Source: Azospirillum sp. TSA2s (GTDB lineage: Bacteria; Pseudomonadota; Alphaproteobacteria; Azospirillales; Azospirillaceae). From it: DNA of 64,000 bases. The stretch's first letter is position 1. Each line of letters starts with the position of its first letter. The stretch covers positions 62,001 to 126,000 of the forward strand of contig NZ_CP039649.1 of the NCBI RefSeq assembly GCF_004923315.1, read 5' to 3'. Positions 1 through 64,000 of the stretch are shown piece by piece. The translations under genes and the position numbers were made by a program. The notes below the pieces were generated by a model, which made no database searches, was not told the origin of the DNA, and saw only the letters and a program-made list of their open reading frames with translations.

Positions 1-2
1 CA

Positions 3-941
3 TTGGAACGCTACGTGGTGTTGGAGGAGGTGCTGGCCGCCGGCGCGCCGGTGGCGGCCCACTGGATCGCCGACCGCCAGAGCGGCCCGCTGCTGCTGAA
101 GAACGGCACCGAGGAGCAGCGCCAGCGTATCCTGCCACGCATCGCCGCCGGCGACTGCACCTTCTGCATCGGCATGAGCGAGCCGGACTCGGGGTCGGAC
201 CTCGCCGCCGTGCGCACCCGCGCGGTGCCGGTCCAAGGGGGCGGGGGTGGCGGCTGGCGGGTCAACGGCACCAAGCTGTGGACGACCTACGCCCACCATG
301 CCCATTACATGATCCTGTTCTGCCGCACCGATGGCGGAACCGAGGACCGGCAGGGCGGCACCAGCCAGTTCCTGGTCGATCTCAAGACCCCCGGCATCAC
401 CATCCGCCCGGTTCTCGACATGACCGGCGCGCATCACTTCAACGAGGTGGTCTTCGAGGACGCGCTCCTGCCGGACGACGCCCTGATCGGGCAGCGTGGC
501 GAAGGCTGGGCGCAGGTGATGGGCGAACTCGCCTACGAGCGCAGCGGGCCGGAGCGTTTCCTGTCTTCGATGACGCTGCTGACCGAATTGGTGCGGGCGC
601 TGGGCGACGCGCCGTCCGATCAGGCGGCGATGGCGGTGGGGCGGCTCACCGCGCATCTGCTGGTGCTGCGGCGGCTGTCGCGCTCGGTGGCGGGAATGCT
701 GGAAAACGGCGAGAACCCCGCGTTGCAGGCGGCGTTGGTCAAGGATTTGGGGGCGCTGTTCGAGCAGGAGATCCCCGAGATCGCCCGCCAACTGGTCAAT
801 GCTGAACCAGATCTCCAGGCGACGCGGGAATTCTCCGCCGTGTTGGCCAAGCTGGTGATGAACGCCCCGTCCTTTTCGTTGCGCGGCGGCACGCGGGAAA
901 TCCTGCGCGGCATCATCGCGCGGGGCTTGGGCCTGCGCTGA
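3..941 (+). CDS. Acyl-CoA dehydrogenase, 5' end outside the window
   Basis: C-terminal 312 residues of an FAD-dependent acyl-CoA dehydrogenase, which oxidises an acyl-CoA to the 2-enoyl-CoA and passes electrons to ETF. The reading frame is open to the left edge, so the start lies upstream. The family signature GMSEPDSGSDLAA is visible near residue 57, followed by the middle beta domain and the alpha-helical C-terminal domain ending in RGGTREILRGIIARGLGLR. A run of six glycines (about residue 79) comes from a G-rich tract and is unusual. The gene is followed 50 bases later by an enoyl-CoA hydratase on the same strand, so the two very likely act in succession. The electron acceptor may be the etfBA pair at 19.6-21.6 kb. 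The substrate is unknown. Confidence 0.9.
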   Translation: MERYVVLEEVLAAGAPVAAHWIADRQSGPLLLKNGTEEQRQRILPRIAAGDCTFCIGMSEPDSGSDLAAVRTRAVPVQGGGGGGWRVNGTKLWTTYAHHAHYMILFCRTDGGTEDRQGGTSQFLVDLKTPGITIRPVLDMTGAHHFNEVVFEDALLPDDALIGQRGEGWAQVMGELAYERSGPERFLSSMTLLTELVRALGDAPSDQAAMAVGRLTAHLLVLRRLSRSVAGMLENGENPALQAALVKDLGALFEQEIPEIARQLVNAEPDLQATREFSAVLAKLVMNAPSFSLRGGTREILRGIIARGLGLR

Positions 942-991
942 TCCGACGAAACATCCCGAAAATGGCCCAAGGATTGGGAGACACACAAACC

Positions 992-1792
992 ATGACCGAC
1001 CCGGTTCTGTACGAACAGGACGGCGGCATCGTCACGCTGACGCTGAACCGGCCCGACCTGCGCAATCCCATTTCGGAACCCGAGATGGTGGATGCGCTGG
1101 AGGTGGCCCTGATCCGGCTCGACCGCGATCCCGACGTGCGCGTCGCCATCCTCACCGGCGCGGGCAGCGCCTTTTCCTCCGGTGGCAATCTGAAGACGAT
1201 GCGGGTGGGCGGCGGCCTGAACGATGCGCTGCCGGCCCGCACCCGGTCGAATTACCGTCACGGCATCCAGCGCCTGCCGCTGGTCTTCGAACGGTTGGAG
1301 GTGCCGGTCATCGCCGCCGTCAATGGTCCGGCCATAGGCGCCGGCTGTGATTTGGCCTGCATGTGCGACCTGCGCATCGCCGCCGAAAGCGCCCGCTTCG
1401 CGGAGAGCTTCGTCAAGGTCGGGCTGGTGCCGGGCGATGGCGGGGCGTGGCTGTTACCGCGTGTCGTCGGCTTTTCCAAGGCGTGCGAGATGGCGCTGAC
1501 GGGCGACGTGATCGACGCCGCCGAAGCGCTGGCCTGCGGGCTGGTGTCGAAACTGGTTCCCGACGACGACCTGCTGGCCGCCGCCCGTGCGCTGGCCGAC
1601 CGCATAGCCGTGAATCCGCGCCACGCGGTGCGGATGACCAAGCGCCTGATGACCGAGGGCCGGACCGTCGGGTTGGCGACGCTGCTGGAGATGTCGGCGG
1701 CGATGCAGGCGCTGGCCCATGCCACCGCCGACCATGCCGAGGCCGTCGAGGCGCTCCTGCGCAAGCGTAAGCCGGTCTTTACCGGCGCGTGA
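992..1792 (+). CDS. Enoyl-CoA hydratase/isomerase (crotonase fold, PaaG-like)
   Basis: 266-residue crotonase-fold protein. The start at 992 is chosen because GGGAG at 976-980 lies 11 bases upstream; an in-frame ATG at 962 has no such site. The oxyanion-hole segments GAGSAFSSGGNL and NGPAIGAGCDLA are clear. The stretch FAESFVKVGLVPGDGG, where hydratases carry two catalytic glutamates, lacks the first (Phe in its place) and has Asp in GDGG. This pattern resembles PaaG-type isomerases more than classical hydratases. It sits directly after an acyl-CoA dehydrogenase, so hydration or isomerisation of an enoyl-CoA in a degradative pathway is the likely role. The substrate cannot be read from sequence. 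Confidence 0.9.
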   Translation: MTDPVLYEQDGGIVTLTLNRPDLRNPISEPEMVDALEVALIRLDRDPDVRVAILTGAGSAFSSGGNLKTMRVGGGLNDALPARTRSNYRHGIQRLPLVFERLEVPVIAAVNGPAIGAGCDLACMCDLRIAAESARFAESFVKVGLVPGDGGAWLLPRVVGFSKACEMALTGDVIDAAEALACGLVSKLVPDDDLLAAARALADRIAVNPRHAVRMTKRLMTEGRTVGLATLLEMSAAMQALAHATADHAEAVEALLRKRKPVFTGA

Positions 1793-1846
1793 CAACACCG
1801 GGACGTGACTATAGCTTGGTCGATTTTTAAGACACAAATTGGCATA

Positions 1847-1875
1847 TTGACTAACAATTGGAATTAGAACAATCT
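1847..1875 (+). promoter_or_regulatory. Possible promoter in the AT-rich gap before the amidohydrolase
   Basis: The 240-base gap 1793-2032 is much richer in A+T than its surroundings. TTGACT at 1847-1852 could be a -35 box, with AT-rich sequence (AACAAT at 1868-1873) near the expected -10. AATTGG occurs on both sides of it. There is no other gene in this gap. This is a weak match and no experiment supports it. Confidence 0.25.
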
Positions 1876-2032
1876 GTGTGGGTGACGGTCTTACGCCGGC
1901 CCCACCGGCGGTGAAGTCCCCCCGTTCCAATCGATGCGTTCGTGCAACGCCGGATCGCACACGCCCGACGCCGTGACAGCGCCTTTGTGCGGGCGGCGTC
2001 GGTGACCCACGACACACGCAGGGAAGACACTG

Positions 2033-3103
2033 ATGCTGATCGATCTTCATGCCCATGCGCCGCTGCCGGGCTATTACAACCAGCACCCGCATTGGGGGCC
2101 GTTCTTCGAGCCGTGCGACGACGGCGACATCCGGTTGCGCGTGGGCAAATGGGTCCTGACCCTCGGCTCGCCCGAGCGCCGCGCCGCCGTCCGGGCCGGC
2201 AAGAAGCTGGATCTGCAAGAGTATTTCGCGCGCTGGGCCGATCCGAACGTCCGCCTTGCCGGGATGGACGCCGCCGGTCAGGACGCGCAGGTGCTGTCGG
2301 TACCGTCGCACTGCTACATGTACTGGACCGAGCCGGAATTCTCGGTGTCTTACGCCCGCAAGGTGAACGACACGCTGGCCGAATACTGTGCCGGTGCGCC
2401 GGGCCGCCTATTCTTCTGGGCGCACGCCCCGCTGAACGCGCCCGAGGCCGCCGCCGTCGAAATCCGCCGCGCTGTCACCGAACTGGGGGCCGTCGGCATC
2501 AGCGCCGGTGGTTCGAACTTTGGCGGGCTGGAGTTCGACTCGCCGGAGCTCGACGTGGTGTGGAAGACCATGGTCGACCTCGACCTGCCGATCTTCGTCC
2601 ATGGCTACAACCAGTCTGTGACCTGGGGCGACAAGGCCAACGAGGACCGCTACGAGACGACAGCCATCGTCGGCATGAACTACGATGAAACCAAATGCTT
2701 CTGGTATCTGGTCTGCGGCGGCGTACTCGACCGCTTCCCCGATCTGAAGATCTACATTACCCACGCGGGCGGCTTCGTGCCGTTCCAGCTCGGCCGTTTG
2801 GAGCAGACGATCCAGAACCTGGACGTCGTCCACAACAAGAAGCCGATGCGCGAATACATGAAGAATTTCTGGTTCGATCCTGAACTGCACGAACTGCCGA
2901 TGCGTCAGGCGCTGATCGACGTCGTCGGTGCCGACCAGCTCGTCTACGGCACCAATTTCGGCGGCAGCGACGCGATCCGCCACGACCTGACCCAAGGTCT
3001 ACGGGTATCGCCGGAGGATCTGGACAAGATCCGCTACAAGAACGCCTGCAAGCTGCTGCACCTCGACCCGGCCAAGCTCGGCCGCGCCAAGGTCGCCGCC
3101 TGA
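2033..3103 (+). CDS. Amidohydrolase-family (ACMSD-like) hydrolase or decarboxylase
   Basis: 356-residue TIM-barrel protein of the amidohydrolase-2 group, which includes 2-amino-3-carboxymuconate-6-semialdehyde decarboxylase. The start is set by AGGGAAG just upstream. Metal-ligand histidines are visible in DLHAHAPL (residues 6 and 8), in FVHGYNQ (about 193) and in ITHAGGFVPF (about 244). In the last strand, where the family has Asp in a GTDYP/GSDFP-type motif, this protein reads YGTNFGGSD, so Asn occupies the usual Asp position. The stop overlaps the start of the next gene by one base (TGATG), so the two are translationally coupled. With the FAH-fold hydrolase that follows, it suggests processing of a ring-cleavage product, which is an inference. 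Confidence 0.85.
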   Translation: MLIDLHAHAPLPGYYNQHPHWGPFFEPCDDGDIRLRVGKWVLTLGSPERRAAVRAGKKLDLQEYFARWADPNVRLAGMDAAGQDAQVLSVPSHCYMYWTEPEFSVSYARKVNDTLAEYCAGAPGRLFFWAHAPLNAPEAAAVEIRRAVTELGAVGISAGGSNFGGLEFDSPELDVVWKTMVDLDLPIFVHGYNQSVTWGDKANEDRYETTAIVGMNYDETKCFWYLVCGGVLDRFPDLKIYITHAGGFVPFQLGRLEQTIQNLDVVHNKKPMREYMKNFWFDPELHELPMRQALIDVVGADQLVYGTNFGGSDAIRHDLTQGLRVSPEDLDKIRYKNACKLLHLDPAKLGRAKVAA

Positions 3104-3948
3104 TGCGGATCGCCCGGTGCACCGACGGGGGCGCCCCTTTTTGGGCCGTCGTCGATAGGACGGGAGACACTGTCCGCCCGTTCCTTGGGGCCTTCGCCGA
3201 ATGGGCGCCCGCCGTGACCCGTGGCGAGGGCGAGGCGACGCTCCGTTTCACCGGTGAGGTCCGCAAGCTGTCGGATGTGCGGCTGCTGCCGCCCATTGAG
3301 AAGACCAACAAGGTCGTGGTGGCCGGAGCCAATTACCGCAAGCATCTGGTTGAGTTCGGCGTCGCCCCGCCGGCGCGCCCGGTGGCCTTCCTGAAGGCCT
3401 ACGGCGCGCTGATCGGCGCGGCGGACCCCATACGCTACCCGCCGGTGACCCGCGAACTCGATTACGAGGTCGAGCTGGTCGCGGTGGTCGGCGCCGAGCG
3501 CATCGACCCGGCCGACCCGTTCGCCGGTCTTCTGGGCTACACGGTGGGCAACGACGTCAGCGCCCGTGATGAGCAGAGGGCCGGACCACCCGGCATTGGC
3601 ATGGATCTGTTCTCGGCGAAGAGCCAGGACCAGACCACCGGGCTTGGCCCCTGGATCGTCACCCGCGACGAGTTTCCCGCCGGTCAGCCCGGGCTGAGGC
3701 TTGGGCTGACGGTCAACGGCGCGGTGCGGCAGGACGGCACGACCGCCGACATGACGTGGACGGTGGGCGAGCTGCTGGCCTTCATCGACGCGCGGGTCGG
3801 CTTCGACTGCGGCGACGTCCTGTTCACCGGCACGCCCGAAGGCGTCGCGCAAGGAACCGGCAACTACCTTCAGCCAGGCGACGTGGTCGAGGCAACGGTG
3901 GAGGGGATCGGCACCCTCCGCAATGTGGTGGGTGACCGTCCGGTGTGA
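3103..3948 (+). CDS. Fumarylacetoacetate hydrolase-family protein
   Basis: 281-residue FAH-fold enzyme. The family hydrolyses, decarboxylates or hydrates 2-oxo acids from aromatic ring cleavage, using a divalent metal. The metal ligands appear as E-x-E in LDYEVELVAVV (about residues 124-126) and the Asp of GYTVGNDVSARD. A DLFSAKSQDQ segment and FTGTPEGVAQG complete the active-site pattern. It overlaps the amidohydrolase stop by one base and is followed by two hairpins, the second with a T run, so a two-gene transcript is likely. It differs clearly from the second FAH gene at 22781-23662. The exact substrate is unknown. Confidence 0.9.
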   Translation: MRIARCTDGGAPFWAVVDRTGDTVRPFLGAFAEWAPAVTRGEGEATLRFTGEVRKLSDVRLLPPIEKTNKVVVAGANYRKHLVEFGVAPPARPVAFLKAYGALIGAADPIRYPPVTRELDYEVELVAVVGAERIDPADPFAGLLGYTVGNDVSARDEQRAGPPGIGMDLFSAKSQDQTTGLGPWIVTRDEFPAGQPGLRLGLTVNGAVRQDGTTADMTWTVGELLAFIDARVGFDCGDVLFTGTPEGVAQGTGNYLQPGDVVEATVEGIGTLRNVVGDRPV

Positions 3949-4010
3949 GGCGCGTCCCGCGCCGGTCCGCGGTTCGGGGAACGACTGGCAGCAAACTTGT
4001 CACCGCTCCC

Positions 4011-4036
4011 GGCGTCCGGTCCCCAGTCCGGACGCC
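4011..4036 (+). other. Short perfect hairpin after the FAH gene
   Basis: GGCGTCCGG (4011-4019) and CCGGACGCC (4028-4036) form a nine-pair stem with an eight-base loop. There is no T run, so alone it is not a standard terminator. It lies 34 bases before a second, terminator-like hairpin. Confidence 0.45.
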
Positions 4037-4069
4037 CCCGGCTCCGTTCGGCGCCACGGGGGCATGACC

Positions 4070-4123
4070 GGGCGTCCCAGGTGCGGGTCTTCGGAAACGC
4101 GGCCTGGGACGCCCATCCTTTTT
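4070..4123 (+). terminator. Rho-independent terminator before the reductase gene
   Basis: Twelve perfect pairs, GGGCGTCCCAGG (4070-4081) with CCTGGGACGCCC (4103-4114), then TTTTT at 4119-4123. It should end the amidohydrolase-FAH transcript and separate it from the reductase gene at 4152, only 28 bases on. Attenuation of the reductase is possible but not shown. Confidence 0.72.
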
Positions 4124-4151
4124 GCGCCGAACCGGATATTGGAGACGGATC

Positions 4152-5435
4152 ATGCTTCAGGACGACAAGACGATCGTGATCGTCGGGGCCGGGCAGGCCG
4201 GCGGCACCGCCGCCGCGACGCTGCGGCAATACGGATTCAAGGGCAAAGTCGTTTTGATCGGGGACGAGCCGCTGCTTCCCTACCAGCGCCCCCCGCTGTC
4301 CAAGACCTATTTGAAGACCGATCTGTCGCCCGATGCGCTGAAACTGCGCGCGCAGAGCTTCTACGACGAGGCCGGGATCGAACTGCGGCTGGGCCGATCG
4401 GTCACCGCCATCGACGCCAAGGCCAGGACGGTCGCGCTGGCTGATGGCGAAACGCTGGCCTACGACATCCTGATACTGGCGACGGGGTCTCTGGTCCGCA
4501 AGCTCGACGTGCCGGGCGCCGGTCTCGCCGGGCTGTTCGAACTGCGCAGCCAGGCCGACGCGGATCGGCTGAAGCCGGCGGTGCGCAGCGCCAAACGCAT
4601 CGCCATCGTCGGCGCCGGCTATGTCGGGTTGGAGGTTGCCGCGTCCGCCCGCGCGCTTGGCGCCGAGGTGGTGGTGGTGGAGCGTGAAAGCCGAGTGCTC
4701 GCTCGCGTCGCCAGCGCCGCGTTGTCTGGCTTCGTCGATGCCTATCACCGAGGCCGGGGCGTCGAGATCCTGACCGGCGCGTCGGTCGCCGCCTTCCTGG
4801 GCGACGGGCAAGGCCAGGGGGAGGGCAAAGAGGAGGGGAAGGTGCGGGCGCTGCAACTCGCCGATGGCCGCATCGTCGCGTGTGACGCGGTGGTGGTCGG
4901 CGTCGGCGCGCTGCCCTGCGACGCGCTGGCCCGGTCGGCTGGTCTGGTCTGCGACGACGGCGTGCGCGTCGATGAGCAGGCCCGCACCTCCGATCCGGCG
5001 ATCTATGCCATCGGCGACATGACCTCGCGTCCGCTGGCGCTGTATGACGGGCGGCGCGTGCGGTTGGAAAGCGTGCCGAACGCGCTGGAGCAGGCCAAGC
5101 AAGCCGCCGCGTCGATCACCGGCGCGGCAGCGCCGCCGCCCGAAATTCCGTGGTTCTGGTCCGATCAGTACGATCTGAAGCTCCAGATGGCCGGGCTCGG
5201 CGTTGGCATCGACCGCACGATCACGCGCGGCTCGCCCGAGACGGGGAAATTCGCGCTCTATCACATGTCCGGCGACCGGGTGGCGGTGGTGGAATCGGTC
5301 AACCTGCCTATCGAGTTCATTACTGCGAAGACGCTGCTGACGACCACGCGCCGCATCGACACCGACGCGCTGGCCGACATCGCAGTTCCGATTAAGTCGG
5401 ACCGGATCTTCGTTGCGGACGCCTCGGTTGTCTGA
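4152..5435 (+). CDS. FAD/NAD-dependent ferredoxin reductase (rhodocoxin/putidaredoxin reductase type)
   Basis: 427-residue pyridine nucleotide-disulphide-fold reductase. The start at 4152 is preceded by GGAGA at 4141-4145; an upstream in-frame ATG at 4122 lies in the terminator tail. Visible motifs are the FAD Rossmann IVIVGAGQAGGTAAATL, the conserved LPYQRPPLSKTYL, the NAD Rossmann IAIVGAGYVGLEVAA (about residue 155) and YAIGDMTSRP for flavin. The C-terminal domain matches reductases that pass electrons to a [2Fe-2S] ferredoxin serving a P450 or ring-hydroxylating oxygenase. Neither partner is in this window. A Gln/Glu/Gly-rich insertion (GQGQGEGKEEGK) interrupts the NAD domain. The last 23 bases overlap the next gene. 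Confidence 0.9.
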   Translation: MLQDDKTIVIVGAGQAGGTAAATLRQYGFKGKVVLIGDEPLLPYQRPPLSKTYLKTDLSPDALKLRAQSFYDEAGIELRLGRSVTAIDAKARTVALADGETLAYDILILATGSLVRKLDVPGAGLAGLFELRSQADADRLKPAVRSAKRIAIVGAGYVGLEVAASARALGAEVVVVERESRVLARVASAALSGFVDAYHRGRGVEILTGASVAAFLGDGQGQGEGKEEGKVRALQLADGRIVACDAVVVGVGALPCDALARSAGLVCDDGVRVDEQARTSDPAIYAIGDMTSRPLALYDGRRVRLESVPNALEQAKQAAASITGAAAPPPEIPWFWSDQYDLKLQMAGLGVGIDRTITRGSPETGKFALYHMSGDRVAVVESVNLPIEFITAKTLLTTTRRIDTDALADIAVPIKSDRIFVADASVV

Positions 5436-5889
5436 GTGCGGCGATCCTTGCGTGATCGCGCTGTGCGGCGGCTGCCAGCCGTCCGGCCGTTGCCGTCTCG
5501 GCATCACGCGGATGACGATGGGCGACGACGGCGTCGCGTCGGCGGCGCTGCGCTGCGACGCGGCCAATCAGGGCGGCCCGATGGTCGCGCATGGCGGCTG
5601 GACCGCCGCCGTGTTCGACGACGTGCTGGGCCGGATTCCCGGCTTTCTCGGCACCATGGCGGTGACCGCGAGCCTGACCGTCGATTTCCTCAAGCCCGTG
5701 CCGGTCGAGCGCGATCTGGTGGCGCGCGCCTGGATGGAGGCGCGGGACGGCCGACGTCTGCGTCTGGCCGGGGTGCTGCACCTTGCCGCCGGCATGGCCG
5801 AACTCGCCAGGGCTCAAGGGGTCTGGATCGAGCGGCGCCCCGATCACTTCGACCGCCATCGGCGCTGGCTGCGGGATCAGACCGGCTGA
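5413..5889 (+). CDS. PaaI-family hotdog thioesterase
   Basis: 158-residue hotdog-fold protein. The segment NQGGPMVAHGGWTAAVFDDVLG has the HGG turn followed by an acidic residue (D of FDDVLG) typical of PaaI-type acyl-CoA thioesterases. It overlaps the reductase by 23 bases, so the two are coupled. The N-terminus carries three cysteines (CGGC...C) ahead of the hotdog core. It probably releases CoA from a dead-end or product thioester of the local pathway. The start could be internal, because the N-terminal 30 residues are not typical of the family. Confidence 0.85.
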   Translation: MRTPRLSECGDPCVIALCGGCQPSGRCRLGITRMTMGDDGVASAALRCDAANQGGPMVAHGGWTAAVFDDVLGRIPGFLGTMAVTASLTVDFLKPVPVERDLVARAWMEARDGRRLRLAGVLHLAAGMAELARAQGVWIERRPDHFDRHRRWLRDQTG

Positions 5890-5925
5890 CCCGGCCTTGA
5901 AAAAAACCGGTAGGGAGAAGACGAG

Positions 5926-8043
5926 ATGAGTTTCGGCCGGTATCTCCCATCGCTTCACATGGGAATTCGCGGAAAGCTGTTCATCGCCTTCAGCGTGGTG
6001 GCGGTCCTGACGACATTGGCCAGCGGCGTCGGTCTGTGGACGATGACCGCCATTCACGGGCGCATGCTGCAAATCAGCGAGCAGGATCTTCCCTCGGTGG
6101 TCCTGGCTCAGCAGCTTCAGGCCGACGCCAGCGCCGTGGTCGCCCAGGCCCCGGTGCTCGACAGCGTCACTAACCCGAACGAACTGTCCGATCTGGCCGA
6201 GGATCTCAAGGCGCAGATGGGGCTGCTGTCGCAGACGGTGCAGGAGCTGACGCCGCTGCGCCCCGGCGATGAGAGTCTCGCCTTTCTGAAGGAGGTCAGC
6301 GCCAAGATGACCACGCTTCAGAACGCCCAGATCCAGGCGGTGTCGGAACGATTGGCGATCCGCAAGACGCGCGACGCGGCGCTCCGCGACATCGACCTGG
6401 AGCAGGCGGCCTTCGCTGTCCTGTGCCAGCCCATCGTCGATGGCCTGCGCGCCACCGTCGAGCGCCGGGGCGCCGGGTCGGGCGAGGCGGGTGGAACGGT
6501 GGCTGGCGAGTTGGTCGCGTTGATGGCCGGTCTGGAACTGATGCAGGCCGGCAACCGCATGGGAAGCTTGGCAGCGGAGGCGTCGAAAGCGTCGAGCCTG
6601 CCCCAGCTCGACGCGTTGCGGATGGATTTCACGCGGCTGGTCGAGCGGCTGCCCTCCCTTGTCGCCCGGCTTCCCGTGGACGACGCGGTGCTGCTGGATC
6701 CGCATCTGCGGATTCTGGCCGAACTCGGCCTCGGTCCCCAGGGGCTGTTCGCGCGATCGGGGGAGGAGCTTGCGGCGGCGACCGCCAGTTGGACCGCGTT
6801 GAACGACAACCGGTCGCTGTCGGACGAGCTTCGCCGCGAGGCCTCCCGTCTGGTCCACAAGGTCCGGGCGGAAAGCGCCGAGCTGGTGGAGGAGGCCAGC
6901 ACCGGAATTGAGCGCGGCCGTCGCACGCTGATCGCCATCGGGGCGGCGAGCGTCATCGGCACGATCCTGATGACATGGCTGTATGTCGGGCATGTCGTGG
7001 TCAACCGGCTGTCGCGGCTGTCGCAGGCGATGCGGTCGGTTGCGGAGGGCGATCTGAACGCCGCCATCCCAGTCGATGGCCATGACGAGATCACCGAGAT
7101 GGGGCGTGCGCTGGAGGTATTTCAGATGAACGCGCGCGCCGCGGCCGAAACCGACCAGCGCGCCGAGCAGGAGCGCGCGCGTCTGGCCGGCGAACGCCGT
7201 CAAGCCTTTATCGGCCTTGCCGGACAGTTCGAGACGACCTTCAAGGCGGCAGTGGACCGTTTCGCGCGTTCAGCCTCGAACATGCATTCGACGGCGGAGA
7301 TCATGGCCCAGTTCGCCGGGCAGGCGAAGCGGGAAGCCGCGTCGGCGTCGGTGGCCACGCACAGCGCCACGCACAGCGTCCAGACGGTGGCCTCGGCGGC
7401 CGAGCAGCTCACGTCCTCGATTTCCGAGATCACCCGTCAGGTTCGGGAGTCCGCGCGCATCGCCGGGGAGGCGGTGAGCGACGCGCGCGCGACCGACGCG
7501 ACCGCGCGCAGCCTGAACGACGCCGCCGGCCGCATCGGCGAGGTGGTACGCTTGATCGGCGAGATCGCCGCCCAGACCAATCTGCTGGCGCTGAACGCCA
7601 CCATCGAGGCGGCGCGCGCCGGGGAGGCGGGCAAGAGCTTCGCCGTCGTGGCGCATGAGGTGAAGCTGCTGGCGACCCAGACCGCGCAGGCGACCGACGA
7701 GATCGGGACGCAGATCGCCGCGATGCAACTCGTCACCGCCAAGACGGTGGAAGCCATTCGCAAGATCGGCGGCACCATCGCGTCGATCGACGGCATCACC
7801 GGTTCCATCGCGTCCGCGGTCGAACAGCAGGGCGCGGCGACGCAGGAGATCGCCCGCAACATCGTCCAGGCGGCTGATGGAACGTACCGCATGTTGTCCA
7901 GCATAGATGCGATCACCTCCGCCGCGACTGAAACCGGCGAAGCGGCGGGACGGGTGGTCGATGCGTCGGCCGAGATGTCCAGCGAAGCCAGGGCGCTGTC
8001 CGCGGAGGTCTCGAACTTCCTCGGCGTGGTGCGGGCCGGCTGA
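5926..8043 (+). CDS. Methyl-accepting chemotaxis protein
   Basis: 705-residue transmembrane chemoreceptor; GGGAGAAG sits just before the ATG. A first membrane helix (about residues 19-40) is followed by a periplasmic helical sensor region of about 290 residues, a second helix (about 332-355, ending in WLYVGHVVV), a HAMP domain and the cytoplasmic signalling coiled coil. The hairpin tip [20 protein letters not shown] and [10 protein letters not shown] are canonical. No CheR-binding pentapeptide ends the protein. It signals to CheA/CheW at the membrane. Its position after degradation genes suggests it could sense a substrate of the pathway, but no ligand domain of known specificity was recognised. 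Confidence 0.95.
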
Positions 8044-8069
8044 CGCCGCGAACCGCCGGGCATCACGGG

Positions 8070-8105
8070 CCGGACGCCACCGGAGAGACCCCGCGTGGCG
8101 TCCGG
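8070..8105. terminator. Bidirectional hairpin between convergent genes
   Basis: CCGGACGCCAC (8070-8080) pairs perfectly with GTGGCGTCCGG (8095-8105) across a 14-base loop. It lies between the converging chemoreceptor and universal stress protein genes. T runs on either side are poor, so it is a likely but not typical terminator. Confidence 0.55.
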
Positions 8106-8110
8106 GACTT

Positions 8111-8941
8111 TCAGTGGGAGACCAGCAACGGCACGGTCGAGCGGGTCAGCAGATTTCCGGTGGTGCTGCCGACCATCGCTTCGCGCAGGCGCGACCGGCC
8201 GAAACCACCCATGACGATCAAATCGGCGCCCGTCGCCTCGACCCGCGCCAGGATGGATCCGCTGACGCCATAGGCGTCCTCCAGCACCAGAAGCTTCACC
8301 GTCGCCGCTACCCCGTGCTGGGCGAGGAAATCGACCAGCTCGCGGCCCGGCCCTGATTCGGCGGTCGGATCCGGTGCTTTCACCACGATGATCACCACCT
8401 CGACCGCCGAGGCGGTCCGCAGGATCGGCAAGGCGTCGTGGACGGCGCGGACCGCTTCCCGGCTGGCGTTCCAGGCGACCACGACGCGTTGTCCCAGGGT
8501 TTCCACCGATGGCCGTTCCGGCACCATCAGCACGGGCACGCCGGCCTCCAGCACGATCTGGCCGCTGATCCGTCGTCCGCCGGGTTGGCCGATGTCGGAC
8601 GGGCCGACCACCGCCAGATCGGTGCAGCGGGCGTGGGCGATCACGGTCTGCGCGGCGTCTCCGCCAGCGTCCAGCCAACGTTGCCGGGCCTCGGCAGGCT
8701 GGCCGTGGCGGATGAACAGGTTCTTGGCCAGTGCGGCGGACTCGTCGGCGGCCTTGGTCAACGCATCGTTCAGGGCGGGCCCGGCGAAGGATTGCGCCAG
8801 GACGGGAATATCCAAGGCCGGCCGCACATGAAGGCCGGTCAACCGCGCGCCGTGGGCGGCGGCCAGTCGGGCGGCCATCGCGATGCGGCCGGCGGTACCG
8901 TCCCCGCCATCGACGTGAACCAGGATGTCGTTGAAGGGCAT
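8111..8941 (-). CDS. Universal stress protein, tandem UspA domains
   Basis: 276-residue protein with two UspA domains. The first starts MPFNDILVHVDGGDGT. The second ends with the nucleotide-binding pattern GGFGRSRLREAMVGSTTGN and TRSTVPLLVSH. Usp proteins bind ATP or act as stress-protection factors in the cytoplasm. A related two-domain protein lies at 58541-59428 within the low-oxygen locus, but no FNR-like palindrome was found upstream of this one. The 23-base gap to the peroxidase gene upstream on the same strand (8942-8964) suggests co-transcription. Confidence 0.9.
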   Translation of the reverse strand: MPFNDILVHVDGGDGTAGRIAMAARLAAAHGARLTGLHVRPALDIPVLAQSFAGPALNDALTKAADESAALAKNLFIRHGQPAEARQRWLDAGGDAAQTVIAHARCTDLAVVGPSDIGQPGGRRISGQIVLEAGVPVLMVPERPSVETLGQRVVVAWNASREAVRAVHDALPILRTASAVEVVIIVVKAPDPTAESGPGRELVDFLAQHGVAATVKLLVLEDAYGVSGSILARVEATGADLIVMGGFGRSRLREAMVGSTTGNLLTRSTVPLLVSH

Positions 8942-8964
8942 GGCGTGTCTCCCGAGCGCGGCCG

Positions 8965-9519
8965 TCAGGCCTTTGCCAGTTCCGTTTCGATCGCGGTGAT
9001 GACCAGCGTGTCGTCCGGCGTCACGTCGGGGGCGAAGCGGCCCGCCACCGTGCCGTCGCGGGCGATCAGGAACTTCTCGAAATTCCAGAGGATGCCGGGT
9101 TCGGGGTTGGTCTTGATGCCGTAACCTTCCAGCTTCTGGCGAAAGCCGCTGTCGGGTTTGGAGATCGCCGTCGGATGGGCGGCGATCAGGGCGCGGTACA
9201 ACGGGTGCTGCTCCTCGCCGGTCACCGCGACCTTGGCGAACATCGGGAAATCGACGCTGAAGTTGGTCCGGCAGAACTGCTCGATCTCCGCGTTGGTGCC
9301 GGGTTCCTGCGCGCCGAAGTCGTTGGCGGGGAAGCCGAGCACGGCGAAACCCCGGTCACGGTAGCGTTGGTGAAGAGCCTCCAGCGCGTCGTATTGTGGC
9401 GTCAGTCCGCATTTGGAGGCGACGTTGACGATCAGCAGCACCGAGTCCTTGTGGTCGGCGAGTGTCGCGCTTTCGCCGGTGATGCGGATCAGCGGAATGT
9501 CCTGGAGGGGCGTGGTCAT
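8965..9519 (-). CDS. Glutathione peroxidase (Cys type, thioredoxin-dependent class)
   Basis: 184-residue peroxidase. The active-site cysteine is in VNVASKCGLTPQYDALEAL (about residue 38). The catalytic Gln and Trp/Asn positions appear as GFPANDFGAQEPG and ILWNFEKFLIARDG. A second cysteine (EQFCRTNF) sits where the resolving cysteine of thioredoxin-dependent members lies. It reduces organic and hydrogen peroxides in the cytoplasm. It probably shares a transcript with the following universal stress protein gene. Confidence 0.93.
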   Translation of the reverse strand: MTTPLQDIPLIRITGESATLADHKDSVLLIVNVASKCGLTPQYDALEALHQRYRDRGFAVLGFPANDFGAQEPGTNAEIEQFCRTNFSVDFPMFAKVAVTGEEQHPLYRALIAAHPTAISKPDSGFRQKLEGYGIKTNPEPGILWNFEKFLIARDGTVAGRFAPDVTPDDTLVITAIETELAKA

Positions 9520-9720
9520 GGGTGTCTCCGGTCAGGGGGAGGTTCCCGGCGGCTCGTAAAGGTGGCCGTCATCGGGCGATGGACGAAAGGGTCGGGGGAT
9601 GAGAAGTCGGCCGGACTATCGACCGATGGATCGGCATCGCCCGTGGATGGCGGCGTGCCGATGAGGCGATCATCCGATCAATCGGTCGGAAACGCAATCG
9701 TCGGATTTGGTTTGTGCGCT

Positions 9721-10122
9721 TCAGCCGGTTTCCCGTGCCGTTGCGTCGAAGTCCCGGCGCGCGTCCTCGATCGCCGGACGGTGCGCCCGCGCCCATTGTG
9801 ACAGGGCGCGCAACGGCGCGATCAATGAGTGCCCCAACGCGGTCAGCTCATACTCGACGCGTGGTGGAACCGTGGGGAAGACTGTTCGCTTGACCAATCC
9901 GTCGCGCTCCAGCCCGCGCAGCGTCAAGGTCAGCATCCGTTGCGACACGCCGCCTCCCTGACGGAGCAGGGCGTTGAACCGCATCGGCCCGTCGGACAGG
10001 ATGCCCACCACCATCACCGTCCATTTGTCGCCGACCCGGTCGAGGATTTCGGCCAGCGCGCGGCAGTCGCCGTGGTTGTCGGTTCCGGCAGGCACAGACG
10101 TGTTCCCTGGTGACAAAGTCAT
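9721..10122 (-). CDS. HxlR-family transcriptional regulator
   Basis: 133-residue winged-helix regulator. The start at 10122 is fixed by AAGGAGG just upstream in the mRNA. The HxlR core is clear: CRALAEILDRVGDKWTVMVV, then MRFNALLRQGGGVSQRML and LERDGLVKRT with VEYELTALG. Cysteine 20 of that core is the residue that senses oxidants or quinones in several HxlR proteins. It is divergent from an NmrA/QorB-type oxidoreductase across 157 bases (10123-10279). In the well-studied QorR/Qor2 pair, this same arrangement reflects repression of the oxidoreductase by the HxlR protein. That is the likely role here, by inference. Confidence 0.9.
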   Translation of the reverse strand: MTLSPGNTSVPAGTDNHGDCRALAEILDRVGDKWTVMVVGILSDGPMRFNALLRQGGGVSQRMLTLTLRGLERDGLVKRTVFPTVPPRVEYELTALGHSLIAPLRALSQWARAHRPAIEDARRDFDATARETG

Positions 10123-10279
10123 GCCTCCTTGCGGGGGATCCACCGCCTTCCCATGATGGCGGCAGGCACAAAAAGTGCCCTTGGCGGCAGTGTGCGCCGC
10201 CGGTTGGCGCACGGCACCGGGAAAACGCCTCTCCCACTGAAACCCACCCGCCAAAACTCCCCTTTGAAAGGATGTCATC

Positions 10280-11149
10280 GTGAAGATCGGCGTCAGCGGC
10301 GCAAGCGGCAAACTCGGCTCGGCGACCATCGCCGCGTTGCAAGGTCTGGCCTCCGGACACGGCATCGTCGGCATTTCGCGAACCCCCGAAGCGCTTCCTT
10401 CAACGGTCGAGGCGCGGTTCGGCGACTACGACCAGCCCGATTCTCTGGCCTCGGCCTACGCCGGGCTCGATCGGCTGCTGATCATTCCGACGACCGACAT
10501 GCGGCCCGGACAGCGGACCATCCAGCATCTCGCCGCCGTCGATGCGGCGGTCGCCGCCGGGGTCGGGCATGTGAGCCTGATGTCGTCGGCCGGCACCCGG
10601 CGGGCGAAGGAGCCGGACATCTGGGGCTGCTATTTCCCGGCGGAGCAGCGCCTGATGCGGACGGCCGGCGCCTGGAGCATCCTGCGCATGAATTTCTACG
10701 CCGAAGCCTTCGTCCAGGAGGTTCGTTCGGCGCTCGACCGTGGAGCCATCGCCGGCATCGGCGACGGGCGGGTGGGCTATGTCTCGCGCGACGATCTCGC
10801 ACGGGCCGCCGCCGGCCTGTTGACCGGGGACGGGCATGACGGCGCCATCTACACCGGCACCGGCCCGGAGAGCCTGTCGGGGACGGAGCGGGCGGCCATC
10901 GCCGGCGCGGTGGCCGGGCGGTCCCTGCGTTATGTCGAACTGACGGAAGAGGCGTTCCGTTCCACGATGGCGCAGGCCGGGTTGCCGCCGCCCATCGTCG
11001 CGGTGGTAGTCAGCATCCGAACCCGTTTTGCCATGGGCGGTTTCGACATCGTCACCGGGGACATCGAGCGTTTATCGGGTCGGCGACCCCGATCGTTGCG
11101 GGATGTGTTGAGCGACGCGTTCTCCGAGACGGACAAAAATTCTGAATAA
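10280..11149 (+). CDS. NmrA/QorB-like NAD(P)-binding oxidoreductase
   Basis: 289-residue atypical SDR with the N-terminal Rossmann motif KIGVSGASGKLGSATIA and the family segments RLLIIPTTDMRPGQRT and VGYVSRDDLARAAAGLL. Members include quinone reductase 2 (QorB/YtfG) and NmrA-type redox sensors that lack the SDR Tyr-Lys pair. GAAAGG ends close to the start. The gene is divergent from the HxlR regulator at 9721-10122, which probably controls it in response to oxidants or electrophiles. Enzymatic reduction of quinones is the best guess. Confidence 0.9.
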   Translation: MKIGVSGASGKLGSATIAALQGLASGHGIVGISRTPEALPSTVEARFGDYDQPDSLASAYAGLDRLLIIPTTDMRPGQRTIQHLAAVDAAVAAGVGHVSLMSSAGTRRAKEPDIWGCYFPAEQRLMRTAGAWSILRMNFYAEAFVQEVRSALDRGAIAGIGDGRVGYVSRDDLARAAAGLLTGDGHDGAIYTGTGPESLSGTERAAIAGAVAGRSLRYVELTEEAFRSTMAQAGLPPPIVAVVVSIRTRFAMGGFDIVTGDIERLSGRRPRSLRDVLSDAFSETDKNSE

Positions 11150-11177
11150 AGAAATTAGTTCTGATATCGGAAAATCC

Positions 11178-11206
11178 TTGACCTCAGCGATGGGATCGGC
11201 ACAATC
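11178..11206 (+). promoter_or_regulatory. Candidate sigma70-type promoter of the DUF35-thiolase-SDR genes
   Basis: TTGACC at 11178-11183 and ACAATC at 11201-11206 are separated by 17 bases, about 70 bases before the DUF35 start, in a region noticeably richer in A+T. The -35 match is good and the -10 match is moderate. Confidence 0.35.
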
Positions 11207-11276
11207 GGGGTCCATCCTGCGGCGCGTGGCGGCGGCTCTCTGTCCGCTTCCACCCGCGCCATGATTGGGGATCCCC

Positions 11277-11675
11277 ATGCCAAGGAAGCTTCCGCTTCTC
11301 AATCCTGAGAACACGGCGTTCTGGACGGGCGGTGCCGACGGGGAATTGCGCATCGCTCATTGCGACGCCTGCGGCACCCTGTTCCATCCGCCGACGCCGG
11401 TCTGTCCCGCCTGCGCCAGCCTCGACGTCGGGCACAAGCCGGTGTCGGGACGCGCGCGCGTCGTCACCTTCACGGTCAACCATCAGGCCTGGACGCCTGA
11501 GCTGGCGGAACCCTACGTCATCGCCATCGTCGAGATCGTGGAACAGGCGGGGGTCCGTTTCCTGACCAACATCGTTGGTTGCCCGGTGGACCGGGTGCGC
11601 ATCGGCATGCCGGTGCGCGTCACCTTCGAACCGATCGATGATGTGTGGATTCCTCTGTTCGTGGCGGACGAATGA
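11277..11675 (+). CDS. DUF35 zinc-ribbon/OB-fold acyl-CoA-associated protein
   Basis: 132-residue protein with an N-terminal zinc ribbon (CDACGTLFHPPTPVCPAC, cysteines about 29, 32, 43, 46) and a C-terminal OB fold (ARVVTFTVNHQ, GMPVRVTFEP). The ATG at 11277 is used because GGGGATC lies six bases upstream; a TTG at 11265 is in frame but poorly placed. DUF35 proteins bind CoA esters and form obligate complexes with thiolase-like partners, for example ChsH2 with the aldolase Ltp2 in steroid side-chain breakdown. The next gene is such a partner, and the stop overlaps its start (ATGA). Confidence 0.88.
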   Translation: MPRKLPLLNPENTAFWTGGADGELRIAHCDACGTLFHPPTPVCPACASLDVGHKPVSGRARVVTFTVNHQAWTPELAEPYVIAIVEIVEQAGVRFLTNIVGCPVDRVRIGMPVRVTFEPIDDVWIPLFVADE

Positions 11676-12865
11676 TGTTTGACCGTGTCTTCGAAAAGGA
11701 TGTCGCCATCACCGGCATCGGCCAGTCGGAGGTCGCCCGCCCCTCGTCCAAATCGGCCATGCGGCTGACGGTCGAGGCGTGCATGGAAGCGATCGGCGAC
11801 GCCGGCCTGACCCGCGACGACATCGACGGCGTGGCCTGCTGGCCCGGCGACAACAACAACGGCGACAGTTTCTCGCCGGTCGGCACGGCGGCGATCAAGA
11901 GTGCGCTCGGGCTGAAGCTCAACTGGTATGGCGCCGGGTACGAAGGCCCCGGCCCGCTCGCCGGGGTGATCCAGGGGGCGATGGCCATCGCCACCGGGTT
12001 GGCGCGGCATGTCCTGGTCTTCCGCACGATCACCGAGGCGACCGGCCGCGCCAGGTCGCGCACGGCGAATGCCCTGACGAACAAGTCGGCCGGGCGCGAC
12101 GGAACCTATTATTGGCAGTGGTACACGCCCTTCAACGTGCTGTCGGCGATCAACCTCGCGGCCATGTACGCCCAGCGCCATTTTCACGATTACGGCACGA
12201 CGGCGGAACAGTTGGCGCAGATCGCACTGACCTGTCGCCGGCACGCCGCGCTGAATCCCAAAGCCGTCTACCGCGCGCCGATGACGATGGACGATTACTT
12301 CGCGTCGCGTCTGGTGTCGACGCCGTTGCGGGTCTTCGACTGCGATGTCCATTGCGACGCGTCGACCGCGCTGGTTCTGTCCCGCCGCGACGCGGCGAAG
12401 GACCAGCCGAACCCGCCGATCCGCATCGATGCCATCGGTTCCGCCATCCACAGCCCGCACGCCTGGGATCAGGTCGATCTGTCCGCCATGATCACGCAGG
12501 AGGTCGGCCGGATGATGTGGAACCGCACCGACCTGACGCCCGCCGATGTGGACACCGCGCAGCTTTACGACGGCTTCAGCATCCTGACCCTGATGTGGTT
12601 GGAAGGGCTGGGGTTCTGTCCGCGCGGCGAGGGCGGGCGCTTCATCGAGAACGGGACCCGCATCGGTCTGGACGGCGACTTGCCGCTCAACACCAATGGC
12701 GGCCAGCTGTCGGGCGGGCGCACCCATGGCCTGGGTTATGTCCACGAAGCCTGTGCGCAGCTGTGGGGCCGGGCGGGTGGTCGCCAGTTGGCCGATCCCC
12801 GCGTCGCCGTCGCGGCGGCGGGCGGCGGTCCGCTGGGCGGAAGCCTGCTGCTGGTGCGGGACTGA
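11672..12865 (+). CDS. SCP-x/Ltp-type thiolase-like protein (thiolase or retro-aldolase)
   Basis: 397-residue thiolase-superfamily protein. The ATG at 11672 overlaps the DUF35 stop by four bases; an adjacent ATG at 11675 is an alternative. Family motifs are FEKDVAITGIGQSEVARPS, the Ltp-type LYDGFSILTLMWLEGLGFC and the C-terminal NTNGGQLSGGRTHGLGYVHE. The classical thiolase nucleophilic Cys loop (CSSG) is not seen. The lipid-transfer-protein 2 group, which does retro-aldol cleavage of beta-hydroxy acyl-CoAs rather than thiolysis, likewise lacks it. Tight coupling to DUF35 supports a heteromeric complex like Ltp2-ChsH2. Which of the two reactions it catalyses remains open. Confidence 0.87.
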   Translation: MMFDRVFEKDVAITGIGQSEVARPSSKSAMRLTVEACMEAIGDAGLTRDDIDGVACWPGDNNNGDSFSPVGTAAIKSALGLKLNWYGAGYEGPGPLAGVIQGAMAIATGLARHVLVFRTITEATGRARSRTANALTNKSAGRDGTYYWQWYTPFNVLSAINLAAMYAQRHFHDYGTTAEQLAQIALTCRRHAALNPKAVYRAPMTMDDYFASRLVSTPLRVFDCDVHCDASTALVLSRRDAAKDQPNPPIRIDAIGSAIHSPHAWDQVDLSAMITQEVGRMMWNRTDLTPADVDTAQLYDGFSILTLMWLEGLGFCPRGEGGRFIENGTRIGLDGDLPLNTNGGQLSGGRTHGLGYVHEACAQLWGRAGGRQLADPRVAVAAAGGGPLGGSLLLVRD

Positions 12866-12901
12866 GTCGCGCGGCGGATCCGGCGGCGATTGCTGGGGTC
12901 T

Positions 12902-12911
12902 AATATTGTAC
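12902..12911. promoter_or_regulatory. AT-rich 10-mer shared with the MDR promoter
   Basis: AATATTGTAC here is the exact reverse complement of 28263-28272 upstream of the MDR gene, and in both places it lies in an A+T-rich gap just ahead of a gene. It may be a shared operator, or part of the promoter of the SDR gene that begins at 12984. The gap 12866-12983 contains nothing else. Confidence 0.25.
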
Positions 12912-12983
12912 GTTATGCGGAAAAGTGTTGATTTTTTCGCGGCGGACTGACGTCATTCAAGAAAGATTTCCTGGGAGGACGTG

Positions 12984-13823
12984 GTGGCTGAAACCATGCG
13001 GCAGAGCGGCGGTTCCCTTCTCAACGGCAAGGTCGCCTTGGTCACCGGGGCGGGTGGCGGCATCGGCCGCGGTGTGGCGCGGCGCCTCGTGCGCGAAGGC
13101 GCCGTCGTCGTGGTGGCCGAGATCGACGAGGCCAGCGGCGCCCGCACCGCCGGGGAATTGCGCGCGGAGTTGGGTGGCGACGCGGTCTTCATCCGCACCG
13201 ACGTCACCCGAAAAGAGGATGTGCTGGCGGCGGTGCAGACGGCGGTCGACCGCTTCGGCGGTCTCGACGTGCTGGTCAACAACGCCTTCGCTCCGACACC
13301 GGAAGTCCTGTTCGAGCAGAAAACCGACGAGATGCTGCAAAGCTGCCTGAATTCGGGCATCTGGGCGGCGTGGTGGGCGATGCGCGCGGCCCTGCCGCAT
13401 TTCAAGGCGCGCGGCGGCGGGCAGGTGGTCAACTTCTATTCGATCGACGCCCAGGTCGGCGCCTGGATGCACGCGGACTACAACATCGTCAAATCCGCGC
13501 TGCTCGGCCTGACCCGCAGCGCCGCCGCCGAATGGGGGCGCTTCAACATCCGCGTCAACGCCATCGCGCCGACCGCCGCCGGGGCGGTGTTCGAACGGAT
13601 GTGCCGGGAAATCCCCGGCTTCCGCGAGGCTTCGGCCGCGCGCAAACCCCTGGGGCGGCCCGGCGATCCCGAGGACGACATCGGCCCCGTCGTCGTCTTC
13701 CTGGCGTCGGAGATGTCGCGCTACGTCACCGGCGAACTCATCAACGTCGATGGCGGTCTTCATCTTCCCGGCTACCAGTCGCGGCCGGGCAACCTCGCCG
13801 AACTCGAACAGCAGCAACGCTAA
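12984..13823 (+). CDS. SDR-family oxidoreductase
   Basis: 279-residue classical short-chain dehydrogenase. Two adjacent GTG codons (12981, 12984) and an ATG (12996) are possible starts. GGGAGG at 12973-12978 favours the GTG at 12984. The NAD(P) site is VALVTGAGGGIGRGVARRL, NNA appears as VNNAFAPTP, and the catalytic Tyr-x3-Lys is YNIVK with Ser in FYSIDAQVG. The C-terminus has the usual GELINVDGGLHLPG. It follows the DUF35/thiolase pair and precedes an acyl-CoA dehydrogenase, so it likely oxidises a hydroxyacyl-CoA or alcohol in the same route. Confidence 0.88.
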   Translation: MAETMRQSGGSLLNGKVALVTGAGGGIGRGVARRLVREGAVVVVAEIDEASGARTAGELRAELGGDAVFIRTDVTRKEDVLAAVQTAVDRFGGLDVLVNNAFAPTPEVLFEQKTDEMLQSCLNSGIWAAWWAMRAALPHFKARGGGQVVNFYSIDAQVGAWMHADYNIVKSALLGLTRSAAAEWGRFNIRVNAIAPTAAGAVFERMCREIPGFREASAARKPLGRPGDPEDDIGPVVVFLASEMSRYVTGELINVDGGLHLPGYQSRPGNLAELEQQQR

Positions 13824-13842
13824 CGGCCCAGCGGCCTGGATG

Positions 13843-13884
13843 CCGGGAATCCGCCGCACCTTGCGGCGGAGACGCCCGGATTTT
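13843..13884 (+). terminator. Possible terminator between SDR and acyl-CoA dehydrogenase
   Basis: An inner stem TCCGCCG (13850-13856)/CGGCGGA (13864-13870) is extended by CCGGG (13843-13847)/CCCGG (13875-13879), followed by ATTTT. It may reduce read-through into the dehydrogenase gene at 13932. Confidence 0.4.
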
Positions 13885-13931
13885 GCCCGGGTTCCGCCGA
13901 CCTATCCGCGCCGGCCCAGTGGAGAGCACGC

Positions 13932-15056
13932 ATGCGCACGATCTTCCGCGACGACCACGAGATCTTCCGCGATCAGGTCCGCCGCTTCATCGACAAGGAA
14001 ATCGTCCCCCATCACGCCGCGTGGGAAGCCGACGGCATCGTTCCCAAGGATCTGTGGCGCAAGGCCGGGGCCGAAGGCCTGCTCTGCGTAACGATCCCGG
14101 AGGAGTATGGTGGTCCGGGCGGCGATTTCGGCCACTCCGCCGTTCTCATCGAGGAGTTGGCGCGGGCGAACGCCACCGCAGTCGGCTTCACCACCCATTC
14201 CGACATCACCGCCCCCTACATCCTGGCCTACGGCACCGAGGAGCATAAACGGCGCTGGCTGCCGCGCATGGCGAGCGGCGACTTGATCGCCGCCATCGGC
14301 ATGTCCGAACCGGGCACCGGCAGCGACCTGCGCGCGATGCGCACCAGCGCGGCGCGGTCCGGCGACGACTACATCGTCAACGGCCAGAAGACCTTCATCA
14401 CCAACGGCATGAACGCTGGGCTGGTGGTGACGGCGACCAAGCTGTCGTCCGACAGCAAGGATCTGACCTTGCTGTGCGTCGAGGAGGGCATGGCCGGCTT
14501 TGCCAAGGGGCGAAAGCTGGAAAAGATCGGCCTGCGCGGTCAGGACACCTGCGAGCTGTTCTACGACGGGGTCAGGGTTCCGGCGGCGAACCGGCTGGGT
14601 GAGGACAATCAGGGCTTCACATACCTGACCCACCAGCTTGCCAAGGAGCGGCTGATCATCGCCATCCGCGCGGCGGCCTCGGTGGAGGCGCTGCTGGAGG
14701 AGACCGTCGCCTACACCCGCGACCGCAAGGCGTTCGGCAAGACGGTGTTCGATTTCCAGAACACGCGCTTCAAGCTGGCCGAGGTCAAGGCCAACGCCAC
14801 CATGCTGCGGGTCTTCGTCGATCATTGCCTGGGCCTGCTGCTGAACGGCGACTTGACCGCAGACCTGGCGGCGATGGCCAAGCTGCTGGGCGCCGAGATG
14901 CAGAACCGCCTGCTGGACGAGATGCTCCAGCTGCACGGCGGCTACGGCTTCATGAGCGAATACAAGGTCAGCCGCGCCTGGGTCGATGCCCGCGTCGCCC
15001 GCATCTACGGCGGCACGTCCGAAATCATGAAGGAAATCATCGCGCGCACGTTGTGA
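13932..15056 (+). CDS. Acyl-CoA dehydrogenase
   Basis: 374-residue complete acyl-CoA dehydrogenase with GGAGAG just upstream. Signature GMSEPGTGSDLRAM lies near residue 122, the FAD/substrate segment KTFITNGMNAGLVV follows, and the C-terminal IYGGTSEIMKEIIAR places the catalytic glutamate at the usual long-chain-type position (GTSEI). It reduces ETF, for which genes lie at 19580-21557. It is flanked by two SDR genes on the same strand, which fits sequential dehydrogenation steps on a CoA-bound intermediate. Substrate chain or ring type is not evident. Confidence 0.93.
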   Translation: MRTIFRDDHEIFRDQVRRFIDKEIVPHHAAWEADGIVPKDLWRKAGAEGLLCVTIPEEYGGPGGDFGHSAVLIEELARANATAVGFTTHSDITAPYILAYGTEEHKRRWLPRMASGDLIAAIGMSEPGTGSDLRAMRTSAARSGDDYIVNGQKTFITNGMNAGLVVTATKLSSDSKDLTLLCVEEGMAGFAKGRKLEKIGLRGQDTCELFYDGVRVPAANRLGEDNQGFTYLTHQLAKERLIIAIRAAASVEALLEETVAYTRDRKAFGKTVFDFQNTRFKLAEVKANATMLRVFVDHCLGLLLNGDLTADLAAMAKLLGAEMQNRLLDEMLQLHGGYGFMSEYKVSRAWVDARVARIYGGTSEIMKEIIARTL

Positions 15057-15096
15057 GGCGGATCAGGCGCGCGGTGGCGACGGAGAGGATGAAAAG

Positions 15097-15927
15097 ATGA
15101 CGACTGGCAAGCTTGACGGCAGGGTGGCGATCGTCACCGGCTCGGGCGGCGGCTTGGGCGCGGAATGCGCGCGGGTCCTGGCCGGCCACGGCGCCCGCAT
15201 CGCCGTCGCGGACATCAACGCGGACGCGGCCGAGCGAGTCGCCGGAGAAATCGCGCAAGCGGGCGGGCAGGCGATGGCCGTGCGTGTCGACGTGTCGTCG
15301 GAAGACGACGTGTCGGCGATGGCCGCGACGGTCATCGACCGGTTCGGCCGTATCGACATCCTGCACAACAACGCGGCCGCGCTCGATGTCCAACAGCGCC
15401 AGCGCGACCGCGACATCTGCAACCTGGACATGGCCGCCTTCGACCGGGCCATCGCCGTCAATCTGCGCGGCGCCGTGCTGTGCAGCAAGCACTGCATCCA
15501 GGACATGCTGACGCGGGGCCGTGGCTCCGTGATCTTCGCGACCTCTGGGCTGGGGGTGCAGGGCGATCTGTCACTGACCGGCTACGCCGCGTCGAAGGCG
15601 GCGCTCATCATGCTGCCGCGCGTCATCGCGGCCCAATACGGCAAGCAGGGGATCCGCGCCAACGCCGTGCAGATCGGTCTTGCTCCGGCGGAGAACGCCC
15701 ATGGGTCGATGCCGGCCGAGCTGCTCGACATCCTGCGCGACAACCATATGACGCCGGAGTTGGGAACGCCACGGCAGATCGCTGACGTCGTCGCCTTCCT
15801 GGCGTCGGATGAGTCCTCTTTCGTCACCGGCACCACGCTGGTCGCCGACGGTGGCTTCGGTTGCCACACGCCGTCGCTGGTCGCCATGCGCTCCTTCTTT
15901 CAGAAGGCTGGCAAAACCGGCATGTGA
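15097..15927 (+). CDS. SDR-family oxidoreductase
   Basis: 276-residue classical SDR; GGAGAGG precedes the ATG. NAD(P) site VAIVTGSGGGLGAECARVL, HNNAA for NNAG, Ser in FATSGLGVQG, and YAASK for Tyr-x3-Lys. The C-terminus ends with VTGTTLVADGGFGCHTP. The insertion LDVQQRQRDRDICNLD before the active-site helix is typical of SDRs that act on larger substrates. It is the last gene before a terminator-like hairpin (16000-16036), so the acyl-CoA dehydrogenase and this SDR may form a two-gene unit. Confidence 0.92.
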   Translation: MTTGKLDGRVAIVTGSGGGLGAECARVLAGHGARIAVADINADAAERVAGEIAQAGGQAMAVRVDVSSEDDVSAMAATVIDRFGRIDILHNNAAALDVQQRQRDRDICNLDMAAFDRAIAVNLRGAVLCSKHCIQDMLTRGRGSVIFATSGLGVQGDLSLTGYAASKAALIMLPRVIAAQYGKQGIRANAVQIGLAPAENAHGSMPAELLDILRDNHMTPELGTPRQIADVVAFLASDESSFVTGTTLVADGGFGCHTPSLVAMRSFFQKAGKTGM

Positions 15928-15999
15928 TCGGACCGGATTCGGGCGGTCGGCCGAACAGTTCATCTCGGACGGACGCATCCTCCCGCGACCGTCTTCCTT

Positions 16000-16036
16000 G
16001 GGCGGCCCGGTCCTGCGGGCCGGTCCGCCCATTTTT
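16000..16036 (+). terminator. Terminator-like hairpin before the indolepyruvate oxidoreductase
   Basis: GGGCGGCCCGG (16000-16010) folds back on CGGGCC...CCGCCC (16016-16030) and is followed by ATTTTT. It lies only 16 bases before the ATG of the next gene, so it either ends the upstream transcript or attenuates that gene. Confidence 0.55.
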
Positions 16037-16051
16037 CGAGACCATCACGCC

Positions 16052-19000
16052 ATGACCCAAGATTCCCTGTCGCTGCCCTCCCTGACGTTGGAAGACAAAT
16101 ACGCCGTGGAAAGCGGCCGGGTGTACCTGACCGGCACCCAGGCCCTGGTGCGCCTGCCGATGATGCAGCGCCAGCGCGACACGGCATCCGGTCTGGACAC
16201 CGCCTGTTTCATCTCAGGCTATCGCGGGTCGCCGCTGGGCGGTCTCGACCAGAATTTGTGGAGCGCCCGCAAGTTTCTGGACAAGAACCACATTCACTTC
16301 CAGCCGGGTGTCAACGAGGAACTCGGTGCCACGGCCGTCTGGGGCAGCCAGCAGGTCGGGCTGTTCGAGGGGGCCAGGCACGACGGCGTCTTTGCGATGT
16401 GGTACGGCAAGGGGCCGGGGGTTGATCGTTCCGGCGACGCGTTGCGCCACGGCAATTTCGCCGGCTCGTCTCGCCATGGCGGGGTGCTGGTGCTGGCCGG
16501 CGACGATCACGCCTGCAAATCCTCCTCGGTGCCGCACCAGTCCGAGCACGCTTTCGTCCACGCGATGATTCCCGTGCTGAATCCCGCCGGCGTGCAGGAG
16601 ATCCTGGATTACGGCCTGATCGGCTGGGCGATGAGCCGCTGGTCCGGCTGCTGGGTCGCCATGAAGACCATCGCCGAGACGGTGGACAGCTCGGCGTCCG
16701 TGCATGTCGATCCGCATCGGATCGACCCGGTCATCCCCACCGATTTTCCGCTTCCGCCCGGCGGGTTGAACATCCGTTGGCCCGATCCGCCGCTGGAGCA
16801 GGAACACCGGCTGATGAAGCACAAGCTGTACGCCGCCCTGGCGTTCGCCCGTGCCAACAATCTGGATCGTGTGGTGATCGACAGCCCGTGCCCGCGATTC
16901 GGCATCGTCACCACCGGGAAAAGCTATCTCGACGTTCGCCAGGCTCTTGATGAGCTGGGCATCTCGGAGGCGATGGCCGCCGACTGGGGCATCACCGTCT
17001 ACAAGGTGGGCATGCCCTGGCCGCTGGAGCGCGAGGGCGTGCGCCGCTTCGCCGAAGGGCTAGAGGAGATCGTTGTCGTCGAGGAAAAGCGTGCGCTGAT
17101 CGAGAACCAGCTGAAGGAACAGCTCTACAACTGGAACCCCGACGTCCGTCCGCGCGTGGTCGGCAAGTTCGACGAAGGCGCCGACTGGATTCTTCCCTCG
17201 GCCGGTGAACTCTCACCCGCGCGGATCGCCGTGGTGATCGGACGCCGTCTGCTGCGTTTCCTGGACCATGACGGGATCCGCCAGCGTGTCGATTTCCTCG
17301 ACGCCCGCGAAACGCAAGGGGTGCAACGGGCACGCGTCGATCGCAAGCCGACCTTCTGCTCCGGCTGTCCGCACAACAGCTCCACCGTGGTACCTGAGGG
17401 CAGCCGGGCGCTGGCCGGCATCGGTTGCCATTATCTGGCAATGGGGCTGGACCGCAAGACGGACACCTTCACCCAGATGGGGGGCGAGGGGGTGCCGTGG
17501 GTGGGCCAAGCCCCCTTCACCGAGGAAACGCATGTCTTCGCCAACCTCGGTGACGGCACCTATTACCACTCCGGCAGCCTGGCGGTGCGGCAGGCCATCG
17601 CCGCCGGAGTCAACATCACCTACAAGATCCTGTTCAACGACGCCGTCGCCATGACCGGCGGGCAGCCGATCGACGGCACGCTGACCGTGTCGATGATCGC
17701 CAGGGAGCTTGCGGCGGAGGGTGCCGCGCGCATCGTGGTGGTCTCCGACGAGCCGGAAAAATACGGCAACGGCGGTGATCTGCCTCCCTTCACCGGGGTG
17801 CGGCATCGTGACGATCTCGACGCGGTGCAGCGCGAGCTGCGGGGGGTGCCCGGCGTCTCCATCCTGATCTACGACCAGACCTGCGCCACGGAGAAACGCC
17901 GCCGGCGCAAGCGTGGCACGATGGCCGACCCGCCCAAGCGCGTCGTCATCAACGAACTGGTTTGCGAAGCGTGCGGCGACTGCTCGGTGCAATCGAACTG
18001 CATGTCGGTGGTGCCGGTGGAGACCGAGTTCGGCCGCAAGCGCCAGATCGACCAATCCACCTGCAACAAGGATTTCTCCTGCGTGAAGGGATTCTGCCCC
18101 AGCTTCGTTACGATCCATGGGGGCACGCTGCGCAAGCCCCAACCGCTGGCGAAGGATGCGGTCGATATCTCCGCCTTGCCCGAACCGGTCCTGCCCTCCG
18201 TTGATCGGCCCTGGGGGATTTACGTCACCGGCGTCGGCGGCACCGGGGTGGTGACGCTGGGCGCGCTGCTGGGCCTGGCCGCCCACATCGAGGGCAAGGG
18301 CGTCAGCGTTCTCGACATCACCGGCATGGCGCAGAAGGGCGGGGCAGTCACTAGTCACATCCGCATCGGCCACACGCCGGAAGATTTGCACGCCGTCCGC
18401 ATCGCCGCCGGTGGCGCCGACGCGATCATCGGCTGCGACATCGTGGTGGCCGCCGCCGGGGATTGCCTATCGAAGATTCGGCCGGGACGGACCCGCGCGG
18501 TCATCAACAGCCACGAGGCCGTCACCGCCGAGTTCGCGCGGCAGCGCGATTTCAAGGTTCCGGTGCAGGACCTCGTCGGTGACATCGATATGGCGATGGC
18601 GGGCGGCTCGCTCGCCCTGGTCGATGCGACGCGGCTCGCCACCACCCTGCTGGGCGACAGCATCGCCGCCAACCCGTTCATGCTCGGCTTCGCGTGGCAG
18701 AGTGGGCTGGTTCCGCTGTCGGCCGCGGCGCTTCTGAAGGCCATCGTGGTCAACGGCGTCGCCGTGTCGATGAACACCACCGCCTTTCACCTGGGCCGGT
18801 TCGCCGCGCATGACCCGGCGGCGGTGGAGGCTCTCGCCCATCGACCGCAAGCGGTCGGAACGCCGACGGCCATCGCCGATCTGCGCCGCCGCTCGGGCGG
18901 GTTGGAGGAGGTGATCCAGCGGCGCGCCCGTTTCCTCACCGAATATCAAGACGCCGCCTACGCCGCGCGATATTCCGCGTTCGTCGACCGGGTCCGCGAC

Positions 19001-19558
19001 GCCGAACGCCGCGCCGCACCGGGAAAAACCAGCCTGACCGAGGCGGTCGCGCGCAACCTCTTCACGCTGCTCGCCTACAAGGACGAGTACGAGGTGGCGC
19101 GCCTTTACGCCCACTCCGGGTTCGTCGAGCGCATCGCCGAGATGTTCGAAGGCGACTACCGGCTGGAGTTCAACCTCGCGCCGCCGTTCCTCGATCATGG
19201 CGTGCCGGCGGGCGAGAGACCGAGGAAGCGGACCTATGGACCGTGGATGCTGAGCGTCTTCAAACTGCTGGCGCTGATGAAGGGGCTGCGTGGCACGCCC
19301 TTCGACCCGTTCGGCTGGACGCCGGAGCGGCGGATGGAGCGCCGGTTGATCGCCGAATACGAGACGACGATCCGCGACGTGCTGCGCACCCTAACCCGTG
19401 ACAACCACGCGATGGCGGTGGAGATCGCCTCCCTGCCGTCGGACATGCGCGGCTATGGCCCGGTCAAGGACGCGAGCGTTGCCAAGGCCAGGGAACGCCT
19501 GTCCGAACTGATCCAGTCCTACCGGGACGGCGACGTCAGCGCCATTGCGGCGGAATAA
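16052..19558 (+). CDS. Indolepyruvate ferredoxin oxidoreductase, fused single-chain form
   Basis: 1168-residue enzyme that oxidatively decarboxylates aryl- or other 2-oxo acids to acyl-CoA with a low-potential acceptor. The ATG at 16052 is the first codon matching the family N-terminus (LTLEDKYAVESGRVYLTG). The N-terminal domain has GYRGSPLGGLDQ. The TPP motif is NLGDGTYYHSG with the downstream FNDAVAMTGGQ. A ferredoxin-like cluster region has CEACGDCSVQSNC and CNKDFSCVKGFC. The C-terminal gamma domain begins GTGVVTLGALLG and contains TGMAQKGGAVTSHIRIG. All parts of the alpha and beta chains of anaerobes are present in one polypeptide, as in aerobic proteobacteria. It is followed after 21 bases by etfB, with no ferredoxin gene nearby. 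Confidence 0.95.
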   Translation: MTQDSLSLPSLTLEDKYAVESGRVYLTGTQALVRLPMMQRQRDTASGLDTACFISGYRGSPLGGLDQNLWSARKFLDKNHIHFQPGVNEELGATAVWGSQQVGLFEGARHDGVFAMWYGKGPGVDRSGDALRHGNFAGSSRHGGVLVLAGDDHACKSSSVPHQSEHAFVHAMIPVLNPAGVQEILDYGLIGWAMSRWSGCWVAMKTIAETVDSSASVHVDPHRIDPVIPTDFPLPPGGLNIRWPDPPLEQEHRLMKHKLYAALAFARANNLDRVVIDSPCPRFGIVTTGKSYLDVRQALDELGISEAMAADWGITVYKVGMPWPLEREGVRRFAEGLEEIVVVEEKRALIENQLKEQLYNWNPDVRPRVVGKFDEGADWILPSAGELSPARIAVVIGRRLLRFLDHDGIRQRVDFLDARETQGVQRARVDRKPTFCSGCPHNSSTVVPEGSRALAGIGCHYLAMGLDRKTDTFTQMGGEGVPWVGQAPFTEETHVFANLGDGTYYHSGSLAVRQAIAAGVNITYKILFNDAVAMTGGQPIDGTLTVSMIARELAAEGAARIVVVSDEPEKYGNGGDLPPFTGVRHRDDLDAVQRELRGVPGVSILIYDQTCATEKRRRRKRGTMADPPKRVVINELVCEACGDCSVQSNCMSVVPVETEFGRKRQIDQSTCNKDFSCVKGFCPSFVTIHGGTLRKPQPLAKDAVDISALPEPVLPSVDRPWGIYVTGVGGTGVVTLGALLGLAAHIEGKGVSVLDITGMAQKGGAVTSHIRIGHTPEDLHAVRIAAGGADAIIGCDIVVAAAGDCLSKIRPGRTRAVINSHEAVTAEFARQRDFKVPVQDLVGDIDMAMAGGSLALVDATRLATTLLGDSIAANPFMLGFAWQSGLVPLSAAALLKAIVVNGVAVSMNTTAFHLGRFAAHDPAAVEALAHRPQAVGTPTAIADLRRRSGGLEEVIQRRARFLTEYQDAAYAARYSAFVDRVRDAERRAAPGKTSLTEAVARNLFTLLAYKDEYEVARLYAHSGFVERIAEMFEGDYRLEFNLAPPFLDHGVPAGERPRKRTYGPWMLSVFKLLALMKGLRGTPFDPFGWTPERRMERRLIAEYETTIRDVLRTLTRDNHAMAVEIASLPSDMRGYGPVKDASVAKARERLSELIQSYRDGDVSAIAAE

Positions 19559-19579
19559 GAGAGCGTTGGAGATCGCATC

Positions 19580-20329
19580 ATGAAGATCCTCGTGCCCGTG
19601 AAGCGGGTGATCGACTATAACGTCAAGATCCTTTTGAAGGCGGATGGAACGGGCGTCGAGACCACCAACGTGAAGATGAGCATGAACCCCTTCGACGAGA
19701 TCGCCGTCGAGGAAGCGGTTCGTCTCAAGGAAGCCGGCAAGGCGACCGAGATCGTCGCCGTGTCGGTCGGCTCGTCCGGGTGCCAGGAAACGCTGCGCAC
19801 CGCTCTGGCGATGGGCGCCGACCGTGCCATTCTGGTGCAGACCAACGCCGAGACCCAGCCGTTGGGTGTCGCCAAGGTGCTCAAGGCGTTGGTCGAGAGG
19901 GAAGGCCCGACGCTGGTGATTCTCGGCAAGCAGGCGATCGACGACGACTGCAACCAGACCGGCCAGATGCTGGCAGCATTGCTGGGCTGGGGCCAGGGCA
20001 CCTTCGCGTCCGACGTTGCGTTGGGCGATGGCTCGGTGGCCGTGACCCGCGAGATCGATGGCGGGCTGGAGACGGTGGACCTCACGCTGCCGGCCATCGT
20101 GACAGTCGATCTGCGGCTGAACGAACCGCGCTATGCCTCGCTGCCGAACATCATGAAGGCCAAGAAGAAGCCGCTGGAGACCGTCACCCCGGACGTGCTC
20201 GGCGTCGACGTGGCACCCCGCCTGACGACGCTGAAGGTGGTCGAGCCGGTCAAGCGCAAGGCCGGCATCAAGGTGCCGGACGTCGCCGCCCTGATGGACA
20301 AGCTGAAGAACGAAGCGCGGGTTATCTGA
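19580..20329 (+). CDS. etfB: Electron transfer flavoprotein beta subunit
   Basis: 249-residue EtfB, which binds AMP and forms the FAD-containing heterodimer with EtfA. Recognisable are [17 protein letters not shown], the [18 protein letters not shown] segment, [16 protein letters not shown] and the signature-region [22 protein letters not shown]. Starting 21 bases after the indolepyruvate oxidoreductase gene, it is probably co-transcribed with it. This looks like a pathway-dedicated ETF pair. A housekeeping pair would be expected elsewhere in the genome. The pair can serve the two acyl-CoA dehydrogenases in the window. Confidence 0.95.
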
Positions 20330-20364
20330 AATCCGCAGACCAGCGTTTCTCGAAGAAAGGCCGG

Positions 20365-20607
20365 ATGAAGATGGTTCAACTTGAAGCCCATACCGTCACA
20401 AACCAGAATGCTTTGGCTGTGCATGAATTTGAAGAACTGCCGCCGCATTTACGTGAAACTGCTCGCATCATGCTAAACAGATTTTTCAATGGCAAGGAAG
20501 CGTTTGGTCTCAGCAGGGAAGAAATGGTGTCCGCCATGACTTCCTCCTTCTTCCTCCCGGTGCTTGAGCAGGAAGCGCGATTCAACACCCTGGGATATAC
20601 CTTATAA
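20365..20607 (+). CDS. Unrecognised 80-residue protein between etfB and etfA
   Basis: Small open frame of 80 residues (78 if the second ATG at 20371 is used; AAAGG at 20356-20360 fits that start better). It sits in the 301-base gap between etfB and etfA on the same strand, ending 23 bases before etfA. The product is acidic and mostly helical by eye, with VHEFEELPPHLRETARIML and EEMVSAMTSSFFLPVLEQEA. It has no signal peptide, membrane helix or cysteine. Codons are less GC-biased than in the flanking genes (for example AAT, TTT, GCA, TTA), which suggests recent acquisition. I do not recognise the family. The position suggests a small ETF- or oxidoreductase-associated subunit. Confidence 0.65.
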   Translation: MKMVQLEAHTVTNQNALAVHEFEELPPHLRETARIMLNRFFNGKEAFGLSREEMVSAMTSSFFLPVLEQEARFNTLGYTL

Positions 20608-20630
20608 ATTCATAGAGGGGATCTCCGAAC

Positions 20631-21557
20631 ATGACGATTCTTGTCATTGCCGACCACGACAACGTCGCTCTGAAGCCCGCCACGCTCAACGCCGTGGCAG
20701 CTGCGGCCAAGATCGGCTCCGACATCCACGTCCTGGTCGCCGGCCAGGGTGCACGGGCAGCGGCGGACGCGGCGGCGAAGGTCGCAGGCGTGTCGAAGGT
20801 GCTGCTGGCCGATGACGCGGCCTACGAGCACGCTCTCGCCGAGCCGCTGGCGGCTCTGCTGGCCGAGCTTGGGCGCAACTACGGCCACATCCTCGCCCCG
20901 GCGACCTCGGTCGGCAAGAACGTGTTGCCGCGCGTAGCCGCGTTGCTCGACGTCGGGATGGTGTCGGACATCACCGCTGTGGTCTCGGAGGATACCTTCG
21001 AGCGGCCGATCTACGCGGGTAACGCCATCGCCACCGTGCAGTCGGCCGACTCGATCAAGGTCGTGACCGTCCGCACCACCGCCTTCGAGGCGGTTGGGCA
21101 GGGCGGCCTGGGGATCGTCGAGGCCATCGCCCCGGTGGGTGACCCCGGCCTGTCGTCCTTTGTCTCGGCCGAGCTGTCGAAGTCCGAGCGCCCGGAACTG
21201 ACCGCCGCCCGCGTTGTCGTTTCGGGCGGCCGCGGCATGCAGTCGGGCGGCAACTTCCACCTGCTGGAGGCCATCGCCGACAAGCTGGGGGCGGCGGTGG
21301 GTGCCTCGCGCGCCGCCGTGGACGCGGGTTTCGTGCCGAACGATTACCAAGTCGGCCAGACCGGCAAGATCGTGGCGCCGGATCTGTACATCGCTGTCGG
21401 CATCTCCGGTGCCATCCAGCATCTGGCGGGCATGAAGGACAGCAAAATCATCGTCGCGATCAACAAGGACGAGGAGGCGCCGATCTTTCAGGTCGCCGAC
21501 TACGGCCTTGTCGCCGACCTGTTCAAAGCCCTGCCGGAGTTGGCGGAGGCCCTGTAA
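20631..21557 (+). CDS. etfA: Electron transfer flavoprotein alpha subunit
   Basis: 308-residue EtfA. The N-terminal alpha/beta domain starts [20 protein letters not shown]. The C-terminal FAD domain has [52 protein letters not shown] and the end [20 protein letters not shown]. It accepts electrons from acyl-CoA dehydrogenases via EtfB and passes them to ETF:quinone oxidoreductase in the membrane, for which no gene lies in this window. The stop overlaps a perfect 15-base tandem repeat and the gene is followed by a good terminator. Confidence 0.95.
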
Positions 21558-21583
21558 GGCACGTCTGCGTAAGGCACGTCTGC
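21554..21583. repeat. 15-bp tandem duplication at the end of etfA
   Basis: GTAAGGCACGTCTGC occurs twice in direct succession (21554-21568, 21569-21583). The first copy includes the etfA stop codon. Confidence 0.95.
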
Positions 21584-21615
21584 CGCTCCGGCGCTTCCCG
21601 GCCGGCGCGGAACCT

Positions 21616-21650
21616 GGGCCGGGCGGTCCCGAGGGCGCCGGGCCCTTTTT
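21616..21650 (+). terminator. Rho-independent terminator after etfA
   Basis: GGGCCGGGCG (21616-21625) pairs with CGCCGGGCCC (21636-21645) with one mismatch, followed directly by TTTTT. It ends the indolepyruvate oxidoreductase-ETF transcript. Confidence 0.7.
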
Positions 21651-21674
21651 CGACCAAGTCTTTTTCGACCAAGG
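21645..21674. repeat. 15-bp tandem duplication overlapping the terminator tail
   Basis: CTTTTTCGACCAAG is repeated (21645-21658 and 21660-21673) with a one-base spacer, giving the terminator two T tracts. Confidence 0.9.
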
Positions 21675-21689
21675 ATGATGTTTGTCATG

Positions 21690-21863
21690 CTGACCTTCGA
21701 CGATTGCGTGGCCCTTGCCGACGGCGATTTCGCTTCCACCCCCGCGTTGCGCGAGATCGGGACCATTCCCGCCCTGCGCCTCATCGCGCGCGCCGACGTC
21801 GACGCCGGTGCACGGCCGTTCCGCGCATCGGGGCCGAGCCGTTGGGTGGATGACGAGACCTGA
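21690..21863 (+). CDS. Small protein with an MLTFDDC-type N-terminus, possibly degenerate
   Basis: 57-residue frame starting [19 protein letters not shown]. The first ten residues strongly resemble a family of small alphaproteobacterial proteins beginning ML(T/S)FDDCLAL(C/S)DLTEEE, but the acidic helix and histidine-rich part of that family are missing after residue 12. It may be a diverged or frameshifted remnant. AAGGATG lies upstream, and the 3' end overlaps the putative start of the transporter gene. Low confidence that it is functional. Confidence 0.35.
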
Positions 21864-22773
21864 TGCCGTGATGCCGCCGATGGTTCCGTTCCTTTCGGCC
21901 GGCTTTGCGCGCCTCACGCCAAACCTTCGGGGGGCGGTGTGGATGATCGCGTCGGCCGTCTGCTTCACGGTCATGACGGTTCTGGTGAAGCGGCTGGCCG
22001 GCTATTCGCCGCCGCTCCAGCTGTTCTTCAGCCAGCTTGCCGTCGTGATCGGGTTGACGCCGACGTTGATCCGTAAGCCCGGAGTCCTGGGATCAGGGCA
22101 ATTAATGCTGCTGTTCGGGCGGGCGATGACGGCGGTCGCCGGGGTTCTGCTCTCCTACTATTCCTTTCAGGAATTGCCGCTCGCCGACGCCAACGCATTG
22201 TCCTTCACCCGCGCCTTGTGGATGGCGCCGCTCGGTGTCGTCCTGCTGGGGGAGCGGGTCGGGCCGGGGCGGGCCGCCGCCTTGATCGCCGGATTCATCG
22301 GGGTTCTGGTGGTCGTCAACCCGTCCGCCCAGACTGAGGTCGGCTGGCCCCACGCCGCCGCCATCGGGTCGGCCCTGCTCTTCGCGTTGACGGTCGTCAG
22401 CATCAAGCTGCTGGCCAAGCAGCACGGCACCTTCAGCCTTCTGTGCTGGTCGTCGATCCTCGGTTTCCTGCTGTCGATCCCGCCGGCCATCCTGGTCTGG
22501 ACATGGCCGACGCCGGGCGACGCGGCTCTCTTCGTCGTCATGGGCGCGGCCAGCGTCGGGGCGCAGGCCTGTTACATCAAGGGGATGACCTGCGGCAACT
22601 CCGTGGCCCTGGCGCCGCTCGACTATCTGCGCCTGATCTTCGCGGTGATCATCGGCGTCTGCTTCTTCAACGAGGTGCCGACCCTGTCGATGGTGGCGGG
22701 TGGCGCTCTCATCATCGTGTCGACCGTCTCCATCACGCTGTGGGAAGCGCGGACGCGCTCCGGCCATCCTTAA
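21850..22773 (+). CDS. EamA/DMT-family transporter
   Basis: About 307 residues with ten predicted membrane helices in two EamA repeats, for example [47 protein letters not shown] and [17 protein letters not shown]. Such proteins export or import small metabolites across the inner membrane. The start is uncertain: ATG at 21850, 21871 or 21880 are all in frame, and the first helix begins only about 40 residues later. The position between ETF genes and an FAH-fold enzyme suggests transport of a pathway compound. It converges with the FAH gene at 22781. Confidence 0.9.
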
Positions 22774-22780
22774 GGGACGG

Positions 22781-23662
22781 TCAAGGAATGCCGAGACGCC
22801 CGTTCCGCCGCTGAGGCAGCAGGATGCGCTGCGGCCCCACGCTGTTCCGCAGGACGCCGATCCCCTCGATCTCGGCCTCGATGCAATCGCCCGGCCGCAG
22901 GAAGCGCCCGTCCTCCAGCCCCACGCCGCAGGTCGAACCGGTAAACAGCAGATCGCCGGAGCGCAACGCGACCCTGGCGTCCACGAAGTTCAGCAGTTCC
23001 GCCAACGGAAAGATCATGTTGCGGGTGTTGTCGCGCTGCCGGGTTTCCCCGTTGATGCGCAGGGTCATGTCGCGCTCCGGCTGGCCTGGGCCGCCGAACG
23101 TGTCGAGCGTCGCGATCCAGGGGCCGATCGGCGCGGTGCGGTCGAGCGCCTTCTGGGTGAACAGATCCAGGCTGCCGAGCGCCTTTCCGGCATCCCGCGC
23201 GCTGACGTCATTCCCGATGGTGTAGCCGAGCAGGCATTCCGTCGCGTCCTCCTCGTCGGCGAGGCGGCGGGCGACCACCGCGACCAGTTCGATCTCATAA
23301 TCGAGCTGACGGGTGACCGCCGGATACTGGATGACGCCGCCGGGATCCACCAGCGCGGAGTCCGGCTTGAGATAGGCGATGGTGTGGGGTGGAGCCTCCT
23401 TGCGGCCAAGGCGGGTCAGATGGGTCAGGTAGTTCAGCCCGACGCCGAACACGCGGGCCGAGGGATCGACCGGAGCCAGCAACTGCACGTCGGCTAGATC
23501 GATGCCTGCGGTGTCGAGGTCGAGAGCGTCGATGCCGTCGCTGGTCAGCCTGGGCGCCCAGCGTGAGAATGGAGCGCGGATGCGCCGGACCCGACCTTCG
23601 TCGGCATCGACCAACGCCCAGCCACAGCGCTCGTCGGCCTCGCGAATGCGTGCGATCTTCAT
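22781..23662 (-). CDS. Fumarylacetoacetate hydrolase-family protein
   Basis: 293-residue FAH-fold hydrolase. The start at 23662 is chosen because GAGGC lies just upstream; ten extra upstream residues are in frame without a site. Metal ligands lie in LDYEIELVAVVARR (E-x-E) and in GYTIGNDVSARD. GSLDLFTQKALDRTAPIGPW and LLFTGSTCGVGLEDGRF complete the pattern. It is divergent from the module starting at 23997, with a striking 17-bp hairpin in the 334-base gap between. Together with the first FAH protein (3103-3948) it suggests two separate 2-oxo acid cleavage or hydration steps. Confidence 0.92.
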   Translation of the reverse strand: MKIARIREADERCGWALVDADEGRVRRIRAPFSRWAPRLTSDGIDALDLDTAGIDLADVQLLAPVDPSARVFGVGLNYLTHLTRLGRKEAPPHTIAYLKPDSALVDPGGVIQYPAVTRQLDYEIELVAVVARRLADEEDATECLLGYTIGNDVSARDAGKALGSLDLFTQKALDRTAPIGPWIATLDTFGGPGQPERDMTLRINGETRQRDNTRNMIFPLAELLNFVDARVALRSGDLLFTGSTCGVGLEDGRFLRPGDCIEAEIEGIGVLRNSVGPQRILLPQRRNGRLGIP

Positions 23663-23798
23663 GCATTGCCTCTGGTCCGGGGGGAGGTCCAAGCTCGTGG
23701 ACGGTCCGGCAAAGGGCTTCGACTACCGGTCAAAGGGATGCGGACGCCATAATTTAGCAAAGCGAAGACATGTCCGTCAGCAGTCGATGCGCTGGAAA

Positions 23799-23837
23799 GC
23801 GTCCCTTCGTTTGACTCCAGGTCAAACGAAGGGACGC
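23799..23837. other. Perfect 17-bp hairpin in a divergent promoter region
   Basis: GCGTCCCTTCGTTTGAC (23799-23815) and GTCAAACGAAGGGACGC (23821-23837) are perfect complements around the loop TCCAG. The 334-base gap 23663-23996 lies between divergent genes and contains no gene. Besides this hairpin it holds an A+T-rich stretch near 23745-23765 that could carry the FAH promoter. No T run follows the hairpin on either strand. It could be an operator palindrome, an RNA structure in one of the leaders, or a terminator of divergent transcription. Confidence 0.7.
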
Positions 23838-23996
23838 GCCAGAATTTGCGGGGTTGTGCGACAGTCGGTGGGTTCCAGGATTCGGCGGTGATCGCGGAAA
23901 ACCGATCCTTCACCGTGCCGGTTCCGGTGATCCGGGGCCGCCGCCACCCGCTTGCACAACCATCCCCGCAGGGCTTTCTTGGGAGGAGCCGGTTCG

Positions 23997-25028
23997 ATGA
24001 AACGGTTCGATGCCGCGCCGGAGCGCGGTGATTTCGCTTTCCAGCAACTGGTCGGGCCACAAAAGGTGACGGGGGCCTCGCTGAACGGCCTGCGTGGCTT
24101 CTTCGGCCTCGCTCTCAGCAAGAGCATGCCGTTCGGATCGGTCCGCGACGCCGACGGCACGATCTTCTCCTTCGTCCGCTCGGTCATGGCGCCGACCGGG
24201 ACGCCGAACCCGACCCGTTTCTTCTACCTTTCGACCGAGATCGACGGGCGGAACATCCGCCTCGATCGCGAGCGGATGGCCCGGCAGGCGCTGACCCCGA
24301 CGCCGGTGCAGTCCTTCGACGGCGAGACCGTGACCTGGACCAGCCAGCCGGGCGAGGCCGGCAACCCATGGACGCTCAACGCGTCCGGCACCGAATTGTC
24401 CTGGCGCGAGGAGGGGCTGTTCGACCTGCGCGGGCCGCTGCTCGGCACCGGGATGCAATGGTATCTGCCCGGCGTCGATTGGGGAACCTTCTACGCCTCG
24501 CAGCTCTACGACCTCGCCGGGACCTGCCAGGGGCGGCCGGTCAAGGGGATCGTGGCGCTCGATCAGGTCTACATGGCCGAGGGCGGCGCCATCCACCTCC
24601 AAAAGGATTTGATCGTCAACAACAAGAAGCACGTCCTCTGGTGGACATTCGCGACGGTCTACAAGGACGGCAGCTTCGACGCCGGGTCGCTGATGGTCGG
24701 CCATGACCACCTCGGCTACGCCATTCTGATGGACCAGACGGGCAGGGTTCGCTGCACCACGGACATCGAGGGGTCGGTCACCCACAGGCCCGGCAGCTAC
24801 TTCGCCGAAACGGTGCGCGTCACCGTCGACGGGTCGGAGGAGTGGGAATTCCTGCCCGACCCGAAGGGCGAGATGATCGATTTCGTCGGCGGCTTCCCGA
24901 TCACGGCCCAGCAGGAGGGGCGCTGGCGCCGGGTCGGCGACACCCGCGAGCCCGACCGCTGGGTCGCCTGGGGCGAGTCCGATCGGCGCAACGGCAGCGC
25001 CCGCAACGTGCCGGGCCTGGATCTGTAA
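23997..25028 (+). CDS. Hypothetical protein of a catabolic module
   Basis: 343-residue protein; GGAGGAG at 23982 sets the ATG at 23997. No signal peptide or membrane helix is seen. The sequence is rich in beta-strand patterns and aromatic residues (TRFFYLSTEIDGRNIRLD, HVLWWTFATVYKDGSF, GMQWYLPGVDWGTFYASQLY), which looks like two lipocalin- or AttH-like beta-barrels. I cannot name the family. It is followed by an NTF2-fold protein and a phytoene-desaturase-like flavoprotein on the same strand with small gaps. These three probably act on one hydrophobic substrate, this one as a binding or isomerising partner. Confidence 0.8.
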   Translation: MKRFDAAPERGDFAFQQLVGPQKVTGASLNGLRGFFGLALSKSMPFGSVRDADGTIFSFVRSVMAPTGTPNPTRFFYLSTEIDGRNIRLDRERMARQALTPTPVQSFDGETVTWTSQPGEAGNPWTLNASGTELSWREEGLFDLRGPLLGTGMQWYLPGVDWGTFYASQLYDLAGTCQGRPVKGIVALDQVYMAEGGAIHLQKDLIVNNKKHVLWWTFATVYKDGSFDAGSLMVGHDHLGYAILMDQTGRVRCTTDIEGSVTHRPGSYFAETVRVTVDGSEEWEFLPDPKGEMIDFVGGFPITAQQEGRWRRVGDTREPDRWVAWGESDRRNGSARNVPGLDL

Positions 25029-25062
25029 AAACAAGACGAGCGACGAAGGGATTGGAACGGTT

Positions 25063-25419
25063 ATGGATGCCGACGAACGCGATGTCATCGCGCATTTCCT
25101 GCATGGGCAGATCGCTTGCTGGAACGCCAAGGACCGGGATGGCTTCTTCGCGCATTACCGCGCGGTGGCGCCGAACGGCCTGACCATTGAGTATGCCGGC
25201 CAGCCGCCGCGCGACGATGCGTGGCAAGCGCTCGACGCGATGTGGACCAGCCAGAGCGCCCGGATCGACATCGAGGTCGTGGCCACCATCGTCAACGGCC
25301 GCGAAGCGGCGTGCCATCACCGCAACCGGGTGATCGGCGGCGATGTCGCGATTCCGACGATCGAACTGTACCGGTTCGGCAGCGGAACGCTGTCCATCCG
25401 CTATTTCATCGGGGTCTGA
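25063..25419 (+). CDS. NTF2-like (SnoaL/ketosteroid isomerase-type) protein
   Basis: 118-residue NTF2-fold protein: the helix DERDVIAHFLHGQIACWNAK, the DGFFAHYRA turn, and strands ending TIELYRFGSGTLSIRYFIGV. Members isomerise, dehydrate or simply bind small hydrophobic compounds in a conical pocket. A candidate general base is Asp in the KDRDGFFAHY region. It is the middle gene of the three-gene module 23997-27048, with 34- and 42-base gaps. A role as a partner isomerase for the flavoprotein downstream is inferred from position only. Confidence 0.85.
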   Translation: MDADERDVIAHFLHGQIACWNAKDRDGFFAHYRAVAPNGLTIEYAGQPPRDDAWQALDAMWTSQSARIDIEVVATIVNGREAACHHRNRVIGGDVAIPTIELYRFGSGTLSIRYFIGV

Positions 25420-25461
25420 CGGAATGTTTTCTTTCATGGAATTGTGCGACGGGTGGAAGCG

Positions 25462-27048
25462 ATGACGGCTTACGGTGCAGGTATCGATTACGACGTGATC
25501 ATCGTCGGTGGGGGGCACAACGGTCTTTCGGCGGGGTGCTACCTGGCGGCGGACGGCAAGAGGGTGCTGGTGGTGGAGGCGCTGCCCAACATCGGCGGCA
25601 TGGCCTCGTCCTCCTACGCCATTCCCGAGGCGCCGAACCATCTGGTGCACCCTTGCGCTCTGGATTTGCTGTCCTGGCGGGCGCACACGGTCGGCGACGA
25701 ACTGGAGCTGGAGCGTTACGGCTTCAAGCAGAAGGAGCTGTCACCCTCCTACGTCTATCTGCATCCGGACGGCCAGTCCCTGGTGCTGTGGCGCGACTAC
25801 AAGAAGACGGTGGAGGAAATCCGCCGCTATTCGCCGCACGACGCGGACGCCTATCTGGAGTTCATGGAGGTCGTCAACGCCCTGCTCGACATCGTGCATC
25901 CGATGATGCGGGTCGATCCGGCGCAACGGAACCTGCTGACCAAGCTGGGCGCCCTCCGGGCGCTGCGCCGCCATCGCAGGCTGAAGCCGGACATCGTCGC
26001 GCTGGCGACCGGCTCGGCCTATCAGGTGGCCAGGGAGCGTTTCGAGCATCCGGTGACCATCTCGGCGCTGACCTGCCTGACCGGCGCCGCCGGGCCGGTG
26101 CTGGCGGACGGCAGCGGGCTGTATTATTCGATTCTGGGGTTCCTGCACCGTTTCGGCATCGGCCGCTCGATGGGCGGCATGCAGATGCTGACCAACGCCA
26201 TGCTGGCCCGCTTCAAGGATTTTAAGGGTGAGGTGATGACCAGCGCGCCCGTCGAGGAGATCATCGTCCGCGACGGGCGCGCCACGGGCGTTCGCCTGAA
26301 GGATGGCCGGACCGTCACCGCCCGCGCGGTGGTGTCCACCTGCCATCCGAAGATGACGTTCGACATGGTCACCCCCGGCTCCATCGCGCGCAAGCTGATG
26401 ACCCGCGTCGCGATGGTGCCGTCGAACGCCCATGGCGCGTCGCCCCTGCGGGTCGATCTGGCGCTGAACGGCGAGATTTCCCTGCCCAGGCATCAGGCAA
26501 TGCGGAGCGACGGGCTGAACCTGCGCGGGCCGGTTCTGCTGGTCGGCACCGACGAGGCGGTGCTGGAGAATTTCGCCGCGGCCGCCCGCGGTCAGGTTCC
26601 CAAGCTTCCCTACATGTGGATCGCCACCCCCAGCGCCGCCGATCCGTCGCAGGCACCGGCTGGTCAGGACGTCGTGTATCTTTACCCGCCGGCGATGCCG
26701 GTGTCCCCGGACGGAGGGTGGGACGCCGTGCGCGAAACGGCGGTATCGCGGACCATCGCCCATGCGGGTGATTATATCGACGGGTTGGAGCGCATGGAGA
26801 TCGGCCGCCGGGTCGAAACCTCGCCGGAGTTGGCCAAGCGGCTGAACGTCCTGAACGGTTGCGTCCTGCACCTTGACGTTTCGATCCTCCGATCCAGCGT
26901 CTTGCGTCCGGCCGCCGGGCTGGGGGGCGAGACTCTTCCGGTGGCGGGCCTGTTCTTCGGCGGTGCCGGAATCCATCCGGGCGGCGGCGTCACTGGGATG
27001 CCGGGCAAGATCGCCGCCGGTCGGGTCAAGCGCTTCCTCGGCCGGTGA
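25462..27048 (+). CDS. Phytoene desaturase-like FAD-dependent oxidoreductase
   Basis: 528-residue flavoprotein of the carotenoid-desaturase/PYROXD2 group. The ATG at 25462 is used; a GTG 18 bases upstream is in frame. FAD Rossmann DYDVIIVGGGHNGLSAG with VLVVEALPNIGGMASS lies at the N-terminus. The C-terminal FAD motif LFFGGAGIHPGGGVTGMPG is at residue about 500. These enzymes dehydrogenate or isomerise hydrophobic polyenes or cyclic compounds. The neighbours are catabolic and no other carotenoid genes are present, so a carotenoid role is unlikely. It is followed by a terminator-like hairpin. Confidence 0.9.
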   Translation: MTAYGAGIDYDVIIVGGGHNGLSAGCYLAADGKRVLVVEALPNIGGMASSSYAIPEAPNHLVHPCALDLLSWRAHTVGDELELERYGFKQKELSPSYVYLHPDGQSLVLWRDYKKTVEEIRRYSPHDADAYLEFMEVVNALLDIVHPMMRVDPAQRNLLTKLGALRALRRHRRLKPDIVALATGSAYQVARERFEHPVTISALTCLTGAAGPVLADGSGLYYSILGFLHRFGIGRSMGGMQMLTNAMLARFKDFKGEVMTSAPVEEIIVRDGRATGVRLKDGRTVTARAVVSTCHPKMTFDMVTPGSIARKLMTRVAMVPSNAHGASPLRVDLALNGEISLPRHQAMRSDGLNLRGPVLLVGTDEAVLENFAAAARGQVPKLPYMWIATPSAADPSQAPAGQDVVYLYPPAMPVSPDGGWDAVRETAVSRTIAHAGDYIDGLERMEIGRRVETSPELAKRLNVLNGCVLHLDVSILRSSVLRPAAGLGGETLPVAGLFFGGAGIHPGGGVTGMPGKIAAGRVKRFLGR

Positions 27049-27124
27049 CATCGCCGTTGACGTGGCCGGGACAATGGCTTGGCGGGATCGGCTGTCCTTC
27101 CTGGGAAAAGTGACGGCACTGGAC

Positions 27125-27153
27125 ATGCCGAGGATCGGCTCCTCGGCATTCTT
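27125..27153. terminator. Hairpin between convergent oxidoreductase genes
   Basis: ATGCCGAGG (27125-27133) pairs with CCTCGGCAT (27141-27149) across a seven-base loop, followed by TCTT. It lies between the converging flavoprotein and MDR genes and probably ends the flavoprotein transcript. Confidence 0.5.
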
Positions 27154-27201
27154 CCCGTCAGCGAATTTTTACCGGCGAAGCCGGCGTTGCCGGGGCCAGC
27201 G

Positions 27202-28128
27202 TTACCGGGGAATGGCGGCGGTGATCTTTGCGTGCGGCCCGGCGGTCTGCGCAGCCCAGGCTTCGTTGGCCTGGTCGAAGCGGTAATCGGCGTAATCGAC
27301 GGTTATGGCCTGTTCACGGGCGATGACCAGCAGGCGTTCCCATATCGCGCGCCGGTCGGCGGGGGGACGCTGTCCCGTGCCGATGCAGGACAGGGAGCGG
27401 AACAGCAGATCCGCGATGTCCAGCTTGACCTCCCGCCCGGCTCCGGTGCCGATGGTGAAGATCCGCGCACCCCAGCGTGTCGCCTTCAGAGCGGCCAGCA
27501 TGGGTGTCCCGCAGACGAGGTCGAGCACCACGTCGAAGCCTTCCCCCGCCTCGGCCTTCAGCGCGGCGACGTCATCCTCGCCGCCCAGACGGACGGCCGC
27601 GTCGGCGATTCCGCGCTCCACCAGCCGGGCCAGCGCCCGCTCGTTGCGGGCGGCGGCGACCACGCGCCCGGCGCCAAGGTGGCGAGCCAGTTGCAAGGCG
27701 ATCTGCCCCAGCGTGCCGGTGGCCCCCAGGACGAGGACGCGCTCGCCCTTTTGGATGTTTGCCTGTTCCAGGGGAACCAGCGCGCCGGTTCCGGCGATGC
27801 CCATCACGATCGCCAGCTTGTCGTCGACCCCGTCGGGAACCTCCCACACCTCCTCGGTCGGAACGAGGGTGCGCTCCGCCCAGGCGCCATAGGGCTGCAC
27901 CGACCGCTCACCGAAATAGACCCGCCGGCCATCGGCGGTGCGGCCGACCCCCTCGCCACGGATGACGCAGGGATATTGGATGCCGAGGCGGTAGGCGCCC
28001 AGCACGTCCCAGCCGCCAAGCCCGACGGTATCGACGTCGATCAGGACCGCACCGTCGCGGGGCTGGGGTTCCGGGAACTCGGCGATGACAGGGGCGACGC
28101 CCCGCTCCGTGATGACGGCTGCGCGCAT
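27202..28128 (-). CDS. Zinc-independent medium-chain dehydrogenase/quinone oxidoreductase
   Basis: 308-residue MDR-superfamily protein. The NADPH motif is VLVLGATGTLGQIALQLA (about residue 140) with VVAAARNERALARL. The catalytic zinc ligands of alcohol dehydrogenases are absent: the usual Cys is replaced in TVGLGGWDVLGAY, and the GHE motif reads RGEGVGRT. That places it with quinone oxidoreductase or enoyl-reductase types. It is transcribed away from the insertion-sequence region, from an A+T-rich upstream gap containing palindromic ACAATATTGT. It closes the catabolic block. Confidence 0.92.
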   Translation of the reverse strand: MRAAVITERGVAPVIAEFPEPQPRDGAVLIDVDTVGLGGWDVLGAYRLGIQYPCVIRGEGVGRTADGRRVYFGERSVQPYGAWAERTLVPTEEVWEVPDGVDDKLAIVMGIAGTGALVPLEQANIQKGERVLVLGATGTLGQIALQLARHLGAGRVVAAARNERALARLVERGIADAAVRLGGEDDVAALKAEAGEGFDVVLDLVCGTPMLAALKATRWGARIFTIGTGAGREVKLDIADLLFRSLSCIGTGQRPPADRRAIWERLLVIAREQAITVDYADYRFDQANEAWAAQTAGPHAKITAAIPR

Positions 28129-28245
28129 TTGGCGACTCCTCTGTTGGATGCCCCGGCGTGGTTCGAGAGGCGCGTCGGTCAGAGTCAGATCGGGGCCTGT
28201 TCGGCTCCAGACACGTGGCTCCAGCCTGCGAGGCTAATTTTTTGA

Positions 28246-28274
28246 ACAATATTTTTATATATGTACAATATTGT
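28246..28274. promoter_or_regulatory. Candidate operator/promoter upstream of the MDR gene
   Basis: The gap 28129-28446 (318 bases) has no intact gene. It includes a 40-base stretch of mostly A+T in which ACAATATT (28246-28253) is followed by the perfect palindrome ACAATATTGT (28265-28274). The block GTACAATATT is the reverse complement of 12902-12911 before the SDR gene. It may be a regulator site, the MDR promoter, or both. From about 28329 on the gap is insertion-sequence DNA. Confidence 0.3.
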
Positions 28275-28446
28275 GCCTCATGTCAAGCGAATGGAGGAGC
28301 GTTGGAGCTGATCTTGCCCCGGATCGGTGGTTCTTGCGCACTTTTCGTGATGCCGGTGGCACCCAACGCCAGGGATGATCACATGAGGTGAACATCGCAC
28401 CAGATTCAGTTCACCGTGACCAAGCGCCTCCTCCCAATGATCCCCA

Positions 28447-28618
28447 ATGGTCTCTGTGTCGAGCATGTTCTGCCGGAGCCGGACCGCATCACCATCTTCG
28501 TCCGCCCCCGACACTCATCAAGTCCCTTGCCCGCGTTGCCACGCGCCTTCGTCGCGGGTGCACAGCCGCTATGAGCGCCGGTTGGCCGATTTGCCATGGC
28601 AAGGCCGGCCGGCAATTC
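28447..28618 (+). pseudogene. ISL3-family transposase, N-terminal fragment
   Basis: About 57 residues with the zinc-finger start of ISL3 transposases, VPCPRCHAPSSRVHSRYER then RLADLPWQGRP. The frame is cut at about 28618 by the terminus of a second ISL3-type element in opposite orientation. GGTTCTTGCGCAC at 28329-28341 resembles an ISL3 left terminal repeat, so the element probably began there. The remaining part of this gene is not found at this junction. Non-functional. Confidence 0.7.
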
Positions 28619-29043
28619 GGTTCTTCAAAGTTTTGTGTGGATGATCGGAGCGTGTTTCACCTTTTGATGTTCGCGTCAGGCGTAACCGAGGACGCGAGCG
28701 CGCAGCAGATCGAAGCCGGCCCGGCCATACATCGTGCGCTTGATCGCCTTCAGCCGGTTGACTTGGCCCTCGACCTGACCGCTGCTCCACGGCTCGCTCA
28801 GGGCGGCGCACACCGCGTTCTCGTCGCGGCGGATCCCGGCGGCCAACGATGACAGCGCGCTGATCTCTGCCTCGCGCAGCCAGCCATCGAATGGGGCGGG
28901 CACCTTGCCCTTCACCTTCTCGCAGAAGCGGGTGATGAGATCGGCGGCCGTCGTGATCGACGGCGAGCGCTCCCGCAACGCCTGGACAAAGCGGCAGTCC
29001 TCGTCGGTCATCCTGTCGGGATCGCCCGCCTGGAGGCGCCGAC
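28619..29043. repeat. 425-bp inverted repeat arm 1 (ISL3-type 3' end)
   Basis: Near-identical, in inverted orientation, to 33978-34402. It starts with the ISL3-type terminal GGTTCTTCAAAGTTTTGTG and runs through the C-terminal third of the transposase gene. The two arms flank 4.9 kb of other mobile DNA. Confidence 0.88.
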
Positions 29044-29083
29044 GCTGGACCACGCCAACATCCGCGGTTCGCGGTACTTTCAT
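28676..29083 (-). pseudogene. ISL3-family transposase, C-terminal fragment
   Basis: About 125 recognisable residues, including the family's C-terminal block EPWSSGQVEGQVNRLKAIKR then TMYGRAGFDLLRARVLGYA, with the last DDE glutamate expected in EGQVNRLK. The N-terminal two thirds are missing; coding similarity begins near LQAGDPDRMTDEDCRF. An IS630 element is inserted immediately upstream (TA at 29084-29085). Its 3' terminus at 28619 lies inside another ISL3 gene. A second copy of the same fragment lies at 33978-34345. Confidence 0.88.
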
Positions 29084-29098
29084 TAGAGTCTGTCTGAT

Positions 29099-29584
29099 TT
29101 AGGTAGAAGCGTAGCCTGCATGTCGGATGTATGCGGCGCACTCGTGAGGCTGGAAGTTCTCCAGCAGGTTTCCGATGCGCCGCCATACGGCTTCGATCGT
29201 CCTTTCCTCGGCTTTCCGGACCAAGGTTTTGAGCTTTGCGAACATCATCTCGATGGGATTGAGATCGGGACTGTAGGCCGGCAAGAAGAGCAGATGGGCG
29301 CCGACATTCCGTATGGCGTTGCGTGCCGCGGCTCCTTTGTGACTGCCCAGGTTGTCGAGAACGACGACATCGCCCGGTGCCAGGGTGGGGACCAGGAATT
29401 GCTCGACCCAGGCCGTAAACATGGTCCCGTTGATCGGCCCATCCAGGACCAGAGGAGCCACGATCCTGTCGTGACGCAGGTCTGCCAGGAAGGTCAGCGT
29501 CTTCCAATGGCCGTGGGGAACTTTGGCGAGGTAAGGCTGGCCCTGCGCACACCACCCCCGGGTGCGGGTCATGTTGGTCTTCAC
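29099..29584 (-). CDS. IS630 transposase, catalytic frame (orfB, made by -1 frameshift)
   Basis: DDE endonuclease part of the transposase. Read from the slippery site, the frame contains LVFIDETWVKTN (first Asp), GDVVVLDNLGSHK (second Asp) and PAYSPDLNPIEMMFAKLK (Glu). It has no own ribosome binding site at its start, so expression as an orfA-orfB fusion by programmed -1 frameshifting is likely, as known for many IS630 elements. The fused product would span 30044 to 29099. Confidence 0.88.
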   Translation of the reverse strand: MKTNMTRTRGWCAQGQPYLAKVPHGHWKTLTFLADLRHDRIVAPLVLDGPINGTMFTAWVEQFLVPTLAPGDVVVLDNLGSHKGAAARNAIRNVGAHLLFLPAYSPDLNPIEMMFAKLKTLVRKAEERTIEAVWRRIGNLLENFQPHECAAYIRHAGYAST

Positions 29585-29624
29585 CCAGGTCTCGTCGATG
29601 AAGACAAGGCGCTTGGGATCGATC

Positions 29625-30044
29625 TTATGCTGGTGGGCTTTCCAGCGGGCTCGGAAGCGAGCCAGCTTCGTCCCATCCTGCTCCTTGGCCAGCAGCGTTT
29701 TTTTTGAAGCTGAGGCCCAACCGGCGCACGCATCGCCAGACGGTGTCCGGCGTCACCACTATGCTGCGTTCCGCCAACTCTGCCGTCAGCGCCCGGATCG
29801 TCAGGTCGCCCTTCTCAGCCAGTCGCTCGCGCAGCCAATCCACCGCCTCCGGCCCCAGCACGAAGGGACGATGACCGCCCATCTTGCCCGGCTCAAGCCC
29901 TTGTCCGGCACGCTGCTTCTGACCGATCCGCACTGCCGTCGCAACCGAGACGCTGAACTGCTGCGCCACAGCGCGGGTCGTCAGGCCACTCGCCAACGCA
30001 GCCGCAATGCGCTCTCGAAGATCCAGAGACAACGGACGTGCCAT
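29625..30044 (-). CDS. IS630 transposase, N-terminal frame (orfA)
   Basis: 139-residue frame with the helix-turn-helix of IS630 transposases: MARPLSLDLRERIAAALA, TTRAVAQQFSVSVATAVR and RALTAELAERSIVVTPDTVW. Toward its end, eight A residues in the mRNA (29698-29705 on the complement) follow LSF. A -1 slip there continues into the catalytic frame as KKTLLAKEQDGTKLARF. The unshifted product ends 25 residues later. Confidence 0.9.
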   Translation of the reverse strand: MARPLSLDLRERIAAALASGLTTRAVAQQFSVSVATAVRIGQKQRAGQGLEPGKMGGHRPFVLGPEAVDWLRERLAEKGDLTIRALTAELAERSIVVTPDTVWRCVRRLGLSFKKNAAGQGAGWDEAGSLPSPLESPPA

Positions 30045-30151
30045 CAGGGTTGATCTCCCAAATCAGTCAACCCGTTGAATCACATATCCGCTCCCTCCGG
30101 AATCCCCATCCTCCGATTCAGACACAAACAGACAGACTCTAGGAGCCCACC

Positions 30152-30802
30152 ATACTTTCCCATCCCACCTTCGACCAGCTCAGCGACCTGGGTCTGCACG
30201 GCATGGCCAAGGCGCTGCGCGAGATGCAGGCCAACCGCGAGGCCGGCACCCTCAGCCATGAGGAATGGCTGGGTGTGCTGCTCGATCACGAGGTGACGCT
30301 GCGCCGGCAGAAACGTTTCGAAGCACGCGCCAAGAGCGCCCGGCTGCGCCATCCCGCCGTGATCGAGGATGTTGATTTCCGAGCGCCGCGTGGGTTGGAC
30401 CGCGCGCTGTTCCAGAAGCTGGCGGCCTGCCGATGGATCCACGATCACCAGAACGTGATCATCACCGGGCCGACCGGCATCGGCAAATCCTGGCTGGCCT
30501 GCGCGCTTGGCCACCGTGCCTACTGCGAGAACCTATCGGTACTCTACCAGCGGATGCCTCGGCTGTTCGAGAGCCTGGCCCTGGCACACGGCGACGGCCG
30601 TTATGCCCGCCTGATGCGCGGCTTCGCCCGAGTGCGGCTTCTCATCCTGGACGACTGGGGACCAGAGCCACTGAACGCAGAGCAACGCCGCGACCTGCTC
30701 GAGATCGTAGAGGACCGCTACAACGCCGGCTCTGTGCTGATCACCAGCCAAATCCCCGCGGACCGCTGGCACGAACTCGTCGGGGACCCAACCGTTTCAT
30801 AA
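30152..30802 (+). pseudogene. IS21-family istB helper ATPase, 5' part (split gene)
   Basis: Reads from ILSHPTFDQLSDLGLHGMAK through the Walker A IITGPTGIGKSWLACALG and the Walker B LLILDDWGPEPL to WHELVGDPT, where a serine-recombinase element interrupts it. The 3' remainder is at 33402-33593. The expected start codon is ATA (30152), six bases after AGGAG, instead of ATG; the next in-frame ATG is 30203. IS630 is inserted directly upstream, and no istA is present. IstB assists the IS21 transposase. This copy is inactive. Confidence 0.88.
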
Positions 30803-32902
30803 TGCCTTCCTCCTGGATGGGGTGGTGCGTCGAACCAGAGTACGGAGTTCCGGAATGCGCTCCTCCTCGAGCATGATCTGCCAGGGCAGGCCCTTGGCGA
30901 GCTGATGCCCGGACAGACGGCCACACTTCAGCCACTTCAAGATCGTCTGGGCCGTTACTCCGAGCGCTTTGGCTGCGCCCTGGATTGAGTAGCTGCCATC
31001 CGGCCAACGCACCGGATTGGCCTCGGCTCCGTTGATCTTTACCGTCGCGATGCCCCACCGCTTGCGCAGCAGGAAAACGAGCCCATGGTCGAACGTCGTT
31101 CCACGGCTCGACAGGAACCCTTCTGCATTCAAAGTCTCGGCGATTTCTCCGTCCATCTTACCCGCGGCGTTCAAAGCGCGCACGCGGCCTTCCAACCCCT
31201 CGATCCCGGCATAGCAGTCGTAAGAGTGCACGGTCCGCCGCAGATCATGTTCGCTGACGGCCCCGGTTTGCCACACGAGGCGGATCAACACCCGGCCGGG
31301 AACCTGTTTCTGGTCGAGGATGGCTTCCTGGATGATCAAGCGCACGATACGCTTGCGGTCCGCAGCCGTGGTCGTCTGCGCGTGCCATACGGCCGAGAGG
31401 TTCGCCCCGACCGCCAGGATCTCGGTGCGTTCGGCATCGCTCAGGGCCAAGGGTTGCTCCCGGCACCAGTGCTCGTACTCCGTCTCTACCTGCTCGATGG
31501 CGCGCAGCCGCTCCTCCCAGGCCCGTTCCAAGGACCGGGCGACCAGCCGGTTTTCCGGTTCGACTGCGTCGTACTGTCGACGAGCACGCTCCGCCTCGTA
31601 CCGAGCCCGTTCACGCCGGAGGGCCCATTGCCGCTCCAACAGACGGGCTTCCTCGTCAAGGGTGCTCAGCGCGGCGATGGCCAGGGCCACCCGGTCAGGC
31701 GTGAGCGCTTCCAACACAAGACGTTCGATTTCGGCATCGACCGCCAGGGCGCGGACTTCCTGACACATCGGAGCCCCACTCTGATGTTTGTCGGCGCCGC
31801 AGCGATACACCGGATACTCGCCGTGGGGGCCGGAGTATCCCAGACCCATCCGACGCCCACACCGTCCGCACACGGCGATTCCTTGCAGCAGAGCCATGCC
31901 CTTGCGAGGCACGCCCCGGTGTCCAGCGCTGTAGCGGTTGATGTTGTCCGACAGCCGTTTCTGGTTGGCCATGAACTCCTCCCAACCGATGTAGCCGGGG
32001 TGAGCCTCCAACAGGCACACCGGCCATGCGTCCGGCGGCCGCGTCACCGTTCCACTGCGCGGCACTCCGGCCCGCCGACGGCCCGGGTCCTGGAAGTGGC
32101 GGCCGTAAACGTAGGCGCCGGCGTAAGACGGGTTCTTCAGGATGTTGAGCACCCGGCTGCTGTCAGCTGGCTGCCACACCACCGCGTGCGGCGCGGGGCC
32201 GCGCAACGGGCGTACTGGCACCAACAATCCGGCGCGCCGCAGCGCCCGCATAACCGCATGAGCGCTTCCCAGATCACGGAAGAGATGAAACACCAGGTTG
32301 AGGCGTGCCTGAACCTCCTCGTCGGGATTGAGGACAATCATGCCGCCGCGGTCCTCGGCTAAGCCGGCTGGCAGCGGCTGGCGCAACTCGCCACGTTCTG
32401 CCTTCTGGCGTTCACCTTGGTGGAGCCGGATCTTGATCTGGTGTAGTTCCGCTTCGCTCATGATGCCGGACAGGCCCAGCAGCAGCCGGTCGTGGTAGGC
32501 GGCCGGGTCGAACAGCCGTTCACCATCGGCGATCAGCACGCCGAAGAGGCCGCACAGTTCGATGAGCTGGTACCAGTCACGGTTATTGCGGGCCAAGCGA
32601 GAGGCGTCCAGGCTGAGCACGAGCCCGGCGTGGCCAAGGCCGATCTCGGCGATCAGCCTCTGAAAGCCTTGCCGACCGTCGCTACTTGCGCCGGAACAGC
32701 CGAGATCCTCATCGATGACCTGGACCCGCTCCCGCGGCCAACCAAGATGAAGGGCACGGTCGACCAACCGATACTGCAGCTCAGTGCTCTCTTGGTGCTG
32801 GCGGACCTGCCCGACCGATGACTGCCGCACATAAATGAAGGCCAGCTTGGCACGATGCGCCGTGGTGACCAGGTCCTCATGGGGAAGCGTCGCGGTCAGC
32901 AT
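30797..32902 (-). CDS. Large serine recombinase
   Basis: 701-residue recombinase. The N-terminal resolvase domain has FIYVRQSSVGQVRQHQES with the nucleophilic serine (about residue 28) and LDASRLARNNRDW. A recombinase domain (about 190-300) is followed by a zinc ribbon (CGRCGRRMGLG...YRCG...C) and a charged coiled-coil region (about 400-500). It ends with an HTH-like SYSIQGAAKALGVTAQTILKWLK. It overlaps the DUF5372-like gene by seven bases. It probably moves the 2.6-kb element in which it lies. Rhizobial y4cG-type recombinases have the same layout. The whole gene is intact. Confidence 0.93.
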   Translation of the reverse strand: MLTATLPHEDLVTTAHRAKLAFIYVRQSSVGQVRQHQESTELQYRLVDRALHLGWPRERVQVIDEDLGCSGASSDGRQGFQRLIAEIGLGHAGLVLSLDASRLARNNRDWYQLIELCGLFGVLIADGERLFDPAAYHDRLLLGLSGIMSEAELHQIKIRLHQGERQKAERGELRQPLPAGLAEDRGGMIVLNPDEEVQARLNLVFHLFRDLGSAHAVMRALRRAGLLVPVRPLRGPAPHAVVWQPADSSRVLNILKNPSYAGAYVYGRHFQDPGRRRAGVPRSGTVTRPPDAWPVCLLEAHPGYIGWEEFMANQKRLSDNINRYSAGHRGVPRKGMALLQGIAVCGRCGRRMGLGYSGPHGEYPVYRCGADKHQSGAPMCQEVRALAVDAEIERLVLEALTPDRVALAIAALSTLDEEARLLERQWALRRERARYEAERARRQYDAVEPENRLVARSLERAWEERLRAIEQVETEYEHWCREQPLALSDAERTEILAVGANLSAVWHAQTTTAADRKRIVRLIIQEAILDQKQVPGRVLIRLVWQTGAVSEHDLRRTVHSYDCYAGIEGLEGRVRALNAAGKMDGEIAETLNAEGFLSSRGTTFDHGLVFLLRKRWGIATVKINGAEANPVRWPDGSYSIQGAAKALGVTAQTILKWLKCGRLSGHQLAKGLPWQIMLEEERIPELRTLVRRTTPSRRKAL

Positions 32903-33366
32903 GATGCGCCTTTGGAACGCTGGGAGTATCCGGCCTGTGCATTCGAGCCATCATGCCGGCGTACACCGCAGCGATTGTCCGGCGCGTGTCCGGTGGCAGT
33001 GCCGACCACAGCGTCGCTGGTGTCGCCGAGGGCTTCGGCGGCAGATTGGCTTGGGACCGGGGCGCCGAAGCGATGTGGCTCATCGGCGACCTCCTCTCTC
33101 GAAACCTTCAACAGCGCCCGCAGGCATTCGGCCAAGGGCAGCAGCGTCCGCACGGTGATGCGTGCATCACCCCGGTCGGCCGGCATGCGCTCCACCGCCT
33201 CCAAGACCGAGACAAGATCGGTAGCCGCCCGGCGAACGTGTCGGTGTCGCCCGTCGGGGAGAACGACAGTTACCCAGTCCGGACCGCGGGGCGACGGTTC
33301 CGCTACGACTTCAAAGCGTTGGCCGTAAAGGAAATGTCGCCGATCCACGATCGTGACCTCAGTCAC
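32896..33366 (-). CDS. DUF5372-like protein coupled to the serine recombinase
   Basis: 156 residues starting MTEVTIVDRRHFLYGQRFEV and continuing VVLPDGRHRHVRRAATDL, which resembles the small DUF5372 proteins found next to y4cG-type serine recombinases. The family name is from memory and was not searched. The stop overlaps the recombinase start, and its own start lies about 36 bases from the element's edge. It may be an accessory or directionality factor. The C-terminal half (GHAPDNRCGVRRHDGSN) is low in structure. Confidence 0.7.
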   Translation of the reverse strand: MTEVTIVDRRHFLYGQRFEVVAEPSPRGPDWVTVVLPDGRHRHVRRAATDLVSVLEAVERMPADRGDARITVRTLLPLAECLRALLKVSREEVADEPHRFGAPVPSQSAAEALGDTSDAVVGTATGHAPDNRCGVRRHDGSNAQAGYSQRSKGASC

Positions 33367-33401
33367 CAGCCGATCAACAACTGTGGCAGCCTGCGATGAT
33401 T

Positions 33402-33593
33402 GGGGATCCGACTCTCGGGGACGCGATCTTGGACCGCATTCTTCACAACGCCTACCGCATCGACCTCACCGGAGACTCAATGCGCAAGCAGCGACGCCAG
33501 CCAGCCCTGGCCGACGGAGAGGAACGAGACCGCCGGGCGCCCCCCGGAGCTCCACAGGCACCTTCCAGGCAAGCCGGCCGCTCTCCAGCGTGA
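33402..33593 (+). pseudogene. istB, 3' part (split gene)
   Basis: Reads GDPTLGDAILDRILHNAYRI then DLTGDSMRKQRR, the standard C-terminus of IstB, and continues in the same frame to a stop at 33593. It rejoins the fragment ending near 30792 after removal of the serine-recombinase element. The tail after MRKQRR is longer than in typical IstB proteins. Confidence 0.85.
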
Positions 33594-33759
33594 TGAGGCG
33601 CGCTCACGACCGGCTTGCCCGGGGCCCTCCTGTGGATTGCGGGGACGCCCTCCACCTCGACATGAGCATGGCGGCTTGACCCGACGACATGCTCATGCGA
33701 CACGAAAAACGCCTCGCGGGGATACGCCACCCCGGCCGCTTTCCTTCGGAACCCTGGCC

Positions 33760-33960
33760 GCCTTCAAATCGGAATACCCGGCCGGCGTCATCGGAATCTG
33801 CAGGCGGATCCTGCCGCCGGCGCCGGGTTCCCCAATCCCGCACGACGCTGTACTGTCCGGGAAACCCGCGCTCCTGGAGTTCCCGCCACGGCGCTCCGGC
33901 AACCCGCCTGCCAGCGATCCTCCAGATAACCATGGTACGGATTGAGAATGCTGGTGCCGC
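33760..33960 (-). pseudogene. ISL3-family transposase, middle fragment with frameshift
   Basis: On the minus strand one frame gives RGTSILNPYHGYLEDRWQAG and, after a one-base shift, another gives WRELQERGFPGQYSVVRDW. Together these match the segment of ISL3 transposases around SILDPYLPYL...WREIRARGF. It abuts, in opposite orientation, the plus-strand C-terminal fragment at 33978, so an inversion broke the gene. The rest of the gap 33594-33977 contains no recognisable gene. Confidence 0.6.
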
Positions 33961-33977
33961 GGTCGGCATGCTGCCAT

Positions 33978-34345
33978 GTCGGCGCCTCCGGGCGGGCGAT
34001 CCCGACAGGATGACCGACGAGGACTGCCGCTTTGTCCAGGCGTTGCGGGAGCGCTCGCCGTCGATCGCGACGGCCGCCGATCTCATCACCCGCTTCTGCG
34101 AGATGGTAAAGGGCAAGGCGCCCGCCCCCTTCGATGGCTGGCTGCGTGAAGCAGAGATCAGCGCGCTGTCACCGTTCGCCGCCGGGATCCGCCGCGACGA
34201 GGACGCGGTGCGCGCCGCCCTGAGCGAGCCGTGGAGCAGCGGTCAGGTCGAGGGCCAAGTCAACCGGCTGAAGGTGATCAAGCGCACGATGTATGGCCGG
34301 GCCGGCTTTGATCTGCTGCGCGCTCGCGTTCTCGGTCACGCCTGA
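33978..34345 (+). pseudogene. ISL3-family transposase, C-terminal fragment (second copy)
   Basis: Plus-strand copy of the fragment at 28676-29043, with AGDPDRMTDEDCRFVQALRE, WLREAEISAL, EPWSSGQVEGQVNRLKVIKR and RAGFDLLRARVLGHA. It differs by scattered substitutions (for example KGKAPAPF for KGKVPAPF). The upstream two thirds are absent. Its outer terminus is GGAAGAGCC ending at 34402. Confidence 0.87.
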
Positions 34346-34402
34346 CGCGAACATCAAAAGGTGAAACACGCTCCGGTCATCCACACAAAACTTGGAAGAG
34401 CC
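33978..34402. repeat. 425-bp inverted repeat arm 2 (ISL3-type 3' end)
   Basis: Inverted partner of 28619-29043 with the same length. It ends in the ISL3-type terminus (reverse complement GGCTCTTCCAAGTTTTGTG). Homologous recombination between the arms would invert the 4.9 kb between them. Confidence 0.88.
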
Positions 34403-34467
34403 CAGCGTTGCAGGCCGATGCACACAATCACGACCTCAACCCACCCAAAGGTCCGCGATCGGTGCAG

Positions 34468-35763
34468 TCAAACCGGTGCATCAGCCAGGGACATGGGGCG
34501 ATTTGGACGAAGGCGAAACTTGCGCCGGCGGTTTCGCTGCGAAGTGGATTGGTCCAGTGCGTCAGCGATGACGGCGGAGATTTGATTGGCTGCGGTTAAG
34601 ACGGGATCATGTCCCAGATGGGCGTAACGCTGCGTGGTTGTTGGTTGGGTGTGCCCAAGAATCTTCCCAATGACCAGAAGACTGCTTCCGTTGGCGGCTC
34701 CGACGCTGGCGAAGCTATGTCGAAGATCATGCAATCGAACATCGGGCAGACCGGCTGCGGTGCGGATCTTCTCCCAGGTCCGGTCGATGTTGACCAACTG
34801 TCCATGTTGCCCTTTGCCAGAGATGACGTATTGAACGCCAGACCGGCGTTGGAGCTTGGTCAGGATATCGAGTGCGGCCCGTCCCAACGGTACAATCTTT
34901 GCGCCGGTTTTGCTGTCGGGCAGACGCAAGCAGAAGTGGGCGACATCCACGCAGTCCCAGGTCAGGCTCAGAATTTCGGATTTCCGGCAACCTGTCAGCA
35001 GCAGGAGGCGAATGGCGGCGATAAGATATGGGTTGGCCCCCTCCTGTTCGAACGCGATCAGTGTCTTGCCAAGTCGGCCTATTTCCTCGGCGGTCAGAAA
35101 ACGTTCCAGCTTTCTGACATTGAATGTCTTGATTCCGGCCGCGGGATTGTCGGAGCGGAGCGCCCGAGCCATGGCGAAGGCGAACATCGCTCTCAGCAGG
35201 ATCACGGTTTGCGACGCAGCGCCCTTTCCGCCGGTTGCGCGGCTGCCACCCTTGCTGGAGCGGTGTGGGCTGGCAGTCTTTCCAGCCGCCACGTCGCGCA
35301 ACAGGCGCTCGATATCACCCCGGGTGATATCCCCGGCTTTTCTTTTTCCCAGCAGGGGCTTGATGTGCCACGTGATCCGTCCCTGGTCGGCCCGGATGGT
35401 CGAGGGCTTCTTTGTTGTGCATCCTTCCGCTATGTACAGATCGCACAGCTCTGACACCGTCAATTCCCGCCGCCTGTCCGCCTTCCGGGCGGCAGGATCG
35501 TCGCCGAGATCCACCGTGGCAAGCACGCGACGGGCTTCCTGGCGCGCCTGCTCAGGTGTCCAGGGTGATCCATGCCGCCCGATTGTGATGCGGCGGGTTG
35601 GCATGCCGCGTCCGCCGGCGCGGTATTGCACGAGATATGTCTTCGTCCCCGATGGCGTAACTTTCAATCCGAAGCCGCTCAGTTCGCTGTCCCACAGATA
35701 AAAATCCCGCGCTTCAGGCGTCGCATCGTCGACAGCCCGCTTGGTGATCCGTGTCGATGGCAT
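34468..35763 (-). CDS. Tyrosine-type site-specific integrase
   Basis: 431-residue integrase of the P4/prophage type. The N-terminal arm-binding domain (FYLWDSELSGFGLKVTPSGT then YLVQYRAGGRGMPTRRITIG) is followed by a SAM-like core-binding domain (VSELCDLYIAEGCTTKKPST). The catalytic domain has R in TGCRKSEILSLTW, HDLRHSFASVG and the tyrosine in TTTQRYAHLGHD. Such enzymes insert elements into tRNA 3' ends. A tRNA-Gln 3' half lies 187 bases upstream, facing away. The element it mobilised should therefore lie to its left. The gene is intact. Confidence 0.95.
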   Translation of the reverse strand: MPSTRITKRAVDDATPEARDFYLWDSELSGFGLKVTPSGTKTYLVQYRAGGRGMPTRRITIGRHGSPWTPEQARQEARRVLATVDLGDDPAARKADRRRELTVSELCDLYIAEGCTTKKPSTIRADQGRITWHIKPLLGKRKAGDITRGDIERLLRDVAAGKTASPHRSSKGGSRATGGKGAASQTVILLRAMFAFAMARALRSDNPAAGIKTFNVRKLERFLTAEEIGRLGKTLIAFEQEGANPYLIAAIRLLLLTGCRKSEILSLTWDCVDVAHFCLRLPDSKTGAKIVPLGRAALDILTKLQRRSGVQYVISGKGQHGQLVNIDRTWEKIRTAAGLPDVRLHDLRHSFASVGAANGSSLLVIGKILGHTQPTTTQRYAHLGHDPVLTAANQISAVIADALDQSTSQRNRRRKFRLRPNRPMSLADAPV

Positions 35764-35803
35764 GGTCGCCCCTCCCGGAATATCGTCCTATATAAATGGG
35801 ACT

Positions 35804-35825
35804 CCAGTAAGCACCCAGTAAGCAC
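35804..35825. repeat. 11-bp tandem repeat upstream of the integrase
   Basis: CCAGTAAGCAC occurs twice in succession (35804-35814, 35815-35825), between the integrase start and the attachment site. Short direct repeats in this position are often arm-type binding sites of the integrase or excisionase. A TATATAAAT stretch at about 35790 could be the integrase promoter. Confidence 0.7.
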
Positions 35826-35949
35826 GGTGGAGTGAATGGCGGGATATTCTGGCGATGATCAGCGCAAGCTGACAAGTGAAAATACGTGGTATTACAATGC
35901 GTTGTCGTGCCGTCGCGTATGGTGTCGCAGCAAAGCGCACGCAGTTCTT

Positions 35950-35998
35950 GCGGACTCTGACTCCGCCAGCCTAGGTTCGAATCCTAGTCCCCCAACCA
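35950..35998 (+). other. 3' half of tRNA-Gln(CTG), attachment-site scar
   Basis: Contains a complete anticodon arm (GCGGA, loop CTCTGAC with anticodon CTG, TCCGC), the T arm CTAGG-TTCGAAT-CCTAG and the acceptor strand TCCCCCA-A-CCA. This matches the 3' 49 bases of bacterial tRNA-Gln. The expected 5' acceptor (TGGGGGA) and D arm are absent upstream, so this is not a functional gene. Such fragments mark the end of an element integrated by a tyrosine recombinase, whose gene lies next to it. The intact tRNA-Gln should be at the other end of the element, outside this window. Confidence 0.85.
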
Positions 35999-36055
35999 CC
36001 CTCTCCAAACGGCCAGCACTTTCAAGAGCTTACGAGCTGCGCACTCCCCGCAACG

Positions 36056-36218
36056 CCGGGCGTGTGCGAAGCTGGCCCACCTCTCCCTCCGTTCCGGTGT
36101 CTGGTACTGGCGACGGCGCTGACCGCGCGCTCTTTCCTGCGGCGATCACCGGACGATATACGAGTTGTCGCTCAAAAACGGGCGACCGACGCATGTGGAG
36201 TGCCGCCCGAAACCGAGG
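36056..36218 (+). pseudogene. Possible tyrosine-recombinase N-terminal remnant
   Basis: One frame reads AKLAHLSLRSGVWYWRRR before a stop. A shifted frame continues with LFPAAITGRY and KTGDRRMWSAARNRG. Together these resemble the N-terminus of phage integrases that begin with a YxRRxGVYY(F/W)RRR segment followed by SL-T-DRR-AR. The match is short and frameshifted. The rest of the gap 36000-36473 holds an inverted repeat (36192-36251) but no gene. Confidence 0.3.
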
Positions 36219-36251
36219 TGGTAAATCACCGACAGTTGGGCACTCCACATG
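36192..36251. repeat. 13-bp inverted repeat beside the integration site
   Basis: CATGTGGAGTGCC (36192-36204) and GGCACTCCACATG (36239-36251) are perfect complements around a 34-base spacer, in the gene-free stretch right of the tRNA fragment. No T run follows. Confidence 0.65.
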
Positions 36252-36473
36252 GCCACAATGATGATTGTCGTTCGTCAGGGAAACAGAGATCCGTATCGGC
36301 ATGCCAGCCAAGCCGGGACGCAGCCGATAGAACGTAGTTTCCTAATGTCTAATGGATTCGCTTGCGATCCGAACAGGCAGGGGCCAGAGTGGCTCCATCG
36401 GTGATGCGGCACTGACGACAGGATTGACGCGGCATCCCGCCACCACTCGCGGAAGGGTGAGCAGGGTAGGGGG

Positions 36474-36935
36474 GTGGCCACGTTCATATCGCGGTTGGCC
36501 TCAAGGGAGCACATCGGGGAGACGCTGTTGGATCGCACGGCGAGCATGGTTCGGAGACTGGTGGCGGGCCTGCTCATGCTGGCGGCGCTGGTTGCAGCCG
36601 CCGGTTCGGGCACCGTCAAGGCGTTTCCCGGTGCGGCCTTCGCCCAGAGGTCGGAGATGGTCACCGCGATGGCGGGCCAGCGGCAAGCCATCGTGCAGGA
36701 GTTCGTGTCCACCGCCCGCGACGCCGAGCGGCCCTGCGGCCGCAACGGGAACGCGCCCGGTCCGGCGCGGTGTTCCACGGTTCAATGCATCACGGTCTGC
36801 GGCGGTCTGCCCACGGCCGCATTCGCTATTCCTCCGCCCTCCGCGGACGCCGACGCGCATGGCTTCGTGACCGACGACCCGTCGCGCGGCATCTCCACCA
36901 TCCCCGACCTGCCTCCCCCGCGTCCGTCCGCCTGA
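36474..36935 (+). CDS. Hypothetical secreted protein ahead of the Scs/Dsb genes
   Basis: 153 residues from the GTG at 36474, with GGTAGGGG upstream. A later start near MVRRLVAGLLMLAALVAAAG (about 36546) would give a standard signal peptide ending around GAAFA. After the signal, an ETARDAERPC-like segment (STARDAERPCGRNGN) and three more cysteines (ARCSTVQCITVCGG) suggest a periplasmic, thiol- or metal-binding role. The C-terminus is proline-rich. I do not recognise the family. Position 130 bases before an ScsB-like gene suggests it belongs to the copper/redox cluster. Confidence 0.6.
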   Translation: MATFISRLASREHIGETLLDRTASMVRRLVAGLLMLAALVAAAGSGTVKAFPGAAFAQRSEMVTAMAGQRQAIVQEFVSTARDAERPCGRNGNAPGPARCSTVQCITVCGGLPTAAFAIPPPSADADAHGFVTDDPSRGISTIPDLPPPRPSA

Positions 36936-37064
36936 GCGGTCACGGAGCCGTCTACGCGAACGGGCATTGCCTGTCTCGCCATCGCCTTTCGTGACCGGAT
37001 CGCCGGACACCGCCGCCCGCAGGGCTCGGTGCCCGTTGGCTCGACCCTGCTCACGGACCATGAC

Positions 37065-39167
37065 ATGCTCTCCTTTCTGATGCGGCGCCACGTGCTGGCG
37101 CCGATCGCGGCGACCCTCGTCGCCATGCTGGCGCCGGCCTCCGCCGACGCGGCCGCCGGACCGGTCTCGGCAAGCCAGGCATCGCACACGCAGATCCTGT
37201 CCCCGGTGAATGCCATGGGTGACCTGGAGACGGTTCCCGCCGGATTGCGCATCGTCCTGGAAGACGGGTGGAAGACCTACTGGCGCAGCCCGGGGGAGGC
37301 AGGCATTCCGCCCCAGATGGACTGGACCGGTTCGACGAATGTCGCGTCGGTCGAGGTGCACTGGCCCGCGCCGCACCGGTTCTCCACTCTCGGCATCGAG
37401 ACCCTCGGCTACAAGGGCGAGGTCGTCCTCCCCCTCGAGGTGAAGCCTGAACGGCCGGGTGACCCCATCTCGCTGCGCGGCACGGTCGACCTGCTGGTGT
37501 GCAGCGACATCTGCGTCCCGGCCGCGCATCAGGTCCGGCTAGACCTTCCCGCCGGTGCGGCGGCGCCCGATGCGGATGCCGGAAACCTGATCGCCCAGTT
37601 CACCGCCCAAGTCCCCGGCGACGGAAGTGCTTCGGGACTGGCCGTCGAGCGGGTTTGGGCCGACACCGCGCAGAAGACGCTCGCCGTCCGTGTGATATCG
37701 CTCACGGTGCCATTGACGGAACCGGATGTCTTCATCGAGGGCGGCGACTGGGCGTTCGGCAAGCCCGATGTGGCGCTCGAGGGTGGTGGGAAAGCGGCAA
37801 TTCTGACCGTGCCGATCGCGGCGGGTCCCGACTCCGTCACCCTGCCGGGCAAGCCGCTTACCGTGACGGTCGTCGACGGCGGGCGGGCTGTCGAGGCTCC
37901 CGTCACCGTGTCGGCCGAGGCGCCCGCGGTCGCCGGCCGCATGGCCGATCTCCTGCCGTTCCTGGCGGTGGCCCTCCTGGGCGGCCTCGTGCTCAACCTG
38001 ATGCCCTGCGTGCTGCCGGTGCTCTCCCTCAAGCTGATGTCGGTCATCCGGCAACAGGGGCAGGAACTCCGCCGGGTACGGCTGGGCTTCCTGGCGACGG
38101 CGGCGGGTGCCATCGCCGCCATGCTCGTCCTGGCGGGTACCCTGGCCGCCGTCAAGGCAGCGGGCGGGGTGGTCGGCTGGGGCATGCAGTTCCAGCAGCC
38201 CGTCTTCATCGCCGCCATGGTCGTCATCCTGCTCGCCTTCACCGCCAGCATGGTGGGTGCCTTCGAGATCCGGCTTCCGTCGTCGGTCATGACCGTGCTG
38301 GGAGGTGTCGGCGGCAACGGCTTGGCCGGGCACTTTGCCATGGGGGCCTTCGCAACCCTGTTGGCGACGCCCTGCTCGGCGCCCTTCCTCGGGACTGCGG
38401 TCGGCTTCGCGCTGGCCCGCGGTCCGCTCGAGATCCTGGCTGTGTTCGGCGCGCTCGGCGTCGGGCTCGCCAGCCCCTATTTGCTCGTGGCGGCCTTTCC
38501 CGGCGCGGTCCGGCTGCTGCCGCGGCCGGGGCGGTGGATGGGAGCCCTCCGCCACCTGCTCGCCCTGGCTTTGGCCGGGACGGCGGTCTGGCTTCTCACG
38601 GTCCTCGCCGCCCAGACCTCGGTCGTCGTGGCCGGGAGCATCGCGGCGGCCGCCACCGTCGCCATCGCCGCCATGACGCTGGCCATGCGCGGCGGTCGGA
38701 ACCTGCGCCTTGCGGCCGTGCCGGTGGCGGTGGCGGCGCTCGCCGGGACGCTGGCCATCCCGGCCTTCCTTGGGCACCGCGCGATGGCGGCACCGGACGC
38801 CGCGGCGTCGTCGGCCCAATGGCGGCGGTTCGACCAGGCAGACATCGGCAAGCTGGTCGCCCAGGGCCAGACCGTCTTCGTCGACGTGACCGCGGAGTGG
38901 TGCGTCACCTGCATCGTCAACAAGAAGATGGTGGTCGATCGCGAGCCGGTGGCGGGCGCCCTGTCGGCCGATGGCATCGTGGCGATGAAGGCAGACATGA
39001 CCAGCCCGAACGCGGCCATCATGACCTACCTCGCGCAGCATGGCCGCTACGGTATCCCCTTCAACGTGGTCTACGGCCCCGGCGCGCCACATGGCGTCGT
39101 CCTGCCCGAGGTGCTGACCGAGGACGCCGTCCTCGACGCCCTCCGCAGGGCCCGGTCGGCCGGGTAA
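37065..39167 (+). CDS. DsbD/ScsB-like transmembrane thiol:disulphide reductase
   Basis: 700-residue protein. A signal peptide (APIAATLVAMLAPASADAAA) leads to an N-terminal periplasmic DsbD-alpha domain with a cysteine pair (LLVCSDICVPAAHQ), then about eight membrane helices of the CcdA/DsbD type (LNLMPCVLPVLSLKL; ATPCSAPFLGTAVGF) and a C-terminal thioredoxin-fold domain with VTAEWCVTCIVNKK. It transfers electrons from cytoplasmic thioredoxin to periplasmic partners. Length and order match ScsB of the suppressor-of-copper-sensitivity systems. The DsbA-like gene follows. The start at 37065 begins the hydrophobic signal; a GTG at 37029 is also open. Confidence 0.93.
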   Translation: MLSFLMRRHVLAPIAATLVAMLAPASADAAAGPVSASQASHTQILSPVNAMGDLETVPAGLRIVLEDGWKTYWRSPGEAGIPPQMDWTGSTNVASVEVHWPAPHRFSTLGIETLGYKGEVVLPLEVKPERPGDPISLRGTVDLLVCSDICVPAAHQVRLDLPAGAAAPDADAGNLIAQFTAQVPGDGSASGLAVERVWADTAQKTLAVRVISLTVPLTEPDVFIEGGDWAFGKPDVALEGGGKAAILTVPIAAGPDSVTLPGKPLTVTVVDGGRAVEAPVTVSAEAPAVAGRMADLLPFLAVALLGGLVLNLMPCVLPVLSLKLMSVIRQQGQELRRVRLGFLATAAGAIAAMLVLAGTLAAVKAAGGVVGWGMQFQQPVFIAAMVVILLAFTASMVGAFEIRLPSSVMTVLGGVGGNGLAGHFAMGAFATLLATPCSAPFLGTAVGFALARGPLEILAVFGALGVGLASPYLLVAAFPGAVRLLPRPGRWMGALRHLLALALAGTAVWLLTVLAAQTSVVVAGSIAAAATVAIAAMTLAMRGGRNLRLAAVPVAVAALAGTLAIPAFLGHRAMAAPDAAASSAQWRRFDQADIGKLVAQGQTVFVDVTAEWCVTCIVNKKMVVDREPVAGALSADGIVAMKADMTSPNAAIMTYLAQHGRYGIPFNVVYGPGAPHGVVLPEVLTEDAVLDALRRARSAG

Positions 39168-39284
39168 ACGGGCGCACGGGAGAAGGGCGGGGTCAAGCGA
39201 CCTCTCTTCCGTGCGTCATCCGACGGCCTTTGCCTGAACGCTCAAGATCGTCCTCACATCCCGAACACGGAGACTCATCCCATC

Positions 39285-39968
39285 ATGACTTCACACCGGA
39301 CCAAAATCTTCGCGGCCCTGCTGGTTTCAACCGTCGCCGTCGGCGCCGGTACCGTCGCAGTCTCTTCCCTCGTGGCGCCGACCTCCGCCGAAGCAACGGC
39401 GGCCCCGCCCATGGTCGCCGAGCTTGGCCCCGAAGCGCTGGCACGCGGGCCGAGCGCCGTGGTGGCCGGCAACCCCCAGGGCGACGTCACCCTGATAGAG
39501 TATTTCGACTACCAATGCCCGGTCTGTCGCCGGGTCCATCCGGCCGTCAAGCAACTGGCCGCCGAGGACAAGGGCGTCCGGATCATCCACAAGCACTGGC
39601 CGGTGTTCGGGGCCTCCTCGATCTACGCCGCCAAGCTCGCGCTCGCCGCGCGTTGGCAGGACCGCTACGAGCAGGTCCACGATGCCTTCATGACCATCCC
39701 CGGCCGCCTGGACGATGACAAGATCCGGAAGGCCGCCGGGGAAGCCGGTCTGGACCTGGCGCGGGCCGAGCGCGACCTGAAGGAGCGTGATGCGCAGATC
39801 GATGCGGCCTTCAAGGAGGTGTCGGCGCAGGCCGCCATGCTGCAACTCCGGGGCACACCGGGCTTCATCATCGGCAACTATATTGTTCCCGGTGGGCTGG
39901 ACCTGAAGGCGATGAAGGAGATCGTCGCCGAGGTTCGCGCGAAGCGGAAGAATGGGGGCCAGGGATGA
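39285..39968 (+). CDS. DsbA-family periplasmic thiol oxidoreductase (ScsC-like)
   Basis: 227 residues with a signal peptide (KIFAALLVSTVAVGAGTVAV) and a DsbA/thioredoxin fold. The active site is YFDYQCPVCRRVHPAV (CPVC), and the cis-proline loop is LRGTPGFIIGNYIVPGG. The short N-terminal helix region before the fold (EATAAPPMVAELGPEALAR) is shorter than the trimerisation stalk of Proteus ScsC. It is a likely partner of the DsbD/ScsB protein, handling disulphides or copper in the periplasm. The stop overlaps the next gene by four bases. Confidence 0.93.
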   Translation: MTSHRTKIFAALLVSTVAVGAGTVAVSSLVAPTSAEATAAPPMVAELGPEALARGPSAVVAGNPQGDVTLIEYFDYQCPVCRRVHPAVKQLAAEDKGVRIIHKHWPVFGASSIYAAKLALAARWQDRYEQVHDAFMTIPGRLDDDKIRKAAGEAGLDLARAERDLKERDAQIDAAFKEVSAQAAMLQLRGTPGFIIGNYIVPGGLDLKAMKEIVAEVRAKRKNGGQG

Positions 39969-40462
39969 ACGCCGACGTGACCGCCCCGTCGGCCGATGTT
40001 GGTGGTCTCGCGCCGGTGCGGCCGTGGCATGGCGTAGCCGCGGCTATCGGCACCTTCCTGGTGCTCGGCACGGTCACGGCGGTCTGGCCGAACCCGGTGT
40101 TCGTGCGGATGACGCCGACCCAGGGCTTCGAGGTCTGGCTGCTGGCCATCCAGTCCGTGCTGGTCGGCGTGTACGTCGCCATCCGGCGGCCCCGATGCCC
40201 TGTTCGCGGTGCCGGCTTCGGCAGCCTGCTCGGGTTTCTCGGCATTGCCTGTCCGACCTGCAACAAGATCCTGCTCTTCGCCTTCGGGTCGGACCTGCTG
40301 CTCACCTATTTCGAGCCCTACCGGCTGCCGCTGGCCGCGGCCGGCGCGGCTGTGACGGCGGTGGCGGTCTCGTGGGAGTGGAGGCAGCGCACCCGGACCG
40401 TGACCTGCCCCGTCGGGAGCGGCTTCGGACAGCCGGACGGCATCGGTACGGGCCGGAAGTGA
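39965..40462 (+). CDS. Small membrane protein with a CPTC motif
   Basis: 165 residues with about four membrane helices (GVAAAIGTFLVLGTVTAVW, VWLLAIQSVLVGVYVAI, GSLLGFLGIACPTCNKILLF, AAAGAAVTAVAVSW). A Cys-Pro-Thr-Cys motif lies within or at the edge of the third helix. It overlaps the ScsC-like gene by ATGA, so the two are translated together. A redox or metal-transfer role with the ScsB/ScsC pair is plausible. I do not recognise a named family. A perfect hairpin starts six bases after the stop. Confidence 0.8.
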   Translation: MNADVTAPSADVGGLAPVRPWHGVAAAIGTFLVLGTVTAVWPNPVFVRMTPTQGFEVWLLAIQSVLVGVYVAIRRPRCPVRGAGFGSLLGFLGIACPTCNKILLFAFGSDLLLTYFEPYRLPLAAAGAAVTAVAVSWEWRQRTRTVTCPVGSGFGQPDGIGTGRK

Positions 40463-40467
40463 GGATC

Positions 40468-40514
40468 TGGCGCCATGCCGTCCTCCATTTCCAACCCGGG
40501 ACGGCATGGCGCCA
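40468..40514. terminator. Perfect 15-bp hairpin after the Scs-like genes
   Basis: TGGCGCCATGCCGTC (40468-40482) pairs perfectly with GACGGCATGGCGCCA (40500-40514) across a 17-base loop. There is no T run, so it may need Rho or may stabilise the 3' end of the transcript. Confidence 0.5.
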
Positions 40515-40602
40515 AAGCGGTCGGAGCCCGATCGGGAACACTTCAGCCATATCTAATGTTGGGATGGGACACCGCTCAGCATTTCCGACAGAGGAGGGAG
40601 CC

Positions 40603-41067
40603 TTGCTGCCCGCTACCGCATCCCGCGTGGAAAACGCCACGTCCGAAGACCTCAACCGCCGTTTCGCCGCCGAGATCGAAGAGAGCCTGCGCCACCACGC
40701 CGAACACCCGGAGCACATCGCCCACCGCCTCGACGAACTCGACCACGAATGGGACATCGAGCGGACGCTGGAGGCGAACGCGGCGACGCTTGCGTTGACG
40801 GGTACGCTGCTGGGCGCCTTCGTCGACCGGCGCTTCCTGATCCTGCCCGCCGTCGTGACGGGATTTCTTCTCCAGCACGCGCTCCAGGGCTGGTGCCCGC
40901 CGGTTCCGGTTTTCCGGCGCCTCGGCATCCGCACCACGGCAGAGATCGACCGCGAGCGCGCCGCGCTGAAGGCCCTGCGGGGTGATTTCGGACGGATCGA
41001 AGCGATTTCCACGGAGGCGAACCCGCGCCAGCGGGCTCATGCCGCGTTGGAGGCTGCCGAAAGGTAA
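40603..41067 (+). CDS. DUF2892-type membrane protein
   Basis: 154 residues. The TTG start at 40603 is chosen because GAGGAGGGAG ends four bases upstream. The N-terminal half is charged and helical (EDLNRRFAAEIEESLRHHAE). Two membrane helices follow (ANAATLALTGTLLGAFV; FLILPAVVTGFLLQHALQG) with the DUF2892 hallmark GWCPPVPVFRRLGIRT. The single cysteine of that motif is conserved in rhodanese-linked members such as YgaP. It is separated from the Scs-like genes by a strong hairpin. Function unknown, but sulphur or redox stress is a common context. Confidence 0.8.
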   Translation: MLPATASRVENATSEDLNRRFAAEIEESLRHHAEHPEHIAHRLDELDHEWDIERTLEANAATLALTGTLLGAFVDRRFLILPAVVTGFLLQHALQGWCPPVPVFRRLGIRTTAEIDRERAALKALRGDFGRIEAISTEANPRQRAHAALEAAER

Positions 41068-41167
41068 CCGGCGACTCCAGGGCAAGATCGTTCCGCCAGG
41101 GCGAGAGGCGGGAGAGATGTCGCCTGAGCCACCTTGATCATCCTGATGGAAGGATTGGACCACAGCC

Positions 41168-41941
<774 letters not shown>

Positions 41942-41999
41942 ATCCTCGGCTGTCCGGTGTCGTAGTCGTGATCTTTCGGCGCGGACGGCACCGGAACAG

Positions 42000-42251
42000 T
42001 CATGTCCGGGCGGATGCGGATTTGTCGAAATTGATCCGATCCCGGATCCGCCGCAGCGATCCATCCTTCCGGCGGACCCAGACATCGACGTCATATCCCA
42101 GTTCCCGAACCCGCACCGCATCATGCAGCGCGGACACCAGGGCCTCCCGTCGCGACGGGTATTTTCCGCAATCGTCGCCCGGCGCGAAGCCGACGGTCCA
42201 ATGATTCTCGTTCTGGCAAACGACGTAGCTGAGGTGCGGTATCGGTGCCAT
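42000..42251 (-). CDS. Small DUF2188-like hypothetical protein
   Basis: 83 residues, MAPIPHLSYVVCQNENHWTV then GKYPSRREALVSALHDAVRV and DVDVWVRRKDGSLRRI. The layout of a short strand pair, a helix and a final strand pair resembles small DUF2188-type proteins. An FNR-like site (42318-42331) with a GATACT -10 box at 42290-42295 lies upstream in the right spacing, which supports this being a real gene of the low-oxygen set. Confidence 0.7.
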   Translation of the reverse strand: MAPIPHLSYVVCQNENHWTVGFAPGDDCGKYPSRREALVSALHDAVRVRELGYDVDVWVRRKDGSLRRIRDRINFDKSASART

Positions 42252-42317
42252 GGCCGACCTCCCAAGGCTCGGGGCTCATCCGTCCGGAGAGTATCCCAAA
42301 GGAATCCGGCCACCGCC

Positions 42318-42331
42318 TTTATCGAGGTTAA
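42318..42331 (-). promoter_or_regulatory. FNR-like site before the small minus-strand gene
   Basis: TTTAT-CGAG-GTTAA. The site centre lies 32 bases from the centre of GATACT (42290-42295 on the complement), the class II activator geometry (-41.5). It is 67 bases upstream of the gene at 42251. Confidence 0.6.
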
Positions 42332-42391
42332 GGCCGATGCACATCCGGGGCGGATATTGGGGGTAGGGTCCCCGGATTTCAGCGGGGCGCG

Positions 42392-44440
42392 TCAGCGCCG
42401 GACGAGCACGACGATCGATCGCGCCTCCACCCTGTGGTGTGGTCCGGTGACCGGTGGCGCATCATCCAGGGACACGATGTCGCCGGGGCTTTCGAGCGCC
42501 GTGTTGATCACCCGGCGCCAGCCCTGTGGCGCGGTATCCTGAATCAGGAACTCCTGCTCCGCCGCCGAGGCATTGATCATGGCATAGAGATCGACATCGC
42601 CTTGCGTGCCGCCGCGCAGCAGAAAGGCGAGCGTGCCGCTGTCGGCCGAAGGGTCGAGGCTGCCGGTCGTTCCGAACCACGTCACATCCTCGCGCCAGCT
42701 GCGGCTGCGGCACAGTGTGGGATGGGCTTTGCGGAACGCGATCATCGCCCGGCAGAAGCGGTGAAAGTCGGCGTTGGTCCGCAGCAGATCCCAGTCGAGC
42801 CACGTCGTCTCGTTGTCCTGGTTGTAGGGGTTGTTGTTGCCACGCTGCGTGTTCAGAAACTCGTCGCCCGCCACGACCATCGGCGTGCCGTTCGCCAGCA
42901 TCAGCAGGCAGAACAGGTTCTTCGCCTGCCGGCGCCGAAGCCTGGCCACGGCCTCGGGCAGATTCACGTCTCCTTCCCAGCCGCAGTTCCAGGATCGGTT
43001 GTCGTCACGGCCGTCCCGGTTTCCTTCGCCGTTTGCCTCGTTGTGCTTCCGGTCGTAGCTGACCAGATCGTACAGGCAGAAGCCGTCGTGGCAGGTCACG
43101 AAATTGATGCTCTGATAGGCGTGATAGGCGTCCTCGGGCGTGTCGGGGAAGATGTCGTCGCTGCCGCCGAGCCGGCGGATCAGGCCGGCGGTGACCCCTC
43201 GATCCCCACGAATGAAGGACCGGACCTCGTTGCGGAATGTATCGTTCCATTGCAGCCATGTGGTTCCGGGAAAGGAGCGGCCGAGCTGGTAGCTGACCAC
43301 GTCCCAGGCCTCGGCGATCATCCGCAGGCGCGCCAGATCGGGATGCGTCTGGATCGCACTGATCACCGGCGGCTCTTCGAGATCGATGGAGCCGTCATCC
43401 CGGCGCGTGAACAGCGAGGCGAGATCGAAGCGGAAGCCGTCGATGCGGAACTGCCGCGCCCAATGGTGCAGGCTGTCCATGACCATGCCGGAGACATAGC
43501 GGTTGGCCGTATGCAGCACGTTCCCGGTGCCGCTGTCGTTGCGATAGCGGCGGCGGTCTTCGGCCAGAAGGTAGTAGGTGGTGTTGTCGACGCCGCGAAA
43601 GCTGTAGGTGGGGCCGCTTTCGTCGCTTTCGACCGTGTGGTTGTAGACGACGTCGAGGATCACTTCGATGTCGGCGGCGTGCAGCGCCTTGACCAGCGTC
43701 CGGAATTCGTCGAGCTGGCCGGCCGGCTCGGGGTCGGCTGCGTAGGTGTGATGCAGGGCGAAGAAGTTGAGCGGCATGTACCCCCAGTAATTTCCCTCCT
43801 GGGGATCGAACTGGAACACGGGCATCAGTTCGACCGCCGTGATGCCGAGGTCCCGCAGGTACGGAATCTTGTCGATCAGGCCCGCGAAGGTGCCCCGCCG
43901 GTCGGCCGGAACGCCGGAATTCGCCCGTTGGGTGAAGCCTCGGACATGCAGTTCATAGATGATGGTGTCGTGGGTATGGCGCGGGGCATGGTCGCCGGCC
44001 CAGTCGAAGCCGGACGCCTTGGCATGCAGGACGCCGAGGGGGGCGCGGCCGGGATTGGGTCCCGGATGGCGGGCGGCCTCGCGGCTGAAGCCGGACGGAA
44101 AGAAGACCGCCGTCGCATAGGGGTCGAGCAGGTTCTTCTCGGGATCGAACCGCTGCCCCTCGGCCGGCGCGCGCGGTCCGTCGACGCGATACGCATAGTA
44201 GGTCGCGCGGTCGACCGTGGTCGCGGGCAACCGGCAGTGCCAGATACGGCCACTCTTGTTGCGGCGGGGATCGAAGGGCTGGATCGCGATGGGGTCAATC
44301 GGATTCTGTGCGGAGAAAAGCAACAGAGTCACGGAAGTGGCGTGCTTGGAATATAGAGCGAAGTTGTAGGCGTCTTCGTCGGGGATGAAGGAAACTCCAA
44401 GCGGCGAGGGTGAGCCTTCGTGTCTTGTCCAATCGTCCAT
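42392..44440 (-). CDS. glgX: Glycogen debranching enzyme (isoamylase type)
   Basis: 682-residue GH13 debranching enzyme. The ATG at 44440 has GAAGGG ten bases upstream. An N-terminal CBM48 (SPLGVSFIPDEDAYNFALYS) leads to the catalytic barrel with VILDVVYNHTVE, GFRFDLASLF (nucleophile Asp), IAEAWD (acid Glu) and FVTCHDGFCLYDLVSY (transition-state Asp). It hydrolyses alpha-1,6 branches of glycogen so that phosphorylase can proceed. It lies 19 bases after the acyl carrier protein gene and is the last gene of a six-gene operon. No other glycogen gene is present. Mobilising glycogen when respiration stops would fit the surrounding genes. Confidence 0.93.
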   Translation of the reverse strand: MDDWTRHEGSPSPLGVSFIPDEDAYNFALYSKHATSVTLLLFSAQNPIDPIAIQPFDPRRNKSGRIWHCRLPATTVDRATYYAYRVDGPRAPAEGQRFDPEKNLLDPYATAVFFPSGFSREAARHPGPNPGRAPLGVLHAKASGFDWAGDHAPRHTHDTIIYELHVRGFTQRANSGVPADRRGTFAGLIDKIPYLRDLGITAVELMPVFQFDPQEGNYWGYMPLNFFALHHTYAADPEPAGQLDEFRTLVKALHAADIEVILDVVYNHTVESDESGPTYSFRGVDNTTYYLLAEDRRRYRNDSGTGNVLHTANRYVSGMVMDSLHHWARQFRIDGFRFDLASLFTRRDDGSIDLEEPPVISAIQTHPDLARLRMIAEAWDVVSYQLGRSFPGTTWLQWNDTFRNEVRSFIRGDRGVTAGLIRRLGGSDDIFPDTPEDAYHAYQSINFVTCHDGFCLYDLVSYDRKHNEANGEGNRDGRDDNRSWNCGWEGDVNLPEAVARLRRRQAKNLFCLLMLANGTPMVVAGDEFLNTQRGNNNPYNQDNETTWLDWDLLRTNADFHRFCRAMIAFRKAHPTLCRSRSWREDVTWFGTTGSLDPSADSGTLAFLLRGGTQGDVDLYAMINASAAEQEFLIQDTAPQGWRRVINTALESPGDIVSLDDAPPVTGPHHRVEARSIVVLVRR

Positions 44441-44459
44441 CGGAACATCGCCCTTCGCG

Positions 44460-44729
44460 TCATGCGATCCCGGCTTTTGCCGCAATCGCCGGATCGGCCA
44501 TGAGGTAGGCGACCGCTCCATCGAGGGTGATCAGGCGGGGGTAATCGACCTCGGGGATCGCGACGCCCAGCCGGTTGTGCAGCGCCGTCACGAAGTTCAG
44601 GTGATCCATGGAGTCGATGTCCAGCGCCTCCCGAAGGTCGGCCGCAGGGTCGAGGAGGGCAAGGTCGGCTTCGGGGGCGATGTTGCTCAGCTCCTCCAGC
44701 ACCACACGTCTTACATCGTCGGGCGTCAT
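44460..44729 (-). CDS. Acyl carrier protein
   Basis: 89-residue ACP: TPDDVRRVVLEELSNIAPEA, then LREALDIDSMDHLNFVTALH with the phosphopantetheine serine in DSM (about residue 37). The start overlaps the E2 stop by four bases (ATGA), so it is made together with the dehydrogenase. The ACP is unlike a housekeeping AcpP and has no fatty-acid genes beside it. Its coupling to an acetyl-CoA-producing complex and an AMP-forming ligase suggests it carries an acyl group made or used by them. No 4'-phosphopantetheinyl transferase gene is nearby. Confidence 0.9.
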   Translation of the reverse strand: MTPDDVRRVVLEELSNIAPEADLALLDPAADLREALDIDSMDHLNFVTALHNRLGVAIPEVDYPRLITLDGAVAYLMADPAIAAKAGIA

Positions 44730-45907
44730 AGCGATCCGGGCTCCTGCAGCAGACGATCGATTTCGGCAAGGAGAAGGGCGCCACGGTGGCCGTCGCTGAC
44801 CCGATGGTCGGCCGCGAGGGTCGCCGTCATCACGGGGCATGGAACGACCTGCCCATCCGCCACCCAAGGCCGCTCGACCGGCTTGCCGAAGCCGACGATG
44901 GCGACCTGCGGCGGGTAGATGACACCGAACACCCCCTCTACCCCGCGGTCGCCGAGACTGGTGACGGTGATGGTGGGATCCTGCAGCTCGGAACTGCGCA
45001 GCCGCCCGGAGCGTGCCCGTGCGACCACGTCACGCAGGCGGGCCATCACCTCGTCCACGGCCAACTTGTCGGTGTCGTGGATCGCGGGTGCGACGAGGCC
45101 GCCGCCGCGGATCGCCACCGCGGTGCCGATATGAATGCCCTCGGCCGGTCGGAACGTCCCGTCGATACAGAAACCGTTGAACTCGGGCAGGCGGCGCAAG
45201 GCCAGCGCGACGGCCTTCAATTGCAGCGCCGCCAGGAGCAGCCGCTGTTCGGGCGGGCGTCCCGTGTTCCGATCAATGAGCCAGGCGTTCGCCTTGGCCA
45301 GGGCCACCGTGGTGCTCAGGTAGTAGTGAGGGATTTCCTGATTGGAGCGCGCCATGGCCGCAGCGATCGCCCGCCGCATCTGCGCCAGATCCAGGCCGCG
45401 CGCCGGCGAGGCGGCGGATGGCGTAGCGGCGGCCCGCTCGACGTCGGCGAGCAGCACGGCACCTCCTGGCCCGCTGCCGGCAATGGCGGTCAGGGCGATG
45501 CCACGCTCGGCCGCCAGCCGCCGTGCCGCCGGCGACGCCGGCGGATGAGCGGTCGCCACCATGACCGGAGGGGGCGTGACCGGAGGGGACGGGAGCGGCG
45601 CCGGTGCCCGCAGCGGCGGGGGAGGGGGCGCCGATGGCTGCGGCTCGGGGCTGGGCAACACGATGCTCTCGCCGGCTCCGGCGAGCAGGGCGAGCGGTGT
45701 GCCGACCGGAACCGTGGTTCCGGGAGTGACGAGCAGCCGTTCGATCACCCCCGCCTCGAAGGTCTCGACCTCGATGGCGCCCTTCTGCGTTTCCACAACG
45801 GCGACGATGTCGCCGCGGGCGACGGCATCGCCCGGCTGTTTGAGCCATTCGACCAGGACGCCCGCCTCCATGTCGGCGCCCAGAGACGGCATTCGGAAAA
45901 TGCCCAT
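44726..45907 (-). CDS. Dihydrolipoyl acyltransferase (E2 of a 2-oxo acid dehydrogenase)
   Basis: 393 residues. The N-terminal lipoyl domain has the modified Lys in VVETQKGAIEVETFEAG (about residue 43). A Pro/Ala-rich linker is followed by a peripheral subunit-binding domain (ASPAARRLAAERGIALTAIA) and the catalytic domain with TLAADHRVSDGHRGALLL (HxxxDG). It transfers acetyl or another acyl group from E1 to CoA. The start overlaps the E1beta stop by one base and the stop overlaps the ACP start. No E3 gene is in the cluster, so a shared lipoamide dehydrogenase must serve it. Confidence 0.94.
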   Translation of the reverse strand: MGIFRMPSLGADMEAGVLVEWLKQPGDAVARGDIVAVVETQKGAIEVETFEAGVIERLLVTPGTTVPVGTPLALLAGAGESIVLPSPEPQPSAPPPPPLRAPAPLPSPPVTPPPVMVATAHPPASPAARRLAAERGIALTAIAGSGPGGAVLLADVERAAATPSAASPARGLDLAQMRRAIAAAMARSNQEIPHYYLSTTVALAKANAWLIDRNTGRPPEQRLLLAALQLKAVALALRRLPEFNGFCIDGTFRPAEGIHIGTAVAIRGGGLVAPAIHDTDKLAVDEVMARLRDVVARARSGRLRSSELQDPTITVTSLGDRGVEGVFGVIYPPQVAIVGFGKPVERPWVADGQVVPCPVMTATLAADHRVSDGHRGALLLAEIDRLLQEPGSL

Positions 45908-46917
45908 CACGCCCCCATCAGCGCCTTGACCGCCGCCACGATGGCAGCCGGTTGCGGAAGCGCCGCCTGCTCCAGATGCCGGGGGTAGGGGATCGGCACC
46001 TCGGCCGTGCAGACCCGCGCCACCGGAGCGTCGAGCGACCAGAAGGCCCCCTCCATGATGCGGGCGCTGACCTCCGCGGCGAAGCTGCCGGTCCGCCAGC
46101 CTTCGTCGACGATCACCGCCCGGCGGGTGCGGGCGACCGAGGCCAGCACGGTTTCGGCATCGAGCGGCCGCAGGCTGCGCAGGTCCACGACCTCCGCCGA
46201 CACATTGTCCGCCGCCAGGGCTTGCGCGGCGGCGAGCGTCTTGAACAGGCTGCCGCCGTAGGTGATCAGCGTCACGTCCGTGCCGGGGCGGCGGACCACC
46301 GCACGGTCGATGTCGACCGGACCGGCCGCGGCATCCAGCGTTCCCTCCATGTTGTAGAGCATCACATGCTCGAACATCACCACCGGGTCGGGGTCCTGCA
46401 GTGCGGTCCACAGCATGCCGCGCGCGTCCTCCAGGGTGGCCGGCGCCACCACCCGCAGGCCCGGCACATGGGCGTACCAGCCCTCCAGACTGTGGGAGTG
46501 CTGGGCGGCGAGCTGGCGCCCCGCCCCGGTCGGAATGCGGAAGACCACCGGCACGCTCACCTGTCCGCCGGACATGTGGCGGAGCGTCGCTGCGTTGTTG
46601 ACGATCTGGTCGAGCGCCAGCAGGCTGAAGTTGACGGTCATGATCTCGACGATCGGACGCATGCCGTTCAGCGCGGCGCCGATGCCGGCGCCGACGAAGG
46701 TGGATTCCGACAGCGGCGTATCGCGGATGCGGTCCGGCCCGAACTCGTCGTACAGGCCTTTGCTCACGGCGTAGCATCCGCCGTAGCACCCGACATCCTC
46801 GCCCATCAGAAAGACCCGCTCGTCGCGCAGCAGCGCATCACGAAGCGCCTCACGCAGGGCGTCGCGGTAAGTGATCGTTCGGCTGGCCGCCGCCACGGTG
46901 ATGTCCGCATCGGTCAT
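45907..46917 (-). CDS. 2-oxo acid dehydrogenase E1 beta subunit
   Basis: 336-residue E1beta. The ATG at 46917 overlaps the E1alpha stop by four bases; an 18-residue upstream extension is open but lies inside E1alpha. Recognisable are [40 protein letters not shown], the thiamine-pyrimidine pocket and [16 protein letters not shown] with [13 protein letters not shown]. It forms the alpha2beta2 thiamine-dependent E1 with the upstream gene product. Pyruvate or acetoin is the likeliest substrate. Branched-chain acids are less likely because no branched-chain genes are nearby. Confidence 0.94.
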
Positions 46918-47917
46918 GGATGCACCTCGCGGGTATAGACGTCCTTCGCCAGATCCTCGACCGGCTCCCATTGCCCGGCCTCGGCGAATGCGACCGCCGC
47001 CTCGATCTCCGCCTCGGTTTCCCGTTCGATGGCGGGGAGATCGGCGTCGTGCAGCATGCCGGTTTCCCGCATCCAGGCGGACAGCCGGGCGACGGGGTCA
47101 TGGCGCTTCCAATCCTCGACCTCCGCCTTGTCGCGGTAGAGCTGGGGGTCGAACATGGAATGGGCGCGGAAGCGGTAGGTCCGGCATTCGAGGAATTGCG
47201 GCCCGGCGCCATCGCGTATCGCATCGGTCATGCGCCGTGCCGCCGCCTCGACGGCGACGACGTCCATGCCGTCCACCGCCTCCGACGCGACCTGATAGAC
47301 GGCGGCCTTGAGGTGCAGGTCGGTCTGCGACTGTGCCCTATCGAGGCGCGTGCCCATGGCGTAGAGGTTGTTTTCGCAGACGAACAGGACCGGCAGTTTC
47401 CACAGTGCGGCGAGGTTCAGGCTCTCATGGAACTCGCCCTCGGCAACGGCGCCGTCGCCGAAGAAGCATGCGGTCACCCGCGGCCGGCCACGCATGCGGT
47501 CGGCCAGCGCCATGCCCACCGCCAGGGGTAGCCCACCGGCGACGATGGCATTGCCACCGAAAAAGCGGGTGCCGACATCGAACAGATGCATCGATCCGCC
47601 GCGCCCGCGGCTGCAGCCTTCGGCCTTCCCGTACATCTCGGCCATGACGGCGGTCATCGGGACGCCGCGCAGGATGGCGTGTCCATGCTCGCGGTAGGTG
47701 GCGACGACGGCGTCTTCGGGATGCAGGCACGCCATCACCCCGGCGGCCACCGCCTCCTCGCCGATATAGAGGTGAAGAAAGCCGCGGATCTTTTCCTGCT
47801 GGTACAGTTCGCCGCACCGCTCCTCGAAGCGGCGAATGCGCACCATCTGCCGCAGCAGACCCAGCAGATGGTCGCGGGTCAGGCGCGGCTTCGCATGCGG
47901 GGCCAGAGACTGGTCGG

Positions 47918-47921
<4 letters not shown>
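46914..47921 (-). CDS. 2-oxo acid dehydrogenase E1 alpha subunit
   Basis: 335-residue E1alpha. [20 protein letters not shown] and [17 protein letters not shown] lie at the N-terminus. The thiamine diphosphate motif is [20 protein letters not shown] ending in FVCENN, and the phosphorylation-loop region is [17 protein letters not shown]. Pyruvate dehydrogenase and acetoin dehydrogenase E1alpha have this size and pattern. The start overlaps the acetyl-CoA synthetase stop by four bases, so carbon entering as acetate and as pyruvate would reach acetyl-CoA from one transcript. Confidence 0.94.
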
Positions 47922-49675
<1,754 letters not shown>

Positions 49676-49768
49676 GGCTGCACCTCATCCTGAACGCACC
49701 GCCCGGCGAGCAGGTGCTGATGATGGCGGTATCGCGCAGCAGGTTACGCCCGTGTCCGGGGGCTGGGT

Positions 49769-49782
49769 TTAACCCAGGTTAG
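49769..49782 (-). promoter_or_regulatory. FNR-like site of the acetyl-CoA synthetase-dehydrogenase operon
   Basis: TTAAC-CCAG-GTTAG. On the complement, TAACCT (49741-49746) lies with its centre 32 bases from the site centre, matching class II spacing, about 94 bases upstream of the operon's first ATG. Confidence 0.6.
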
Positions 49783-49837
49783 GACCCGCCCGGAAATGCG
49801 ATGTCTAAATCCGATGTCCGAATACGGTGCCTTGCCG

Positions 49838-51214
49838 TTATGGATGGTCCGGTCGGACCTGACCGATGCTGTCGGCCTGTTCGGCGAGCGCTTCAAGGTC
49901 GGGCGAAATGACGGATTCAATGGTCGCATGATGCGTCAGATCGCGTACCGGCTCGGGCAGGCTCGCCAATTCGGCCGCAGCGTGGGAGCGAATGGCGGTC
50001 AGGTCCGGCGGTGCCCCGACACGGCGCCCGTTCCGCATTACCGGGATCAGCAGCGGACGTCCCGGCTCTTGCGCTTCGGCGACGGACAGCAGGTCCGTCC
50101 GGATCCGGCCGCCGGCATCGTAGCTGCGGAACACCTGTTTACGCCCCGGCCAAGTCGCTTTGCCGGGCGAGCGCTTGCGCCGAGGCAACCCGGCATACTC
50201 GACCAGCTTGTAGGCGCAGTCGAGCGCGGGCGCGTCGCTGGAGGTGGTCAGGCTGGTGCCGATACCGAAGCTGTCGATGGGCGCATTCGCGGTCAGCAGC
50301 GACCCGAGCGCATACTCGTCCAATCCACCGCTCGCCACGATGTGCGTCCCGCTCAATCCGCCGGCATCGAGGATCGCACGCACCCGTTGTGATTGCGTTG
50401 CGAGGTCGCCGCTGTCCAGCCTGACGGCAGACGGATGGACCCCGTCGACCGCCAGCTTGCCTGCCAGGGACACCACGGTCCCGGCTGCCGCCTCGGTGTC
50501 ATAGGTGTCGAGCAGCAGGGTCAGATTCCGTGGACGTGAACGGGCGAAGTTGATGAATGCGTCGGCTTCCTGCCGATGGGCTTGCACGAAGGAATGCGCC
50601 ATCGTCCCGACGATCGGAATGCCGAAACGCCGGCCGGCCAAAGCGATTGCCGTTCCGGCGAAGCCCGCGATGTATGCGGCTCGTGCAGCCAGGAGCCCGG
50701 CTTCAGCGCCGTGTGCCCGGCGCAGACCGAAGTCGAACAGCGGGCGACCGTCCGCCGCCAACACCAGCCTTGCGGCCTTTGAGGCGATGACGGTCTGAAG
50801 GTGAATCAGGTTGATCAGGCGCGTTTCCATCATCTGCGCTTCCGGCAGGCTGGCCGTCACGCGCAGGATCGGTTCATGGGCGAAAAAGGCCGTCCCTTCG
50901 GGGAGCGCGTCCACATCCCCCGAGAAGCGGAAGTCCCCAAGATAGTCGACGGTCCGGTTCGACAACCGGGCATGGTCGCGCAGCCATGCCAGATCGTCCG
51001 GAGCAAATCTGGCCGTCTCCAGGAAGGCAACCGCCTGCTCGAGGCCGGCTGCGATCAGAAAATTCCTTTGGTTCGGCAGGGTGCGGACGAACAGCTCGAA
51101 TGATGCAGTGCCGTTCATTCCGTGGTCGAGGTAAGCGTCGACCATGGCGACCTCGTAGAGGTCCGTAAGCAGAAGATTGTCGCCATCGCACAGTGGACCG
51201 GGATGGATGTTCAT
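49838..51214 (-). CDS. pncB: Nicotinate phosphoribosyltransferase
   Basis: 458-residue enzyme of NAD salvage that joins nicotinate to PRPP. LLLTDLYEVAMVDAYLDHGM, RTLPNQRNFLIAAGLEQAV, FDFGLRRAHGAEAGLLAARA, LLDTYDTEAA, AVRLDSGDLA and SFGIGTSLTTSSDAPALD are all family-typical. The PRPP it needs could come from the PRPP synthetase encoded at 57522-58502 in the same locus. The short C-terminal extension contains no cysteine cluster. It ends 56 bases before the FNR-like site of the next operon. Confidence 0.94.
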   Translation of the reverse strand: MNIHPGPLCDGDNLLLTDLYEVAMVDAYLDHGMNGTASFELFVRTLPNQRNFLIAAGLEQAVAFLETARFAPDDLAWLRDHARLSNRTVDYLGDFRFSGDVDALPEGTAFFAHEPILRVTASLPEAQMMETRLINLIHLQTVIASKAARLVLAADGRPLFDFGLRRAHGAEAGLLAARAAYIAGFAGTAIALAGRRFGIPIVGTMAHSFVQAHRQEADAFINFARSRPRNLTLLLDTYDTEAAAGTVVSLAGKLAVDGVHPSAVRLDSGDLATQSQRVRAILDAGGLSGTHIVASGGLDEYALGSLLTANAPIDSFGIGTSLTTSSDAPALDCAYKLVEYAGLPRRKRSPGKATWPGRKQVFRSYDAGGRIRTDLLSVAEAQEPGRPLLIPVMRNGRRVGAPPDLTAIRSHAAAELASLPEPVRDLTHHATIESVISPDLEALAEQADSIGQVRPDHP

Positions 51215-51289
51215 GGCCGTCTCCCGCCCAAATGCTTTGCGCCGGCTGCCATGTCGCGGCCCGACACAGCAGCCGGCGGCGCCGGGAAA

Positions 51290-51847
51290 TCAGACTTTGG
51301 CGATTTCGATGGTGCGCCTGGTCGGCTTGCTCGGCTCGCTCTTCGGCAGCACGATGGTGAGCACGCCGTTCTTCATGCTGGCCGTGATCGCGTCCGCCTT
51401 CACGTTGGCCGGCAGCCGGAAGGTGCGGGCGCACAGTCCATAGCGGCGTTCCGAGAAATAACGGTTCTTGTCCTTTTCTTCCGTCTCCTCCTTCTTCTCG
51501 GCCTTGACGGTCAGGATGTCGTCCTGGATGGAAACCTCGGCGTCCTTCTCGTCCATGCCGGGGATTTCCAGGGTGACGCGGTATTCGGTCTCCCGTTCAT
51601 CCACTTCCGCCGGGGGCACGATCGCTTCCAGATCGGCGTCGCTGCGCAACAGCGGCTCAAGGCCGAATATCGGGCGGCGGCTCCACGGGAAGCGCAGCAT
51701 GGACGATGCTTCGTCGAACAGGCGGTCGAACTCGTCGCGCAGGGCGAAAAGCGGATGGCGATTGCGCTCCGCCACTTCCTTGGCCGCCATGCCGGTGGTC
51801 TTGAGCTCCTTCGGCTTTTCGCCGGCGCTCGTTTCAGTCATGCTCAT
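51290..51847 (-). CDS. Hsp20/alpha-crystallin small heat-shock protein
   Basis: 185 residues; AGGAGG lies six bases before the ATG. An N-terminal arm with FALRDEFDRLFDEASSMLRF precedes the alpha-crystallin domain (RVTLEIPGMDEKDAEVSIQD, LTVKAEKKEETEEK, RTFRLPANVKADAITASMKN GVL). The C-terminal IxI-like tail is TIEIAKV. It binds unfolding proteins in the cytoplasm in an ATP-independent way. An FNR-like site with TAAAAA at class II spacing lies upstream, so low-oxygen control is likely. Small Hsp20 proteins are usual members of lxa- or Anr-type loci. Confidence 0.95.
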   Translation of the reverse strand: MSMTETSAGEKPKELKTTGMAAKEVAERNRHPLFALRDEFDRLFDEASSMLRFPWSRRPIFGLEPLLRSDADLEAIVPPAEVDERETEYRVTLEIPGMDEKDAEVSIQDDILTVKAEKKEETEEKDKNRYFSERRYGLCARTFRLPANVKADAITASMKNGVLTIVLPKSEPSKPTRRTIEIAKV

Positions 51848-51921
51848 GGCATCCTCCTGGTTTACCCTTGGGATTACCCTTGTGACGCGATGGTTTTTAG
51901 CACCCGGCGGGGCCGGCCGCC

Positions 51922-51935
51922 TTTATCTGGATTAA
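51922..51935 (-). promoter_or_regulatory. FNR-like site upstream of hsp20
   Basis: TTTAT-CTGG-ATTAA, 74 bases before the hsp20 start. TAAAAA (51894-51899 on the complement) is centred 32 bases from the site centre. Confidence 0.6.
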
Positions 51936-52034
51936 GGCCGCGCGACGTTTCGCCGGAGAGGGCGGTCGATGCCGTGCTTCGGCGGCCCCGAACAACGGCC
52001 GTGTTGCAGGCTGGTGGCGACGCGACAGCGAGGA

Positions 52035-54623
52035 TCAGCTTCGCCAGGATGGTCTGGAGCGCGGGCGCCGTGCCTTCCAATGCAAAGCGGTGTGGCGGAA
52101 GAACAGCCGCTTGATCGCTTCGACCAGGGCCAGATAGGTGACGACCGCCGCCGCCAGGAACAGGTAGAAGGAGGCCGGCGGCGCGACGAAGCCGAAGAAG
52201 GTTCCCGCCGGGGTGAGGGGAAGCAATGCGCCGACGGTGGCGGCGCCCAGTGTCAGCCCGGCCAGGACCGGATGAGGACGGCTTCGCCAGGGAGCGTGGC
52301 GGGTCCGGATCACGAAGATCACCAGCACCTGCGTGGCCAGACTTTCCACGAACCATCCGGTCTGGAAGAGCGCTTCGTCGGCATCGAACAGGTGAAGCAG
52401 GGCATAGAAGGTCAGGAAGTCGAACACCGAACTGATCGGTCCCAACACCAGCATGAAGCGCTGGATCAACTGCAGGTCCCACCGTACCGGGGCGCTCAGC
52501 ACGTCCGCCTCGACATTGTCGAGCGGAACGCCGGCTTCCGACGCGTCATACAGCAGGTTGTTGAGCAGCACCTGGGTCGGCAGCATCGGCAGGAACGGCA
52601 GGAACAGGGAGGCGCCCGCCATGCTGAACATGTTGCCGAAATTCGAACTGCTGCCCATCAGAACGTATTTGGTGACGTTGTGGACGGTGCGGCGCCCCTC
52701 CGTCACCGCCTCGCCCACCACCGACAGGTCGTGGTCGAGCAGGATGAGGCCGGCCGCTTCCTTCGCGACATCGGCGGCGCTGTCCACCGAGATGCCGACG
52801 TCGGCGGCGTGGATGGCGGATGCGTCGTTGATCCCGTCGCCGAGGAACCCGACCACGCGGCCGGACCGCTTGTAGGCCAACAGCACGCGTTCCTTCTGCT
52901 GCGGCGTCACCCGGCAATACACATTGACCTCGCCGAGACGGGCGCGCAGGGCCTCCTCGCTCATCGCGCGCAGGTCGTCACCGGTGACGAGGCCGGTGAT
53001 GGCGAGGCCAAGCTCCGCGCAGACATGCCGCGTCACCCGTTCATTGTCGCCCGTCAGAACCTTGACCGCGACGCCGGCGCCGCCCAAGGCGCCGATCGCC
53101 GCGGTGGCGCTCGCCTTGGGAGGATCGAGAAAGACGGCATAGCCGGCGAAGTCCAATTCGCATTCGTCGCCCAGGGCGGCGGTCCGGTGATCGGCCGCCA
53201 TCACCTTCGAGGCGACGGCCAGCACCCGAAAGCCGTCCTCTCCCAGCGTCTGGAACAGGGCATCCAGCCGTGCCCGCGCCGCCGGGTCGAGCGGCTTCAC
53301 GACACCCTCGTCGGCTTCATAGTGGGTGGACAGCCGCAGCACGTCCTCCGGCGCTCCCTTGACCACCAGCAGGGGCCGGGAGCCGTCTGTGACGAGAACC
53401 GAGACGCGGCGCCGTTCGAAGTCGAAGGGCACCTCGTCGATCTTCTCCCAGCCAGTGACATCCATCTTGCGGAAGGCGATGACGGCCTCATCGAGGGGGC
53501 TCTTGATGCCGCTCTCGAAATGACTGTTCAGGTAGGCCAGCCGGAAGACGCGCTCGCTCTCCGCGCCGAGGCAATCCAGATGACGGACCATGCGGATCGT
53601 GGCCTCGGTCAGCGTTCCGGTCTTGTCGGTGCACAGCACGTCCATGGCGCCGATGTTGTGCATGGCGGCCAGCCGCTTGACGATCACCCGGCGCTTGGCA
53701 AGGCGTAGCGCACCGCGCGCCAGCGTGACGGTCACGATCATCGGCAGCAGTTCCGGCGTCAGCCCGACCGCCAGGGCGAGGGCGAACATCAGCGACTCGA
53801 GCCAGGGGCGGTGAAACAGGACATTCACCGCCAGAACGAACAGGACCAGGAAGATGGTCAGCCGCAGGATCAGAAACCCGAATTGCCGGATGCCCAGTTC
53901 GAAGGCGGTGGGCGGCGGCGATGCCGTCAGGCTGCCGCTCAGCCGGCCGAAGACGGTGGCGTCGCCGATCCGGCAAATCACGGCGGTGGCACTGCCGCTG
54001 ATGACGGAGGACCCCATGAAGACGGTGTTGATCGCCTCGGCTGGTCCGCCGGCCGACGGGCAGAGCGCATCGGCGTGCTTCTCGACCGGATAGGGTTCTC
54101 CGGTCAGCGTCGCCTGGTTGACGAACAGGTCGCGTGCCTCGATGAGACGGCAATCGGCCGGCACGAGATCACCGGCAGCCAGACGGACGATGTCGCCGGG
54201 AACCAGCAGATCCGCCGCTTCCGAGATCTCGACACCATCGCGTCGGACCTGGACACGGATGGCGACGGACCGGCGCAAAGCCTCGATCGCGTTTTCCGCC
54301 CGCATCTCCTGGATGAAGTCGAGGGTGACGCTGAGTATGACCAGGATGAAGACGATGACGAAGCTGGTGAGATTGCCGGTGGCCGCCGACAAGGCGCTGG
54401 CAAACAGCAGGATGAGAACGAGCGGATTGAGGAAACGCGACAGGAACTCCAGCCACAGCGGCCGGCGGTGATGCGTCGTGGGGCGGTTGAACCCGTATCG
54501 TCTGCGGCGGCTAGCCGCCTCGGTCCGGGCCAACCCGATGCTCGTGGTCCCCAACTCCGTCAGGACGGCGGAGATTGGCTTTGTCCAGATCTCGTCCGTG
54601 ATCCTGTCCTCCTGAACTCCCAT
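52035..54623 (-). CDS. P-type ATPase, magnesium-transporter (MgtA) type
   Basis: 862 residues from the ATG at 54623. A longer frame from 54698 is rejected because the FNR-like site at 54706-54719 would place the transcript start downstream of it. Features: cation-ATPase N-domain, helices (LVLILLFASALSAATG, VLFVLAVNVLFH), actuator TLTGEPYPVEKH, phosphorylation site VLCTDKTGTLTE, VKVLTGDNERVTRHVC and GDGINDASAIHAADVGISV. The membrane-domain motif is FALALAVGLTPELLPMIV. Mg2+ uptake is the family's usual job, and it may conserve ionic balance when energy is low. Confidence 0.92.
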   Translation of the reverse strand: MGVQEDRITDEIWTKPISAVLTELGTTSIGLARTEAASRRRRYGFNRPTTHHRRPLWLEFLSRFLNPLVLILLFASALSAATGNLTSFVIVFILVILSVTLDFIQEMRAENAIEALRRSVAIRVQVRRDGVEISEAADLLVPGDIVRLAAGDLVPADCRLIEARDLFVNQATLTGEPYPVEKHADALCPSAGGPAEAINTVFMGSSVISGSATAVICRIGDATVFGRLSGSLTASPPPTAFELGIRQFGFLILRLTIFLVLFVLAVNVLFHRPWLESLMFALALAVGLTPELLPMIVTVTLARGALRLAKRRVIVKRLAAMHNIGAMDVLCTDKTGTLTEATIRMVRHLDCLGAESERVFRLAYLNSHFESGIKSPLDEAVIAFRKMDVTGWEKIDEVPFDFERRRVSVLVTDGSRPLLVVKGAPEDVLRLSTHYEADEGVVKPLDPAARARLDALFQTLGEDGFRVLAVASKVMAADHRTAALGDECELDFAGYAVFLDPPKASATAAIGALGGAGVAVKVLTGDNERVTRHVCAELGLAITGLVTGDDLRAMSEEALRARLGEVNVYCRVTPQQKERVLLAYKRSGRVVGFLGDGINDASAIHAADVGISVDSAADVAKEAAGLILLDHDLSVVGEAVTEGRRTVHNVTKYVLMGSSSNFGNMFSMAGASLFLPFLPMLPTQVLLNNLLYDASEAGVPLDNVEADVLSAPVRWDLQLIQRFMLVLGPISSVFDFLTFYALLHLFDADEALFQTGWFVESLATQVLVIFVIRTRHAPWRSRPHPVLAGLTLGAATVGALLPLTPAGTFFGFVAPPASFYLFLAAAVVTYLALVEAIKRLFFRHTALHWKARRPRSRPSWRS

Positions 54624-54705
54624 CCGCCGAAGGCCGAACCGACCAGCCGATTTCGGCCTCGGAATCTCCAAAGAAGTATTCCCGTCCGAATGCACCATGT
54701 TGTTC

Positions 54706-54719
54706 TTAACGTGGATTAA
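54706..54719. promoter_or_regulatory. FNR-like site between the ATPase and phasin-like genes
   Basis: TTAAC-GTGG-ATTAA. On the plus strand TCTAAA (54741-54746) is centred 31 bases away. On the complement GAATAC (54676-54681) is centred 34 bases away. The site could serve both divergent genes. Confidence 0.6.
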
Positions 54720-54808
54720 GGGCCGAGAAAAAGATTCTCTTCTAAATCCCGCGATGCCCAGCCTGGGCTGGCCGGCGGCAAATGCCGGGCAGAAGAGGAG
54801 GAGTATCG

Positions 54809-55270
54809 ATGAGGAGCCACGCGATCAACACACCGGCTTCCCCCCAATTGGAAGGCGCATTTCCAATATGGACCGCCAACACACTGCTGCAAACCAACTT
54901 TCTGGAACGGACCGAGGCAATCTTGCGCATGCAGTCGAACCTGTTCGGCGGTTTCGAGACCATGAGCCGCAACTGGCTGGAACATCGCCAGGACGATCTC
55001 CAATCGGCATTGTCCACCGTGGAGCGGATGGGAACGGTGGAGGATGCGGCGGAACGATCCTCTCTCTGGAACGACTGGATGGCCGACCGCCTGAAACGCT
55101 GGTCGGAAGAGGCGGCCGCGGTGGTGGAGCAGGCGCAGGGCATGTCCCGCGCCATGGCCGAACAGGCATCCGCCAGCGCATCGGTCGACCGGCCCTTCCA
55201 TCCGAGGGAACGGCGCTTTCCGAATGCCGAGGGTCGGCGCGACGGCAAGCCCGAGGAAGCGCGCGGCTGA
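54809..55270 (+). CDS. Phasin-like granule-associated protein
   Basis: 153-residue, helix-forming protein; GAGGAGGAG lies seven bases before the ATG. LLQTNFLERTEAILRMQSNL, FGGFETMSRNWLEHRQDDLQ and AVVEQAQGMSRAMAEQASAS resemble phasin-family proteins, which coat polyhydroxyalkanoate granules through amphipathic helices. No synthase or depolymerase gene is close by. The FNR-like site at 54706-54719 and TCTAAA place it in the low-oxygen regulon. The gene at 55307 may be co-transcribed (36-base gap). Confidence 0.82.
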   Translation: MRSHAINTPASPQLEGAFPIWTANTLLQTNFLERTEAILRMQSNLFGGFETMSRNWLEHRQDDLQSALSTVERMGTVEDAAERSSLWNDWMADRLKRWSEEAAAVVEQAQGMSRAMAEQASASASVDRPFHPRERRFPNAEGRRDGKPEEARG

Positions 55271-55306
55271 AGCCGCTGTCCTGAAGAAGCACCGGGAGGA
55301 GGGGAC

Positions 55307-56002
55307 ATGGGCCATTGGCCGGCGATGGAAGGGGGGGACGGAATCACGGCCCTTTTCAGGGACCGGACCGATGCCGGCAGGCGGCTGGCCGAAAAGCTGT
55401 CGCCCCTGCGGGATCAGGCGCCCGTTGTCCTGGCCCTCCCGCGCGGCGGTGTTGCGGTGGCGGTGGAGATCGCAAGGAGGCTTCACGCCCCGCTCGGGCT
55501 CGTTCTGGTCCGCAAACTCGGTGCTCCGTACCAGCCGGAACTGGCGATCGGTGCGATTGCCAGTTGTGGGGCAGGAGGGAACGCGGCGATCGAGACGGTG
55601 ATCAATTCCAACGTCGGCCTCCTTTTGCCCGATTCATGGCTCGAAGAGGAGACGGGTCGTCAACTCAAGGAATTGGAGCGACGCCGCACCACTTATCTCG
55701 CAGGTCGGCGTCAGCCGGCCATAGCCGGCCGTACCGCCATCCTGGTCGATGACGGCATTGCCACCGGTGCCACCATGCTCGCCGCTCTCCAAGCGGTGCG
55801 CAAGGAGGGGCCGAAGGCGCTCGTGTTGGCCGTTCCGGTGGCGCCGGCGGACAGCCTGGCTGCATTCACCGAAACAGCGGACACCGTCATCTGTCTGGAA
55901 ACTCCCGCCTCTTTCATGTCCATCGGAGCGTTCTACCGCGACTTCCGCCAACTGGATGACTCCGACGTGATCGGTCTCCTCGACGCTGCCGGACAATTTT
56001 GA
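55307..56002 (+). CDS. Phosphoribosyltransferase-domain protein
   Basis: 231 residues; GGGAGGAGG precedes the ATG. The type I PRTase fold is shown by PVVLALPRGGVAVAVEIARR, VRKLGAPYQPELAIGAIA and the PRPP loop TAILVDDGIATGATMLAAL. Proteins of this group occur in stress clusters beside universal stress and Hsp20 genes in many proteobacteria. Their base substrate is unknown. It may also act as a dienelactone-hydrolase partner in fused forms elsewhere, but no such domain is present here. PRPP could be supplied by the Prs encoded nearby. Confidence 0.9.
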   Translation: MGHWPAMEGGDGITALFRDRTDAGRRLAEKLSPLRDQAPVVLALPRGGVAVAVEIARRLHAPLGLVLVRKLGAPYQPELAIGAIASCGAGGNAAIETVINSNVGLLLPDSWLEEETGRQLKELERRRTTYLAGRRQPAIAGRTAILVDDGIATGATMLAALQAVRKEGPKALVLAVPVAPADSLAAFTETADTVICLETPASFMSIGAFYRDFRQLDDSDVIGLLDAAGQF

Positions 56003-56010
56003 GCGATCTC

Positions 56011-56024
56011 TTGATCTCGGTTAA
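56011..56024 (+). promoter_or_regulatory. FNR-like site upstream of the GYD-domain gene
   Basis: TTGAT-CTCG-GTTAA, 112 bases before the gene at 56136 and eight bases after the phosphoribosyltransferase stop. The -10 match (CATTGT at 56047-56052) is weak although the spacing is right. Confidence 0.5.
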
Positions 56025-56135
56025 CGAGGATCGCTCCTCTGCCGTCCATTGTGAAAGCCGAAGAAAAGTCATGAACGCAGCTCGGCTGTTCGGCTGACCT
56101 CCCAGCCAGCGGCCACGGGAATGGAGAGGCACGCC

Positions 56136-56447
56136 ATGGCCACATTCATCATGCTGACACGGCTTATCCAGGGGACGAAAGCTCCACCGAAATCCACCGA
56201 CAAGATCCGGCAGCATCTCGCCGAACAGATCGGCCAGAACTGCCCGGATGTCGAATGGCGAAGCAGCTTTGCCGTTCTCGGTCCCTACGACTTCCTCGAC
56301 ATCTTCACCGCTCCAGGGATTGACGCGGCAATGAGGGTGGCGACCACCGTCCGTGCGTCCGGTTACGCCCACACCGAAATCTGGGGGGCAAGCGAGTTGC
56401 ATCCCATCCATGCCGCTGTTCGGACCTCCGACCCTCTGGCCGAATAG
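56136..56447 (+). CDS. GYD domain protein
   Basis: 103 residues; GGAGAGG lies upstream of the ATG. ATFIMLTRLIQGTKAPPKST, AVLGPYDFLDIFTAPGIDAA and MRVATTVRASGYAHTEIWGA match the GYD family, a small ferredoxin-like alpha-beta fold of unknown function common beside stress genes. An FNR-like site lies 112 bases upstream. It converges, with only two bases between stops, with the COG2187 gene on the other strand. Confidence 0.88.
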   Translation: MATFIMLTRLIQGTKAPPKSTDKIRQHLAEQIGQNCPDVEWRSSFAVLGPYDFLDIFTAPGIDAAMRVATTVRASGYAHTEIWGASELHPIHAAVRTSDPLAE

Positions 56448-56449
56448 GG

Positions 56450-57499
56450 TCAATGTTTCTCTATGCATGTGAGATATTGATCGATGCGTTCCAACCACCG
56501 TCTCCGTTGGGCGGCAGTGGCATCGGCCAGCCGGTGTGCGGCCAGACGGATGCGGATACAAGCGCGGACACTGCGATAGAAGGCGACCAGATGAGGATCG
56601 GCCCTGTCCCCGCTCCGCGCCTCGTAAATCTTCAGAAGATGGCTGGCGATCCACCCTTCTCCCAGGCGATCGCATTCAAGACCGAGATAGGAAAGCTCAT
56701 CAACGGGATCGAGCAGCCGGAGTGCCCGGTCGAATTCAAGGCAGTCGATGATCTGAAGGGGAACCGTAAAAAAGATGTGTTCGGGGCGAAGGTCGCCATG
56801 AGCTTCGATGATCCGCCGGCCTTCCGCCCGCTTCCGCAACAGCCCGCGTTGTGTTTTCAGAAACCCTCGCTGCCAGATCGCAGCCTTGTTTGCCCGGTCG
56901 GCCATTCCTTTGGGGAGTGTGGTTCTGGCCGCGATCTGGTTCTTCTCAACATCCTGGGCAAATCGGCCTAGGTACCTGTCGGCCGGCATCGGAACGGATC
57001 GACTGAAGCGGTAAAATCTCGACAGCGTAATCCCGAGATTCCGGACGTCGCTTGTCTGCAAGGTGTTGGAGCCGATCAATTCGTCCATCCGCCGGTCGGT
57101 CGGAAGGCGCTGCATCCAAACCACCCAATCGACGACACGATCGGCAGGCCCAGGCCGCTCGCACAAGCTGAGGCCACCATCCGGCCGAAGGGCAAGGCAA
57201 AGGGCGGCGTGATAAACCAGCGGACTGAGTCGACGGTTCAACCGTATTTCGGTCAGACAATTTGCATGCCGCAACGCCACCGTCGACAGGTTCACTTCGG
57301 GAAGCCGTCGTGGTTTCTTCAGTTTGTACGCATTTCCCTCGGTTAGGAAGACCCAGGAAAGACGGGTTTCGATCGCTTCGACCTGGCTGGGGCGATCGAA
57401 ATAAGCATCGGGCCTCTCTAGGAACTCCACCTTCAATTCGAGCGGATAGTCCTGGTCCGCCGGCATTCGATCCGCGCGCTGTATCGGATGGTCATCCAC
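56450..57499 (-). CDS. COG2187 aminoglycoside-phosphotransferase-like protein
   Basis: 349 residues with a kinase-like fold. The ATP-lysine region is AYKLKKPRRLPEVNLSTVAL, the catalytic loop IEAHGDLRPEHIFF, and the metal-binding segment QIIDCLEFDRALRLLDPVDE. In this group Asp of DFG is replaced by Glu/Phe-Asp as seen here. Family members often carry a fused C-terminal AAA/kinase domain, which is absent. No antibiotic role is implied; the true substrate is unknown. It is the third member of a minus-strand set with the PRPP synthetase and universal stress protein genes (gaps of 22 and 38 bases). Confidence 0.87.
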   Translation of the reverse strand: MDDHPIQRADRMPADQDYPLELKVEFLERPDAYFDRPSQVEAIETRLSWVFLTEGNAYKLKKPRRLPEVNLSTVALRHANCLTEIRLNRRLSPLVYHAALCLALRPDGGLSLCERPGPADRVVDWVVWMQRLPTDRRMDELIGSNTLQTSDVRNLGITLSRFYRFSRSVPMPADRYLGRFAQDVEKNQIAARTTLPKGMADRANKAAIWQRGFLKTQRGLLRKRAEGRRIIEAHGDLRPEHIFFTVPLQIIDCLEFDRALRLLDPVDELSYLGLECDRLGEGWIASHLLKIYEARSGDRADPHLVAFYRSVRACIRIRLAAHRLADATAAQRRRWLERIDQYLTCIEKH

Positions 57500-57521
57500 G
57501 TCGGGCGATCCGCCGTCTGTT

Positions 57522-58502
57522 CTAAAGAAGATCGCTCAACGAACCGCCGGCATGCATGCGGGCGATCGCCTCTGCGAACAGCGGGGTGGTGTCCAGAACC
57601 GTGAGTCTTCGAACCGCTATGTCGCCCTCCAATCGCCAGGGCGGTACCGTGTCGGTCACCACGACGCTGTCGAAGGCCGGCGACTGCAGCATCTCGACGG
57701 CACCTGGCGCGAACACTCCGTGGGTTGCCATTGCCACCACCGAAAGGGCTCCCGCCGTCCGGCACGCTTCGGCGGCCCGCAGCATGGTGGTTCCCGTTGC
57801 AATGAGATCGTCGAGAATCAGTACTCTGCAGCCAGCCACGTTGCCGACCAACTGGCCACCGCCGACAACTCCGGCACTGCGGGTCTTCTCCATGAAGGCC
57901 AGACCGACCGGCCGGGCAAGGCTGTGCTCCAGCGTTTCGTGAAGCTGTTCGACCCTCTTCATGCCTCCGACATCGGGGGAAACCAGGGCAATCGGGTCAT
58001 TCCCCGCCGTCGCCTTGACGTGATCGGCAAAAAGGGGTCGTGCCAGAAGATGCTCGGTCCGGCAGCGGAAAGCATTCTCGAATGCGGCCTGATTGTGCAC
58101 GTCCATCGTGACGACCCGGTCGACACCGGCCGCCTCGAACAGGATCGCCAGTTGGCGGGTTGCCACAGGGTCGCGGGATTTCGTGCGGCGGTCCTTGCGG
58201 CTGTAGGCCAGATAGGGGGCCACCACCGTCACCCGGCGCGCGGACGAATCCTTCAGGGCCCCGATGAAAAGCAGGAGCCGCCAGAGCTTGTCATGCACGC
58301 TGTCATGAGCATCGCCCAGCAGGGACTGGACAACGAACACGTCGCGGTCCCTGACGCTGATCAAGGGGCGAACCTTCATTTCGCCATCCTCGAAGCGCCT
58401 CTCCTCATGCGGGGAAACGGGAATCTCCAGATGGGTGGCGATCCGGCGGCCATGCCGCCAATGCGGGTCCAGATCGAACAGCAGCATTCCATCGTGCGTC
58501 AT
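57522..58502 (-). CDS. Ribose-phosphate pyrophosphokinase (PRPP synthetase)
   Basis: 326 residues; GGGAGG precedes the ATG at 58502. FEDGEMKVRPLISVRDRDVF, APYLAYSRKDRRTKSRDPV with the flexible loop, VVTMDVHNQAAFENAFRC and the PRPP-binding VLILDDLIATGTTMLRAAEA are diagnostic. It makes PRPP from ribose 5-phosphate and ATP. The sequence groups with the divergent Prs found in low-oxygen loci rather than the housekeeping enzyme. PRPP would feed the nicotinate phosphoribosyltransferase and the phosphoribosyltransferase-domain protein encoded nearby. Confidence 0.93.
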   Translation of the reverse strand: MTHDGMLLFDLDPHWRHGRRIATHLEIPVSPHEERRFEDGEMKVRPLISVRDRDVFVVQSLLGDAHDSVHDKLWRLLLFIGALKDSSARRVTVVAPYLAYSRKDRRTKSRDPVATRQLAILFEAAGVDRVVTMDVHNQAAFENAFRCRTEHLLARPLFADHVKATAGNDPIALVSPDVGGMKRVEQLHETLEHSLARPVGLAFMEKTRSAGVVGGGQLVGNVAGCRVLILDDLIATGTTMLRAAEACRTAGALSVVAMATHGVFAPGAVEMLQSPAFDSVVVTDTVPPWRLEGDIAVRRLTVLDTTPLFAEAIARMHAGGSLSDLL

Positions 58503-58540
58503 CGATGCCTCCCATGCCGGACTATCAAAGGCTGGCCGCC

Positions 58541-59428
58541 TCAGTGTGCGATCAGGACCGAACATTCGAGAGCGGTCCCCAGCACATGGCGGGTTGCGCC
58601 GCCCAGGACCATTTCCCGGAACCGGCTGTGTCCGTAGCCGCCCATGACCAGAAGACCCGCACCGATCTCCTTCGCCCTTCCGGTCAGCAACTCGCCGGTC
58701 GGGCGGCCGTCCTTGTGCAGGACGTCGACCGCCACGGAGATGCCGTGCCAGGCCAGATGGTCGGAAAGGCATGTGATCATCGGCGCCGTCGGACCATTGA
58801 CGTCATCGTCTCCGTCCACCGTCAGTATGGTGGCATTCCGCGCCCGCCGCAGGAGCGGCATGGCCCCGGCGATCGCCCTTGCCGCTTGCCGGCTGCCGTC
58901 CCAGGCGATTGCGATCGATGAAAGCGCCTCTCCATCCATGCCTGGTGCCGCCAGCAGGATCGGCTGACCGGTTTCGAACAATGCCGTCTCCAGCCGCAGG
59001 ACATTGGCCGGAGCATCGAATGGCTGCGCGAACAGGAGGAGGTCGGCACAGCGCCCACGCTGAGTGAGAATGTCCTCCGGCTGGCCAACCATTTCGCGCC
59101 AAGTCGCTGTGATGGAACCGGACGCGATGGCGGTATCGGCGTCGGGATAGCCGACGCTGTGAATGCCGGCGGTCGCAACAGCGGCGTCGAAGCTGCGCCT
59201 TGCGTGCGATGCCCGTTCCTGGTCCGCCTGCTCCGCCTCCCGGATCAGGCGCTCCAGCATGTCGGATGAGAAGCCCTCGGCAATCGGCGGAATGGCCAAC
59301 CGCGGGTCGGGCCGAACGTGGAAGGCCTCAACATGCCCATGGAACAGCTTGGCGAGGGTAAAGGCGGCGTTCAGCGCCCGTTCGTCGGCGGCGTCACCAT
59401 CGAGCAGGACAAGTATATGCTTGATCAT
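58541..59428 (-). CDS. Universal stress protein, tandem UspA domains
   Basis: 295 residues. ATG at 59428 with GGAGACGG upstream. The first domain begins MIKHILVLLDGDAADERAL. The second carries the ATP-type loop MGGYGHSRFREMVLGGATRH with HVLGTALECSVLIAH. An FNR-like site (59490-59503) lies upstream and this gene probably leads the minus-strand unit Usp-Prs-COG2187. Tandem Usp proteins of this sort are the most regular members of Anr-, FNR- or DosR-type hypoxia regulons. Confidence 0.92.
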   Translation of the reverse strand: MIKHILVLLDGDAADERALNAAFTLAKLFHGHVEAFHVRPDPRLAIPPIAEGFSSDMLERLIREAEQADQERASHARRSFDAAVATAGIHSVGYPDADTAIASGSITATWREMVGQPEDILTQRGRCADLLLFAQPFDAPANVLRLETALFETGQPILLAAPGMDGEALSSIAIAWDGSRQAARAIAGAMPLLRRARNATILTVDGDDDVNGPTAPMITCLSDHLAWHGISVAVDVLHKDGRPTGELLTGRAKEIGAGLLVMGGYGHSRFREMVLGGATRHVLGTALECSVLIAH

Positions 59429-59489
59429 GAACCGTCTCCTGCAGCGGAGGATAGGTTCCGTACCGTCGCGCCAAAAATCGCAGCCCACC

Positions 59490-59503
59490 TTGATCCAGGT
59501 TAA
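59490..59503 (-). promoter_or_regulatory. FNR-like site of the universal stress protein unit
   Basis: TTGAT-CCAG-GTTAA, 62 bases before the gene at 59428. The -10 region at class II distance (TACGGA/CCTATC) is poorly defined. Confidence 0.55.
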
Positions 59504-59547
59504 CCTGATCGACCCCAACGGTGAATCTCCGGTCAATCGCAAACGGG

Positions 59548-59561
59548 TTTATCCAGGTTAA
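59548..59561 (+). promoter_or_regulatory. FNR-like site before the BCAM0308-family gene
   Basis: TTTAT-CCAG-GTTAA, with GTATAC at 59585-59590 centred 33 bases downstream and the ATG at 59621. It forms a divergent pair with the site at 59490-59503. Confidence 0.65.
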
Positions 59562-59620
59562 GGCGGCGTTTTGCCTGGGCGCGAGTATACCGCTTTCCGC
59601 TTACCGGGGAGGACGTGGCC

Positions 59621-60142
59621 ATGGGACAAAAACCTCAGAACCGCCGCGCGGTCATCGATGGCCGCCTGCAACCGGAACGGCGAGACCGGCTGATCCAGGA
59701 GAAGGAGCACGACCCCTACAAATCGGACCTCAAACCCGCCGATCCCAGCGTCTGTTCACGCTGCCACGCGGTCTACGAGGACGGTCGCTGGCGGTGGGGG
59801 GCGAGGCCCGCCGATGCGACGGAGACCGTGTGCCAGGCCTGCCAGCGCATCGAGGAGCGGATCCCGGCCGGCATCCTGACGATGAGCGGCGCCTTCGTCC
59901 AAGCCCATCGTGCCGAGATCATGGCGCAGGTCCGTCATCAGGAGAAACTCGAGACCGCCGAGCATCCGCTCAACAGGATCATGGACATCCAAGACACCGC
60001 CGACGGGATGGACGTGACGACCACGGATCTTCACTTGCCCCGGCGCATCGCCGAAGCGCTCGCTGGCCATCACCACGGTGAAGTGACGTGGAAGTACGCC
60101 GAGGGCGAGTGCCTCCTCAGGGTGAATTGGCACACCGATTGA
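59621..60142 (+). CDS. BCAM0308-family protein
   Basis: 173 residues; GGGGAGGA lies eight bases before the ATG. Two Cys-x2-Cys pairs (SVCSRCHAVYEDGRWRW and TVCQACQRI) suggest a zinc ribbon. The C-terminal half has HRAEIMAQVRHQEKLETAEH and LNRIMDIQDTADGMDVTTTD. It resembles the family named after BCAM0308, a gene in the low-oxygen-activated locus of Burkholderia cenocepacia. The role is unknown; nucleic-acid or ribosome binding is possible. FNR-like site and -10 box are well placed upstream. Confidence 0.87.
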   Translation: MGQKPQNRRAVIDGRLQPERRDRLIQEKEHDPYKSDLKPADPSVCSRCHAVYEDGRWRWGARPADATETVCQACQRIEERIPAGILTMSGAFVQAHRAEIMAQVRHQEKLETAEHPLNRIMDIQDTADGMDVTTTDLHLPRRIAEALAGHHHGEVTWKYAEGECLLRVNWHTD

Positions 60143-60198
60143 GACGCGGACCGGCTGGGAGCGGAGTTGCAGGGAGCGGGCCTTCTCAGGCGATGCGG

Positions 60199-60237
60199 AC
60201 CGGGTGGCGTGGGCCGGTCTTGCCTGCGCCACCCGGT
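60199..60237. terminator. Hairpin between converging BCAM0308-type and regulator genes
   Basis: ACCGGGTGGCG (60199-60209) pairs perfectly with CGCCACCCGGT (60227-60237) across a 17-base loop in a 122-base convergent gap. No long T run. Confidence 0.5.
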
Positions 60238-60270
60238 CACGGCCATTTGGTCACGGCCAGCTGGTCACGA
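60235..60270. repeat. 14-bp tandem repeat downstream of the regulator gene
   Basis: GGTCACGGCCATTT, GGTCACGGCCAGCT and a partial GGTCACGA follow each other, starting in the hairpin's right arm and reaching the regulator's stop codon region. Confidence 0.75.
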
Positions 60271-61128
60271 GGGGCCGAAGGGCGAGCCGATGGGCGATGA
60301 TATGGGCGATGATCCATGGCATCGGCCGGATGCATTGTGCCAGGCATCCCCGCACCATGTGTCCGGCTCCAACCCCGGAGGCGGCGGCAGGAATGCGGAC
60401 TGGGGCGCCGGCGTCTCGGACATCTCCGCCAGATCGGCCAACCGCGGCCAATCCATGACGCGCAGTCGCCCCTTGGTGAACGACAGCAGTCCGGCGGCCC
60501 GCATCTCCTTCAAGGTCCGGCAGACATGAACCGAGGTCAGGCCGGTCGCGTCGGCGATCACCGTCTGGCTGATCGGGAGCGCGAACTCGTCCACACAGTC
60601 GTCATCCACACAGGCGCCGGACTCCCGGCGTTGGCGTTGGCACAGCGCGACGAGGAGGCGGGCGATCCGCTCGGTCGCGGTGCAGGTGCCGAGCCCGCCC
60701 AGCAGACGCCAGTCCGAAATCGTCTCCGCCGCCAGAAGCGACCACATCCGCAACGTCAGTTCCGGTGCGGTCTGGCAGAACCGCATCAGCGACTGGCGCG
60801 GGATCGGACAGGCGGTGAGGTCGGTCAGCGCCTCCACCGTGCAGGGCATGCAGCCGTCGGCGGTCGTCTCGAACCCGACTATGCTTCCGGGCATGGCGAA
60901 GCGAAGCACCTGGCGACGCCCGTTCTCGTGGAAGACGGACACCGCCGCCCAGCCGCGGCGAATGATGAACACCATCTCGCTGCCGTCCCCTTCGGCGAAG
61001 ACGCAGCCGCCCGCAGGCACATGCCAGAGCGGGTGCTTGATGGTGCCGAGCGCCTGGAGTTGCGCGTCGGAGGCGCTTGCGCATAGCCCGTCGCGTCGAA
61101 CCGGGCAGGATTGGCATTCGGGCCGCAT
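60265..61128 (-). CDS. FNR/FnrN-type transcriptional regulator
   Basis: 287 residues; AAAGG upstream of the ATG at 61128. The N-terminal cysteines ECQSCPVRRDGLC (5, 8, 16) and a central TACPIPR (107) match the four [4Fe-4S] ligands of FnrN-type oxygen sensors. The cyclic-nucleotide-like barrel is followed by a dimer helix and an HTH (ISQTVIADATGLT). In the recognition helix TSVHVCRTLKEM the residues equal to Glu209 and Ser212 of E. coli FNR are Val200 and Cys203, while Arg213 is kept (Arg204). A 50-residue tail follows the usual end and contains a repeated SSPI from a 12-bp tandem duplication (60290-60313). It is the likely controller of the nine FNR-like sites. Confidence 0.92.
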   Translation of the reverse strand: MRPECQSCPVRRDGLCASASDAQLQALGTIKHPLWHVPAGGCVFAEGDGSEMVFIIRRGWAAVSVFHENGRRQVLRFAMPGSIVGFETTADGCMPCTVEALTDLTACPIPRQSLMRFCQTAPELTLRMWSLLAAETISDWRLLGGLGTCTATERIARLLVALCQRQRRESGACVDDDCVDEFALPISQTVIADATGLTSVHVCRTLKEMRAAGLLSFTKGRLRVMDWPRLADLAEMSETPAPQSAFLPPPPGLEPDTWCGDAWHNASGRCHGSSPISSPIGSPFGPS

Positions 61129-61150
61129 GGGACGCCTTTCTCGCATGTAC

Positions 61151-61537
61151 CTAATGTCTCGGCTCGCTCGGGTTTGCCGGGCGCAGCTGGGGGAGCAGTT
61201 CGGCCTGCGCCAGCGAGTCGATCAGGGCTGAAACGATGATGTGGCTGCCGATGGGGCCTTCCGCCGCTTCCTGGGCCGCATCCAGGTGTCCGTCGAGGCG
61301 ACAGGCCACGGTCAGCTTGACGGCGACGCCGAGGGGCGTTTGGGCGGGGGTGCTGATCAGCGAGCGCAGCAGCCACTTCCGCCGGGCGGTTTCCCCGTCC
61401 TCGGATTCCCGGTAGCGTTCGTGCAGCAGCAGGAGAGCGTGATCGCTGTGCGAACCGGTTGCTAGTGCTGCAACAGAAAAACTCAAGAGTTCCGCGTGCA
61501 GCGCTTCACTGTTCGAAAAGCCATGCGATGAAGACAT
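61151..61537 (-). CDS. Hypothetical helical protein upstream of the regulator
   Basis: 128 residues from the ATG at 61537, preceded by GGAGACG. Predicted helical: EALHAELLSFSVAALATGSH, LLLLHERYRESEDGETARRK and KLTVACRLDGHLDAAQEAAE. No recognised domain. It ends 22 bases before the FNR-type regulator start on the same strand, so the two are probably co-transcribed, and a perfect FNR box lies 93 bases upstream. It may modulate or accompany the regulator. Confidence 0.75.
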   Translation of the reverse strand: MSSSHGFSNSEALHAELLSFSVAALATGSHSDHALLLLHERYRESEDGETARRKWLLRSLISTPAQTPLGVAVKLTVACRLDGHLDAAQEAAEGPIGSHIIVSALIDSLAQAELLPQLRPANPSEPRH

Positions 61538-61629
61538 GGTTCGTCTCCACAGAACCGTCACGGAACGACGGCGGAGATTGGAAAACTCACTAAGTATACA
61601 GAACTTGCGCTCCGGAGGGGATGGGAGAG

Positions 61630-61643
61630 TTGATCTGAATCAA
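61630..61643. promoter_or_regulatory. Perfect FNR box upstream of the hypothetical-regulator pair
   Basis: TTGAT-CTGA-ATCAA is an exact FNR consensus palindrome. TGTATACT (61593-61600 on the complement) is the nearest -10-like sequence, about 41 bases from the centre, so its geometry differs from that of the other sites. The 399-base gap 61538-61936 has no gene. The remaining part, 61644-61936, shows nothing else I can support. Confidence 0.6.
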
Positions 61644-61936
61644 ATATGCGATGCCCTATACAGAATGGATCGTGCTCTACCCAAGATGATAGGAATTTAC
61701 AAAGTAGGTGCAGAAATTTCTGGCTGGTGGCGGTCGGGAAGGGGAGAGGGTATGGAAGCCGCCTGCCGAAGCCGCGCCTCGCCTTCGGCTGTCCACGGCG
61801 TCAGACTGAGGATTTGCCGGGCTCGCTCATGCGCCTGCCCGGCCCGGATCTTCCGGTTCCCGATCACACCATCTTTTCCCGGCGCCGCGCCGGCTTGGAA
61901 GTGGCGACAGCCCTTGCGACGGCGAACGGCCGGCCG

Positions 61937-62194
61937 CTATCGCGGGTCCGGGAACTCGCTGTCGCCAATCAGGATGCAGTACACCTGTTCGACACGGCCG
62001 GACAGTGCATGGCGCGCCTTTCCCATCGTGTCGCTCTCCTGGGAGAACCAGGCAAATGCCTGGAGCAGTTCCTCACGGCTCGCTCCGGTTTCCAGAATGG
62101 CGGCAATGCTGGCATCGTCGATCCGGCCGACCGTCTCCACGATGTCCTCGGAAGTAAGCCGCTGGCTCAGAGGCTTCATGCCTGAGGGTTCCAT
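61937..62194 (-). CDS. Small hypothetical protein of the low-oxygen locus
   Basis: 85 residues; AGGAGG lies upstream of the ATG at 62194. MKPLSQRLTSEDIVETVGRI, DDASIAAILETGASREELLQ and GRVEQVYCIL match a family of small alphaproteobacterial proteins with an SxxDIVEIVGPLD...IIATGA layout that lie in stress loci (recognised from memory). All-helical, cytoplasmic, function unknown. The FNR-like site 62270-62283 and TCTAAT are well placed upstream. Confidence 0.78.
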   Translation of the reverse strand: MEPSGMKPLSQRLTSEDIVETVGRIDDASIAAILETGASREELLQAFAWFSQESDTMGKARHALSGRVEQVYCILIGDSEFPDPR

Positions 62195-62269
62195 GGCGAC
62201 TTCCTCCTGGATGGCTGGCTGCGGGAGTGTTGGCTCGGATCATTAGACCGCAAGACTTCGGGTCGCCGC

Positions 62270-62283
62270 TTGATCCAGGTTAA
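62270..62283 (-). promoter_or_regulatory. FNR-like site before the 85-residue gene
   Basis: TTGAT-CCAG-GTTAA. On the complement TCTAAT (62242-62247) is centred 32 bases away, with the ATG at 62194. It might also act on the HPF gene at 62495, but no -10 was seen in that direction. The gap 62195-62494 otherwise contains a minisatellite. Confidence 0.6.
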
Positions 62284-62389
62284 CGCCGGGACTTCTGGAG
62301 CCGCCAGAATGGTTGCCAGCGCGCTGTGCATCCCGGGTGGCTGGTCTGCTCGTTACGGTCGAGGGGATGGTCGTGGAACGCGCCGCTCG

Positions 62390-62431
62390 CCGGCACGCCC
62401 TGGCCGGCACGCCCTGCCCGGCACGCCCTGG
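62390..62431. repeat. 14-bp minisatellite, three units
   Basis: CCGGCACGCCCTGG is repeated three times in succession (62390-62403, 62404-62417 with final C, 62418-62431), 64 bases before the HPF gene, in its leader region. Confidence 0.92.
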
Positions 62432-62494
62432 CGGACGCCGAACTCACGGGTGGTGCACGGCCGCTGACAGGTGACAACCGACAGGAGGAATGCC

Positions 62495-63067
62495 ATGCAA
62501 TTCCCGGTGCAGATCACCTTCGACAATCTGGAACCGTCGCCCGCCCTGGAGACGGTCGTGCGGGAGCACGCCGCCAAGCTGGAGCGGTTCTTCGACCACA
62601 TCATGGCGTGCCATGTGACCATCGACGCGCCGCACCGGCACCAGCACCAGGGCAAGCTCTATGCGGTCCGGATCGACCTGACCGTGCCGGGGGAAAAGTT
62701 GGCCGTGCGTCACGCCAGGCCCGAGGACCATGCTCACGAGAATCCGAGAGTCGCCGTGCGCGATGCGTTCGACGCGGCCCGCCGGGAGTTGGAGGATTAC
62801 GCGCGCCGCCGCCGGGCGGACGTGAAGACGCATGTCGTTCCCTTGCACGGCCGCGTGGTCCGCCTGTTCGCCGGAGACGGCTACGGTTTCATCGAAACGA
62901 CGGACGGGCAGGAGGTCTATTTCCACCGCAACAGCGTGGCGGACGGGTCCTTCGACGCCCTGAAGGTTGACCAGGAGGTCCGCCTGAGCATCGCCGAAAA
63001 GGAAAGCGCCCAGGGGCCGCAGGCGACCACGGTCACCCCGGTCGGCAAGCATCATGTCGTCGGCTAG
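62495..63067 (+). CDS. HPF/RaiA ribosome hibernation factor fused to a cold-shock domain
   Basis: 190 residues; AGGAGG precedes the ATG at 62495. Residues 1-105 are an S30AE (RaiA/HPF) domain: MQFPVQITFDNLEPSPALET, HAAKLERFFDHIMACHVTID, EDHAHENPRVAVRDAFDAAR. Residues about 125-185 are a cold-shock domain with the RNA-binding motifs GDGYGFIET and EVYFHRNSV. Such fusions bind the decoding centre and RNA and stop translation in dormancy. The gene lies beside PEP synthase and after an FNR-like site, consistent with low-energy hibernation. Confidence 0.93.
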   Translation: MQFPVQITFDNLEPSPALETVVREHAAKLERFFDHIMACHVTIDAPHRHQHQGKLYAVRIDLTVPGEKLAVRHARPEDHAHENPRVAVRDAFDAARRELEDYARRRRADVKTHVVPLHGRVVRLFAGDGYGFIETTDGQEVYFHRNSVADGSFDALKVDQEVRLSIAEKESAQGPQATTVTPVGKHHVVG

Positions 63068-63127
63068 CGACCCGTCACGCCCGCGAGCACGAGGCGAACC
63101 CGCCAGCCGGCCATGCACGCCTTTGGG

Positions 63128-63155
63128 ACAAGGAGGCCGGAACAAGGAGGCCGGA
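63128..63155. repeat. Duplicated ribosome binding site before ppsA
   Basis: ACAAGGAGGCCGGA occurs twice in direct succession (63128-63141, 63142-63155). The second AAGGAGG is seven bases from the ATG. Confidence 0.95.
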
Positions 63156-63156
63156 T

Positions 63157-64000
63157 ATGACGGACGCCACATACATCCGCTGGTTCTCCGACCTCGGCCG
63201 CGACGACGTGGCCCTGGTGGGCGGCAAGAACGCCTCCCTCGGTGAGCTGTACCGCCACCTGAAGCCACTGGGGGTCGAGGTGCCGGACGGGTTCGCCCTG
63301 ACCGCGGCGGCCTTCCGCGATGCGCTGACCGCGGCCAAGGCGTGGGAGGACCTCCACGCGCTGCTCGACGGGCTGGATAAGAACGACGTGGCCCGGCTTG
63401 CGAGCGCCGGAGCCCGTGCCCGCGACATCGTCTACTCGGCCGGCCTCACGCCGGCGATGGAGGTGCAAATCCGCACGGCCTTCCGCGCCCTGCTGGCCGA
63501 GTACGGGGAGGGCCTGACCGTCGCAGTCCGCAGTTCCGCCACCGCGGAGGATCTGCCGACCGCCAGTTTCGCCGGGCAGCACGAGACCTATCTGAATGTG
63601 TCCGGAGAGGCCATGCTGCTCGACGCGGTGCGGCGCTGCCACGCCTCGCTGTTCACCGACCGGGCCATCTCCTACCGGATCGACCAGGGCTTCGACCACT
63701 TCAAGGTCGCGCTGTCGGTCGGCGTGCAGAAAATGGTGCGTTCCGACCTCGCCTCGGCCGGGGTGATGTTCACGCTGGATACGGAATCGGGATTCCGCGA
63801 CGCCGTGTTCATCACCGGCGCCTATGGGCTGGGGGAAACGGTCGTCCAGGGGGCGGTCGATCCCGACGAGTTCTATGTGCACAAGGCGACCTTCCGGCAA
63901 GGCCACCGCGCGGTGCTGCAGCGGCGGCTGGGCGAGAAGCAGGTGAAGATGGTTTACCGGCCGGGCCGCACGCGCGAGCCGACGCGGACCGTCCCCACTC
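63157..64000 (+). CDS. ppsA: Phosphoenolpyruvate synthase (pyruvate, water dikinase), 3' end beyond the window
   Basis: First 281 residues. The ATG at 63157 follows AAGGAGG at 63144-63150. The ATP-grasp domain shows VALVGGKNASLGELYRHL, AVRSSATAEDLPTASFAGQH, VQKMVRSDLASAGVMFTLD and ITGAYGLGETVVQGAVDPDE. The enzyme makes PEP from pyruvate and ATP (AMP + Pi released). The swivelling His domain and PEP-binding domain lie past the right edge. It is a regular member of lxa-type low-oxygen loci. It starts 89 bases after the HPF fusion gene, so the two may be co-transcribed. Confidence 0.93.
   Translation, partial: MTDATYIRWFSDLGRDDVALVGGKNASLGELYRHLKPLGVEVPDGFALTAAAFRDALTAAKAWEDLHALLDGLDKNDVARLASAGARARDIVYSAGLTPAMEVQIRTAFRALLAEYGEGLTVAVRSSATAEDLPTASFAGQHETYLNVSGEAMLLDAVRRCHASLFTDRAISYRIDQGFDHFKVALSVGVQKMVRSDLASAGVMFTLDTESGFRDAVFITGAYGLGETVVQGAVDPDEFYVHKATFRQGHRAVLQRRLGEKQVKMVYRPGRTREPTRTVPT

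What the first reader, a model, noticed from the sequence alone, without database searches (positions are those of the whole stretch)
42318..62283. Nine FNR-like palindromes mark one low-oxygen regulon
Fourteen-base sites of the form TTNAY-N4-RTNAR occur at 42318, 49769, 51922, 54706, 56011, 59490, 59548, 61630 and 62270, in the promoter regions of stress and metabolism genes. For six (42318, 49769, 51922, 54706, 59548, 62270) the site centre lies 31-33 bases from a plausible -10 hexamer (GATACT, TAACCT, TAAAAA, TCTAAA, GTATAC, TCTAAT), the class II geometry of FNR/CRP activators. Most sites have the right half GTTAA or ATTAA rather than ATCAA, so a standard FNR search would miss them.
Basis: partly seen in the sequence, partly recalled or inferred. 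Interest (0 to 1): 0.78.

Follow-up and report, generated by a model that had tools for sequence, protein, structure and literature searches.

The report
Variant FNR boxes in stress cluster
In Azospirillum, a soil bacterium, a block of stress-survival genes carries a shared DNA switch that resembles the classic oxygen-response switch but has one changed base, and it seems to be read by a matching variant of the oxygen-sensor protein encoded in the same block.

Summary
The nine sites are real, lie between genes (9 of 9) and far exceed chance. They are not one class. Eight, before stress and metabolism genes, carry at least one TTAA half. The ninth (61630) is a perfect canonical FNR box, one of ten in the 8.1 Mb genome, before the operon of the local Crp/Fnr regulator (60265-61128, "REG"). 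REG has the FNR-type cysteine set but Val where FNR has Glu209; in CprK a Val at this place is linked in print to TTAAT instead of TTGAT boxes. Across 45 Azospirillum genomes the TTAA-type box follows REG (mean 4.6 versus 0.6 sites; reversed-pattern control 0.6 in both groups). Related clusters of three other alphaproteobacteria, with no REG in the stretches read, show TTGA/TCA-type boxes. In 39 promoters an AT peak lies 29 bases from the site centre, as class II activation predicts. Best reading: a low-oxygen regulon of the lxa/FixK2 kind run by an FNR relative with switched specificity, perhaps under FnrL. Binding, oxygen response and cascade are inferred. Against: genome G015 keeps the boxes without REG, and the box before REG lacks class II spacing. 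A new variant of a known kind.

The parts
42318..42331 (.). TTAA-type box TTTATCGAGGTTAA; likely serves the 83-aa ORF at 42000-42251 (-), centre 73 bp upstream; -10 GATACT at offset 29
   Evidence: the stretch aligns to L094 (96%) and L096 (83%)
42000..42251 (-). small conserved ORF, 83 aa, no Pfam match
49769..49782 (.). TTAA-type box, CTAACCTGGGTTAA when read towards acs; -10 TAACCT at offset 29
44460..49675 (-). acetate-CoA ligase, PDH-type E1 alpha, E1 beta, E2 and a small ORF that looks like an acyl carrier by eye (operon-like run)
   Evidence: the small ORF was not put to a family search
49838..51214 (-). nicotinate phosphoribosyltransferase, downstream of hsp20 on the same strand
51290..51847 (-). 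Hsp20 small heat-shock protein
51922..51935 (.). TTAA-type box of hsp20; -10 TAAAAA at offset 29
   Evidence: kept before hsp20 in L093, L094, L095, L096
52035..54623 (-). MgtA-type P-type ATPase (longest ORF 52035-54698)
54706..54719 (.). TTAA-type box TTAACGTGGATTAA between the ATPase (-) and phasin/PRTase (+); -10 TCTAAA at offset 28 towards +
54782..56002 (+). phasin (54782-55270) and phosphoribosyltransferase (55307-56002)
56011..56024 (.). TTAA-type box TTGATCTCGGTTAA before the GYD-domain gene
56121..56447 (+). GYD-domain protein (longest ORF; a second ATG at 56136 seen by eye)
56450..59425 (-). ORF 56450-57499 without family match, ribose-phosphate diphosphokinase (57522-58502), Usp (58541-59425)
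59490..59503 (.). TTAA-type box TTGATCCAGGTTAA, centre about 70 bp before usp (-); no good -10 at class II spacing
59548..59561 (.). TTAA-type box TTTATCCAGGTTAA, centre about 60-66 bp before the lxa gene (+); GTATAC at offset 30
59615..60142 (+). lxa_BCAM0308 family protein (NCBIfam NF040826, 185.9 bits, cut-off 100)
60265..61128 (-). REG: Crp/Fnr regulator with FNR-type cysteines (Cys5, Cys8, Cys16, Cys107) and Val200 at the place of FNR Glu209
61151..61561 (-). orf136, next to REG in the close relatives examined, no Pfam match
61630..61643 (.). canonical FNR box TTGATCTGAATCAA before orf136-REG (different class from the other eight); TATACT at offset 38 towards the operon
62270..62283 (.). 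TTAA-type box TTGATCCAGGTTAA before hpf (+); CAGAAT at offset 28 towards hpf, TCTAAT at offset 29 the other way
   Evidence: kept before hpf in L093 and L105
62471..63067 (+). HPF-like ribosome hibernation factor (S30AE) with cold-shock domain

Best explanation
The eight TTAA-type boxes are class II activator sites of REG (60265-61128), an FNR relative that keeps the cysteines of a [4Fe-4S] sensor but reads a changed base because Val200 replaces FNR Glu209. Under low oxygen, cluster-loaded REG dimers bind about 41.5 bp upstream of the start sites and switch on a survival programme: Hsp20, Usp, ribosome hibernation factor, phasin, acetate-CoA ligase with a PDH-like complex, a Mg-type ATPase, PRPP and NAD salvage enzymes. 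The REG operon carries a canonical FNR box, so the housekeeping FnrL probably turns REG on or adjusts it, giving a second oxygen tier with its own DNA code. Shown by sequence: the boxes, their placement, their link with REG, the helix change, the box class before REG, the AT peak at -10 spacing. Inferred: DNA binding by REG, the Fe-S cluster, the oxygen signal, activation, operon limits, and the FnrL-to-REG step.
For: (1) Box enrichment and clustering. (2) In 45 Azospirillum genomes, the own one included, TTDAYCNNGRTTAA is in 17 of 17 REG-bearing and 11 of 28 REG-less genomes, mean 4.59 v 0.57 distinct places; reversed-pattern control 0.59 v 0.64 strand-matches. (3) Boxes follow REG rather than the lxa gene: the 8 genomes with REG but no NF040826 match hold 1-10 places each; of the three with such a match but no REG, G015 has 5, G033 1 and G010 (match under the cut-off) 0. 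(4) GLTSVHVCR aligns without gap to FNR GLTVETISR; V-H-V-C-R in 12 of 12 aligned REG proteins. PMC2610375 (passages) states that CprK Val-192 equals FNR Glu-209, that this Val is linked to the base read there, and that the box is TTAAT-N4-ATTAA. (5) All 12 REG proteins have C-X2-C-X7-C plus the C107 equivalent; C107 aligns with the Cys of the FNR 'VCEIP' stretch. (6) In 10 of 10 loci the best box before orf136-REG has G at the third base of both halves, matching TTGAT/ATCAA in 9 or 10 of 10 letters; shuffles reach this in 0-31 of 1000 in the 7 loci tested. (7) Lxa-type clusters of G438, G440 and G521, with no REG homologue in the stretches read, show 7 boxes TTGAY/RTCAR and none with a TTAA half. 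(8) AT peak 0.57 at offset 29, against 0.37 on the other side, in 39 promoters.
Against: G015 keeps seven of the cluster boxes but lacks REG and orf136 between its lxa and hpf genes (L093; best REG match in that genome 33%); G040 has only a 57-58 residue piece of this REG beside its boxes, though a 41% relative elsewhere. The third cysteine spacing (X7) differs from the A. fischeri FNR chain (X5); the own FnrL also has X7. The REG operon box is not at class II spacing: TATACT lies at offset 38 in the window and L094, and no clear -10 is seen in the other loci. With exact letters, three of the ten REG-operon boxes score equally (9 of 10) against a TTAA-type template; only the third base separates the classes. 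Usp's own box (59490) lacks a good -10. The REG association may partly reflect shared descent and transfer of the cluster; genomes were not weighted by phylogeny. A second Crp/Fnr type in the genus also has Val at this place (GLSIVHINR, no cysteine cluster). Outside the alphaproteobacteria, G196 (46% GC) has a TTAA-half box 234 bp before its lxa gene and G164 has two TTAA-half matches over 8 kb from its own.
Confidence: 0.65

Rival explanations
1. Single tier: the ordinary FnrL (C9:1508 kb, helix LTTETVSR) binds all nine sites with relaxed demands; REG has another job.
For: Many boxes keep one TTGAY half (AG pairs 28 of 58 deduped strict sites); G015 has boxes without REG.
Against: Boxes track REG, while FnrL-length matches at 28-30% identity are listed for most genus genomes (the helix itself was read in only three of them, L001, L051, L056); related alphaproteobacterial clusters use TTGA on both sides; 41 of 94 strict sites (AT and AA pairs) have no TTGA half.
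Confidence: 0.15
2. Hybrid boxes (TTGAY with RTTAA) are read by a REG-FnrL heterodimer, one half each.
For: Halves pair non-randomly: 41 of 58 deduped sites join an A half with a non-A half, expected 29.3, p 0.002. Fnr1-Fnr3 heterodimers on hybrid half-sites are proposed with two-hybrid support in Herbaspirillum (PMC5934665, passages).
Against: The second half is often TTTAY (AT pairs 13 of 58) and, in one-off sites, CTAAC, which fits no FNR half; so 'one strong plus one tuned-down half' for a REG homodimer explains the pairing as well.
Confidence: 0.1
3. Another Val-helix Crp/Fnr protein (the 282-286 aa GLSIVHINR type, no cysteine cluster) reads the boxes, in response to a signal other than oxygen.
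For: Present in the own genome and in REG-less G015 (L004, L050).
Against: Also found in G025 (L049), which has no TTDAYCNNGRTTAA box; not seen next to the cluster.
Confidence: 0.06
4. Chance palindromes.
Against: shuffles; 94 strict non-coding sites against 1 coding in 33 stretches; common promoter spacing.
Confidence: 0.01

Closest known systems
[quoted passage not shown]
   Same: A block with the BCAM0308-family gene, Usp and heat-shock genes and an FNR-family gene inside; PMC4505428 passage: 50 genes, BCAM0287 induced 17-fold at low O2, FNR box-like motif at many induced genes.
   Different: Here the target boxes are TTAA-type and the regulator has Val at FNR Glu209. The box sequences and the BCAM0287 helix were not examined (the 2013 paper is not held).
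FixK2 regulon of Bradyrhizobium diazoefficiens
   Same: Microoxic control of Hsp20, Usp, nitroreductase and chaperonin genes by a Crp/Fnr activator with N4-spaced palindromes; FixK2 also drives further Crp/Fnr genes (PMC9104804, passages incl. part of Table 2).
   Different: None of the box rows I saw has a TTAA half (most pair TTGA with TCAA or GCAA); FixK2 has a single cysteine, Cys183.
CprK of Desulfitobacterium (dehalobox TTAAT-N4-ATTAA)
   Same: Val at the FNR Glu209 place and TTAA halves with a 4-base spacer (PMC2610375, passages).
   Different: CprK binds chlorophenols; its box has TTAA on both sides, here usually on one; REG matches FNR best by sequence and fold and has the FNR-type cysteines.
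Aliivibrio/E. coli FNR and alphaproteobacterial FnrL
   Same: Crp fold, cysteine set, C-terminal HTH.
   Different: Glu209-Ser212-Arg213 (numbering recalled) is Val200-Cys203-Arg204; target box changed; equivalog cut-off for FnrL not met (92 v 300 bits).
Herbaspirillum Fnr1/Fnr3 hierarchy with hybrid half-sites
   Same: Several FNR proteins, hybrid boxes, Usp targets (PMC5934665, passages).
   Different: There the motif groups differ at positions 1/14 and 6/7; here at the third base.

Membership tests
FNR (oxygen-sensing [4Fe-4S] Crp/Fnr) | Crp/Fnr fold and HTH | tested here: met
   PF00027 + PF13545; top PDB matches FNR by sequence and by fold (model pTM 0.50)
FNR (oxygen-sensing [4Fe-4S] Crp/Fnr) | three N-terminal cysteines and one central cysteine | tested here: met
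   12 of 12 REG proteins, spacing C-X2-C-X7-C; A. fischeri FNR has X5 for the last gap, own FnrL X7
FNR (oxygen-sensing [4Fe-4S] Crp/Fnr) | Glu209-Ser212-Arg213 in the recognition helix (recalled) | tested here: not met
   Val200-Cys203-Arg204
FNR (oxygen-sensing [4Fe-4S] Crp/Fnr) | TTGAT-N4-ATCAA target boxes | tested here: not met
   8 of 9 window sites carry at least one TTAA half; only 61630 is canonical
FNR (oxygen-sensing [4Fe-4S] Crp/Fnr) | oxygen-labile cluster and anaerobic DNA binding | not testable with these tools
   needs protein
NCBIfam FnrL equivalog NF045989 | score at or above the curated cut-off (300 bits) | tested here: not met
   92.3 bits
CprK | Val at the FNR Glu209 place | tested here: met
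CprK | TTAAT-N4-ATTAA, TTAA on both sides | tested here: not met
   both halves TTAA in only 1 of the 9 window sites (54706), and 14 of 94 strict sites in 33 stretches
CprK | chlorophenol ligand | not testable with these tools
   needs protein
lxa locus | BCAM0308-family gene with Usp, a small heat-shock gene and an FNR-family gene in one block | tested here: met
lxa locus | strong induction at low oxygen | not testable with these tools
   no expression data
class II Crp/Fnr activation | -10 element starting 29-30 bp from the box centre | tested here: met
   AT peak at offset 29 in 39 deduped promoters; not met for 59490 and 61630; no start sites mapped

The most novel reading that the evidence does not exclude
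Azospirillum and Skermanella have split oxygen control into two tiers with separate DNA codes. FnrL, reading TTGA, switches on REG, an Fe-S sensor whose helix has moved to the CprK-like TTAA code; hybrid TTGA/TTAA promoters are read by REG-FnrL heterodimers and so respond to both tiers. More widely, Crp/Fnr proteins with V-H-[VI]-x-R helices and no known box would be predicted to read TTAA-type boxes.
Probability: 0.15. Interest if true: 0.75.

Novelty: new variant of a known kind. Interest (0 to 1): 0.57.

Why it matters
It links one amino-acid change in an oxygen-sensor family to one base change in its boxes, apart from the CprK case, in a set of genomes where box and regulator largely come and go together. 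It would explain why ordinary FNR/FixK searches miss a stress and dormancy regulon in plant-associated nitrogen fixers, and gives a simple test: swap Val200 for Glu and see whether promoter choice follows.

Tried and rejected
Structured RNA: Rfam scan of 38000-64000 found nothing at gathering cut-offs. 'No gene at 42318 and 56011': first looked like sites between convergent genes; small conserved ORFs were then found. 'Boxes simply belong to the lxa gene': disfavoured by genomes with REG but no NF040826 match. A first shuffle control mixed the sequences badly (it reached the observed score in 25-54 of 300) and is discarded, a proper dinucleotide shuffle on 7 of those 10 loci, replaces it. The wider lxa survey gave few clusters (4 of 299, 6 of 385 and 2 of 18 genomes; the first two counts include the own genome, the third its centre G438); G723 and G411 were not read beyond their small loci. 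In one search the E2 query had a wrong upstream boundary and held a stop. Paper searches (open-access library only; judged from listings) showed no paper on this regulator or its box; one returned none at all. The original lxa paper (PMC3721108) and the CprK1 paper (PMC1428393) are not held.
Full report
Setting. The window is C8:62001-126000 of an 8.1 Mb, 10-contig genome. The closest named relatives of the local regulator are Azospirillum and Skermanella, so I treat the genome as Azospirillum. The region 41-63 kb is a stress and survival block: a DUF1264 gene, GlgX-type debranching enzyme, a PDH-like set with acetate-CoA ligase, nicotinate phosphoribosyltransferase, Hsp20, an MgtA-type ATPase, phasin, a phosphoribosyltransferase, a GYD protein, PRPP synthetase, Usp, an lxa_BCAM0308 protein, a Crp/Fnr regulator (REG), orf136 and an HPF-like protein with a cold-shock domain.

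The observation. All nine sites are present, all lie outside genes (9 of 9, region 10.9% non-coding by a home-made gene caller plus hand-checked genes), and the loose pattern is 7-fold over its shuffled expectation in strand-matches (19 v 2.65). Two further matches of that pattern (22387, 58351) lie elsewhere in the window. Genome-wide, TTDAYN4RTTAA has 18 distinct places, 8 of them within 25 kb around the block; the more exact TTKATCNNGRTTAA has 7, with 0 for the reversed pattern, 6 of the 7 in the block. Seven 20-kb stretches of the own genome not chosen for a site hold no TTAA-type box.

Two classes. The site at 61630 is the only TTGAYN4RTCAA match in the window and one of ten perfect TTGATN4ATCAA boxes in the genome (reversed control 0); two of the others precede a MoaA-like gene and hypD. 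Its centre lies 75 bp before orf136-REG. In all 10 loci examined (window, C4 paralogue L063, L094-L099, L106, L107) the best box before this operon has G at the third base of both halves: two match TTGAT/ATCAA in 10 of 10 letters, eight in 9 of 10, five of them the same GTGATCCAGATCAA. Because of the Y/R positions, three of the 9-of-10 boxes score as well against a TTAA-type template, so the class rests on the third base. Dinucleotide shuffles reach the FNR score in 0, 10, 4, 9, 2, 31 and 3 of 1000 for the seven loci tested. The operon starts were set by me from tblastn ends, and the box lies 69-208 bp from them. Against a simple activation model, no -10 at class II spacing is seen there (TATACT at offset 38 in two loci).

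The regulator. REG matches FNR best in the PDB by sequence and by fold (model pLDDT 65, pTM 0.50, recognition helix 199-211 among the better predicted parts). The cysteines C5, C8, C16 and C107 are invariant in 12 of 12 relatives, as are Cys118 and Cys203; the spacing C-X2-C-X7-C is that of the own FnrL, not the X5 of A. fischeri FNR. Its helix reads S-V-H-V-C-R where FNR reads V-E-T-I-S-R. For CprK, PMC2610375 (passages) reports Val-192 at the FNR Glu-209 place, contact of that Val with the base that differs between dehalobox and FNR box, and a TTAAT-N4-ATTAA consensus. The match of a Val helix with TTAA boxes here is therefore a second instance of the same rule, by correlation only. A 92-94% identical REG copy on C4 (L063) also has an FNR-type box before its operon (C4:404318) and TTAA-type boxes beyond it (C4:406657, 408595) before a Usp gene, a cytochrome-like gene and an unknown ORF.

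Link between box and regulator. Of 45 genus genomes, the own one included, 17 have REG (10 at 63-100% identity, 7 at 36-42%). TTDAYCNNGRTTAA is in 17 of 17 of these and 11 of 28 others; means are 4.59 and 0.57 distinct places; the reversed pattern gives 0.59 and 0.64 strand-matches (counts typed by hand; phylogeny not corrected). With TTKATCNNGRTTAA it is 14 of 17 v 3 of 28. Eight REG genomes lack an NF040826 match yet hold 1-10 boxes. Of REG-less genomes with such a match, G033 and G010 show no TTAA box in the stretches read around it, while G015 does. G015 is the main result against: its cluster proteins are mostly 89-97% identical, REG and orf136 are gone from between lxa and hpf, the ATPase is a fragment, and seven cluster boxes remain. 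Recent loss of REG, or another reader, would explain it; a Val-helix protein without cysteines exists there (L050).

Related clusters elsewhere. Among sampled genomes outside the genus, the NF040826 gene is rare. Stretches from three alphaproteobacteria (G438, G440, G521) show 7 boxes of the TTGAY/RTCAR form, one C-type match and none with a TTAA half; the first two carry acs, E1, naprt, prs and hpf homologues, and no REG homologue was found in the stretches (whole genomes not searched for REG, and gene context of each box not called). G402 shows only a C-type match. Outside the class, G364 shows none, G196 (46% GC) has TTAACTTAAATCAA 234 bp before its lxa gene, and G164 has two TTAA-half matches over 8 kb away: exceptions in AT-richer genomes.

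Promoter anatomy. In 33 stretches (679 kb, many chosen because they hold REG or boxes) I found 134 sites with at most one deviation, at an outermost base, after leaving out those with C at the third base: 120 non-coding, 14 coding. Strict sites: 94 non-coding, 1 coding; one-off sites: 26 and 13. By base, 28.5% is eligible as non-coding or within 40 bp of a gene end. Half pairs at the third base of the 94 are AG 40, AT 27, AA 14, GG 9, GT 4. After removing look-alike contexts, 58 strict sites remain: AG 28, AT 13, AA 8, GG 6, GT 3; A with non-A is over-represented (41 v 29.3, p 0.002). One TTAAY half plus a different half is the usual form. In 39 deduped promoters (strict or one-off) with a single downstream gene 40-140 bp away, AT content peaks at 0.57 for the hexamer starting 29 bases from the centre; it is 0.21-0.47 at offsets 7-28, and 0.37 at the mirrored place. 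This is the class II distance for a centre at -41.5 (geometry recalled). The set includes a few FNR-type sites (for example L063:8318).

Reading. I conclude that the block is the Azospirillum form of a low-oxygen survival regulon (compare lxa in Burkholderia, passages of PMC4505428, PMC6127331 and PMC9733578; FixK2 targets in Bradyrhizobium, passages of PMC9104804), with its own FNR relative of switched box specificity, and perhaps under the general FnrL. Oxygen control, REG binding and the cascade direction remain inferences. No paper on this regulator or box appeared in the listings (one search listed none), which search open-access texts only.

Noticed in passing
L065 (C10:1-20000), 8379-9149 and 9265: A DUF1264 paralogue (92% to window 41168-41941) is followed about 115 bp later by TTGATCGAGGTTAA; in the window the 42318 box also lies beyond the DUF1264 gene.
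   Followed up: partly
window 60265-61128, residue Cys203: Every REG protein aligned (12 of 12) has a cysteine in the recognition helix at the place of the FNR serine, a possible redox switch at the DNA contact.
   Followed up: no
window 61151-61561: orf136 sits directly before REG in the close relatives examined and has no Pfam match; a partner or modulator is possible.
   Followed up: no
window 61646-62185: Weak DDE_Tnp_1_5 match just under its cut-off (27.8 v 28.1 bits): possible insertion-element remnant between the REG operon and hpf.
   Followed up: no
L093 (G015) and L105 (G040): REG is absent or reduced to a 57-58 residue piece while neighbouring lxa and hpf genes and their boxes stay.
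   Followed up: partly
L012 (C4:517960) and L021 (C8:191778): Distant TTAA-type boxes precede a second S30AE hibernation-factor gene and a zinc alcohol dehydrogenase gene, likely further regulon members.
   Followed up: partly
L004, L049, L050: A 282-286 aa Crp/Fnr type without cysteine cluster also has Val at the FNR Glu209 place (GLSIVHINR); its box is unknown.
   Followed up: no
L141 74-1180: A gene with a T6SS Tle1-like phospholipase domain lies beside a canonical FNR box at C9:1491647.
   Followed up: no
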